A stretch of DNA of 64,000 bases, taken from NCBI GenBank assembly GCA_963920705.1, contig OY987230.1, positions 3,038,001 to 3,102,000 on the forward strand. Reading direction: 5' to 3'. The stretch's first letter is position 1. Each line of letters opens with the position of its first letter. This document shows, one piece after another, positions 1 through 64,000 of this stretch. The DNA comes from Odiellus spinosus (taxonomy: Eukaryota > Arthropoda > Arachnida > Opiliones > Phalangiidae). The notes beneath the pieces were generated by a model. That model did no database searches. It saw only the letters and a list, made by a program, of their open reading frames with translations, and was not told where the DNA came from. A program made the translations under genes and the position numbers.

Positions 1-951
1 AAGATTATTGGATTCAAATGGACACAAAACTTTTGATTTTTAAGCGATTTAGACAAAATTAAGACCACTCGAAAGACCAAATTTTGGTCTATCTAAAAAA
101 CAAGAGTTTTGGAAAATCCGTTGAAAAACATGGAAAATATGGACAATTCAAAAAACATCTAATATCAAAAAGCGAATTTTTAAAATCTGAAATTTGACTA
201 TTTTGATATTCTATGATTTCTTGAATTGGCCATATTTTTCTTGTTTTTCAACGGATTTTTCAAAACTATTGTTTTTTAGATAGACCAAAATTTAGTCTTT
301 CGAGTGGTCTTAATTTTGTCTAAATCGCTTAAAATTCAAAAGTTTTGTGTCCATTTGAATCCAATAATCTTGGATTTTTAAGCGTTTTTGCTTAATTTTA
401 ACCAATTTTATATTTGTCACGTTTTGGCAATTTAGACAAAACCAAAGTCATTCGAAAGAGCAATTAATGGACAGTCTAAATAATAAGAGTTTTCAAAAAT
501 CCGTTGAAAAACAAGAAAAATATGGCCAATTCAAGAAATCATAGAATATCAAAATAGTCAAATTTCAGATTTTCAAAATTCGCTTTTTGATATTAGATGT
601 TTTTTGAATTGTCCATATTTTCCATGTTTTTCAACGGATTTTCCAAAACTCTTGATTTTCAGATAGACCAATATTTGCTCTTTCGAGTGGTCTTAATTTT
701 GTCTAAATCGCTTAAAAATCAAAAGTTTTGTGTCCATTTGAATCCAATAATCTTGGATTTTTAAGCGTTTTTGCTTAATTTTAACCAATTTTATATTTGT
801 CACAATTTTGCAATTTAGACAAAAACAAAGTCATTCGATAGAGCAATTAATGGACAGTCTTAATAATAAGAGTTTTCAAAAATCCGTTGAAAAAGATGGA
901 AAATATGGACAATTCAAAAAACATCTAATATCAAAAAGCGAATTTTGAAAA
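1..951. repeat. Array start: A-A', B-A' then half of a B-B' dyad
   Basis: Junctions at 21 (+), 342 (-) and 725 (-). The first dyad is A-A' with a p core (core 131-241). The second is B-A' with a q core (514-624). The third, centred near 952, is B-B' with a p core and returns the array to forward. The window edge cuts the array mid-monomer, so it continues upstream. Confidence 0.9.
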
Positions 952-1536
952 TCTGAAATTTGACTATTTTGATATTCTATGATTTCTTGAATTGGCCATA
1001 TTTTTCTTGTTTTTCAACGGATTTTTGAAAACTCTTATTATTAAGACTGTCCATTAATTGCTCTTTCGAATGACTTTGGTTTTGTCTAAATTGCAAAATT
1101 GTGACAAATATAAAATTGGTTAAAATTAAGCAAAAACGCTTAAAAATCCAAGATTATTGGATTCAAATGGACACAAAACTTTTGATTTTTAAGCGATTTA
1201 GACAAAATTAAGACCAGTCGAAAGACCAAATTTTGGTCTATTTAAAAAACAAAAGTTTTGGAAAAACCGTTGAAAAACATGGAAAATATGGACAATTCAA
1301 AAAACATCTAATATCAAAAAGCGAATTTTGAAAATCTGAAATTTGACTATTTTGATATTCTATGATTTCTTGAATTGGCCATATTTTTCTTGTTTTTCAA
1401 CGGATTTTTGAAAACTCTTATTATTTAGACTGTCCATTAATTGCTCTTTCGAATGACTTTGGTTTTGTCTAAATTGCCAAAACGTGACAAATATAAAATT
1501 GGTTAAAATTAAGCAAAAACGCTTAAAAATCCAAGA

Positions 1537-1718
1537 TTATTGGATTCAAATGGACACAAAACTTTTGAATTTTAAGCGATTTAGACAAAATTAAGACCAC
1601 TCGAAAGACCAAATTTTGGTCTATCTAAAAAACAATAGTTTTGGAAAATCCGTTGAAAAACAAGAAAAATATGGCCAATTCAAGAAATCATACAATATCA
1701 AAATAGTCAAATTTCAGA
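1537..1718 (+). repeat. A arm of the monomer (~181 bp)
   Basis: Half-unit running from the junction dyad to the core centre. Diagnostic words are CAAATGGACACAAAAC, TAAGACCACTCGAAAG and TCTATCTAAAAAACAA. The A-A' dyads measure 362 bp, which is twice this length. The arm aligns to the B arm read outward-in: both share a TTTAGACAAAA word, an ATTCGAAAG/ACTCGAAAG word, AGAGTTTT and TCCGTTGAAAAAC in the same order. The two arms therefore look like diverged copies of one ancestral ~190-bp element (inference). Sub-variants differ in GATTTTTAAG versus GAATTTTAAG, in CAAGAG versus CAATAG, and in the palindrome described separately. Confidence 0.85.
1606..1622. repeat. 17-bp palindrome in the A arm, ACC/GGT form
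   Basis: AGACCAAATTTTGGTCT is a perfect palindrome of 8+1+8 bases inside the A arm. It is present in most A arms and could extrude as a small hairpin or bind a dimeric protein (inference). A second palindromic form and a mixed form also exist, described at 19599. Confidence 0.85.
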
Positions 1719-1787
1719 TTTTCAAAATTCGCTTTTTGATATTAGATGTTTTTTGAATTGTCCATATTTTCCATGTTTTTCAACGGA
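1649..1787. repeat. Core dyad, q orientation: 14-bp inverted repeats around a 111-bp core
   Basis: Left repeat TCCGTTGAAAAACA (1649-1662) and right repeat TGTTTTTCAACGGA (1774-1787) are perfect reverse complements. The 111-bp core between them is also an imperfect palindrome, pairing for example ATATGGCCAATTCAA with TTGAATTGTCCATAT. In this q orientation the core begins AGAAAAATATGGCC and ends GTCCATATTTTCCA. The whole 139-bp element could fold as a hairpin or cruciform. Every orientation switch in the window coincides with an element of this kind. Confidence 0.9.
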
Positions 1788-1919
1788 TTTTTGAAAACTC
1801 TTATTATTTAAACTGTCCATTAATTGCTCTTTCGAATGACTTTGGTTTTGTCTAAATTGCAAAATTGTGACAAATATAAAATTGGTTAAAATTAAGCAAA
1901 AACGCTTAAAAATCCAAGA
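1719..1919 (-). repeat. B arm of the monomer (~202 bp), inverted in forward units
   Basis: The second half-unit, present here as its reverse complement. Diagnostic words on the + strand are CTCTTATTATTTA, CTGTCCATTAATTGCTC, TTTCGAATGACTTTGG and ACAAATATAAAATTGG. B-B' dyads measure 404 bp, twice this arm. Two alleles recur next to the junction: GCAAAATTGTGAC and GCCAAAACGTGAC. In several blocks the second allele travels with p-core units (for example 1170, 1936, 2702, 14186). The TATAAAA stretch occurs in every B arm, but nothing supports promoter activity. Confidence 0.85.
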
Positions 1920-1961
1920 TTATTGGATTCAAATGGACACAAAACTTTTGATTTTTAAGCG
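1903..1961. repeat. Junction dyad between monomers
   Basis: CGCTTAAAAATC (1903-1914) and GATTTTTAAGCG (1950-1961) are perfect 12-bp inverted repeats with a 35-bp spacer. At the upstream side of the spacer is CCAAGATTATTGG, CCAA/TTGG around a 5-bp centre. A lies on one side and B on the other at all 168 junctions inspected; I saw no symmetric A'/A or B'/B junction. Roughly half of A arms carry GAATTTTAAGCG, which weakens the repeat by one base. Confidence 0.85.
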
Positions 1962-2031
1962 ATTTAGACAAAATTAAGACCACTCGAAAGACCAAATTTT
2001 GGTCTATCTAAAAAACAAGAGTTTTGGAAAA

Positions 2032-2170
2032 TCCGTTGAAAAACATGGAAAATATGGACAATTCAAAAAACATCTAATATCAAAAAGCGAATTTTGAAAA
2101 TCTGAAATTTGACTATTTTGATATTCTATGATTTCTTGAATTGGCCATATTTTTCTTGTTTTTCAACGGA
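2032..2170. repeat. Core dyad, p orientation: the same core inverted
   Basis: The same 14-bp inverted repeats (2032-2045 and 2157-2170) flank a core of exactly 111 bp. Here it begins TGGAAAATATGGAC and ends GGCCATATTTTTCT, the reverse complement of the q core apart from point variants. The flanking arms are A on the left and B' on the right, as in the neighbouring q unit. Relative to fixed flanks, only the segment between the inverted repeats has flipped. Confidence 0.9.
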
Positions 2171-4330
2171 TTTTTGAAAACTCTTATTATTTAGACTGTC
2201 CATTAATTGCTCTTTCGAATGACTTTGGTTTTGTCTAAATTGCCAAAACGTGACAAATATAAAATTGGTTAAAATTAAGCAAAAACGCTTAAAAATCCAA
2301 GATTATTGGATTCAAATGGACACAAAACTTTTGAATTTTAAGCGATTTAGACAAAATTAAGACCACTCGAAAGACCAAATTTTGGTCTATCTAAAAAACA
2401 ATAGTTTTGGAAAATCCGTTGAAAAACAAGAAAAATATGGCCAATTCAAGAAATCATACAATATCAAAATAGTCAAATTTCAGATTTTCAAAATTCGCTT
2501 TTTGATATTAGATGTTTTTTGAATTGTCCATATTTTCCATGTTTTTCAACGGATTTTTGAAAACTCTTATTATTTAAACTGTCCATTAATTGCTCTTTCG
2601 AATGACTTTGGTTTTGTCTAAATTGCAAAATTGTGACAAATATAAAATTGGTTAAAATTAAGCAAAAACGCTTAAAAATCCAAGATTATTGGATTCAAAT
2701 GGACACAAAACTTTTGATTTTTAAGCGATTTAGACAAAATTAAGACCACTCGAAAGACCAAATTTTGGTCTATCTAAAAAACAAGAGTTTTGGAAAATCC
2801 GTTGAAAAACATGGAAAATATGGACAATTCAAAAAACATCTAATATCAAAAAGTGAATTTTGAAAATCTGAAATTTGACTATTTTGATATTCTATGATTT
2901 CTTGAATTGGCCATATTTTTCTTGTTTTTCAACGGATTTTTGAAAACTCTTATTATTTAGACTGTCCATTAATTGCTCTTTCGAATGACTTTGGTTTTGT
3001 CTAAATTGCCAAAACGTGACAAATATAAAATTGGTTAAAATTAAGCAAAAACGCTTAAAAATCCAAGATTATTGGATTCAAATGGACACAAAACTTTTGA
3101 ATTTTAAGCGATTTAGACAAAATTAAGACCACTCGAAAGACCAAATTTTGGTCTATCTAAAAAACAATAGTTTTGGAAAATCCGTTGAAAAACAAGAAAA
3201 ATATGGCCAATTCTAGAAATCATACAATATCAAAATAGTGAAATTTCAGATTTTAAAAATTCGCTTTTTGATATTAGATGTTTTTTGAATTGTCCATATT
3301 TTCCATGTTTTTCAACGGATTTTACAAAACTCTTGATTTTCAGATAGACCAATATTTGCTCTTTCGAGGGGTCTTAATTTTGTCTAAATCGCTTAAAAAT
3401 CAAAAGTTTTGTGTCCATTTGAATCCAATAATCTTGGATTTTTAAGCGTTTTTGCTTTATTTTAACCAATTTTATATTTGTCACAATTTTGCAATTTAGA
3501 CAAAACCAAAGTCATTCGAAAGAGCAATTAATGGGCAGTTTAAATAATAAGAGTTTTCAAAAATCCGTTGAAAAACATGGAAAATATGGACAATTCAAAA
3601 AACATCTAATATCAAAAAGCGAATTTTGAAAATCTGAAATTTGACTATTTTGATATTCTATGATTTCTTGAATTGGCCATATTTTTCTTGTTTTTCAACG
3701 GATTTTTGAAAACTCTTATTATTTAGACTGTCCATTAATTGCTCTTTAGAATGACTTTGGTTTTGTCTAAATTGCAAAATTGTGACAAATATAAAATTGG
3801 TTAAAATTAAGCAAAAACGCTTAAAAATCCAAGATTATTGGATTCAAATGGACACAAAACTTTTGAATTTTAAGCGATTTAGACAAAATTAAGACCACTC
3901 GAAAGACCAAATTTTGGTCTATCTAAAAAACAATAGTTTTGGAAAATCCGTTGAAAAACAAGAAAAATATGGCCAATTCAAGAAATCATACAATATCAAA
4001 ATAGTCAAATTTCAGATTTTAAAAATTCCCTTTTTGATATTAGATGTTTTTTGAATTGTCCATATTTTCCATGTTTTTCAACGGATTTTCCAAAACTCTT
4101 GTTTTTTTAGATAGACCAATATTTGCTCTTTCGAGTGGTCTTAATTTTGTCTAAATCGCTTAAAATTCAAAAGTTTTGTGTCCATTTGAATCCAATAATC
4201 TTGGATTTTTAAGCGTTTTAGCTTAATTTTAACCAATTTTATATTTGTCACAATTTTGCAATTTAGACAAAACCAAAGTCATTCGAAAGAGCAATTAATG
4301 GACAGTCTAAATAATAAGAGTTTTCAAAAA

Positions 4331-4469
4331 TCCGTTGAAAAACAAGAAAAATGTGGACAATTCAAGAAATCATAGAATATCAAAATAGTCAAATTTCAGA
4401 TTTTCAAAATTCGCTTTTTGATATTAGATGTTTTTTGAATTGGCCATATTTTTCTTGTTTTTCAACGGA
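4331..4469. repeat. Hybrid core dyad with q-like body and AAG/CTT at both ends
   Basis: The left end reads CAAGAAAAATGTGGAC and the right end GGCCATATTTTTCTTG. The body is q (AATAGTCAAATTTCAG) but the right end is of p type. This is a recombinant core whose breakpoint lies inside the outer ~25 bp of the core. Similar cores occur in the units starting at 5704, 7236, 8002, 18335, 22545, 24457 and 30197. Confidence 0.75.
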
Positions 4470-6769
4470 TTTTTGAAAACTCTTATTATTATGACTGTCC
4501 ATTAATTGCTCTTTCGAATGACTTTGTTTTTGTCTAAATTGCAAAATTGTGACAAATATAAAATTGGTTAAAATTAAGCAAAAACGCTTAAAAATCCAAG
4601 ATTATTGGATTAAAATGGACACAAAACTTTTGATTTTTAAGCGATTTAGACAAAATTAAGACCACTCGAAAGAGCAAATATTGGTCTATCTGAAAATCAA
4701 GAGTTTTGGAAAATCCGTTGAAAAACATGGAAAATATGGACAATTCAAAAAACATCTAATATCAAAAAGCGAATTTTTAAAATCTGAAATTTGACTATTT
4801 TGATATTCTATGATTTCTTGAATTGGCCATATTTTTCTTGTTTTTCAACGGATTTTCCAAAACTATTGTTTTTTAGATAGACCAAAATTTGGTCTTTCGA
4901 GTGGTCTTAATTTTGTCTAAATCGCTTAAAATTCAAAAGTTTTGTGTCCATTTGAATCCAATAATCTTGGATTTTTATGCGTTTTTGCTTAATTTTAACC
5001 AATTTTATATTTGTCACAATTTTGCAATTTAGACAAAACCAAAGTCATTCGAAAGAGCAATTAATGGACAGTCTAAATAATAAGAGTTTTCAAAAATCCG
5101 TTGAAAAACAAGAAAAATATGGCCAATTCAAGAAATCATAGAATATCAAAATAGTCAAATTTCAGATTTTCAAAATTCGCTTTTTGATATTAGATGTTTT
5201 TTGAATTGTCCATATTTTCCATGTTTTTCAACGGATTTTTGAAAACTCTTATTATTTAAACTGTCCATTAATTGCTCTTTCGAATGACTTTGGTTTTGTC
5301 TAAATTGCCAAAACGTGACAAATATAAAATTGGTTAAAATTAAGCAAAAACGCTTAAAAATCCAAGATTATTGGATTCAAATGGACACAAAACTTTTGAA
5401 TTTTAAGCGATTTAGACAAAATTAAGACCACTCGAAAGACCAAATTTTGGTCTATCTAAAAACAATAGTTTTGGAAAATCCGTTGAAAAACAAGAAAAAT
5501 ATGGCCAATTCAAGAAATCATAGAATATCAAAATAGTCAAATTTCAGATTTTAAAAATTCGCTTTTTGATAATAGATGTTTTTTGAATTGTCCATATTTT
5601 CCATGTTTTTCAACGGATTTTCCAAAACTCTTGATTTTCAGATAGACCAATATTTGCTCTTTCGAGTGGTCTTAATTTTGTCTAAATCGCTTAAAATTCA
5701 AAAGTTTTGTGTCCATTTGAATCCAATAATCTTGGATTTTTAAGCGTTTTTGCTTAATTTTAACCAATTTTATATTTGTCACAATTTTGCAATTTAGACA
5801 AAACCAAAGTCATTCGAAAGAGCAATTAATGGACAGTCTAAATAATAAGTGTTTTCAAAAATCCGTTGAAAAACAAGAAAAATATGGCCAATTCAAAAAA
5901 TCATAGAATATCAAAATAGTCAAATTTCAGATTTTCAAAATTCGCTTTTTGATATTAGATGTTTTTTGAATTGGCCATATTTTTCTTGTTTTTCAACGGA
6001 TTTTTGAAAACTCTTATTATTAAGACTGTCCATTAATTGCTCTTTCGAATGACTTTGTTTTTGTCTAAATTGCAAAATTGTGACAAATATAAAATTGGTT
6101 AAAATTAAGCAAAAACGCTTAAAAATCCAAGATTATTGGATTCAAATGGACACAAAACTTTTGAATTTTAAGCGATTTAGACAAAATTAAGACCACTCGA
6201 AAGAGCAAATATTGGTCTATCTAAAAAACAAGAGTTTTGGAAAATCCGTTGAAAAACATGGAAAATATGGACAATTCAAAAAACATCTAATATCAAAAAG
6301 CGAATTTTTAAAATCTGAAATTTGACTATTTTGATATTGTATGATTTCTTGAATTGGCCATATTTTTCTTGTTTTTCAACGGATTTTCCAAAACTATTGT
6401 TTTTTAGATAGACCAAAATTTGGTCTTTCGAGTGGTCTTAATTTTGTCTAAATCGCTTAAAATTCAAAAGTTTTGTGTCCATTTGAATCCAATAATCTTG
6501 GATTTTTAAGCGTTTTTGCTTAATTTTAAAAAAATTTTATATTTGTCACAATTTTGCAATTTAGACAAAACCAAAGTCATTCGAAAGAGCAATTAATGGA
6601 CAGTCTAAATAATAAGAGTTTTCAAAAATCCGTTGAAAAACAAGAAAAATATGGCCAATTCAAGAAATCATAGAATATCAAAATAGTCAAATTTCAGATT
6701 TTCAAAATTCGCTTTATGATATTAGATGTTTTTTGAATTGTCCATATTTTCCATGTTTTTCAACGGATT

Positions 6770-6850
6770 TTCCAAAACTCTTGTTTTTTAGATAGACCAA
6801 TATTTGCTCTTTCGAATGACTTTGTTTTGTCTAAATTGCAAAATTGTGAC
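6770..6850 (-). repeat. Chimeric arm: A' next to the core, B' next to the junction
   Basis: The core-side part reads CTTGTTTTTTAGATAGACC (A type) and the junction-side part reads AATGACTTTGTTTTGTC (B type). The join falls at GCTCTTTCGA (about 6806-6815), a word common to both arms. It is one of few places where the two arms have recombined internally, and it shows that A and B still pair over about 10 bp. Confidence 0.8.
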
Positions 6851-8994
6851 AAATATAAAATTGGTTAAAATAAAGCAAAAACGCTTAAAAATCCAAGATT
6901 ATTGGATTCAAATGGACACAAAACTTTTGATTTTTAAGCGATTTAGACAAAATTAAGACCACTCGAAAGAGCAAATATTGGTCTATCTGAAAATCAAGAG
7001 TTTTGGAAAATCCGTTGAAAAACATGGAAAATATGGACAATTCAAAAAACATCTAATATCAAAAAGCGAATTTTTAAAATCTGAAATTTGACTATTTTGA
7101 TATTGTATGATTTCTAGAATTGGCCATATTTTTCTTGTTTTTCAACGGATTTTCCAAAACTATTGTTTTTTAGATAGACCAAAATTTGGTCTTTCGAGTG
7201 GTCTTAATTTTGTCTAAATCGCTTAAAATTCAAAAGTTTTGTGTCCATTTGAATCCAATAATCTTGGATTTTTAAGCGTTTTTGCTTAATTTTAACCAAT
7301 TTTATATTTGTCACAATTTTGCAATTTAGACAAAACCAAAGTCATTCGAAAGAGCAATTAATGGACAGTCTAAATAATAAGAGTTTTCAAAAATCCGTTG
7401 AAAAACAAGAAAAATGTGGACAATTCAAGAAATCATAGAATATCAAAATAGTCAAATTTCAGATTTTCAAAATTCGCTTTTTGATATTAGATGTTTTTTG
7501 AATTGGCCATATTTTTCTTGTTTTTCAACGGATTTTTGAAAACTCTTATTATTAAGACTGTCCATTAATTGCTCTTTCGAATGACTTTGTTTTTGTCTAA
7601 ATTGCAAAATTGTGACAAATATAAAATTGGTTAAAATTAAGCAAAAACGCTTAAAAATCCAAGATTATTGGATTCAAATGGACACAAAACTTTTGAATTT
7701 TAAGCGATTTAGACAAAATTAAGACCACTCGAAAGAGCAAATATTGGTCTATCTAAAAAACAAGAGTTTTGGAAAATCCGTTGAAAAACATGGAAAATAT
7801 GGACAATTCAAAAAACATCTAATATCAAAAAGCGAATTTTTAAAATCTGAAATTTGACTATATTGATATTGTATGATTTCTTGAATTGGCCATATTTTTC
7901 TTGTTTTTCAACGGATTTTCCAAAACTATTGTTTTTTAGATAGACCAAAATTTGGTCTTTCGAGTGGTCTTAATTTTGTCTAAATCGCCTAAAATTCAAA
8001 AGTTTTGTGTCCATTTGAATCCAATAATCTTGGATTTTTAAGCGTTTTTGCTTAATTTTAACCAATTTTATATTTGTCACAATTTTGCAATTTAGACAAA
8101 ACCAAAGTCATTCGAAAGAGCAATTAATGGACAGTCTAAATAATAAGTGTTTTCAAAAATCCGTTGAAAAACAAGAAAAATATGGCCAATTCAAAAAATC
8201 ATAGAATATCAAAATAGTCAAATTTCAGATTTTCAAAATTCGCTTTTTGATATTAGATGTTTTTTGAATTGGCCATATTTTTCTTGTTTTTCAACGGATT
8301 TTTGAAAACTCTTATTATTAAGACTGTCCATTAATTGCTCTTTCGAATGACTTTGTTTTTGTCTAAATTGCAAAATTGTGACAAATATAAAATTGGTTAA
8401 AATTAAGCTAAACGCTTAAAAATCCAAGATTATTGGATTCAAATGGACACAAAACTTTTGAATTTTAAGCGATTTAGACAAAATTAAGACCACTCGAAAG
8501 AGCAAATATTGGTCTATCTAAAAAACAAGAGTTTTGGAAAATCCGTTGAAAAACATGGAAAATATGGACAATTCAAAAAACATCTAATATCAAAAAGCGA
8601 ATTTTTAAAATCTGAAATTTGACTATTTTGATATTGTATGATTTCTTGAATTGGCCATATTTTTCTTGTTTTTCAACGGATTTTCCAAAACTATTGTTTT
8701 TTAGATAGACCAAAATTTGGTCTTTCGAGTGGTCTTAATTTTGTCTAAATCGCCTAAAATTCAAAAGTTTTGTGTCCATTTGAATCCAATAATCTTGGAT
8801 TTTTAAGCGTTTTTGCTTAATTTTAACCAATTTTATATTTGTCACAATTTTGCAATTTAGACAAAACCAAAGTCATTCGAAAGAGCAATTAATGGACAGT
8901 CTAAATAATAAGTGTTTTCAAAAATCCGTTGAAAAACAAGAAAAATATGGCCAATTCAAAAAATCATAGAATATCAAAATAGTCAAATTTCAGA

Positions 8995-11340
8995 TTTTCA
9001 AAATTCGCTTTTTGATATTAGATGTTTTTTGAATTGTCCATATTTTCCATGTTTTTCAACGGATTTTTGAAAACTCTTATTATTTAAACTGTCCATTAAT
9101 TGCTCTTTCGAATGACTTTGTTTTGTCTAAATTGCAAAATTGTGAAAAATATAAAATTGGTTAAAATTAAGCAAAAACGCTTAAAAATCCAAGATTATTG
9201 GATTCAAATGGACACAAAACTTTTGATTTTTAAGCGATTTAGACAAAATTAAGACCACTCGAAAGACCAAATTTTGGTCTATCTAAAAAACAATAGTTTT
9301 GGAAAATCCGTTGAAAAACATGGAAAATATGGACAATTCAAAAAACCATCTAATATCAAAAAGCGAATTTTGAAAATCTGAAATTTGACTATTTTGATAT
9401 TCTATGATTTCTTGAATTGGCCATATTTTTCTTGTTTTTCAACGGATTTTTAAAAACTCTTATTATTTAGACTGTCCATTAATTGCTCTTTCGAATGACT
9501 TTGGTTTTGTCTAAATTGCCAAAACGTGACAAATATAAAATTGGTTAAAATTAAGCCAAAACGCTTAAAAATCCAAGATTATTGGATTCAAATGGACACA
9601 AAACTTTTGAATTTTAAGCGATTTAGACAAAATTAAGACCACTCGAAAGACCAAATTTTGGTCTATCTAAAAAACAATAGTTTTGGAAAATCCGTTGAAA
9701 AACAAGAAAAATATGGCCAATTCAAGAAATCATACAATATCAAAATAGTCAAATTTCAGATTTTCAAAATTCGCTTTTTGATATTAGATGTTTTTTGAAT
9801 TGTCCATATTTTCCATGTTTTTCAACGGATTTTCCAAAACTCTTGTTTTTTAGATAGACCAAAATTTGGTCTTTCGAGTGGTCTTAATTTTGTCTAAATC
9901 GCTTAAAAATCAAAAGTTTTGTGTCCATTTGAATCCAATAATCTTGGATTTTTAAGCGTTTTTGCTTAATTTTAACCAATTTTATATTTGTCACAATTTT
10001 GCAATTTAGACAAAACCAAAGTCATTCGAAAGAGCAATTAATGGACAGTCTAAATAATAAGTGTTTTCAAAAATCCGTTGAAAAACAAGAAAAATATGGC
10101 CAATTCAAAAAATCATAGAATATCAAAATAGTCAAATTTCAGATTTTCAAAATTCGCTTTTTGATATTAGATGTTTTTTGAATTGTCCATATTTTCCATG
10201 TTTTTCAACGGATTTTTGAAAACTCTTATTATTTAAACTGTCCATTAATTGCTCTTTCGAATGACTTTGTTTTGTCTAAATTGCAAAATTGTGAAAAATA
10301 TAAAATTGGTTAAAATTAAGCAAAAACGCTTAAAAATCCAAGATTATTGGATTCAAATGGACACAAAACTTTTGATTTTTAAGCGATTTAGACAAAATTA
10401 AGACCACTCGAAAGACCAAATTTTGGTCTATCTAAAAAACAATAGTTTTGGAAAATCCGTTGAAAAACATGGAAAATATGGACAATTCAAAAAACATCTA
10501 ATATCAAAAAGCGAATTTTGAAAATCTGAAATTTGACTATTTTGATATTCTATGATTTCTTGAATTGGCCATATTTTTCTTGTTTTTCAACGGATTTTTG
10601 AAAACTCTTATTATTTAGACTTTCCATTAATTGCTCTTTCGAATGACTTTGGTTTTTGTCTAAATTGCCAAAACGTGACAAATATAAAATTGGTTAAAAT
10701 TAAGCCAAAACGCTTAAAAATCCAAGATTATTGGATTCAAATGGACACAAAACTTTTGAATTTTAAGCGATTTAGACAAAATTAAGACCACTCGAAAGAC
10801 CAAATTTTGGTCTATCTAAAAAACAATAGTTTTGGAAAATCCGTTGAAATACAAGAAAAATATGGCCAATTCAAGAAATCATACAATATCAAAATAGTCA
10901 AATTTCAGATTTTCAAAATTCGCTTTTTGATATTAGATGTTTTTTGAATTGTCCATATTTTCCATGTTTTTCAACGGATTTTCCAAAACTCTTGTTTTTT
11001 AGATAGACCAAAATTTGGTCTTTCGAGTGGTCTTAATTTTGTCTAAATCGCTTAAAAATCAAAAGTTTTGTGTCCATTTGAATCCAATAATCTTGGATTT
11101 TTAAGCGTTTTTGCTTAATTTTAACCAATTTTATATTTGTCACAATTTTGCAATTTAGACAAAACCAAAGTCATTCGAAAGAGCAATTAATGGACAGTCT
11201 AAATAATAAGAGTTTTCAAAAATCCGTTGAAAAACAAGAAAAATGTGGACAATTCAAGAAATCATAGAATATCAAAATAGTCAAATTTCAGATTTTCAAA
11301 ATTCGCTTTTTGATATTAGATGTTTTTTGAATTGTCCATA
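8995..11340. repeat. Trimer higher-order repeat, period ~1149 bp
   Basis: Junction pattern +, +, - at 9211, 9595, 9916 and again at 10360, 10744, 11065. Both copies carry GTGAAAAATATAAAATT before the first unit and AAGCCAAAACGC before the second. Dyads run A-B' (p), A-A' (q), then B-B' (q) in copy 1. Copy 2 breaks off into a B-A' dyad at 11065. Confidence 0.85.
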
Positions 11341-11529
11341 TTTTCCATGTTTTTCAACGGATTTTCCAAAACTCTTGTTTTTTAGATAGACCAAAATTTG
11401 GTCTTTCGAGTGGTCTTAATTTTGTCTAAATCGCTTAAAAATCAAAAGTTTTGTGTCCATTTGAATCCAATGATCTTGGATTTTTAAGCGTTTTTGCTTA
11501 ATTTTAACCAATTTTATATTTGTCCCAAT

Positions 11530-11620
11530 TTTGCAATTTAGACAAAACAAAGTCATTCGAAAGAGCAAATATTGGTCTATCTAAAAAACAAGAGTTTTGG
11601 AAAATTGGTTGAAAAACATG
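11530..11620 (+). repeat. Chimeric arm: B at the junction, A near the core (copy 1)
   Basis: Starts as B (TTTAGACAAAACAAAGTC) and continues as A (AAATATTGGTCTATCTAAAA). The switch is at TCGAAAGAGC (11557-11566), the same shared word used by the chimera at 6806 read on the other strand. The adjoining inverted repeat is altered, with AAAATTGGTTG replacing AAAATCCGTTG near 11605. An almost identical chimera lies 1530 bp downstream. Confidence 0.85.
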
Positions 11621-13059
11621 GAAAATATGGACAATTCAAAAAACATCTAATATCAAAAAGCGAATTTTGAAAATCTGAAATTTCACTATTTTGATATTCT
11701 ATGATTTCTTGAATTGGCCATATTTTTCTTGTTTTTCAACGGATTTTTGAAAACTCTTATTATTTAGACTGTCCATTAATTGCTCTTTAGAATGACTTTG
11801 GTTTTGTCTAAATTGCAAAATTGTGACAAATATAAAATTGGTTAAAATTAAGCAAAAACGCTTAAAAATCCAAGATTATTGGATTCAAATGGACACAAAT
11901 CTTTTGAATTTTAAGCGATTTAGACAAAATTAAGACCACTCGAAAGACCAAATTTTGGTCTATCTAAAAAACAATAGTTTTGGAAAATCCGTTGAAAAAC
12001 AAGAAAAATATGGCCAATTCAAGAAATCATACAATATCAAAATAGTCAAATTTCAGATTTTAAAAATTCGCTTTTTGATATTAGATGTTTTTTGAATTGT
12101 CCATATTTTCCATGTTTTTCAACGGATTTTTGAAAACTCATATTATTTAAACTGTCCATTAATTGCTCTTTCGAATGACTTTGTTTTGTCTAAATTGCAA
12201 AATTGTGACAAATATAAAATTGGTTAAAATTAAGCAAAAACGCTTAAAAATCCAAGATTATTGGATTCAAATGGACACAAAACTTTTGAATTTTAAGCGA
12301 TTTAGACAAAATTAAGACCACTCGAAAGACCAAATTTTGGTCTATCTAAAAAACAATAGTTTTGGAAAATCCGTTGAAAAACAAGAAAAATATGGCCAAT
12401 TCAAGAAATCATACAATATCAAAATAGTCAAATTTCAGATTTTCAAAATTCGCTTTTTGATATTAGATGTTTTTTGAATTGTCCATATTTTCCATGTTTT
12501 TCAACGGATTTTTGAAAACTCTTATTATTTAAACTGTCCATTAATTGCTCTTTCGAATGACTTTGGTTTTGTCTAAATTGCAAAATTGTGACAAATATAA
12601 AATTGGTTAAAATTAAGCAAAAACGCTTAAAAATCCAAGATTATTGGATTCAAATGGACACAAAACTTTTGAATTTTAAGCGATTTAGACAAAATTAAGA
12701 CCACTCGAAAGACCAAATTTTGGTCTATCTAAAAAACAATAGTTTTGGAAAATCCGTTGAAAAACAAGAAAAATATGGCCAATTCAAGAAATCATACAAT
12801 ATCAAAATAGTCAAATTTCAGATTTTCAAAATTCGCTTTTTGATATTAGATGTTTTTTGAATTGTCCATATTTTCCATGTTTTTCAACGGATTTTCCAAA
12901 ACTCTTGTTTTTTAGATAGACCAAAATTTGGTCTTTCGAGTGGTCTTAATTTTGTCTAAATCGCTTAAAAATCAAAAGTTTTGTGTCCATTTGAATCCAA
13001 TGATCTTGGATTTTTAAGCGTTTTTGCTTAATTTTAACCAATTTTATATTTGTCACAAT

Positions 13060-13150
13060 TTTGCAATTTAGACAAAACAAAGTCATTCGAAAGAGCAAAT
13101 ATTGGTCTATCTAAAAAACAAGAGTTTTGGAAAATTGGTTGAAAAACATG
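13060..13150 (+). repeat. Chimeric arm: B at the junction, A near the core (copy 2)
   Basis: Same structure as the chimera at 11530-11620, with the switch at TCGAAAGAGC (13087-13096) and the same altered inverted repeat (TTGGTTG). The spacing of 1530 bp marks a tetramer duplication that copied the chimera after it arose. Confidence 0.85.
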
Positions 13151-14400
13151 GAAAATATGGACAATTCAAAAAACATCTAATATCAAAAAGCGAATTTTGA
13201 AAATCTGAAATTTGACTATTTTGATATTCTATGATTTCTTGAATTGGCCATATTTTTCTTGTTTTTCAACGGATTTTTGAAAACTCTTATTATTTAGACT
13301 GTCCATTAATTGCTCTTTAGAATGACTTTGGTTTTGTCTAAATTGCAAAATTGTGACAAATATAAAATTGGTTAAAATTAAGCAAAAACGCTTAAAAATC
13401 CAAGATTATTGGATTCAAATGGACACAAAACTTTTGAATTTTAAGCGATTTAGACAAAATTAAGACCACTCGAAAGACCAAATTTTGGTCTATCTAAAAA
13501 ACAATAGTTTTGGAAAATCCGTTGAAAAACAAGAAAAATATGGCCAATTCAAGAAATCATACAATATCAAAATAGTCAAATTTCAGATTTTAAAAATTCG
13601 CTTTTTGATATTAGATGTTTTTTGAATTGTCCATATTTTCCATGTTTTTCAACGGATTTTTGAAAACTCATATTATTTAAACTGTCCATTAATTGCTCTT
13701 TCGAATGACTTTGTTTTGTCTAAATTGCAAAATTGTGACAAATATAAAATTGGTTAAAATTAAGCAAAAACGCTTAAAAATCCAAGATTATTGGATTCAA
13801 ATGGACACAAAACTTTTGAATTTTAAGCGATTTAGACAAAATTAAGACCACTCGAAAGACCAAATTTTGGTCTATCTAAAAAACAATAGTTTTGGAAAAT
13901 CCGTTGAAAAACAAGAAAAATATGGCCAATTCAAGAAATCATACAATATCAAAATAGTCAAATTTCAGATTTTCAAAATTCGCTTTTTGATATTAGATGT
14001 TTTTTGAATTGTCCATATTTTCCATGTTTTTCAACGGATTTTTGAAAACTCTTATTATTTAAACTGTCCATTAATTGCTCTTTCGAATGACTTTGTTTTG
14101 TCTAAATTGCAAAATTGTGAAAAATATAAAATTGGTTAAAATTAAGCAAAAACGCTTAAAAATCCAAGATTATTGGATTCAAATGGACACAAAACTTTTG
14201 ATTTTTAAGCGATTTAGACAAAATTAAGACCACTCGAAAGACCAAATTTTGGTCTATCTAAAAAACAATAGTTTTGGAAAATCCGTTGAAAAACATGGAA
14301 AATATGGACAATTCAAAAAACATCTAATATCAAAAAGCGAATTTTGAAAATCTGAAATTTGACTATTTTGATATTCTATGATTTCTTGAATTGGCCATAT

Positions 14401-17059
14401 TTTTCTTGTTTTTCAACGGATTTTTGAAAACTCTTATTATTTAGACTGTCCATTAATTGCTCTTTCGAATGACTTTGGTTTTGTCTAAATTGCCAAAACG
14501 TGACAAATATAAAATTGGTTAAAATTAAGCCAAAACGCTTAAAAATCCAAGATTATTGGATTCAAATGGACACAAAACTTTTGAATTTTAAGCGATTTAG
14601 ACAAAATTAAGACCACTCGAAAGACCAAATTTTGGTCTATCTAAAAAACAATAGTTTTGGAAAATCCGTTGAAAAACAAGAAAAATATGGCCAATTCAAG
14701 AAATCATACAATATCAAAATAGTCAAATTTCAGATTTTCAAAATTCGCTTTTTGATATTAGATGTTTTTTGAATTGTCCATATTTTCCATGTTTTTCAAC
14801 GGATTTTTGAAAACTCTTATTATTTAAACTGTCCATTAATTGCTCTTTCGAATGACTTTGTTTTGTCTAAATTGCAAAATTGTGAAAAATATAAAATTGG
14901 TTAAAATTAAGCAAAAACGCTTAAAAATCCAAGATTATTGGATTCAAATGGACACAAAACTTTTGATTTTTAAGCGATTTAGACAAAATTAAGACCACTC
15001 GAAAGACCAAATTTTGGTCTATCTAAAAAACAATAGTTTTGGAAAATCCGTTGAAAAACATGGAAAATATGGACAATTCAAAAAACATCTAATATCAAAA
15101 AGCGAATTTTGAAAATCTGAAATTTGACTATTTTGATATTCTATGATTTCTTGAATTGGCCATATTTTTCTTGTTTTTCAACGGATTTTTGAAAGCTCTT
15201 ATTATTTAGACTGTCCATTAATTGCTCTTTCGAATGACTTTGGTTTTGTCTAAATTGCCAAAACGTGACAAATATAAAATTGGTTAAAATTAAGCCAAAA
15301 CGCTTAAAAATCCAAGATTATTGGATTCAAATGGACACAAAACTTTTGAATTTTAAGCGATTTAGACAAAATTAAGACCACTCGAAAGACCAAATTTTGG
15401 TCTATCTAAAAAACAATAGTTTTGGAAAATCCGTTGAAAAACAAGAAAAATATGGCCAATTCAAGAAATCATACAATATCAAAATAGTCAAATTTCAGAT
15501 TTTCAAAATTCGCTTTTTGATATTAGATGTTTTTGAATTGTCCATATTTTCCATGTTTTTCAACGGATTTTCCAAAACTCTATTTTTTTAGATAGACCAA
15601 AATTTGGTCTTTCGAGTGGTCTTAATTTTGTCTAAATCGCTTAAAAATCAAAAGTTTTGTGTCCATTTGAATCCAATAATCTTGGATTTTTAAGCGTTTT
15701 TGCTTAATTTTAACCAATTTTATATTTGTCACAATTTTGCAATTTAGAAAAAACCAAAGTCATTCGAAAGAGCAATTAATGGACAGTCTAAATAATAAGA
15801 GTTTTCAAAAATCCGTTGAAAAACAAGAAAAATATGGCCAATTCAAGAAATCATACAATATCAAAATAGTCAAATTTCAGATTTTCAAAATTCGCTTTTT
15901 GATATTAGATGTTTTTTGAATTGTCCATATTTTCCATGTTTTTCAACGGATTTTTGAAAACTCTTATTATTTAAACTGTCCATTAATTGCTCTTTCGAAT
16001 GACTTTGGTTTTGTCTAAATTGCAAAATTGTGACAAATATAAAATTGGTTAAAATTAAGCAAAAACGCTTAAAAATCCAAGATTATTGGATTCAAATGGA
16101 CACAAAACTTTTGATTTTTAAGCGATTTAGACAAAATTAAGACCACTCGAAAGACCAAATTTTGGTCTATCTAAAAAACAATAGTTTTGGAAAATCCGTT
16201 GAAAAACATGGAAAATATGGACAATTCAAAAAACATCTAATATCAAAAAGCGAATTTTGAAAATCTGAAATTTGACTATTTTGATATTCTATGATTTCTT
16301 GAATTGGCCATATTTTTCTTGTTTTTCAACGGATTTTTGAAAACTCTTATTATTTAGACTGTCCATTAATTGCTCTTTCGAATGACTTTGGTTTTGTCAA
16401 AATTGCCAAAACGTGACAAATATAAAATTGGTTAAAATTAAGCCAAAACGCTTAAAAATCCAAGATTATTGGATTCAAATGGACACAAAACTTTTGAATT
16501 TTAAGCGATTTAGACAAAATTAAGACCACTCGAAAGACCAAATTTTGGTCTATCTAAAAAACAATAGTTTTGGAAAATCCGTTGAAAAACAAGAAAAATA
16601 TGGCCAATTCAAGAAATCATACAATATCAAAATAGTCAAATTTCAGATTTTCAAAATTCGCTTTTTGATATTAGATGTTTTTTGAATTGTCCATATTTTC
16701 CATGTTTTTCAACGGATTTTCCAAAACTCTATTTTTTTAGATAGACCAAAATTTGGTCTTTCGAGTGGTCTTAATTTTGTCTAAATCGCTTAAAAATCAA
16801 AAGTTTTGTGTCCATTTGAATCCAATAATCTTGGATTTTTAAGCGTTTTTGCTTAATTTTAACCAATTTTATATTTGTCACAATTTTGCAATTTAGAAAA
16901 AACCAAAGTCATTCGAAAGAGCAATTAATGGACAGTCTAAATAATAAGAGTTTTCAAAAATCCGTTGAAAAACAAGAAAAATATGGCCAATTCAAGAAAT
17001 CATACAATATCAAAATAGTCAAATTTCAGATTTTCAAAATTCGCTTTTTGATATTAGAT
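14401..17059. repeat. Second block of the trimer repeat, period ~1149 bp
   Basis: Junctions 14569+, 14951+, 15334+, 15654-, 16099+, 16482+ and 16803-. The 14951-15654 trio and the 16099-16803 trio share CTCTATTTTTTTAGATAG (15578 and 16728), TTTAGAAAAAACC and AAGCCAAAACGC. These units resemble those at 9.2-11 kb, so the same trimer was amplified at two places about 5.7 kb apart. Confidence 0.85.
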
Positions 17060-17343
17060 GTTTTTTGAATTGTCCATATTTTCCATGTTTTTCAACGGAT
17101 TTTTGAAAACTCTTATTATTTAAACTGTCCATTAATTGCTCTTTCGAATGACTTTGGTTTTGTCTAAATTGCAAAATTGTGACAAATATAAAATTGGTTA
17201 AAATTAAGCAAAAACGCTTAAAAATCCAAGATTATTGGATTCAAATGGACACAAAACTTTTGATTTTTAAGCGATTTAGACAAAATTAAGACCACTCGAA
17301 AGACCAAATTTTGGTCTATCTAAAAAACAAGAGTTTTGGAAAA

Positions 17344-17482
17344 TCCGTTGAAAAACATGGAAAATATGGACAATTCAAAAAACATCTAATATCAAAAAGC
17401 GAATTTTGAAAATCTGAAATTTGACTATTTTGATATTCTATGATTTCTTGAATTGGCCATATTTTCCATGTTTTTCAACGGA
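17344..17482. repeat. Hybrid core dyad with p body and CATGG/CCATG at both ends
   Basis: The left end reads CATGGAAAATATGGAC and the right end GGCCATATTTTCCATG, so the outermost bases are now symmetric while the body stays p. The same form recurs in the units at 20310, 32174, 33706 and 34089. It is the counterpart of the hybrid at 4331-4469 and supports exchange between left and right core ends. Confidence 0.75.
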
Positions 17483-19598
17483 TTTTTGAAAACTCTTATT
17501 ATTTAAACTGTCCATTAATTGCTCTTTCGAATGACTTTGGTTTTGTCTAAATTGCAAAATTGTGACAAATATAAAATTGGTTAAAATTAAGCAAAAACGC
17601 TTAAAAATCCAAGATTATTGGATTCAAATGGACACAAAACTTTTGATTTTTAAGCGATTTAGACAAAACTAAGACCACTCGAAAGAGCAAATATTGATCT
17701 ATCTAAAAAACAAGAGTTTTGGAAAATCAGTTGAGAAACATGGAAAATATGGACAATTCAAAAAACATCTAAAATCAAAAAGCGAATTTTGAAAATCTGA
17801 AATTTGACTATTTTGATATTCTATGATTTCTTGAATTGTCCACATTTTTCTTGTTTTTCAACGGATTTTTGAAAACTCTTATTATTTAGACTGTCCATTA
17901 ATTGCTCTTTCGAATGACTTTGGTTTTGTCTAAATTGCAAAATTGTGACAAATATAAAATTGGTTAAAATTAAGCAAAAACGCTTAAAAATCCAAGATTA
18001 TTGGATTCAAATGGACACAAAACTTTTGAATTTTAAGCGATTTAGACAAAATTAAGACCACTCGAAAGAGCAAATATTGGTCTATCTAAAAAACAAGAGT
18101 TTTGGAAAATCCGTTGAAAAACATGGAAAATATGGACAATTCAAAAAACATCTAATATCAAAAAGCGAATTTTTAAAATCTGAAATTTGACTATTTTGAT
18201 ATTGTATGATTTCTTGAATTGGCCATATTTTTCTTGTTTTTCAACGGATTTTCCAAAACTATTGTTTTTTAGATAGACCAAAATTTGGTCTTTCGAGTGG
18301 TCTTAATTTTGTCTAAATCGCTTAAAATTCAAAAGTTTTGTGTCCATTTGAATCCAATAATCTTGGATTTTTAAGCGTTTGTGCTTAATTTTAACCAATT
18401 TTATATTTGTCACAATTTTGCAATTTAGACAAAACCAAAGTCATTCTAAAGAGCAATTAATGGACAGTCTAAATAATAAGAGTTTTCAAAAATCCGTTGA
18501 AAAACAAGAAAAATGTGGACAATTCAAGAAATCATAGAATATCAAAATAGTCAAATTTCAGATTTTCAAAATTCGCTTTTTGATATTAGATGTTTTTTGA
18601 ATTGGCCATATTTTTCTTGTTTTTCAACGGATTTTTGAAAACTCTTATTATTAAGACTGTCCATTAATTGCTCTTTCGAATGACTTTGTTTTTGTCTAAA
18701 TTGCAAAATTGTGACAAATATAAAATTGGTTAAAATTAAGCAAAAACGCTTAAAAATCCAAGATTATTGGATTCAAATGGACACAAAACTTTTGATTTTT
18801 AAGCGATTTAGACAAAATTAAGACCACTCGAAAGAGCAAATATTGGTCTATCTGAAAATCAAGAGTTTTGGAAAATCCGTTGAAAAACATGGAAAATATG
18901 GACAATTCAAAAAACATCTAATATCAAAAAGCGAATTTTGAAAATCTGAAATTTGACTATTTTGATATTCTATGATTTCTTGAATTGGCCATATTTTTCT
19001 TGTTTTTCAACGGATTTTCCAAAACTATTGTTTTTTAGATAGACCAAAATTTGGTCTTTCGAGTGGTCTTAATTTTGTCTAAATCGCTTAAAATTCAAAA
19101 GTTTTGTGTCCATTTGAATCCAATAATCTTGGATTTTTAAGCGTTTTTGCTTAATTTTAACCAATTTTATATTTGTCACAATTTTGCAATTTAGAAAAAA
19201 CCAAAGTCATTCGAAAGAGCAATTAATGGACAGTCTAAATAATAAGAGTTTTCAAAAATCCGTTGAAAAACAAGAAAAATATGGCCAATTCAAGAAATCA
19301 TAGAATATCAAAATAGTCAAATTTCAGATTTTCAAAATTCGCTTTTTGATATTAGATGTTTTTTGAATTGTCCATATTTTCCATGTTTTTCAACGGATTT
19401 TTGAAAACTCTTATTATTTAAACTGTCCATTAATTGCTCTTTCGAATGACTTTGGTTTTGTCTAAATTGCAAAATTGTGACAAATATAAAATTGGTTAAA
19501 ATTAAGCAAAAACGCTTAAAAATCCAAGATTATTGGATTCAAATGGACACAAAACTTTTGATTTTTAAGCGTTTTAGACAAAATTAAGACCACTCGAA

Positions 19599-19615
19599 AG
19601 AGCAAATATTGCTCT
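19599..19615. repeat. 17-bp palindrome in the A arm, AGC/GCT form
   Basis: AGAGCAAATATTGCTCT pairs 7+3+7 bases. Compared with the common form at 1606, both stems have changed in step (GACC to GAGC and GGTC to GCTC). The same form recurs near 27251, 31461, 52521, 57861, 59771, 61311 and 63221. A mixed, unpaired form AGAGCAAATATTGGTCT is also common. Exchange with the B arm, which reads GAAAGAGCAATTAATGG at this place, is one possible source. Confidence 0.8.
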
Positions 19616-21059
19616 ATCTAAAAACAAGAGTTTTGGAAAATCCGTTGAAAAACATGGAAAATATGGACAATTCAAAAACATCTAATATCAAAAAGCGAAT
19701 TTTGAAAATCTGAAATTTGACTATTTTGATATTCTATGATTTCTTGAATTGGGCATATTTTTCTTGTTTTTCAACGGATTTTTGAAAACTCTTATTATTT
19801 AGACTGTCCATTAATTGCTCTTTCGAATGACTTTGGTTTTGTCTAAATTGCCAAATCATGACAAATATAAAATTGGTTAAAATTAAGCAAAAACGCTTAA
19901 AAATCCAAGATTATTGGATTCAAATGGACACAAAACTTTTTAATTTTAAGCGATTTAGACAAAATTAAGACCACTCGAAAGACCAAATTTTGGTCTATCT
20001 AAAAAACAATAGTTTTGGAAAATCCGTTGAAAAACAAGAAAAATATGGCCAATTCAAGAAATCATACAATATCAAAATAGTCAAATTTCAGATTTTCAAA
20101 ATTCGCTTTTTGATATTAGATGTTTTTTGAATTGTCCATATTTTCCATGTTTTTCAACGGATTTTTGAAAACTCTTATTATTTAAACTGTCCATTAATTG
20201 CTCTTTCGAATGACTTTGGTTTTGTCTAAATTGCAAAATTGTGACAAATATAAAATTGGTTAAAATTAAGCAAAAACGCTTAAAAATCCAAGATTATTGG
20301 ATTCAAATGGACACAAAACTTTTGATTTTTAAGCGATTTAGACAAAATTAAGACCACTCGAAAGACCAAATTTTGGTCTATCTAAAAAACAAGAGTTTTG
20401 GAAAATCCGTTGAAAAACATGGAAAATATGGACAATTCAAAAAACATCTAATATCAAAAAGCGAATTTTGAAAATCTGAAATTTGACTATTTTGATATTC
20501 TATGATTTCTTGAATTGGCCATATTTTCCATGTTTTTCAACGGATTTTTGAAAACTCTTATTATTTAAACTGTCCATTAATTGCTCTTTCGAATGACTTT
20601 GGTTTTGTCTAAATTGCAAAATTGTGACAAATATAAAATTGGTTAAAATTAAGCAAAAACGCTTAAAAATCCAAGATTATTGGATTCAAATGGACACAAA
20701 ACTTTTGATTTTTAAGCGATTTAGACAAAATTAAGACCACTCGAAAGAGCAAATATTGATCTATCTAAAAAACCAGAGTTTTGGAAAATCAGTTGAAAAA
20801 CATGGAAAATATGGACAATTCAAAAAACATCTAAAATCAAAAAGCGAATTTTGAAAATCTGAAATTTGACTATTTTGATATTCTATGATTTCTTGAATTG
20901 TCCACATTTTTCTTGTTTTTCAACGGATTTTTGAAAACTCTTATTATTTAGACTGTCCATTAATTGCTCTTTCGAATGACTTTGGTTTTGTCTAAATTGC
21001 AAAATTGTGACAAATATAAAATTGGTTAAAATTAAGCAAAAACGCTTAAAAATCCAAGA

Positions 21060-24000
21060 TTATTGGATTCAAATGGACACAAAACTTTTGAATTTTAAGC
21101 GATTTAGACAAAATTAAGACCACTCGAAAGAGCAAATATTGGTCTATCTAAAAAACAAGAGTTTTGGAAAATCCGTTGAAAAACATGGAAAATATGGACA
21201 ATTCAAAAAACATCTAATATCAAAAAGCGAATTTTTAAAATCTGAAATTTGACTATTTTGATATTGTATGATTTCTTGAATTGGCCATATTTTTCTTGTT
21301 TTTCAACGGATTTTCCAAAACTATTGTTTTTTAGATAGACCAAAATTTGGTCTTTCGAGTGGTCTTAATTTTGTCTAAATCGCTTAAAATTCAAAAGTTT
21401 TGTGTCCATTTGAATCCAATAATCTTGGATTTTTAAGCGTTTTTGCTTAATTTTAACCAATTTTATATTTGTCACAATTTTGCAATTTAGACAAAACCAA
21501 AGTCATTCTAAAGAGCAATTAATGGACAGTCTAAATAATAAGAGTTTTCAAAAATCCGTTGAAAAACAAGAAAAATATGGCCAATTCAAAAAATCATAGA
21601 ATATCAAAATAGTCAAATTTCAGATTTTCAAAATTCGCTTTTTGATATTAGATGTTTTTTGAATTGTCCATATTTTCCATGTTTTTCAACGGATTTTTGA
21701 AAACTCTTATTATTTAAACTGTCCATTAATTGCTCTTTCGAATGACTTTGTTTTGTCTAAATTGCAAAATTGTGACAAATATAAAATTGGTTAAAATTAA
21801 GCAAAAACGCTTAAAAATCCAAGATTATTGGATTCAAATGGACACAAAACTTTTGATTTTTAAGCGATTTAGACAAAATTAAGACCACTCGAAAGACCAA
21901 ATTTTGGTCTATCTAAAAAACAAGAGTTTTGGAAAATCCGTTGAAAAACATGGAAAATATGGACAATTCAAAAAACATCGTATATCAAAAAGCGAATTTT
22001 GAAAATCTGAAATTTGACTATTTTGATATTCTATGATTTCTTGAATTGGCCATATTTTTCTTGTTTTTCAACGGATTTTTGAAAACTCTTATTATTTAGA
22101 CTGTCCATTAATTGCTCTTTCGAATGACTTTGTTTTTGTCTAAATTGCCAAAACGTGACAAATATAAAATTGGTTAAAATTAAGCAAAAACGCTTAAAAA
22201 TCCAAGATTATTGGATTCAAATGGACACAAAACTTTTGAATTTTAAGCGATTTAGACAAAATTAAGACCACTCGAAAGACCAAATTTTGGTCTATCTAAA
22301 AAACAATAGTTTTGGAAAATCCGTTGAAAAACAAGAAAAATATGGCCAATTCAAGAAATCATAGAATATCAAAATAGTCAAATTTCAGATTTTCAAAATT
22401 CGCTTTTTGATATTAGATGTTTTTTGAATTGTCCATATTTTCCATGTTTTTCAACGGATTTTCCAAAACTCTTGATTTTCAGATTGACCAATATTTGCTC
22501 TTTCGAGTGGTCTTAATTTTGTCTAAATCGCTTAAAAATCAAAAGTTTTGTGTCCATTTGAATCCAATAATCTTGGATTTTTAAGCGTTTTTGCTTAATT
22601 TTAACCAATTTTATATATGTCACAATTTTGCAATTTAGACAAAACCAAAGTCATTCGAAAGAGCAATTAATGGACAGTCTAAATAATAAGAGTTTTTAAA
22701 AATCCGTTGACAAACAAGAAAAATATGGCCAATTCAAGAAATCATACAATATCAAAATAGTCAAATTTCAGATTTTAAAAATTCGCTTTTTGATATTAGA
22801 TGTTTTTTGAATTGGCCACATTTTTCTTGTTTTTCAACGGAATTTTGAAAACTCTTATTATTTAGACTGTCCATTAATTGCTCTTTCGAATGACTTTGGT
22901 TTTGTCTAAATTGCAAAATTGTGACAAATATAAAATTGGTTAAAATTAAGCAAAAACGCTTAAAAATCCAAGATTATTGGATTCAAATGGACACAAAACT
23001 TTTGAATTTTAAGCGATTTAGACAAAATTAAGACCACTCGAAAGAGCAAATATTGGTCTATCTAAAAAACAAGAGTTTTGGAAAATCCGTTGAAAAACAT
23101 GGAAAATATGGACAATTCAAAAAACATCTAATATCAAAAAGCGAATTTTTAAAATCTGAAATTTGACTATTTTGATATTGTATGATTTCTTGAATTGGCC
23201 ATATTTTTCTTGTTTTTCAACGGATTTTCCAAAACTATTGTTTTTTAGATAGACCAAAATTTGGTCTTTCGAGTGGTCTTAATTTTGTCTAAATCGCTTA
23301 AAATTCAAAAGTTTTGTGTCCATTTGAATCCAATAATCTTGGATTTTTAAGCGTTTTTGCTTAATTTTAACCAATTTTATATTTGTCACAATTTTGCAAT
23401 TTAGACAAAACCAGTCATTCTAAAGAGCAATTAATGGACAGTCTAAATAATAAGAGTTTTCAAAAATCCGTTGAAAAACAAGAAAAATATGGCCAATTCA
23501 AAAAATCATAGAATATCAAAATAGTCAAATTTCAGATTTTCAAAATTCGCTTTTTGATATTAGATGTTTTTTGAATTGTCCATATTTTCCATGTTTTTCA
23601 ACGGATTTTTGAAAACTCTTATTATTTAAACTGTCCATTAATTGCTCTTTCGAATGACTTTGTTTTGTCTAAATTGCAAAATTGTGACAAATATAAAATT
23701 GGTTAAAATTAAGCAAAAACGCTTAAAAATCCAAGATTATTGGATTCAAATGGACACAAAACTTTTGATTTTTAAGCGATTTAGACAAAATTAAGACCAC
23801 TCGAAAGACCAAATTTTGGTCTATCTAAAAAACAAGAGTTTTGGAAAATCCGTTGAAAAACATGGAAAATATGGACAATTCAAAAAACATCGTATATCAA
23901 AAAGCGAATTTTGAAAATCTGAAATTTGACTATTTTGATATTCTATGATTTCTTGAATTGGCCATATTTTTCTTGTTTTTCAACGGATTTTTGAAAACTC

Positions 24001-24886
24001 TTATTATTTAGACTGTCCATTAATTGCTCTTTCGAATGACTTTGTTTTTGTCTAAATTGCCAAAACGTGACAAATATAAAATTGGTTAAAATTAAGCAAA
24101 AACGCTTAAAAATCCAAGATTATTGGATTCAAATGGACACAAAACTTTTGAATTTTAAGCGATTTAGACAAAATTAAGACCACTCGAAAGACCAAATTTT
24201 GGTCTATCTAAAAAACAATAGTTTTGGAAAATCCGTTGAAAAACAAGAAAAATATGGCCAATTCAAGAAATCATAGAATATCAAAATAGTCAAATTTCAG
24301 ATTTTCAAAATTCGCTTTTTGATATTAGATGTTTTTTGAATTGTCCATATTTTCCATGTTTTTCAACGGATTTTCCAAAACTCTTGATTTTCAGATTGAC
24401 CAATATTTGCTCTTTCGAGTGGTCTTAATTTTGTCTAAATCGCTTAAAAATCAAAAGTTTTGTGTCCATTTGAATCCAATAATCTTGGATTTTTAAGCGT
24501 TTTTGCTTAATTTTAACCAATTTTATATATGTCACAATTTTGCAATTTAGACAAAACCAAAGTCATTCGAAAGAGCAATTAATGGACAGTCTAAATAATA
24601 AGAGTTTTCAAAAATCCGTTGACAAACAAGAAAAATATGGCCAATTCAAGAAATCATACAATATCAAAATAGTCAAATTTCAGATTTTAAAAATTCGCTT
24701 TTTGATATTAGATGTTTTTTGAATTGGCCACATTTTTCTTGTTTTTCAACGGAATTTTGAAAACTCTTATTATTTAGACTGTCCATTAATTGCTCTTTCG
24801 AATGACTTTGGTTTTGTCTAAATTGCAAAATTGTGACAAATATAAAATTGGTTAAAATTAAGCAAAAACGCTTAAAAATCCAAGAT
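21060..24886. repeat. Tandem pentamer duplication, period ~1913 bp
   Basis: Junction pattern +, -, +, +, - occurs twice: 21076, 21397, 21841, 22224, 22545 and 22990, 23311, 23753, 24136, 24457. Private variants in both copies include CATCGTATATC (21977 and 23888), CAGATTGACC (22491 and 24400), TTATATATGTCAC (22614 and 24525), CGTTGACAAACAAG and GGCCACATTTTTCTTG. A short deletion (GACAAAACCAGTCATTC near 23405) marks the second copy. Confidence 0.9.
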
Positions 24887-27800
24887 TATTGGATTCAAAT
24901 GGACACAAAACTTTTGAATTTTAAGCGATTTAGACAAAATTAAGACCACTCGAAAGAGCAAATATTGGTCTATCTAAAAAACAAGAGTTTTGGAAAATCC
25001 GTTGAAAAACATGGAAAATATGGACAATTCAAAAAACATCTAATATCAAAAAGCGAATTTTGAAAATCTGAAATTTGACTATTTTGATATTCTATGATTT
25101 ATTGAATTGGCCATATTTTTCTTGTTTTTCAACGGATTTTTGAAAACACTTATTATTTAGACTGTCCATTAATTGCTCTTTCGAATGACTTTGGTTTTGT
25201 CTAAATTGCAAAATTGTGACAAATATAAAATTGGTTAAAATTAAGCAAAAACGCTTAAAAATCCAAGATTATTGGATTCAAATGGACACAAAACTTTTGA
25301 TTTTTAAGCGATTTAGACAAAATTAAGACCACTCGAAAGAGCAAATATTGGTCAATCTAAAAAACAATAGTTTTGGAAAATCCGTTGAAAAACAAGAAAA
25401 ATATGGCCAATTCAAGAAATCATACAATATCAAAATAGTCAAATTTCAGATTTTCAAAATTCGCTTTTTGATATTAGATGTTTTTTGAATTGTCCATATT
25501 TTCCATGTTTTTCAACGGATTTTTGAAAACTCTTATTATTTAAACTGTCCATTAATTGCTCTTTCGAATGACTTTGTTTTGTCTAAATTGCAAAATTGTG
25601 ACAAATATAAAATTGGTTAAAATTAAGCAAAAACGCTTAAAAATCCAAGATTATTGGATTCAAATGGACACAAAACTTTTGATTTTTAAGCGATTTAGAC
25701 AAAATTAAGACCACTCGAAAGACCAAATTTTGGTCTATCTAAAAAACAATAGTTTTGGAAAATCCGTTGAAAAACAAGAAAAATATGGACAATTCAAGAA
25801 ATCATAGAATATCAAAATAGTCAAATTTCAGATTTTCAAAATTCGCTTTTTGATATTAGATGTTTTTTGAATTGTCCATATTTTCCATGTTTTTCAACGG
25901 ATTTTCCAAAACTCTTGATTTTCAGATAGACCAATATTTGCTCTTTCGAGTGGTCTTAATTTTGTCTAAATCGCTTAAAAATCAAAAGTTTTGTGTCCAT
26001 TTGAATCCAATAATCTTGGATTTTTAAGCGTTTTTGCTTAATTTTAACCAATTTTATATTTGTCACAATTTTGCAATTTAGACAAAAACAAAGTCATTCG
26101 AAAGAGCAATAAATGGACAGTCTTAATAATAAGAGTTTTCAAAAATCCGTTGAAAAACAAGAAAAATATGGCCAATTCAAAAAACATCTAATATCAAAAA
26201 GCTAATTTTGAAAATCTGAAATTTGACTATTTTGATATTCTATGATTTATTGAATTGTCCACATTTTTCTTGTTTTTCAACGGATTTTTGAAAACTCTTA
26301 TTATTTAGACTGTCCATTAATTGCTCTTTCGAATGACTTTGGTTTTGTCTAAATTGCAAAATTGTGACAAATATAAAATTGCTTAAAATTAAGCAAAAAC
26401 GCTTAAAAATCCAAGATTATTGGATTCAAATGGACACAAAACTTTTGAATTTTAAGCGATTTAGACAAAATTAAGACCACTCGAAAGAGCAAATATTGGT
26501 CTATCTAAAAAACAAGAGTTTTGGAAAATCCGTTGAAAAAAATGGAAAATATGGACAATTCAAAAAACATCTAATATCAAAAAGCGAATTTTGAAAATCT
26601 GAAATTTGACTATTTTGATATTCTATGATTTCTTGAATTGGCCATATTTTTCTTGTTTTTCAACGGATTTTTGAAAACACTTATTATTTAGACTGTCCAT
26701 TAATTGCTCTTTCGAATGACTTTGGTTTTGTCTAAATTGCAAAATTGTGACAAATATAAAATTGGTTAAAATTAAGCAAAAACGCTTAAAAATCCAAGAT
26801 TATTGGATTCAAATGGACACAAAACTTTTGAATTTTAAGCGATTTAGACAAAATTAAGACCACTCGAAAGACCAAATTTTGGTCTATCTAAAAAACAATA
26901 GTTTTGGAAAATCCGTTGAAAAACAAGAAAAATATGGCCAATTCAAGAAATCATACAATATCAAAATAGTCAAATTTCAGATTTTCAAAATTCGCTTTTT
27001 GATATTAGATGTTTTTTGAATTGTCCATATTTTCCATGTTTTTCAACGGATTTTTGAAAACTCTTATTATTTAAATTGTCCATTAATTGCTCTTTCGAAT
27101 GACTTTGTTTTGTCTAAATTGCAAAATTGTGACAAATATAAAATTGGTTAAAATTAAGCAAAAACGCTTAAAAATCCAAGATTATTGGATTCAAATGGAC
27201 ACAAAACTTTTGATTTTTAAGCGATTTAGACAAAATTAAGACCACTCGAAAGAGCAAATATTGCTCTATCTAAAAAACAAGAGTTTTGGAAAATCCGTTG
27301 AAAAACATGGAAAATATGGACAATTCAAAAACATCTAATATCAAAAAGCGAATTTTGAAAATCTGAAATTTGACTATTTTGATATTCTATGATTTCTTGA
27401 ATTGGCCATATTTTTCTTGTTTTTCAACGGATTTTTGAAAACTCTTATTATTTAGACTGTCCATTAATTGCTCTTTAGAATGACTTTGGTTTTGTCTAAA
27501 TTGCCAAAACGTGACAAATATAAAATTGCTTAAAATTAAGCAAAAACGCTTAAAAATCCAAGATTATTGGATTCAAATGGACACAAAACTTTTGAATTTT
27601 AAGCGATTTAGACAAAATTAAGACCACTCGAAAGACCAAATTTTGGTCTATCTAAAAAACAATAGTTTTGGAAAATCCGTTGAAAAACAAGAAAAATATG
27701 GCCAATTCAAGAAATCATACAATATCAAAATAGTCAAATTTCAGATTTTCAAAATTCGCTTTTTGATATTAGATGTTTTTTGAATTGTCCATATTTTCCA

Positions 27801-30800
27801 TGTTTTTCAACGGATTTTTGAAAACTCTTATTATTTAAACTGTCCATTAATTGCTCTTTCGAATGACTTTGTTTTGTCTAAATTGCAAAATTGTGACAAA
27901 TATAAAATTGGTTAAAATTAAGCAAAAACGCTTAAAAATCCAAGATTATTGGATTCAAATGGACACAAAACTTTTGATTTTTAAGCGATTTAGACAAAAT
28001 TAAGACCACTCGAAAGACCAAATTTTGGTCTATCTAAAAAACAATAGTTTTGGAAAATCCGTTGAAAAACAAGAAAAATATGGACAATTCAAGAAATCAT
28101 AGAATATCAAAATAGTCAAATTTCAGATTTTCAAAATTCGCTTTTTGATATTAGATGTTTTTTGAATTGTCCATATTTTCCATGTTTTTCAACGGATTTT
28201 CCAAAACTCTTGATTTTCAGATAGACCAATATTTGCTCTTTCGAGTGGTCTTAATTTTGTCTAAATCGCTTAAAAATCAAAAGTTTTGTGTCCATTTGAA
28301 TCCAATAATCTTGGATTTTTAAGCGTTTTTGCTTAATTTTAACCAATTTTATATTTGTCACAATTTTGCAATTTAGACAAAAACAAAGTCATTCGAAAGA
28401 GCAATAAATGGACAGTCTTAATAATAAGAGTTTTCAAAAATCCGTTGAAAAACAAGAAAAATATGGCCAATTCAAAAAACATCTAATATCAAAAAGCGAA
28501 TTTTGAAAATCTGAAATTTGACTATTTTGATATTCTATGATTTCTTGAATTGTCCACATTTTTCTTGTTTTTCAACGGATTTTTGAAAACTCTTATTATT
28601 TAGACTGTCCATTAATTGCTCTTTCGAATGACTTTGGTTTTGTCTAAATTGCAAAATTGTGACAAATATAAAATTGGTTAAAATTAAGCAAAAACGCTTA
28701 AAAATCCAAGATTATTGGATTCAAATGGACACAAAACTTTTGAATTTTAAGCGATTTAGACAAAATTAAGACCACTCGAAAGAGCAAATATTGGTCTATC
28801 TAAAAAACAAGAGTTTTGGAAAATCCGTTGAAAAACATGGAAAATATGGACAATTCAAAAAACATCTAATATCAAAAAGCGAATTTTGAAAATCTGAAAT
28901 TTGACTATTTTGATATTGTATGATTTCTTGAATTGGCCATATTTTTCTTGTTTTTCAACGGATTTTCCAAAACTATTGTTTTTTAGATAGACCAAAATTT
29001 GGTCTTTCGAGTGGTCTTAATTTTGTCTAAATCGCTTAAAATTCAAAAGTTTTGTGTCCATTTGAATCCAATAATCTTGGATTTTTAAGCGTTTTTGCTT
29101 AATTTTAACCAATTTTATATTTGTCACAATTTTGCAATTTAGACAAAACCAAAGTCATTCTAAAGAGCAATTAATGGACAGTCTAAATAATAAGAGTTTT
29201 CAAAAATCCGTTGAAAAACAAGAAAAATATGGCCAATTCAAGAAATCATAGAATATCAAAATAGTCAAATTTCAGATTTTCAAAATTCGCTTTTTGATAT
29301 TAGATGATTTTTGAATTGTCCATATTTTCCATGTTTTTCAACGGACTTTTGAAAACTCTTATTATTTAAACTGTCCATTAATTGCTCTTTCGAATGACTT
29401 TGTTTTGTCTAAATTGCAAAATTGTGACAAATATAAAATTGGTTAAAATTAAGCAAAAACGCTTAAAAATCCAAGATTATTGGATTCAAATGGACACAAA
29501 ACTTTTGATTTTTAAGCGATTTAGACAAAATTAAGAACACTCGAAAGACCAAATTTTGGTCTATCTAAAAAACAAGAGTTTTGGAAAATCCGTTGAAAAA
29601 CATGGAAAATATGGACAATTCAAAAAACATCTAATATCAAAAAGCGAATTTTGAAAATCTGAAATTTGACTATTTTGATATTCTATGATTTCTTGAATTG
29701 GCCATATTTTTCCTATTTTTCAACGGATTTTTGAAAACTCTTATTATTTAGACTGTCCATTAATTGCTCTTTAGAATGACTTTGGTTTTGTCTAAATTGC
29801 AAAATTGTGACAAATATAAAATTGGTTAAAATTAAGCAAAAACGCTTAAAAATCCAAGATTATTGGATTCAAATGGACACAAAACTTTTGAATTTTAAGC
29901 GATTTAGACAAAATTAAGACCACTCGAAAGACCAAATTTTGGTCTATCTAAAAAACAATAGTTTTGGAAAATCCGTTGAAAAACAAGAAAAATATGGCCA
30001 ATTCAAGAAATCATACAATATCAAAATAGTCAAATTTCAGATTTTCAAAATTCGCTTTTTGATATTAGATGTTTTTTGAATTGTCCATATTTTCCATGTT
30101 TTTCAACGGATTTTCCAAAACTCTTGTTTTTTAGATAGACCAATATTTGCTCTTTCGAGTGGTCTTAATTTTGTCTAAATCGCTTAAAATTCAAAAGTTT
30201 TGTGTCCATTTGAATCCAATAATCTTGGATTTTTAAGCGTTTTTGCTTAATTTTAACCAATTTTATATTTGTCACAATTTTGCAATTTAGACAAAACCAA
30301 AGTCATTCGAAAGAGCAATTAATGGACAGTCTAAATAATAAGAGTTTTCAAAAATCCGTTGAAAAACAAGAAAAATGTGGACAATTCAAGAAATCATAGA
30401 ATATCAAAATAGTCAAATTTCAGATTTTCAAAATTCGCTTTTTGATATTAGATGTTTTTTGAATTGGCCATATTTTTCTTGTTTTTCAAAGGATTTTTGA
30501 AAACTCTTATTATTAAGACTGTCCATTAATTGCTCTTTCGAATGACTTTGTTTTTGTCTAAATTGCAAAATTGTGACAAATATAAAATTGGTTAAAATTA
30601 AGCAAAAACGCTTAAAAATCCAAGATTATTGGATTCAAATGGACACAAAACTTTTGATTTTTAAGCGATTTAGACAAAATTAAGACCACTCGAAAGAGCA
30701 AATATTGGTCTATCTGAAAATCAAGAGTTTTGGAAAATCCGTTGAAAAACATGGAAAATATGGACAATTCAAAAAACATCTAATATCAAAAAGCGAATTT

Positions 30801-31190
30801 TGAAAATCTGAAATTTGACTATTTTGATATTCTATGATTTCTTGAATTGGCCATATTTTTCTTGTTTTTCAACGGATTTTCCAAAACTATTGTTTTTTAG
30901 ATAGACCAAAATTTGGTCTTTCGAGTGGTCTTAATTTTGTCTAAATCGCTTAAAATTCAAAAGTTTTGTGTCCATTTGAATCCAATAATCTTGGATTTTT
31001 AAGCGTTTTTGCTTAATTTTAACCAATTTTATATTTGTCACAATTTTGCAATTTAGACAAAACCAAAGTCATTCGAAAGAGCAATTAATGGACAGTCTAA
31101 ATAATAAGAGTTTTCAAAAATCCGTTGAAAAACAAGAAAAATATGGCCAATTCAAGAAATCATAGAATATCAAAATAGTCAAATTTCAGA
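24887..31190. repeat. Mixed block with a 2295-bp repeat
   Basis: Junctions 24902+, 25285+, 25667+, 25988-, 26433+, 26816+, 27198+, 27580+, 27962+, 28283-, 28728+, 29049-, 29493+, 29876+, 30197-, 30642+ and 30963-. About 1.1 kb around 25440-26600 recurs at about 27735-28900, marked by AGAGCAATAAATGGACAGTC and CAGTCTTAATAATAAG. In the B-B' units at 25988 and 28283 both core ends are of AAG/CTT type around a p body. A unique TTTTTCCTATTTTTC change lies near 29710. Confidence 0.8.
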
Positions 31191-34100
31191 TTTTCAAAAT
31201 TCGCTTTTTGATATTAGATGTTTTTTGAATTGTCCATATTTTCCATGTTTTTCAACGGATTTTTGAAAACTCTTATTATTTAAACTGTCCATTAATTGCT
31301 CTTTCGAATGACTTTGGTTTTGTCTAAATTGCAAAATTGTGACAAATATAAAATTGGTTAAAATTAAGCAAAAACGCTTAAAAATCCAAGATTATTGGAT
31401 TCAAATGGACACAAAACTTTTGATTTTTAAGCGATTTAGACAAAATTAAGACCACTCGAAAGAGCAAATATTGCTCTATCTAAAAAACAAGAGTTTTGGA
31501 AAATCCGATGAAAAACATGGAAAAGATGGACAATTCAAAAAACATCTAATATCAAAAAGCGAATTTTGAAAATCTGAAATTTGACTATTTTGATATTCTA
31601 TGATTTCTTGAATTGGCCATATTTTTCTTGTTTTTCAACGGATTTTTGAAAACTCTTATTATTTAAACTGTCCATTAATTGCTCTTTCGAATGACTTTGG
31701 TTTTGTCTAAATTGCAAAATTGTGACAAATATAAAATTGGTTAAAATTAAGCAAAAACGCTTAAAAATCCAAGATTATTGGATTCAAATGGACACAAAAC
31801 TTTTGAATTTTAAGCGATTTAGACAAAATTAAGACCACTCGAAAGACCAAATTTTGGTCTATCTAAAAAACAATAGTTTTGGAAAATCCGTTGAAAAACA
31901 AGAAAAATATGGCCAATTCAAGAAATCATACAATATCAAAATAGTCAAATTTCAGATTTTCAAAATTCGCTTTTTGATATTAGATGTTTTTTGAATTGTC
32001 CATATTTTCCATGTTTTTCAACGGATTTTTGAAAACTCTTATTATTTAAACTGTCCATTAATTGCTCTTTCGAATGACTTTGGTTTTGTCTAAATTGCAA
32101 AATTGTGACAAATATAAAATTGGTTAAAATTAAGCAAAAACGCTTAAAAATCCAAGATTATTGGATTCAAATGGACACAAAACTTTTGATTTTTAAGCGA
32201 TTTAGACAAAATTAAGACCACTCGAAAGACCAAAATTTGGTCTATCTAAAAAACAAGAGTTTTGGAAAATCCGTTGAAAAACATGGAAAATATGGACAAT
32301 TCAAAAAACATCTAATATCAAAAAGCGAATTTTGAAAATCTGAAATTTGACTATTTTGATATTCTATGATTTCTTGAATTGGCCATATTTTCCATGTTTT
32401 TCAACGGATTTTTGAAAACACTTATTATTTAGACTGTCCATTAATTGCTCTTTCGAATGACTTTGGTTTTGTCTAAATTGCAAAATTGTGACAAATATAA
32501 AATTGGTTAAAATTAAGCAAAAACGCTTAAAAATCCAAGATTATTGGATTCAAATGGACACAAAACTTTTGAATTTTAAGCGATTTAGACAAAATTAAGA
32601 CCACTCGAAAGACCAAATTTTGGTCTATCTAAAAAACAATAGTTTTGGAAAATCCGTTGAAAAACAAGAAAAATATGGCCAATTCAAGAAATCATACAAT
32701 ATCAAAATAGTCAAATTTCAGATTTTCAAAATTCGCTTTTTGATATTAGATGTTTTTTGAATTGTCAATATTTTCCATGTTTTTCAACGGATTTTTGAAA
32801 ACTCTTATTATTTAAACTGTCCATTAATTGCTCTTTCGAATGACTTTGGTTTTGTCTAAATTGCAAAATTGTGACAAATATAAAATTGGTTAAAATTAAG
32901 CAAAAACGCTTAAAAATCCAAGATTATTGGATTCAAATGGACACAAAACTTTTGATTTTTAAGCGATTTAGACAAAATTAAGACCACTCGAAAGACCAAA
33001 TTTTGGTCTATCTAAAAAACAAGAGTTTTGGAAAATCCGTTGAAAAACATGGAAAATATGGACAATTCAAAAAACATCTAATATCAAAAAGCGAATTTTG
33101 AAAATCTGAAATTTGACTATTTTGATATTCTATGATTTCTTGAATTGGCCATATTTTTCTTGTTTTTCAACGGATTTTTGAAAACTCTTATTATTTAAAC
33201 TGTCCATTAATTGCTCTTTCGAATGACTTTGGTTTTGTCTAAATTGCAAAATTGTGACAAATATAAAATTGGTTAAAATTAAGCAAAAACGCTTAAAAAT
33301 CCAAGATTATTGGATTCAAATGGACACAAAACTTTTGAATTTTAAGCGATTTAGACAAAATTAAGACCACTCGAAAGACCAAATTTTGGTCTATCTAAAA
33401 AACAATAGTTTTGGAAAATCCGTTGAAAAACAAGAAAAATATGGCCAATTCAAGAAATCATACAATATCAAAATAGTCAAATTTCAGATTTTCAAAATTC
33501 GCTTTTTGATATTAGATGTTTTTTGAATTGTCCATATTTTCCATGTTTTTCAACGGATTTTTGAAAACTCTTATTATTTAAACTGTCCATTAATTGCTCT
33601 TTCGTATGACTTTGGTTTTGTCTAAATTGCAAAATTGTGACAAATATAAAATTGGTTAAAATTAAGCAAAAACGCTTAAAAATCCAAGATTATTGGATTC
33701 AAATGGACACAAAACTTTTGATTTTTAAGCGATTTAGACAAAATTAAGACCACTCGAAAGACCAAAATTTGGTCTATCTAAAAAACAAGAGTTTTGGAAA
33801 ATCCGTTGAAAAACATGGAAAATATGGACAATTCAAAAAACATCTAATATCAAAAAGCGAATTTTGAAAATCTGAAATTTGACTATTTTGATATTCTATG
33901 ATTTCTTGAATTGGCCATATTTTCCATGTTTTTCAACGGATTTTTGAAAACACTTATTATTTAGACTGTCCATTAATTGCTCTTTCGAATGACTTTGGTT
34001 TTGTCTAAATTGCAAAATTGTGACAAATATAAAATTGGTTAAAATTAAGCAAAAACGCTTAAAAATCCAAGATTATTGGATTCAAATGGACACAAAACTT

Positions 34101-35018
34101 TTGATTTTTAAGCGATTTAGACAAAATTAAGACCACTCGAAAGACCAAATTTTGGTCTATCTAAAAAACAAGAGTTTTGGAAAATCCGTTGAAAAACATG
34201 GAAAATATGGACAATTCAAAAAACATCTAATATCAAAAAGCGAATTTTGAAAATCTGAAATTTGACTATTTTGATATTCTATGATTTCTTGAATTGGCCA
34301 TATTTTCCATGTTTTTCAACGGATTTTTGAAAACTCTTATTATTTAAACTGTCCATTAATTGCTCTTTCGAATGACTTTGTTTTGTCTAAATTGCAAAAT
34401 TGTGACAAATATAAAATTGGTTAAAATTAAGCAAAAACGCTTAAAAATCCAAGATTATTGGATTCAAATGGACACAAAACTTTTGATTTTTAAGCGATTT
34501 AGACAAAATTAAGACCACTCGAAAGACCAAATTTTGGTCTATCTAAAAAACAAGAGTTTTCAAAAATCCGTTGAAAAACATGGAAAATATGGACAATTCA
34601 AAAAACATCTAATATCAAAAAGCGAATTTTGAAAATCTGAAATTTGACTATTTTGATATTCTATGATTTCTTGAATTGGCCATATTTTTCTTGTTTTTCA
34701 ACGGATTTCTGAAAACTCTTATTATTTAAACTGTCCATTAATTGCTCTTTCGAATGACTTTGTTTTGTCTAAATTGCAAAATTGTGACAAATATAAAATT
34801 GGTTAAAATTAAGCAAAAACGCTTAAAAATCCAAGATTATTGGATTCAAATGGACACAAAACTTTTGAATTTTAAGCGATTTAGACAAAATTAAGACCTC
34901 TCGAAAGACCAAATTTTGGTCTATCTAAAAAACAATAGTTTTGGAAAATCCGTTGAAAAACAAGAAAAATATGGCCAATTCAAGAAATCATACAATATCA
35001 AAATAGTCAAATTTCAGA
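31191..35018 (+). repeat. Longest forward run: ten junctions in one orientation
   Basis: Forward junctions at 31408, 31791, 32174, 32557, 32940, 33323, 33706, 34089, 34471 and 34853. A tetramer of about 1532 bp is visible inside: the units at 32174 and 33706 share ACCAAAATTTGGTCTATC, symmetric-ended cores and GAAAACACTTATT. The run enters through a B-B' dyad at about 31190 and leaves through an A-A' dyad at about 35018. Confidence 0.88.
34540..34580 (+). repeat. Chimeric arm: A with B-type core-proximal end
   Basis: After the A-arm word TCTATCTAAAAAACAAGAG the sequence continues TTTTCAAAAATCCG, the B form, instead of TTTTGGAAAATCCG. The exchange point lies in AGAGTTTT, immediately outside the 14-bp inverted repeat. 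Confidence 0.65.
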
Positions 35019-38000
35019 TTTTCAAAATTCGCTTTTTGATATTAGATGTTTTTTGAATTGTCCATATTTTCCATGTTTTTCAACGGATTTTCCAAAACTC
35101 TTGTTTTTTAGATAGACCAATATTTGCTCATTCGAGTGGTCTTAATTTTGTCTAAATCGCTTAAAAATCAAAAGTTTTGTGTCCATTTGAATCCAATAAT
35201 CTTGGATTTTTAAGCGTTTTTGCTTAATTTTAACCAATTTTATATTTGTCACGTTTTGGCAATTTAGACAAAACCGAAGTCATTCGAAAGAGCAATTAAT
35301 GGACAGTCTAAATAATAAGAGTTTTCAAAAATCCGTTGAAAAACAAGAAAAATATGGCCAATTCAAGAAATCATAGAATATCAAAATAGTCAAATTTCAG
35401 ATTTTCAAATTTCGCTTTTTGATATTAGATGTTTTTTGAATTGTCCATATTTTCCATGTTTTTCAACGGATTTTCCAAAACTCTTGTTTTTTAGATAGAC
35501 CAAAATTTGGTCTTTCGAGTGGTCTTAATTTTGTCTAAATCGCTTAAAATTCAAAAGTTTTGTGTCCATTTGAATCCAATAATCTTGGATTTTTAAGCGT
35601 TTTTGCTTAATTTTAACCAATTTTATATTTGTCACAATTTTGCAATTTAGACAAAACCAAAGTCATTCGAAAGAGCAATTAATGGACAGTCTAAATAATA
35701 AGAGTTTTCAAAAATCCGTTGAAAAACAAGAAAAATATGGCCAATTCAAGAAATCATACAATATCAAAATAGTCAAATTTCAGATTTTCAAAATTCGCTT
35801 TTTGATATTAGATGTTTTTTGAATTGTCCATATTTTCCATGTTTTTCAACGGATTTTCCAAAACTCTTGTTTTTTAGATAGACCAATATTTGCTCATTCG
35901 AGTGGTCTTAATTTTGTCTAAATCGCTTAAAAATCAAAAGTTTTGTGTCCATTTGAATCCAATAATCTTGGATTTTTAAGCGTTTTTGCTTAATTTTAAC
36001 CAATTTTATATTTGTCACGTTTTGGCAATTTAGACAAAACCAAAGTCATTCGAAAGAGCAATTAATGGACAGTCTAAATAATAAGAGTTTTCAAAAATCC
36101 GTTGAAAAACAAGAAAAATATGGCCAATTCAAGAAATCATAGAATATCAAAATAGTCAAATTTCAGATTTTCAAATTTCGCTTTTTGATATTAGATGTTT
36201 TTTGAATTGTCCATATTTTCCATGTTTTTCAACGGATTTTCCAAAACTCTTGTTTTTAGATAGACCAAAATTTGGTCTTTCGAGTGGTCTTAATTTTGTC
36301 TAAATCGCTTAAAATTCAAAAGTTTTGTGTCCATTTGAATCCAATAATCTTGGATTTTTAAGCGTTTTTGCTTAATTTTAACCAATTTTATATTTGTCAC
36401 AATTTTGCAATTTAGACAAAACCAAAGTCATTCGAAAGAGCAATTAATGGACAGTCTAAATAATAAGAGTTTTCAAAAATCCGTTGAAAAACAAGAAAAA
36501 TATGGCCAATTCAAGAAATCATAGAATATCAAAATAGTCAAATTTCAGATTTTCAAAATTCGCTTTTTGATATTAGATGTTTTTTGAATTGTCCATATTT
36601 TCCATGTTTTTCAACGGATTTTCCAAAACTCTTGTTTTTTAGATAGACCAAAATTTAGTCTTTCGAGTGGTCTTAATTTTGTCTAAATCGCTTAAAAATC
36701 AAAAGTTTTGTGTCCAATTGAATCCAATAATCTTGGATTTTTAAGCGTTTTTGCTTAATTTTAACCAATTTTATATTTGTCACAATTTTGCAATTTAGAC
36801 AAAACAAAGTCATTCGAAAGAGCAATTAATGGACAGTTTAAATAATAAGAGTTTTCAAAAATCCGTTGAAAAACATGGAAAATATGGACAATTCAAAAAA
36901 CATCTAATATCAAAAAGCGAATTTTGAAAATCTGAAATTTGACTATTTTGATATTGTATGATTTCTTGAATTGGCCATATTTTTCTTGTTTTTCAACGGA
37001 TTTTCCAAAACTATTGTTTTTTAGATAGACCAAAATTTGGTCTTTCGAGTGGTCTTAATTTTGTCTAAATCGCTTAAAATTCAAAAGTTTTGTGTCCATT
37101 TGAATCGAATAATCTTGGATTTTTAAGCGTTTTTGCTTAATTTTAACCAATTTTATATTTGTCACAATTTTGCAATTTAGACAAAACCAAAGTCATTCGA
37201 AAGAGCAATTAATGGACAGTCTAAATAATAAGTGTTTTCAAAAATCCGTTGAAAAACAAGAAAAATATGGCCAATTCAAGAAATCATAGAATATCAAAAT
37301 AGTCAAATTTCAGATTTTCAAAATTCGCTTTTTGATATTAGATGTTTTTTGAATTGTCCATATTTTCCATGTTTTTCAACTGATTTTCCAAAACTCTTGT
37401 TTTTTAGATTGATCAATATTTGCTCTTTCGAGTGGTCTTAATTTTGTCTAAATCGCTTAAAAATCCAAAGTTTTGTGTCCATTTGAATCCAATTATCTTG
37501 GATTTTTAAGCGTTTTTGCTTAATTTTAACCAATTTTATATTTGTCACAATTTTGCAATTTAGACAAAACCAAAGTCATTCGAAAGAGCAATTAATGGAC
37601 AGTTTAAATAAAAAGAGTTTTCAAAAATCCGTTGAAAAACATGGAAAATATGGCCAATTCAAGAAATCATGGAATATCAAAATAGTCAAATTTCAGATTT
37701 TCAAAATTCGCTTTTTGAAATTAGATGTTTTTTGAATTGTCCATATTTTCCATGTTTTTCAACGGATTTTCCAAAACTCTTGTTTTTTAGATAGACCAAA
37801 ATTTGGTCTTTCGAGTGGTCTTAATTTTGTCTAAATCGCTTAAAAATCAAAAGTTTTGTGTCCATTTGAATCCAATAATCTTGGATTTTTAAGCGTTTTT
37901 GCTTAATTTTAACCAATTTTATATTTTACACAATTTTGCAATTTAGACAAAACCAAAGTCATTCGAAAGAGCAATTAATGGACAGTTTAAATAATAAGAG

Positions 38001-38080
38001 TTTTCAAAAATCCGTTGAAAAACATGGAAAATATGGACAATTCAAAAAACATCTAATATCAAAAAGCGAATTTTGAAAAT
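35019..38080 (-). repeat. Longest reverse run: eight junctions in one orientation
   Basis: Reverse junctions at 35174, 35557, 35940, 36322, 36705, 37087, 37470 and 37853. Most dyads are B-A' with a q core; the unit at 36705 is B-A' with a p core (36876-36986), completing all eight arm/core combinations. A 766-bp dimer (TTCAAATTTCGC at 35405 and 36172) lies within it. The core at 37470 has a CATGG left end on a q body and recurs at 39766. Confidence 0.88.
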
Positions 38081-40376
38081 CTGAAATTTGACTATTTTGA
38101 TATTCTATGATTTCTTGAATTGGCCATATTTTTCTTGTTTTTCAACGGATTTCTGAAAACTCTTATTATTTAAACTGTCCATTAATTGCTCTTTCGAATG
38201 ACTTTGTTTTGTCTAAATTGCAAAATTGTGACAAATATAAAATTGGTTAAAATTAAGCAAAAACGCTTAAAAATCCAAGATTATTGGATTCAAATGGACA
38301 CAAAACTTTTGAATTTTAAGCGATTTAGACAAAATTAAGACCACTCGAAAGACCAAATTTTGGTCTATCTAAAAAACAATAGTTTTGGAAAATCCGTTGA
38401 AAAACAAGAAAAATATGGCCAATTCAAGAAATCATACAATATCAAAATAGTCAAATTTCAGATTTTCAAAATTCGCTTTTTGATATTAGATGTTTTTTGA
38501 ATTGTCCATATTTTCCATGTTTTTCAACGGATTTTCCAAAACTCTTGTTTTTTAGATAGACCAATATTTGCTCATTCGAGTGGTCTTAATTTTGTCTAAA
38601 TCGCTTAAAAATCAAAAGTTTTGTGTCCATTTGAATCCAATAATCTTGGATTTTTAAGCGTTTTTGCTTAATTTTAACCAATTTTATATTTGTCACGTTT
38701 TGGCAATTTAGACAAAGCCAAAGTCATTCGAAAGAGCAATTAATGGACAGTCTAAATAATAAGAGTTTTCAAAAATCCGTTGAAAAACAAGAAAAATATG
38801 GCCAATTCAAGAAATCATAGAATATCAAAATAGTCAAATTTCAGATTTTCAAAATTCGCTTTTTGATATTAGATGTTTTTTGAATTGTCCATATTTTCCA
38901 TGTTTTTCAACGGATTTTCCAAAACCCTTCTTTTTTAGATAGACCAAAATTTGGTCTTTCGAGTGGTCTTAATTTTGTCTAAATCGCTTAAAATTCAAAA
39001 GTTTTGTGTCCATTTGAATCCAATAATCTTGGATTTTTAAGCGTTTTTGCTTAATTTTAACCAATTTTATATTTGTCACAATTTTGCAATTTAGACAAAA
39101 CCAAAGTCATTCGAAAGAGCAATTAATGGACAGTCTAAATAATAAGAGTTTTCAAAAATCCGTTGAAAAACAAGAAAAATATGGCCAATTCAAGAAATCA
39201 TAGAATATCAAAATAGTCAAATTTCAGATTTTCAAAATTCGCTTTTTGATATTAGATGTTTTTTGAATTGTCCATATTTTCCATGTTTTTCAACGGATTT
39301 TCCAAAACTCTTGTTTTTTAGATAGAACAAAATTTAGTCTTTCGAGTGGTCTTAATTTTGTCTAAATCGCTTAAAAATCAAAAGTTTTGTGTCCATTTGA
39401 ATCCAATAATCTTGGATTTTTAAGCGTTTTTGCTTAATTTTAACCAATTTTATATTTGTCACAATTTTGCAATTTAGACAAAACAAAGTCATTCGAAAGA
39501 GCAATTAATGGACAGTTTAAATAATAAGAGTTTTCAAAAATCCGTTGAAAAACATGGAAAATATGGACAATTCAAAAAACATCTAATATCAAAAAGCGAA
39601 TTTTGAAAATCTGAAATTTGACTATTTTGATATTGTATGATTTCTTGAATTGGCCATATTTTTCTTGTTTTTCAACGGATTTTCCAAAACTATTGTTTTT
39701 TAGATAGACCAAAATTTGGTCTTTCGAGTGGTCTTAATTTTGTCTAAATCGCTTAAAAATCAAAAGTTTTGTGTCCATTTGAATCCAATAATCTTGGATT
39801 TTTAAGCGTTTTTGCTTAATTTTAACCAATTTTATATTTGTCACGTTTTGGCAATTTAGACAAAACCAAAGTCATTCGAAAGAGCAATTAATGGACAGTT
39901 TAAATAATAAGAGTTTTCAAAAATCCGTTGAAAAACATGGAAAATATGGCCAATTCAAGAAATCATGGAATATCAAAATAGTCAAATTTCAGATTTTCAA
40001 AATTCGCTTTTTGAAATTAGATGTTTTTTGAATTGTCCATATTTTCCATGTTTTTCAACGGATTTTCCAAAACTCTTGTTTTTTAGATAGACCAAAATTT
40101 GGTCTTTCGAGTGGTCTTAATTTTGTCTAAATCGCTTAAAAATCAAAAGTTTTGTGTCCATTTGAATCCAATAATCTTGGATTTTTAAGCGTTTTTGCTT
40201 AATTTTAACCAATTTTATATTTGTCACAATTTTGCAATTTAGACAAAACCAAAGTCATTCGAAAGAGCAATTAATGGACAGTTTAAATAATAAGAGTTTT
40301 CAAAAATCCGTTGAAAAACATGGAAAATATGGACAATTCAAAAAACATCTAATATCAAAAAGCGAATTTTGAAAAT
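38081..40376 (-). repeat. Mostly reverse block related to both neighbours
   Basis: One forward junction (38297) is followed by five reverse ones (38618, 39001, 39384, 39766 and 40149). Units 38297-39384 match 41359-42446 at 3062-bp spacing; a flanking private variant TTATATTTTACACAATT lies at 37920 and 40981. The unit at 39766 matches 37470 (TTTGAAATTAGATG) at about 2296 bp. The block is thus a mosaic of pieces shared with both sides. Confidence 0.82.
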
Positions 40377-43300
40377 CTGAAATTTGACTATTTTGATATT
40401 CTATGATTTCTTGAATTGGCCATATTTTTCTTGTTTTTCAACGGATTTTTGAAAACTCTTATTATTTAGACTGTCCATTAATTGCTCTCTCGAATGACTT
40501 TGGTTTTGTCTAAATTGCCAAAACGTGACAAATATAAAATTGGTTAAAATTAAGCAAAAACGCTTAAAAATCCAAGATTATTGGATTCAAATGGACACAA
40601 AACTTTTGAATTTTAAGCGATTTAGACAAAATTAAGACCACTCGAAAGACCAAATTTTGGTCTATCTAAAAAACAATAGTTTTGGAAAATCCATTGAAAA
40701 ACAAGAAAAATATGGCCAATTCTAGAAATCATACAATATCAAAATAGTCAAATTTCAGATTTTAAAAATTCGCTTTTTGATATTAGATGTTTTTTGAATT
40801 GTCCATATTTTCCATGTTTTTCAACGGATTTTCCAAAACTCTTGATTTTCAGATAGACCAATATTTGCTCTTTCGAGTGGTCTTAATTTTGTCTAAATCG
40901 CTTAAAAATCAAAAGTTTTGTGTCCATTTGAATCCAATAATCTTGGATTTTTAAGCGTTTTTGCTTAATTTTAACCAATTTTATATTTTACACAATTTTG
41001 CAATTTAGACAAAACCAAAGTCATTCGAAAGAGCAATTAATGGACAGTTTAAATAATAAGAGTTTTCAAAAATCCGTTGAAAAACATGGAAAATATGGAC
41101 AATTCAAAAAACATCTAATATCAAAAAGCGAATTTTGAAAATCTGAAATTTGACTATTTTGATATTCTATGATTTCTTGAATTGGCCATATTTTTCTTGT
41201 TTTTCAACGGATTTCTGAAAACTCTTATTATTTAAACTGTCCATTAATTGCTCTTTCGAATGACTTTGTTTTGTCTAAATTGCAAAATTGTGACAAATAT
41301 AAAATTGGTTAAAATTAAGCAAAAACGCTTAAAAATCCAAGATTATTGGATTCAAATGGACACAAAACTTTTGAATTTTAAGCGATTTAGACAAAATTAA
41401 GACCACTCGAAAGACCAAATTTTGGTCTATCTAAAAAACAATAGTTTTGGAAAATCCGTTGAAAAACAAGAAAAATATGGCCAATTCAAGAAATCATACA
41501 ATATCAAAATAGTCAAATTTCAGATTTTCAAAATTCGCTTTTTGATATTAGATGTTTTTTGAATTGTCCATATTTTCCATGTTTTTCAACGGATTTTCCA
41601 AAACTCTTGTTTTTTAGATAGACCAATATTTGCTCATTCGAGTGGTCTTAATTTTGTCTAAATCGCTTAAAAATCAAAAGTTTTGTGTCCATTTGAATCC
41701 AATAATCTTGGATTTTTAAGCGTTTTTGCTTAATTTTAACCAATTTTATATTTGTCACGTTTTGGCAATTTAGACAAAACCAAAGTCATTCGAAAGAGCA
41801 ATTAATGGACAGTCTAAATAATAAGAGTTTTCAAAAATCCGTTGAAAAACAAGAAAAATATGGCCAATTCAAGAAATCATAGAATATCAAAATAGTCAAA
41901 TTTCAGATTTTCAAAATTCGCTTTTTGATATTAGATGTTTTTTGAATTGTCCATATTTTCCATGTTTTTCAACGGATTTTCCAAAACTCTTCTTTTTTAG
42001 ATAGACCAAAATTTGGTCTTTCGAGTGGTCTTAATTTTGTCTAAATCGCTTAAAATTCAAAAGTTTTGTGTCCATTTGAATCCAATAATCTTGGATTTTT
42101 AAGCGTTTTTGCTTAATTTTAACCAATTTTATATTTGTCACAATTTTGCAATTTAGACAAAACCAAAGTCATTCGAAAGAGCAATTAATGGACAGTCTAA
42201 ATAATAAGAGTTTTCAAAAATCCGTTGAAAAACAAGAAAAATATGGCCAATTCAAGAAATCATAGAATATCAAAATAGTCAAATTTCAGATTTTCAAAAT
42301 TCGCTTTTTGATATTAGATGTTTTTTGAATTGTCCATATTTTCCATGTTTTTCAACGGATTTTCCAAAACTCTTGTTTTTTAGATAGAACAAAATTTAGT
42401 CTTTCGAGTGGTCTTAATTTTGTCTAAATCGCTTAAAAATCAAAAGTTTTGTGTCCATTTGAATCCAATAATCTTGGATTTTTAAGCGTTTTTGCTTAAT
42501 TTTAACCAATTTTATATTTGTCACAATTTTGCAATTTAGACAAAACAAAGTCATTCGAAAGAGCAATTAATGGACAGTTTAAATAATAAGAGTTTTCAAA
42601 AATCCGTTGAAAAACATGGAAAATATGGACAATTCAAAAAACATCTAATATCAAAAAGCGAATTTTGAAAATCTGAAATTTGACTATTTTGATATTCTAT
42701 GATTTCTTGAATTGGCCATATTTTTCTTGTTTTTCAACGGATTTTTGAAAACTCTTATTATTTAGACTGTCCATTAATTGCTCTTTCGAATGACTTTGGT
42801 TTTGTCTAAATTGCAAAATTGTGACAAATATAAAATTGGTTAAAATTAAGCAAAAACGCTTAAAAATCCAAGATTATTGGATTCAAATGGACACAAAACT
42901 TTTGATTTTTAAGCGATTTAGACAAAATTAAGACCACTCGAAAGACCAAATTTTGGTCTATCTAAAAAACAAGAGTTTTGGAAAATCCGTTGAAAAACAT
43001 GGAAAATATGGACAATTCAAAAAACATCTAATATCAAAAAGCGAATTTTGAAAATCTGAAATTTGACTATTTTGATATTCTATGATTTCTTGAATTGTCC
43101 ATATTTTCCATGTTTTTCAACGGATTTTCCAAAACTATTGTTTTTTAGATAGACCAATATTTGCTCATTCGAGTGGTCTTAATTTTGTCTAAATCGCTTA
43201 AAAATCAAAAGTTTTGTGTCCATTTGAATCCAATAATCTTGGATTTTTAAGCGTTTTTGCTTAATTTTAACCAATTTTATATTTGTCACGTTTTGGCAAT

Positions 43301-46118
43301 TTAGACAAAACCAAAGTCATTCGAAAGAGCAATTAATGGACAGTCTAAATAATAAGAGTTTTCAAAAATCCGTTGAAAAACAAGAAAAATATGGCCAATT
43401 CAAGAAATCATAGAATATCAAAATAGTCAAATTTCAGATTTTCAAAATTCGCTTTTTGATATTAGATGTTTTTTGAATTGTCCATATTTTCCATGTTTTT
43501 CAACGGATTTTCCAAAACTCTTCTTTTTTAGATAGACCAAAATTTGGTCTTTCGAGTGGTCTTAATTTTGTCTAAATCGCTTAAAATTCAAAAGTTTTGT
43601 GTCCATTTGAATCCAATAATCTTGGATTTTTAAGCGTTTTTGCTTAATTTTAACCAATTTTATATTTGTCACAATTTTGCAATTTAGACAAAACCAAAGT
43701 CATTCGAAAGAGCAATTAATGGACAGTCTAAATAATAAGAGTTTTCAAAAATCCGTTGAAAAACAAGAAAAATATGGCCAATTCAAGAAATCATAGAATA
43801 TCAAAATAGTCAAATTTCAGATTTTCAAAATTCGCTTTTTGATATTAGATGTTTTTTGAATTGTCCATATTTTCCATGTTTTTCAACGGATTTTCCAAAA
43901 CTCTTGTTTTTTAGATAGAACAAAATTTAGTCTTTCGAGTGGTCTTAATTTTGTCTAAATCGCTTAAAAATCAAAAGTTTTGTGTCCATTTGAATCCAAT
44001 AATCTTGGATTTTTAAGCGTTTTTGCTTAATTTTAACCAATTTTATATTTGTCACAATTTTGCAATTTAGACAAAACAAAGTCATTCGAAAGAGCAATTA
44101 ATGGACAGTTTAAATAATAAGAGTTTTCAAAAATCCGTTGAAAAACATGGAAAATATGGACAATTCAAAAAACATCTAATATCAAAAAGCGAATTTTGAA
44201 AATCTGAAATTTGACTATTTTGATATTCTATGATTTCTTGAATTGGCCATATTTTTCTTGTTTTTCAACGGATTTTTGAAAACTCTTATTATTTAGACTG
44301 TCCATTAATTGCTCTTTCGAATGACTTTGGTTTTGTCTAAATTGCAAAATTGTGACAAATATAAAATTGGTTAAAATTAAGCAAAAACGCTTAAAAATCC
44401 AAGATTATTGGATTCAAATGGACACAAAACTTTTGAATTTTAAGCGATTTAGACAAAATTAAGACCACTCGAAAGACCAAATTTTGGTCTATCTAAAAAA
44501 CAATAGTTTTGGAAAATCCGTTGAAAAACAAGAAAAATATGGCCAATTCAAGAAATCATAGAATATCAAAATAGTCAAATTTCAGATTTTCAAAATTCGC
44601 TTTTTGATATTAGATGTTTTTTGAATTGTCCATATTTTCCATGTTTTTCAACGGATTTTTGAAAACTCTTATTATTTAAACTGTCCATTAATTGCTCTTT
44701 CGAATGACTTTGGTTTTGTCTAAATTGCAAAATTGTGACAAATATAAAATTGGTTAAAATTAAGCAAAAACGCTTAAAAATCCAAGATTATTGGATTCAA
44801 ATGGACACAAAACTTTTGATTTTTAAGCGATTTAGACAAAATTAAGACCACTCGAAAGACCAAATTTTGGTCTATCTAAAAAACAAGAGTTTTGGAAAAT
44901 CCGTTGAAAAACATGGAAAATATGGACAATTCAAAAAACATCTAATATCAAAAAGCGAATTTTGAAAATCTGAAATTTGACTATTTTGATATTCTATGAT
45001 TTCTTGAATTGTCCATATTTTCCATGTTTTTCAACGGATTTTCCAAAACTATTGTTTTTTAGATAGACCAATATTTGCTCATTCGAGTGGTCTTAATTTT
45101 GTCTAAATCGCTTAAAAATCAAAAGTTTTGTGTCCATTTGAATCCAATAATCTTGGATTTTTAAGCGTTTTTGCTTAATTTTAACCAATTTTATATTTGT
45201 CACGTTTTGGCAATTTAGACAAAACCAAAGTCATTCGAAAGAGCAATTAATGGACAGTCTAAATAATAAGAGATTTCAAAAATCCGTTGAAAAACAAGAA
45301 AAATATGGCCAATTCAAGAAATCATAGAATATCAAAATAGTCAAATTTCAGATTTTCAAAATTCGCTTTTTGATATTAGATGTTTTTTGAATTGTCCATA
45401 TTTTCCATGTTTTTCAACGGATTTTCCAAAACTCTTCTTTTTTAGATAGACCAAAATTTGGTCTTTCGAGTGGTCTTAATTTTGTCTAAATCGCTTAAAA
45501 TTCAAAAGTTTTGTGTCCATTTGAATCCAATAATCTTGGATTTTTAAGCGTTTTTGCTTAATTTTAACCAATTTTATATTTGTCACAATTTTGCAATTTA
45601 GACAAAACCAAAGTCATTCGAAAGAGCAATTAATGGACAGTCTAAATAATAAGAGTTTTCAAAAATCCGTTGAAAAACAAGAAAAATATGGCCAATTCAA
45701 GAAATCATAGAATATCAAAATAGTCAAATTTCAGATTTTCAAAATTCGCTTTTTGATATTAGATGTTTTTTGAATTGTCCATATTTTCCATGTTTTTCAA
45801 CGGATTTTCCAAAACTCTTGTTTTTTAGATAGAACAAAATTTAGTCTTTCGAGTGGTCTTAATTTTGTCTAAATCGCTTAAAAATCAAAAGTTTTGTGTC
45901 CATTTGAATCCAATAATCTTGGATTTTTAAGCGTTTTTGCTTAATTTTAACCAATTTTATATTTGTCACAATTTTGCAATTTAGACAAAACAAAGTCATT
46001 CGAAAGAGCAATTAATGGACAGTTTAAATAATAAGAGTTTTCAAAAATCCGTTGAAAAACATGGAAAATATGGACAATTCAAAAAACATCAAATATCAAA
46101 AAGCGAATTTTGAAAATC
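40377..46118. repeat. Reverse-triplet higher-order repeats with 4- and 5-unit spacing
   Basis: Reverse triplets begin at 41680, 43211 and 45125, separated by one or two forward junctions (42890; 44421 and 44804). In each triplet the three successive A' arms carry TTTGCTCATTCGAG, then AACTCTTCTTTTTTAG, then AGATAGAACAAAATTTAG. Spacings are 1531 and 1914 bp. The triplet at 38618 belongs to the same family. The units at 42890 and 44804 share p-body cores ending GTCCATATTTTCCATG. Confidence 0.87.
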
Positions 46119-48998
46119 TGAAATTTGACTATTTTGATATTCTATGATTTCTTGAATTGGCCATATTTTTCTTGTTTTTCAACGGATTTTTGAAAACTCT
46201 TATTATTTAGACTGTCCATTAATTGCTCTTTCGAATGACTTTGGTTTTGTCTAAATTGCAAAATTGTGACAAATATAAAATTGGTTAAAATTAAGCAAAA
46301 ACGCTTAAAAATCCAAGATTATTGGATTCAAATGGACACAAAACTTTTGAATTTTAAGCGATTTAGACAAAATTAAGACCACTCGAAAGACCAAATTTTG
46401 GTCTATCTAAAAAACAATAGTTTTGGAAAATCCGTTGAAAAACAAGAAAAATATGGCCAATTCAAGAAATCATAGAATATCAAAATAGTCAAATTTCAGA
46501 TTTTCAAAATTCGCTTTTTGATATTAGATGTTTTTTGAATTGTCCATATTTTCCATGTTTTTCAACGGATTTTTGAAAACTCTTATTATTTAAACTGTCC
46601 ATTAATTGCTCTTTCGAATGACTTTGGTTTTGTCTAAATTGCAAAATTGTGACAAATATAAAATTGGTTAAAATTAAGCAAAAACGCTTAAAAATCCAAG
46701 ATTATTGGATTCAAATGGACACAAAACTTTTGATTTTTAAGCGATTTAGACAAAATTAAGACCACTCGAAAGACCAAATTTTGGTCTATCTAAAAAACAA
46801 GAGTTTTGGAAAATCCGTTGAAAAACATGGAAAATATGGACAATTCAAAAAACATCTAATATCAAAAAGCGAATTTTGAAAATCTGAAATTTGACTATTT
46901 TGATATTCTATGATTTCTTGAATTGTCCATATTTTCCATGTTTTTCAACGGATTTTTGAAAACTCTTATTATTTAAACTGTCCATTAATTGCTCTTTCGA
47001 ATGACTTTGGTTTTGTCTAAATTGCAAAATTGTGACAAATATAAAATTGGTTAAAATTAAGCAAAAACGCTTAAAAATCCAAGATTATTGGATTCAAATG
47101 GACACAAAACTTTTGATTTTTAAGCGATTTAGACAAAATTAAGACCACTCGAAAGACCAAATTTTGGTCTATCTAAAAAACAAGAGTTTTGGAAAATCCG
47201 TTGAAAAACATGGAAAATATGGACAATTCAAAAAACATCTAATATCAAAAAGCGAATTTTGAAAATCAGAAATTTGACTATTTTGATATTCTATGATTTC
47301 TTGAATTGGCCATATATTTCTTGTTTTTCAACGGATTTTTGAAAACTCTTATTATTTAGACTGTCCATTAATTGCTCTTTCGAATGACTTTGGTTTTGTC
47401 TAAATTGCCAAAACGTGACAAATATAAAATTGGTTAAAATTAAGCAAAAACGCTTAAAAATCAAGATTATTGGATTCAAATGGACACAAAACTTTTGAAT
47501 TTTAAGCGATTTAGACAAAATTAAGACCACTCGAAAGACCAAATTTTGGTCTATCTAAAAAACAATAGTTTTGGAAAATCCGTTGAAAAACAAGAAAAAT
47601 ATGGCCAATTCTAGAAATCATACAATATCAAAATAGTCGAATTTCAGATTTTAAAAATTGGCTTTTTGATATTAGATGTTTTTTGAATTGTCCATATTTT
47701 CCATGTTTTTCAACGGATTTTCCAAAACTCTTGATTTTCAGATAGACCAATATTTGCTCTTTCGAGTGGTCTTAATTTTGTCTAAATCGCTTAAAAATCA
47801 AAAGTTTTGTGTCCATTTGAATCCAATAATCTTGGATTTTTAAGCGTTTTTGCTTTATTTTAACCAATTTTATATTTGTCACAATTTTGCAATTTAGACA
47901 AAACCAAAGTCATTCGAAAGAGCAATTAATGGACAGTTTAAATAATAAGAGTTTTCAAAAATCCGTTGAAAAACATGGAAAATATGGACAATTCAAAAAA
48001 CATCTAATATCAAAAAGCGAATTTTGAAAATCTGAAATTTGACTATTTTGATATTCTATGATTTCTTGAATTGGCCATATTTTTCTTGTTTTTCAACGGA
48101 TTTTTGAAAACTCTTATTATTTAGACTGTCCATTAATTGCTCTTTAGAATGACTTTGGTTTTGTCTAAATTGCAAAATTGTGACAAATATAAAATTGGTT
48201 AAAATTAAGCAAAAACGCTTAAAAATCCAAGATTATTGGATTCAAATGGACACAAAACTTTTGAATTTTAAGCGATTTAGACAAAATTAAGACCACTCGA
48301 AAGACCAAATTTTGGTCTATCTAAAAAACAATAGGTTTGGAAAATCCGTTGAAAAACAAGAAAAATATGGCCAATTCAAGAAATCATACAATATCAAAAT
48401 AGTCAAATTTCAGATCTTAAAAATTCGCTTTTTGATATTAGATGTTTTTTGAATTGTCCATATTTTCCATGTTTTTCAACGGATTTTCCAAAACTCTTGT
48501 TTTTTAGATAGACCAAAATTTGGTCTTTCGAGTGGTCTTAATTTTGTCTAAATCGCTTAAAAATCAAAAGTTTTGTGTCCATTTGAATCCAATAATCTTG
48601 GATTTTTAAGCGTTTTTGCTTAATTTTAACCAATTTTATATTTGTCACAATTTTGCAATTTTGACAAAACCAAAGTCATTCGAAAGAGCAATTAATGGAC
48701 AGTTTAAATAATAAGAGTTTTCAAAAATCCGTTGAAAAACATGGAAAATATGGACAATTCAAAAAACATCTAATATCAAAAAGCGAATTTTGAAAATCTG
48801 AAATTTGACTATTTTGATATTCTATGATTTCTTGAATTGGCCATATTTTTCTTGTTTTTCAACGGATTTTTGAAAACTCTTATTATTTAGACTGTCCATT
48901 AATTGCTCTTTCGAATGACTTTGGTTTTGTCTAAATTGCAAAATTGTGACAAATATAAAATTGGTTAAAATTAAGCAAAAACGCTTAAAAATCCAAGA
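46119..48998. repeat. Block resembling 2.7-4.2 kb
   Basis: Junctions 46335+, 46718+, 47101+, 47483+, 47804-, 48249+ and 48570-. The order A-A' (TTCTAGAAATCAT), B-B' (GCTTTATTTTAACC, CTCTTTAGAATGAC), A-A' matches 3085-4173, which lies about 44.4 kb (116 units) upstream. One base is missing at the junction at 47461 (AAATCAAGATTATTGG). Confidence 0.78.
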
Positions 48999-51900
48999 TT
49001 ATTGGATTCAAATGGACACAAAACTTTTGAATTTTAAGCGATTTAGACAAAATTTAGACCACTCGAAAGACCAAATTTTGGTCTATCTAAAAAACAATAG
49101 TTTTGGAAAATCCGTTGAAAAACAAGAAAAATATGGCCAATTCAAGAAATCATAGAATATCAAAATAGTCAAATTTCAGATTTTCAAAATTCGCTTTTTG
49201 ATATTAGATGTTTTTTGAATTGTCCATATTTTCCATGTTTTTCAACGGATTTTCCAAAACTCTTGATTTTCAGATAGACCAATATTTGCTCTTTCGAGTG
49301 GTCTTAATTTTGTCTAAATCGCTTAAAAATCAAAAGTTTTGTGTCCATTTGAATCCAATAATCTTGGATTTTTAAGCGTTTTTGCTTAATTTTAACCAAT
49401 TTTATATTTGTCACAATTTTGCAATTTAGACAAAAACAAAGTCATTCGAAAGAGCAATTAATGGACAGTCTTAATAATAAGAGTTTTCAAAAATCCGTTG
49501 AAAAACAAGAAAAATATGGCCAATTCAAAAAACATCTAATATCAAAAAGCGAATTTTGAAAATCTGAAATTTGACTATTTTGATATTCTATGATTTCTTG
49601 AATTGTCCACATTTTTCTTGTTTTTCAACGGATTTTTGAAAACTCTTATTATTTAGACTGTCCATTAATTGCTCTTTCGAATGACTTTGGTTTTGTCTAA
49701 ATTGCCAAAACGTGACAAATATAAAATTGGTTAAAATTAAGCAAAAACGCTTAAAAATCCAAGATTATTGGATTCAAATGGACACAAAACTTTTGAATTT
49801 TAAGCGATTTAGACAAAATTAAGACCACTCGAAAGAGCAAATTTTGGTCTATCTAAAAAACAATAGTTTTGGAAAATCCGTTGAAAAACAAGAAAAATAT
49901 GGCCAATTCAAGAAATCATACAATATCAAAATAGTCAAATTTCAGATTTTCAAAATTCGCTTTTTGATATTAGATGTTTTTTGAATTGTCCATATTTTCC
50001 ATGTTTTTCAACGGATTTTTGAAAACTCTTATTATTTAAACTGTCCATTAATTGCTCTTTCGAATGACTTTGGTTTTGTCTAAATTGCAAAATTGTGACA
50101 AATATAAAATTGGTTAAAATTAAGCAAAAACGCTTAAAAATCCAAGATTATTGGATTCAAATGGACACAAAACTTTTGATTTTTAAGCGATTTAGACAAA
50201 ATTAAGACCACTCGAAAGACCAAATTTTGGTCTATCTAAAAAACAAGAGTTTTGGAAAATCCGTTGAAAAACATGGAAAATATGGACAATTCAAAAAACA
50301 TCTAATATCAAAAAGCGAATTTTGAAAATCTGAAATTTGACTATTTTGATATTCTATGATTTCTTGAATTGTCCATATTTTCCATGTTTTTCAACGGATT
50401 TTTGAAAACTCTTATTATTTAAACTGTCCATTAATTGCTCTTTCGAATGACTTTGGTTTTGTCTAAATTGCAAAATTGTGACAAATATAAAATTGGTTAA
50501 AATTAAGCAAAAACGCTTAAAAATCCAAGATTATTGGATTCAAATGGACACAAAACTTTTGATTTTTAAGCGATTTAGACAAAATTAAGACCACTCGAAA
50601 GACCAAATTTTGGTCTATCTAAAAAACAAGAGTTTTGGAAAATCCGTTGAAAAACATGGAAAATATGGACAATTCAAAAAACATCTAATATCAAAAAGCG
50701 AATTTTGAAAATCTGAAATTTGACTATTTTGATATTCTATGATTTCTTGAATTGGCCATATTTTTCTTGTTTTTCAACGGATTTTTGAAAACTCTTATTA
50801 TTTAGACTGTCCATTAATTGCTCTTTAGAATGACTTTGGTTTTGTCTAAATTGCAAAATTGTGACAAATATAAAATTGGTTAAAATTAAGCAAAAACGCT
50901 TAAAAATCCAAGATTATTGGATTCAAATGGACACAAAACTTTTGAATTTTAAGCGATTTAGACAAAATTAAGACCACTCGAAAGACCAAATTTTGGTCTA
51001 TCTAAAAAACAATAGTTTTGGAAAATCCGTTGAAAAACAAGAAAAATATGGCCAATTCAAGAAATCATACAATATCAAAATAGTCAAATTTCAGATCTTA
51101 AAAATTCGCTTTTTGATATTAGATGTTTTTTGAATTGTCCATATTTTCCATGTTTTTCAACGGATTTTCCAAAACTCTTGATTTTCAGATAGACCAATAT
51201 TTGCTCTTTCGAGTGGTCTTAATTTTGTCTAAATCGCTTAAAAATCAAAAGTTTTGTGTCCATTTGAATCCAATAATCTTGGATTTTTAAGCGTTTTTGC
51301 TTTATTTTAACCAATTTTATATTTGTCACAATTTTGCAATTTAGACAAAACAAAAGTCATTCGAAAGAGCAATTAATGGACAGTTTAAATAATAAGAGTT
51401 TTCAAAAATCCGTTGAAAAACATGGAAAATATGGACAATTCAAAAAACATCTAATATCAAAAAGCGAATTTTGAAAATCTGAAATTTGACTATTTTGATA
51501 TTCTATGATTTCTTGAATTGGCCATATTTTTCTTGTTTTTCAACGGATTTTTGAAAACTCTCATTATTAAGACTGTCCATTAATTGCTCTCTCGAATGAC
51601 TTTGGTTTTGTCTAAATTGCAATATTGTGACAAATATAAAATTGGTTAAAATTAAGCAAAAACGCTTAAAAATCCAAGATTATTGGATTCAAATGGACAC
51701 AAAACTTTTGATTTTTAAGCGATTTAGACAAAATTAAGACCACTCGAAAGAGCAAATATTGGTCTATCTGAAAATCAAGAGTTTTGGAAAATCCGTTGAA
51801 AAACATGGAAAATATGGACAATTCAAAAAACATCTAATATCAAAAAGCGAATTTTGAAAATCTGAAATTTGACTATTTTGATATTCTATGATTTCTTGAA

Positions 51901-54720
51901 TTGGCCATATTTTTCTTGTTTTTCAACGGATTTTCCAAAACTATTGTTTTTTAGATAGACCAAAATTTGGTCTTTCGAGTGGTCTTAATTTTGTCTAAAT
52001 CGCTTAAAATTCAAAAGTTTTGTGTCCATTTGAATCCAATAATCTTGGATTTTTAAGCGTTTTTGCTTAATTTTAACCAATTTTATATTTGTCACAATTT
52101 TGCAATTTAGACAAAACCAAAGTCATTCGAAAGAGCAATTAATGGACAGTCTAAATAATAAGAGTTTTCAAAAATCCGTTGAAAAACAAGAAAAATATGG
52201 CCAATTCAGGAAATCATAGAATATCAAAATAGTCAAATTTCTGATTTTCAAAATTCGCTTTTTGATATAAGATGTTTTTTGAATTGTCCATATTTTCCAT
52301 GTTTTTCAACGGATTTTTGAAAACTCTTATTATTTAAACTGTCCATTAATTGCTCTTTCGAATGACTTTGGTTTTGTCTAAATTGCAAAATTGTGACAAA
52401 TATAAAATTGGTTCAAATTAAGCAAAAACGCTTAAAAATCCAAGATTATTGGATTCAAATGGACACAAAACTTTTGATTTTTAAGCGATTTAGACAAAAT
52501 TAAGACCACTCGAAAGAGCAAATATTGCTCTATCTAAAAAACAAGAGTTTTGGAAAATCCGTTGAAAAACATGGAAAATATGGACAATTCAAAAAACATC
52601 TAATATCAAAAAGCGAATTTTGAAAATCTGAAATTTGACTATTTTGATATTCTATGATTTCTTGAATTGGCCATATTTTTCTCGTTTTTCAACGGATTTT
52701 TGAAAACTCTTATTATTTAGACTGTCCATTAATTGCTCTTTCGAATGGCTTTGGTTTTGTCTAAATTGCCAAAACGTGACAAATATAAAATTGGTTAAAA
52801 TTAAGCAAAAACGCTTAAAAATCCAAGATTATTGGATTCAAATGGACACAAAACTTTTGAATTTTAAGCGATTTAGACAAAATTAAGACCACTCGAAAGA
52901 CCAAATTTTGGTCTATCTAAAAAACAATAGTTTTGGAAAATCCGTTGAAAAACAAGAAAAATATGGCCAATTCAAGAAATCATACAATATCAAAATAGTC
53001 AAATTTCAGATTTTCAAAATTCGCTTTTTGATATTAGATGTTTTTTGAATTGTCCATATTTTCCATGTTTTTCAACGGATTTTTGAAAACTCTTATTATT
53101 TAAACTGTCCAATAATTGCTCTTTCGAATGACTTTGGTTTTGTCTAAATTGCAAAATTGTGACAAATATAAAATTGGTTAAAATTAAGCAAAAACGCTTA
53201 AAAATCCAAGATTATTGGATTCAAATGGACACAAAACTTTTGATTTTTAAGCGATTTAGACAAAATTAAGACCACTCGAAAGACCAAATTTTGGTCTATC
53301 TAAAAAACAAGAGTTTTGGAAAATCCGTTGAAAAACATGGAAAATATGGACAATTCAAAAAACATCTAATATCAAAAAGCGAATTTTGAAAATCTGAAAT
53401 TTGACTATTTTGATATTCTATGATTTTTTGAATTGTCCATATTTTCCATGTTTTTCAACGGATTTTTGAAAACTCTTATTATTTAAACTGTCCATTAATT
53501 GCTCTTTCGAATGACTTTGGTTTTGTCTAAATTGCAAAATTGTGACAAATATAAAATTGGTTAAAATTAAGCAAAAACGCTTAAAAATCCAAGATTATTG
53601 GATTCAAATGGACACAAAACTTTTGATTTTTAAGCGATTTAGACAAAATTAAGACCACTCGAAAGACCAAATTTTGGTCTATCTAAAAAACAAGAGTTTT
53701 GGAAAATCCGTTGAAAAACATGGAAAATATGGACAATTCAAAAAACATCTAATATCAAAAAGGGAATTTTGAAAATCTGAAATTTGACTATTTTGATATT
53801 CTATGATTTCTTGTATAGGCCATATTTTTGAAAACTCTTATTATTTAGACTGTCCATTAATTGCTCTTTCGAAGACTTTGGTTTTGTCTAAATTGCCAAA
53901 ACGTGACAAATATAAAATTGGTTAAAATTAAGCAAAAACGCTTAAAAATCCAAGATTATTGGATTCAAATGGACACAAAACTTTTGAATTTTAAGCGATT
54001 TAGACAAAATTAAGACCACTCGAAAGACCAAATTTTGGTCTATCTAAAAACAATAGTTTTGGAAAATCCGTTGAAAAACAAGAAAAATATGGCCAATTCA
54101 AGAAAGCATACAATATCAAAATAGTCAAATTTCAGATTTTCAAAATTCGCTTTTTGATATTAGATGTTTTTTGAATTGTCCATATTTTCCATGTTTTTCA
54201 ACGGATTTTCCAAAACTCTTGATTTTCAGATAGACCAATATTTGCTCTTTCGAGTGGTCTTAATTTTGTCTAAATCGCTTAAAAATCAAAAGTTTTGTGT
54301 CCATTTGAATCCAATAATCTTGGATTTTTAAGCGTTTTTGCTTTATTTTAACCAATTTTATATTTGTCACAATTTTGCAATTTAGACAAAACCAAAGTCA
54401 TTCGAAAGAGCAATTAATGGACAGTTTAAATAATAAGAGTTTTCAAAAATCCGTTGAAAAACATGGAAAATATGGACAATTCAAAAAACATCTAATATCA
54501 AAAAGCGAATTTTGAAAATCTGAAATTTGACTATTTTGATATTCTATGATTTCTTGAATTGGCCATATTTTTCTTGTTTTTCAACGGATTTTTGAAAACT
54601 CTTATTATTTAGACTGTCCATTAATTGCTCTTTCGAATGACTTTGGTTTTGTCTAAATTGCAAAATTGTGACAAATATAAAATTGTTTAAAATTAAGCAA
54701 AAACGCTTAAAAATCCAAGA
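48999..54720. repeat. Large higher-order repeat, copy 1 (15 junctions, ~5.7 kb)
   Basis: Junction order: 49015+, 49336-, 49781+, 50164+, 50547+, 50930+, 51251-, 51696+, 52017-, 52462+, 52845+, 53228+, 53611+, 53972+ and 54292-. Private markers are CAGTCTTAATAATAAG, AAGAGCAAATTTTGG (49831), CAGATCTTAAAAATTCG (51095), CTCTCGAATGAC, TTTTTCTCGTTTTTC, CGAATGGCTTTGG, GTCCAATAATTGCTC, AAAAGGGAATTTTG and AAGAAAGCATAC. It contains the 361-bp deletion monomer. Confidence 0.87.
53595..53955 (+). repeat. Deletion monomer (361 bp) lacking the right inverted repeat
   Basis: The spacing from junction 53611 to 53972 is 361 bp. At about 53829 the text runs directly from CATATTTTT to GAAAACTC. Twenty-one bases containing the entire TGTTTTTCAACGGA repeat are missing, and a short ATTTTT microhomology is present at the breakpoint. 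One further base is lost in TTTCGAAGACTTTGG near 53875. The equivalent units in later copies (58950 and 62396) are intact, so the loss is recent or local. Confidence 0.9.
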
Positions 54721-57700
54721 TTATTGGATTCAAATGGACACAAAACTTTTGAATTTTAAGCGATTTAGACAAAATTAAGACCACTCGAAAGACCAAATTT
54801 TGGTCTATCTAAAAAACAATAGTTTTGGAAAATCCGTTGAAAAACAAGAAAAATATGGCCAATTCAAGAAATCATTGAATATCAAAATAGTCAAATTTCA
54901 GATTTTCAAAATTCGCTTTTTGATATTAGATGTTTTTTGAATTGTCCATATTTTCCATGTTTTTCAACGGATTTTCCAAAACTCTTGATTTTCAGATAGA
55001 CCAATATTTGCTCTTTCGAGTGGTCTTAATTTTGTCTAAATCGCTTAAAAATCAAAAGTTTTGTGTCCATTTGAATCCAATAATCTTGGATTTTTAAGCG
55101 TTTTTGCTTAATTTTAACCAATTTTATATTTGTCACAATTTTGCAATTTAGACAAAAACAAAGTCATTCGAAAGAGCAATTAATGGACAGTCTTAATAAT
55201 AAGAGTTTTCAAAAATCCGTTGAAAAACAAGAAAAATATGGCCAATTCAAAAAACATCTAATATCATAAAGCGAATTTTGAAAATCTGAAATTTGACTAT
55301 TTTGATATTCTATGATTTCTTGAATTGTCCACATTTTTCTTGTTTTTCAACGGATTTTTGAAAACTCTTATTATTTAGACTGTCCATTAATTGCTCTTTC
55401 GAATGACTTTGGTTTTGTCTAAATTGCCAAAACGTGACAAATATAAAATTGGTTAAAATTAAGCAAAAACGCTTAAAAATCCAAGATTATTGGATTCAAA
55501 TGGACACAAAACTTTTGAATTTTAAGCGATTTAGACAAAATTAAGACCACTCGAAAGAGCAAATTTTGGTCTATCTAAAAAACAATAGTTTTGGAAAATC
55601 CGTTGAAAAACAAGAAAAATATGGCCAATTCAAGAAATCATACAATATCAAAATAGTCAAATTTCAGATTTTCAAAATTCGCTTTTTGATATTAGATGTT
55701 TTTTGAATTGTCCATATTTTCCATGTTTTTCAACGGATTTTTGAAAACTCTTATTATTTAAACTGTCCATTAATTGCTCTTTCGAATGACTTTGGTTTTG
55801 TCTAAATTGCAAAATTGTGACAAATATAAAATTGGTTAAAATTAAGCAAAAACGCTTAAAAATCCAAGATTATTGGATTCAAATGGACACAAAACTTTTG
55901 ATTTTTAAGCGATTTAGACAAAATTAAGACCACTCGAAAGACCAAATTTTGGTCTATCTAAAAAACAAGAGTTTTCAAAAATCCGTTGAAAAACATGGAA
56001 AATATGGACAATTCAAAAAACATCTAATATCAAAAAGCGAATTTTGAAAATCTGAAATTTGACTATTTTGATATTCTATGATTTCTTGAATTGGCCATAT
56101 TTTTCTTGTTTTTCAACGGATTTTTGAAAACTCTTATTATTTAGACTGTCCATTAATTGCTCTTTAGAATGACTTTGGTTTTGTCTAAATTGCAAAATTG
56201 TGACAAATATAAAATTGGTTAAAATTAAGCAAAAACGCTTAAAAATCCAAGATTATTGGATTCAAATGGACACAAAACTTTTGAATTTTAAGCGATTTAG
56301 ACAAAATTAAGACCACTCGAAAGACCAAATTTTGGTCTATCTAAAAAACAATAGTTTTGGAAAATCCGTTGAAAAACAAGAAAAATATGGCCAATTCAAG
56401 AAATCATACAATATCAAAATAGTCAAATTTCAGATCTTAAAAATTCGCTTTTTGATATTAGATGTTTTTTGAATTGTCCATATTTTCCATGTTTTTCAAC
56501 GGATTTTCCAAAACTCTTGATTTTCAGATAGACCAATATTTGCTCTTTCGAGTGGTCTTAATTTTGTCTAAATCGCTTAAAAATCAAAAGTTTTGTGTCC
56601 ATTTGAATCCAATAATCTTGGATTTTTAAGCGTTTTTGCTTTATTTTAACCAATTTTATATTTGTCACAATTTTGCAATTTAGACAAAACAAAAGTCATT
56701 CGAAAGAGCAATTAATGGACAGTTTAAATAATAAGAGTTTTCAAAAATCCGTTGAAAAACATGGAAAATATGGACAATTCAAAAAACATCTAATACCAAA
56801 AAGCGAATTTTGAAAATCTGAAATTTGATTATTTTGATATTCTATGATTTCTTGAATTGGCCATATTTTTCTTGTTTTTCAACGGATTTTTGAAAACTCT
56901 CATTATTAAGACTGTCCATTAATTGCTCTCTCGAATGACTTTGGTTTTGTCTAAATTGCAAAATTGTGACAAATTTAAAATTGGTTAAAATTAAGCAAAA
57001 ACGCTTAAAAATCCAAGATTATTGGATTCAAATGGACACAAAACTTTTGATTTTTAAGCGATTTAGACAAAATTAAGACCACTCGAAAGAGCAAATATTG
57101 GTTTATCTGAAAATCAAGAGTTTTGGAAAATCCGTTGAAAAACATGGAAAATATGGACAATTCAAAAAACATCTAATATCAAAAAGCGAATTTTGAAAAT
57201 CTGAAATTTGACTATTTTGATATTCTATGATTTCTTGAATTGGCCATATTTTTCTTGTTTTTCAACGGATTTTCCAAAACTATTGTTTTTTAGATAGACC
57301 AAAATTTGGTCTTTCGAGTGGTCTTAATTTTGTCTAAATCGCTTAAAATTCAAAAGTTTTGTGTCCATTTGAATCCAATAATCTTGGATTTTTAAGCGTT
57401 TTTGCTTAATTTTAACCAATTTTATATTTGTCACAATTTTGCAATTTAGACAAAACCAAAGTCATTCGAATGAGCAATTAATGGACAGTCTAAATAATAA
57501 GAGTTTTCAAAAATCCGTTGAAAAACAAGAAAAATATGGCCAATTCAAGAAATCATAGAATATCAAAATAGTCAAATTTCTGATTTTCAAAATTCGCTTT
57601 TTGATATTAGATGTTTTTTGAATTGTCCATATTTTCCATGTTTTTCAACGGATTTTTGAAAACTCTTATTATTTAAACTGTCCATTAATTGCTCTTTCGA

Positions 57701-59698
57701 ATGAGTTTGGTTTTGTCTAAATTTCAAAATTGTGACAAATATAAAATTGGTTCAAATTAAGCAAAAACGCTTAAAAATCCAAGATTATTGGATTCAAATG
57801 GACACAAAACTTTTGATTTTTAAGCGATTTAGACAAAATTAAGACCACTCGAAAGAGCAAATATTGCTCTATCTAAAAAACAAGAGTTTTGGAAAATCCG
57901 TTGAAAAACATGGAAAATATGGACAATTCAAAAAACATCTAATATCAAAAAGCGAATTTTGAAAATCTGAAATTTGACTATTTTGATATTCTATGATTTC
58001 TTGAATTGGCCATATTTTTCTCGTTTTTCAACGGATTTTTGAAAACTCTTATTATTTAGACTGTCCATTAATTGCTCTTTCGAATGGCTTTGGTTTTGTC
58101 TAAATTGCCAAAACGTGACAAATATAAAATTGGTTAAAATTAAGCAAAAACGCTTAAAAATCCAAGATTACTGGATTCAAATGGACACAAAACTTTTGAA
58201 TTTTAAGCGATTTAGACAAAATTAAGACCACTCGAAAGACCAAATTTTGGTCTATCTAAAAAACAATAGTTTTAGAAAATCCGTTGAAAAACAAGAAAAA
58301 TATGGCCAATTCAAGAAATCATACAATATCAAAATAGTCAAATTTCAGATTTTCAAAATTCGCTTTTTGATATTAGATGTTTTTTGAATTGTCCATATTT
58401 TCCATGTTTTTCAACGGATTTTTGAAAACTCTTATTATTTAAACTGTCCAATAATTGCTCTTTCGAATGACTTTGGTTTTGTCTAAATTGCAAAATTGTG
58501 ACAAATATAAAATTGGTTAAAATTAAGCAAAAACGCTTAAAAATCCAAGATTATTGGATTCAAATGGACACAAAACTTTTGATTTTTAAGCGATTTAGAC
58601 AAAATTAAGACCACTCGAAAGACCAAATTTTGGTCTATCTAAAAAATAAGAGTTTTGGAAAATCCGTTGAAAAACATGGAAAATATGGACAATTCAAAAA
58701 ACATCTAATATCAAAATGCGAATTTTGAAAATCTGAAATTTGACTATTTTGATATTCTATGATTTCTTGAATTGGCCATATTTTCCATGTTTTTCAACGG
58801 ATTTTTGAAAACTCTTATTATTTTAACTGTCCATTAATTGCTCTTTCGAATGACTTTGGTTTTGTCTAAATTGCAAAATTGTGACAAATATAAAATTGGT
58901 TAAAATTAAGCAAAAACGCTTAAAAATCCAAGATTATTGGATTCAAATGGACACAAAACTTTTGATTTTTAAGCGATTTAGACAAAATTAAGACCACTCG
59001 AAAGACCAAATTTTGGTCTATCTAAAAAACAAGAGTTTTGGAAAATCCGTTGAAAAACATGGAAAATATGGACAATTCAAAAAACATCTAATATCAAAAA
59101 GGGAATTTTGAAAATCTGAAATTTGACTATTTTGATATTCTATGATTTCTTGTATTGGCCATATTTTTCTTGTTTTTCAACGGATTTTTGAAAACTCTTA
59201 TTATTTAGACTGTCCATTAATTGCTCTTTCGAATGACTTTGGTTTTGTCTAAATTGCCAAAACGTGACAAATATAAAATTGGTTAAAATTAAGCAAAAAC
59301 GCTTAAAAATCCAAGATTATTGGATTCAAATGGACACAAAACTTTTGAATTTTAAGCGATTTAGACAAAATTAAGACCACTCGAAAGACCAAATTTTGGT
59401 CTATCTAAAAACAATAGTTTTGGAAAATCCGTTGAAAAACAAGAAAAATATGGCCAATTCAAGAAAGCATACAATATCAAAATAGTCAAATTTCAGATTT
59501 TCAAAATTCGCTTTTTGATATTAGATGTTTTTTGAATTGTCCATATTTTCCATGTTTTTCAACGGATTTTTGAAAACTCTTATTATTTAAACTGTCCATT
59601 AATTGCTCTTTCGAATGACTTTGGTTTTGTCTAAATTGCAAAATTGTGACAAATATAAAATTGGTTCAAATTAAGCAAAAACGCTTAAAAATCCAAGA
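54721..59698. repeat. Large higher-order repeat, copy 2 (one monomer fewer)
   Basis: Junctions 54737+, 55058-, 55503+, 55886+, 56269+, 56590-, 57035+, 57356-, 57801+, 58184+, 58567+, 58950+ and 59333+ follow copy 1 with the same private markers. The offset is 5722 bp up to 55503 and 5339 bp afterwards, so one monomer (equivalent to 50164 or 50547) is missing. The unit at the step, 55886, has a chimeric arm. The copies diverge in orientation after 59333: copy 1 turns reverse at 54292, copy 2 stays forward. Confidence 0.87.
55955..55990 (+). repeat. Chimeric arm: A with B-type core-proximal end
   Basis: Same structure as at 34540: A-arm text up to AACAAGAGTTTT, then B-type CAAAAATCCG. This unit sits where the second copy of the large 14/15-mer has one monomer fewer than the first, so the exchange may mark that deletion point (inference). 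Confidence 0.65.
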
Positions 59699-62600
59699 TT
59701 ATTGGATTCAAATGGACACAAAACTTTTGATTTTTAAGCGATTTAGACAAAATTAAGACCACTCGAAAGAGCAAATATTGCTCTATCTAAAAAACAAGAG
59801 TTTTGGAAAATCCGTTGAAAAACATGGAAAATATGGACAATTCAAAAAACATCTAATATCAAAAAGCGAATTTTGAAAATCTGAAATTTGACTATTTTGA
59901 TATTCTATGATTTCTTGAATTGGCCATATTTTTCTCGTTTTTCAACGGATTTTTGAAAACTCTTATTATTTAGACTGTCCATTAATTGCTCTTTCGAATG
60001 GCTTTGGTTTTGTCTAAATTGCCAAAACGTGACAAATATAAAATTGGTTAAAATTAAGCAAAAACGCTTAAAAATCCAAGATTATTGGATTCAAATGGAC
60101 ACAAAACTTTTGAATTTTAAGCGATTTAGACAAAATTAAGACCACTCGAAAGACCAAATTTTGGTCTATCTAAAAAACAATAGTTTTGGAAAATCCGTTG
60201 AAAAACAAGAAAAATATGGCCAATTCAAGAAATCATACAATATCAAAATAGTCAAATTTCAGATTTTCAAAATTCGCTTTTTGATATTAGATGTTTTTTG
60301 AATTGTCCATATTTTCCATGTTTTTCAACGGATTTTTGAAAACTCTTATTATTTAAACTGTCCAATAATTGCTCTTTCGAATGACTTTGGTTTTGTCTAA
60401 ATTGCAAAATTGTGACAAATATAAAATTGGTTAAAATTAAGCAAAAACGCTTAAAAATCCAAGATTATTGGATTCAAATGGACACAAAACTTTTGATTTT
60501 TAAGCGATTTAGACAAAATTAAGACCACTCGAAAGACCAAATTTTGGTCTATCTAAAAAACAAGAGTTTTGGAAAATCCGTTGAAAAACATGGAAAATAT
60601 GGACAATTCAAAAAACATCTAATATCAAAAAGCGAATTTTGAAAATCTGAAATTTGACTATTTTGATATTCTATGATTTCTTGAATTGGCCATATTTTTC
60701 TTGTTTTTCAACGGATTTTCCAAAACTATTGTTTTTTAGATAGACCAAAATTTGGTCTTTCGAGTGGTCTTAATTTTGTCTAAATCGCTTAAAATTCAAA
60801 AGTTTTGTGTCCATTTGAATCCAATAATCTTGGATTTTTAAGCGTTTTTGCTTAATTTTAACCAATTTTATATTTGTCACAATTTTGCAATTTAGACAAA
60901 ACCAAAGTCATTCGAAAGAGCAATTAATGGACAGTCTAAATAATAAGAGTTTTCAAAAATCCGTTGAAAAACAAGAAAAATATGGCCAATTCAAGAAATC
61001 ATAGAATATCAAAATAGTCAAATTTCTGATTTTCAGAATTCGCTTTTTGATATTAGATGTTTTTTGAATTGTCCATATTTTCCATGTTTTTCAACGGATT
61101 TTTGAAAACTCTTATTATTTAAACTGTCCATTAATTGCTCTTTCGAATGACTTTGGTTTTGTCTAAATTGCAAAATTGTGACAAATATAAAATTGGTTCA
61201 AATTAAGCAAAAACGCTTAAAAATCCAAGATTATTGGATTCAAATGGACACAAAACTTTTGATTTTTAAGCGATTTAGACAAAATTAAGACCACTCGAAA
61301 GAGCAAATATTGCTCTATCTAAAAAACAAGAGTTTTGGAAAATCCGTTGAAAAACATGGAAAATATGGACAATTCAAAAAACATCTAATATCAAAAAGCG
61401 AATTTTGAAAATCTGAAATTTGACTATTTTGATATTCTATGATTTCTTGAATTGGCCATATTTTTCTCGTTTTTCAACGGATTTTTGAAAACTCTTATTA
61501 TTTAGACTGTCCATTAATTGCTCTTTCGAATGGCTTTGGTTTTGTCTAAATTGCCAAAACGTGACAAATATAAAATTGGTTAAAATTAAGCAAAAACGCT
61601 TAAAAATCCAAGATTACTGGATTCAAATGGACACAAAACTTTTGAATTTTTAGCGATTTAGACAAAATTAAGACCACTCGAAAGACCAAATTTTGGTCTA
61701 TCTAAAAAACAATAGTTTTGGAAAATCCGTTGAAAAACAAGAAAAATATGGCCAATTCAAGAAATCATACAATATCAAAATAGTCAAATTTCAGATTTTC
61801 AAAATTCGCTTTTTGATATTAGATGTTTTTTGAATTGTCCATATTTTCCATGTTTTTCAACGGATTTTTGAAAACTCTTATTATTTAAACTGTCCAATAA
61901 TTGCTCTTTCGAATGACTTTGGTTTTGTCTAAATTGCAAAATTGTGACAAATATAAAATTGGTTAAAATTAAGCAAAAACGCTTAAAAATCCAAGATTAT
62001 TGGATTCAAATGGACACAAAACTTTTGATTTTTAAGCGATTTAGACAAAATTAAGACCACTCGAAAGACCAAATTTTGGTCTATCTAAAAAACAAGAGTT
62101 TTGGAAAATCCGTTGAAAAACATGGAAAATATGGACAATTCAAAAAACATCTAATATCAAAAAGCGAATTTTGAAAATCTGAAATTTGACTATTTTGATA
62201 TTCTATGATTTCTTGAATTGGCCATATTTTCCATGTTTTTCAACGGATTTTTGAAAACTCTTATTATTTAAACTGTCCATTAATTGCTCTTTCGAATGAC
62301 TTTGGTTTTGTCTAAATTGCAAAATTGTGACAAATATAAAATTGGTTAAAATTAAGCAAAAACGCTTAAAAATCCAAGATTATTGGATTCAAATGGACAC
62401 AAAACTTTTGATTTTTAAGCGATTTAGACAAAATTAAGACCACTCGAAAGACCAAATTTTGGTCTATCTAAAAAACAAGAGTTTTGGAAAATCCGTTGAA
62501 AAACATGGAAAATATGGACAATTCAAAAAACATCTAATATCAAAAAGGGAATTTTGAAAATCTGAAATTTGACTATTTTGATATTCTATGATTTCTTGTA

Positions 62601-63910
62601 TTGGCCATATTTTTCTTGTTTTTCAACGGATTTTTGAAAACTCTTATTATTTAGACTGTCCATTAATTGCTCTTTCGAATGACTTTGGTTTTGTCTAAAT
62701 TGCCAAAACGTGACAAATATAAAATTGGTTAAAATTAAGCAAAAACGCTTAAAAATCCAAGATTATTGGATTCAAATGGACACAAAACTTTTGAATTTTA
62801 AGCGATTTAGACAAAATTAAGACCACTCGAAAGACCAAATTTTGGTCTATCTAAAAACAATAGTTTTGGAAAATCCGTTGAAAAACAAGAAAAATATGGC
62901 CAATTCAAGAAAGCATACAATATCAAAATAGTCAAATTTCAGATTTTCAAAATTCGCTTTTTGATATTAGATGTTTTTTGAATTGTCCATATTTTCCATG
63001 TTTTTCAACGGATTTTTGAAAACTCTTATTATTTAAACTGTCCATTAATTGCTCTTTCGAATGACTTTGGTTTTGTCTAAATTGCAAAATTGTGACAAAT
63101 ATAAAATTGGTTCAAATTAAGCAAAAACGCTTAAAAATCCAAGATTATTGGATTCAAATGGACACAAAACTTTTGATTTTTAAGCGATTTAGACAAAATT
63201 AAGACCACTCGAAAGAGCAAATATTGCTCTATCTAAAAAACAAGAGTTTTGGAAAATCCGTTGAAAAACATGGAAAATATGGACAATTCAAAAAACATCT
63301 AATATCAAAAAGCGAATTTTGAAAATCTGAAATTTGACTATTTTGATATTCTATGATTTCTTGAATTGGCCATATTTTTCTCGTTTTTCAACGGATTTTT
63401 GAAAACTCTTATTATTTAGACTGTCCATTAATTGCTCTTTCGAATGGCTTTGGTTTTGTCTAAATTGCCAAAACGTGACAAATATAAAATTGGTTAAAAT
63501 TAAGCAAAAACGCTTAAAAATCCAAGATTATTGGATTCAAATGGACACAAAACTTTTGAATTTTAAGCGATTTAGACAAAATTAAGACCACTCGAAAGAC
63601 CAAATTTTGGTCTATCTAAAAAACAATAGTTTTGGAAAATCCGTTGAAAAACAAGAAAAATATGGCCAATTCAAGAAATCATACAATATCAAAATAGTCA
63701 AATTTCAGATTTTCAAAATTCGCTTTTTGATATTAGATGTTTTTAGAATTGTCCATATTTTCCATGTTTTTCAACGGATTTTTGAAAACTCTTATTATTT
63801 AAACTGTCCAATAATTGCTCTTTCGAATGACTTTGGATTTGTCTAAATTGCAAAATTGTGACAAATATAAAATTGGTTAAAATTAAGCAAAAACGCTTAA
63901 AAATCCAAGA
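57019..63910. repeat. Tandem 9-mer duplication, period 3446 bp
   Basis: Junctions 57035+, 57356-, 57801+, 58184+, 58567+, 58950+, 59333+, 59715+, 60098+ repeat as 60481+, 60802-, 61247+, 61630+, 62013+, 62396+, 62779+, 63161+, 63544+. Shared markers are AGATTACTGG (58172 and 61613), AAAAGGGAATTTTG (59100 and 62544) and AAGAAAGCATAC (59463 and 62909). Within each copy a 5-unit subrepeat (1914 bp, first unit marked TATTGCTCTATC and TTTTTCTCGTTTTTC) restarts at 57801, 59715, 61247 and 63161. Confidence 0.88.
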
Positions 63911-64000
63911 TTATTGGATTCAAATGGACACAAAACTTTTGATTTTTAAGCGATTTAGACAAAATTAAGACCACTCGAAAGACCAAATTTTGGTCTATCT
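63911..64000 (+). repeat. Truncated forward monomer at the window edge
   Basis: The start of another A arm (GACACAAAAC at 63927) is cut by the end of the window inside the 17-bp palindrome region. The array therefore continues downstream and its right boundary is not seen. Confidence 0.95.

Follow-up and report, generated by a model that had tools for sequence, protein, structure and literature searches.

The satellite array at the start of contig C6 of Odiellus spinosus changes orientation at one of the two dyads of its unit, the core, and at no sampled example of the other, the junction (J), and we think it likely that this pattern goes back to a small number of founder inversions, which joined inverted blocks of homology beside the core and the products of which were spread by segmental duplication and re-paired within the shared core. 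The window, that is, the whole 64,000-bp stretch of DNA that was analysed (C6:3,038,001–3,102,000, in an assembly of 286 contigs and 443 Mb), is a single unbroken satellite array with a period of 383 bp and a base composition of 73% A+T. Two further samples were scored alongside it, one of 20 stretches of 10 kb from the same contig (0.01–3.01 Mb) and one of ten 5-kb stretches across nine other contigs. In each case the outer arm, the mid arm, the junction and the core each had a probe of its own, scored separately from the others, and the arm probes did not depend on junction orientation.

The array begins at the start of C6. Satellite is present in all 20 of the stretches sampled between 0.01 and 3.01 Mb, three of which are partly other DNA, and was also detected at 3.2 Mb, so that the array is of megabase size; 400-base probes of C6 at 3.5, 5 and 8 Mb contain no satellite module, and one at 4 Mb contains a lone module match. 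The non-satellite DNA within the C6 array lies at L011 1405–5008, L017 6613–9650 and L015 1–2265; two of these three stretches are ~3–3.6 kb long with similar weak probe matches inside, and are perhaps one element inserted twice. TCAGG arrays are found close to the ends of several large contigs among C1, C2, C3, C4, C6 and C7, with both orientations near each other on C1, C4 and C6, and the TCAGG block of C6 (143 matches) is situated ~11 kb from the contig end opposite the satellite array. The TTAGG content of the genome amounts to 9,597 overlapping matches to the six-fold repeat. One match above the cut-off to PF02949, the insect-specific odorant receptor family, is also present, against none in 14 control genomes; taken by themselves, these features would suggest an insect, perhaps a beetle. 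A search of the open-access literature found no paper with this satellite sequence, the lone string match being to a pigeonpea marker paper.

A unit runs from one junction J through the A arm, the core and the B arm to the next J, and its A and B arms are inverted relatives of each other. Between the outer A and outer B arms we detected no similarity (355 of 500 shuffles scored as high as their alignment), the mid arms share 74% identity (a score reached by 0 of 500 shuffles) and the stems 81%; the longest run of A/B identity is 18 bp, and the other runs of at least 7 bp measure 12, 10, 9, 9, 8 and 8 bp. J is a 19-bp palindrome with arms of just 7 bp, whereas the whole monomer folds about the core into one hairpin (−77.6 kcal/mol, z −9.95), and the two dyads are therefore not equivalent. 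The scored cores hold one a-half and one b-half, which defines four arm classes (A-a, A-b, B-a and B-b). An example monomer with a flipped core, together with the junctions on either side of it, is laid out as follows.

1–64000, no strand: array of satellite monomers, most of them 362, 383 or 404 bp long, with a 383-bp period
1528–1546, plus strand: junction dyad J taken as the example, a 19-bp palindrome whose arms are 7 bp long
1547–1644, plus strand: A arm of this monomer, outer and mid parts
1636, plus strand: T100, the base that marks the A-b arm lineage (the B consensus and most A-a arms have G)
1645–1662, plus strand: 18-bp A/B identity block, left copy, the main breakpoint interval
1663–1773, minus strand: core, in flipped orientation in this monomer (core motif scored at 1694–1743, minus strand)
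1774–1791, minus strand: 18-bp identity block, right inverted copy
1792–1910, minus strand: B arm of this monomer, mid and outer parts
1911–1929, plus strand: following junction dyad J

When cores of the window were typed by the mid-arm probe (n=167), 88 were A/B, 41 A-A' and 38 B-B', monomers of these three types being mostly 383, 362 and 404 bp long, respectively. The sequence-only reading from which this analysis started had counted 41 A-A' and 41 B-B' dyads, or 82 switches, and this total is reproduced by following junction orientation, which changes in 81 of 166 steps and, once the partial junction at base 1 is counted, in 82. The equality of the two classes is a matter of arithmetic and no finding, since the two kinds of switch must alternate along any string of orientations, and the mid-arm probe returns 38 rather than 41 B-B' cores because three arms are chimaeric, with an outer B arm joined to an A-like mid arm.

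6778–6838, minus strand: chimaeric arm in which an outer B is joined to an A-like mid arm, with the switch well away from the core
11534–11594, plus strand: chimaeric arm, outer B with A-like mid arm
13064–13124, plus strand: chimaeric arm, outer B with A-like mid arm, same sequence as 11534–11594

The observed switch fraction in the window is 0.488, as compared with 0.460 expected from the split of orientations, in line with the 49% and ~46% given before. Switching on the core side only, with A facing B at every junction, is a pattern seen across ten contigs: orientation changes in 294 of 475 steps in the C6 stretches (0.619, expected 0.500) and in 47 of 117 steps on the nine other contigs (0.402, expected 0.495), for a total of 422 of 758 steps in the three samples. 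The stretches from C47 and C261 are nearly one-way (1 switch in 10 steps and 2 in 12, respectively). Thus, switching is general but non-uniform among contigs.

Core orientation itself varies within A-B monomers, the ratio of parental to flipped cores being 61:27 in the window, 128:57 on C6 and 48:26 on the other contigs. Among 1,552 arms there are 448 A-a, 329 A-b, 331 B-a and 444 B-b, and these combine into four kinds of junction-centred unit (n=760), namely U0 (Bb-J-Aa; 172), U1 (Bb-J-Ab; 265), U2 (Ba-J-Aa; 266) and U3 (Ba-J-Ab; 57). Because an a-half must meet a b-half, U1 and U2 alternate and fit both ways round, and U0 is tied to core orientation; all of this is a consequence of core integrity and no additional finding. 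The empirical result is that adjacent U1-U2 pairs occur in the same and in opposite orientation at ratios of 44:45 in the window, 30:30 on the other contigs and 86:118 on C6.

To place the switch between A and B sequence within each arm we used the bases along the arms that are diagnostic of A or B. In 281 of the 329 A-b arms the switch falls inside the 18-bp run, 55–75 bp off the axis; 11 further switches are in or beside a 9-bp run, 8 lie between two neighbouring diagnostic bases, 7 and 4 are in the next inward runs, and 18 arms have multiple changes. Of the 331 B-a arms, 237 switch in the 18-bp run; an 8-bp run accounts for 69 switches, the 9-bp run for 14 and a 10-bp run for 1, and the remainder comprises 5 arms without a change in the scored stretch and 5 with several. 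Parental arms are also changed (40 of 448 A-a and 113 of 444 B-b), nearly all of them doubly (40 and 111, respectively), and conversion-like tracts therefore exist. The three chimaeric arms of the window switch further outward, in the mid arm, and the two that are identical (13064–13124 and 11534–11594) are probably copies of one event. In no arm class scored does the breakpoint fall at the dyad axis, which the sequence-only reading had taken to be the localised site of inversion; switching at the axis is ruled out, as the breakpoints lie in inverted A/B identity blocks away from it, mainly in the 18-bp run.

Several lines of evidence indicate that the switches are largely inherited. The base T100 is carried by 309 of 329 A-b arms as opposed to 19 of 448 A-a arms (68 of 68 as opposed to 5 of 98 in the window), a linkage by which these arms stand out from ordinary repeats as homogeneous inversion sites. 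Since the B consensus carries G at the corresponding position, T100 looks derived; most A-b arms appear to share descent from one founder. The correlation between position A100 and the core half, measured over the main block, is ~0.90, and linkage of 0.85–0.91 across the 18-bp block rules it out as a frequently used hot spot. B-a arms fall into at least two haplotypes with differing breakpoints, and two U3 units on C47 (L046 1474 and 3770; C47:434001–438000) lack T100, which points to a separate event, possibly an independent inversion of a junction segment, and hence to more than one A-b event. This U3 pair sits inverted between parental cores in an array that is otherwise one-way. Tightly linked sets of bases are also present at A arm positions 91/96 (r 1.00) and B arm positions 55/56/60 (0.97–0.99) in all samples; they mark arm sub-lineages and could be used to date expansions.

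Duplication accounts for much of the window, in which 82% of the sequence lies in direct duplicates (at least 1,150 bp long, more than 98.5% identical, at lags below 30 kb), as in higher-order repeats. Inverted duplicates that pass the same limits of length and identity cover 45%. We compared the orientation of U1 and U2 units between copies, requiring a matched flank unit on each side (one, or two where stated). With one matched flank per side, orientation is kept in 94 of 94 pairs that have at most 2 differences, which together have accumulated 67 point differences, and in 139 of 140 pairs with at most 3 differences (151 differences in all); with at most 5 differences it is kept in 386 of 450 pairs and flipped in 64, and with two matched flanks per side it is kept in 56 of 56. 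Taken together, the marker base, the direct duplicates and the inherited orientation rule out 82 independent events, which is how the 82 switches had implicitly been read.

Point variants are exchanged on both sides of the unit. All four gametes, each seen at least five times, are present in 21 of 30 pairs of SNPs that span J (by unit type, 13 of 19 for U2, 6 of 18 for U0 and 1 of 6 for U1), in 19 of 30 that span the core and in 26 of 30 from units three apart. Mean r2 is 0.054 for pairs spanning J and 0.033 for those spanning the core; J is no recombination desert for point variants. Arm class, in contrast, is clearly more tightly linked across J, with a phi of 0.43, than across the core, with 0.14 (0.01 in the window, 0.26 on C6 and −0.17 elsewhere). 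The core is thus in part the freer side, with the qualification that some of this contrast is predicted by the founder structure, because a single core flip yields one U1 and one U2. The earlier description of arms as almost freely shuffled at the core agrees in part with this difference in phi but does not stand up well in view of the lag-2 autocorrelation of orientation in the window (0.287) and of switch fractions that range from 0.40 to 0.62.

We considered whether the core is instead a true hot spot of breakage and inversion, at which a hairpin or cruciform is cut or a fork stalls and is repaired either way, so that in the germline the array would be continuously reshuffled as orientation-neutral cassettes between inverted cores with the junctions left untouched. 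If so, the core would provide a domino-like route by which a chromosome-end satellite retains dyad symmetry at every scale. The folding of the monomer into one hairpin and the looser linkage of arm classes across the core than across J are both in keeping with such a hot spot, as is the enrichment of the ends of long duplicates near cores (198 of 291 and 257 of 414, as compared with 0.405 expected), a detection that is biased since ends are visible only where copies differ. However, the breakpoints lie in homology blocks away from the axis, none of the 94 closest pairs of copies has flipped despite their point differences, and the marker linkage holds across the main block. We therefore regard a hot spot of this kind, and the continuous reshuffling it entails, as rather unlikely.

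Founder inversions between homologous blocks would also explain why the junctions are locked. All 167 complete junctions in the window are A/B asymmetric (107 xB'-J-xA and 60 xA'-J'-xB); with the partial junction at base 1 these make up the 168 asymmetric dyads and the 108/60 split of orientations reported at the outset. The tally extends beyond the window, there being no symmetric junction among 495 in the C6 stretches or 127 on the nine other contigs, and so 0 of 789 in the assembled sequence sampled (95% upper bound ~0.4%), including two junctions at which one flank was identified by the mid-arm probe alone and still had the type, A or B, that was expected. A single case in the sample, in L017, has outer arms that abut without a junction; the probe match there is poor, with 9 differences, lies at a distance of 115 bp and is next to inserted non-satellite DNA. 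Since the outer arms at J have no detectable homology, homology-driven exchange is unable to yield symmetric junctions, and switches are confined to one side of the unit, the only one on which its two halves resemble each other. A second explanation for the lock would be selection that preserves the junction, for example as a protein-binding palindrome, and purges symmetric junctions as they form. J is indeed exact in 160 of its 167 window copies (the remaining 7 differ at one base), and within each arm variation is lowest in the first 20 bp next to J (mean minor fraction 0.004 on one side and 0.005 on the other), but other 20-bp stretches of the arms are nearly as invariant (0.006–0.010) and the absence of homology suffices to explain the lock; we give selection on the junction only a slim chance.

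A site-specific recombinase working on the 18-bp inverted block would account for the majority of breakpoints, which are inside that block. Against this, breakpoints are spread over at least five intervals (at least four further ones besides the block) and three mid arms, not the one fixed crossover site of site-specific inversion, and with the exception of 8 arms all scored intervals are runs of A/B identity, which makes a recombinase very improbable; we know of no recombinase for the inversion of this satellite. That the switches are errors of assembly in a highly repetitive array, whose orientations are known from the assembly alone, is scarcely credible given that an identical grammar is present in 30 stretches over ten contigs, that switches come every one to few units, well inside a long read, and that flipped arms bear their own marker base.

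The preferred account, that of a few amplified founder inversions, can be set out as four steps. First, as the breakpoints suggest, the core, or a segment between two cores, would have been flipped by a few old inversions whose ends lay in the inverted A/B identity blocks next to it, in most cases the 18-bp one; this would place a b-half onto A and an a-half onto B and so give rise to the unit types U0 to U3. Second, the products were multiplied by segmental duplication through megabases of satellite, as seen in the duplicated copies. Third, oppositely oriented, near-identical cores would recombine and invert the units between them, making A-A' and B-B' monomers; this kind of recombination is unable to make symmetric junctions because its breakpoints lie in cores. 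Fourth, flanks would be re-paired by exchange inside the shared core, a step supported by the near-random pairing in the window. We infer that homologous recombination or template switching was the inverting step, that the steps came in this order and that inversion is rare.

We examined the behaviour of these steps in a toy model (16 runs, with 40% flipped cores at the start). With zero inversions there is no mixing and the array stays one-way, 0.4–0.7 inversions per 100 duplications give switch fractions of 0.03–0.04, ~5–7 give 0.27–0.43 and ~80 give 0.34–0.55. The range of 0.27–0.43 spans the 0.40 of the other contigs and misses the 0.49 of the window and the 0.62 of C6, the latter value being reached in 0 of 16 runs; at the rate of 5–7, flipped copies are commoner than observed, though the simulated copies are of any age. 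An earlier toy simulation ended with nothing but U0 in 12 of 15 runs and is no test of the model. The model is thus plausible rather than fitted. The 16 runs also bear on the claim that ordinary unequal crossing-over fails to predict the pattern, which holds insofar as the array without inversions stays one-way and does not hold for the localisation of the breakpoints, which matches the homology map. The nearly one-way C47 and C261 arrays, with their parental cores, count in favour of the model, as do the even U1-U2 ratios of the window and the other contigs. Points against it are that exchange may truly favour the core, given the higher phi across J, that U1-U2 pairs are uneven on C6, that the broadest set of copies, with at most 5 differences, contains 64 flips, that two U3 units on C47 lack T100, and that some parental arms are doubly changed.

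Classical higher-order-repeat satellites evolve by unequal exchange and run head to tail. The array studied here resembles them in its high-identity multi-unit duplicates, the copies of which inherit unit order and orientation, and differs in that both orientations are mixed, down to the scale of single units. Invertible DNA switches are flanked by inverted repeats, and in a similar manner the units U1 and U2, with a core of opposite orientation on either side, are found both ways round, although such switches use one fixed site and the breakpoints here fall in several intervals. It follows that a seemingly site-locked pattern of inversion can arise from a homology map together with founder amplification. 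The satellite also allows inversion, duplication and mutation to be separated from one sequence, with core orientation, arm type and marker bases forming a natural pedigree.

Monomers with long inverted repeats are cited in a study of Tribolium madens for Tribolium brevicornis (1061 bp) and Trichogramma brassicae (385 bp) (PMC13081366). These satellites are alike in that the monomer is itself an inverted repeat, of nearly equal length in Trichogramma, a likeness by description; the passage of PMC13081366 that introduces them makes no mention of an orientation grammar. The same study describes TmSat1 and TmSat2 of T. madens as multi-megabase A+T-rich arrays with macro-dyad symmetries and homogeneous inversion sites, for which its authors hypothesize ectopic recombination between similar inverted subunits, and which they state to be documented only in Tribolium (PMC13081366); a second paper, in the part that concerns these arrays, merely cites the first (PMC13427858). 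Judged by arrangement, not by sequence match, and within what the passages on TmSat1 and TmSat2 describe, both systems are megabase satellites whose orientation changes at homogeneous inversion sites. The inverted blocks of T. madens, however, are several kilobases long and mostly two per array (PMC13081366), whereas the window has 82 orientation runs across 167 junctions, the longest of 10 units, with a switch every one to few units, independent core flips and a domino-like rule. On the published description of those arrays, TmSat1 and TmSat2 are the closest published case, of which the array described here is a fine-scale variant.
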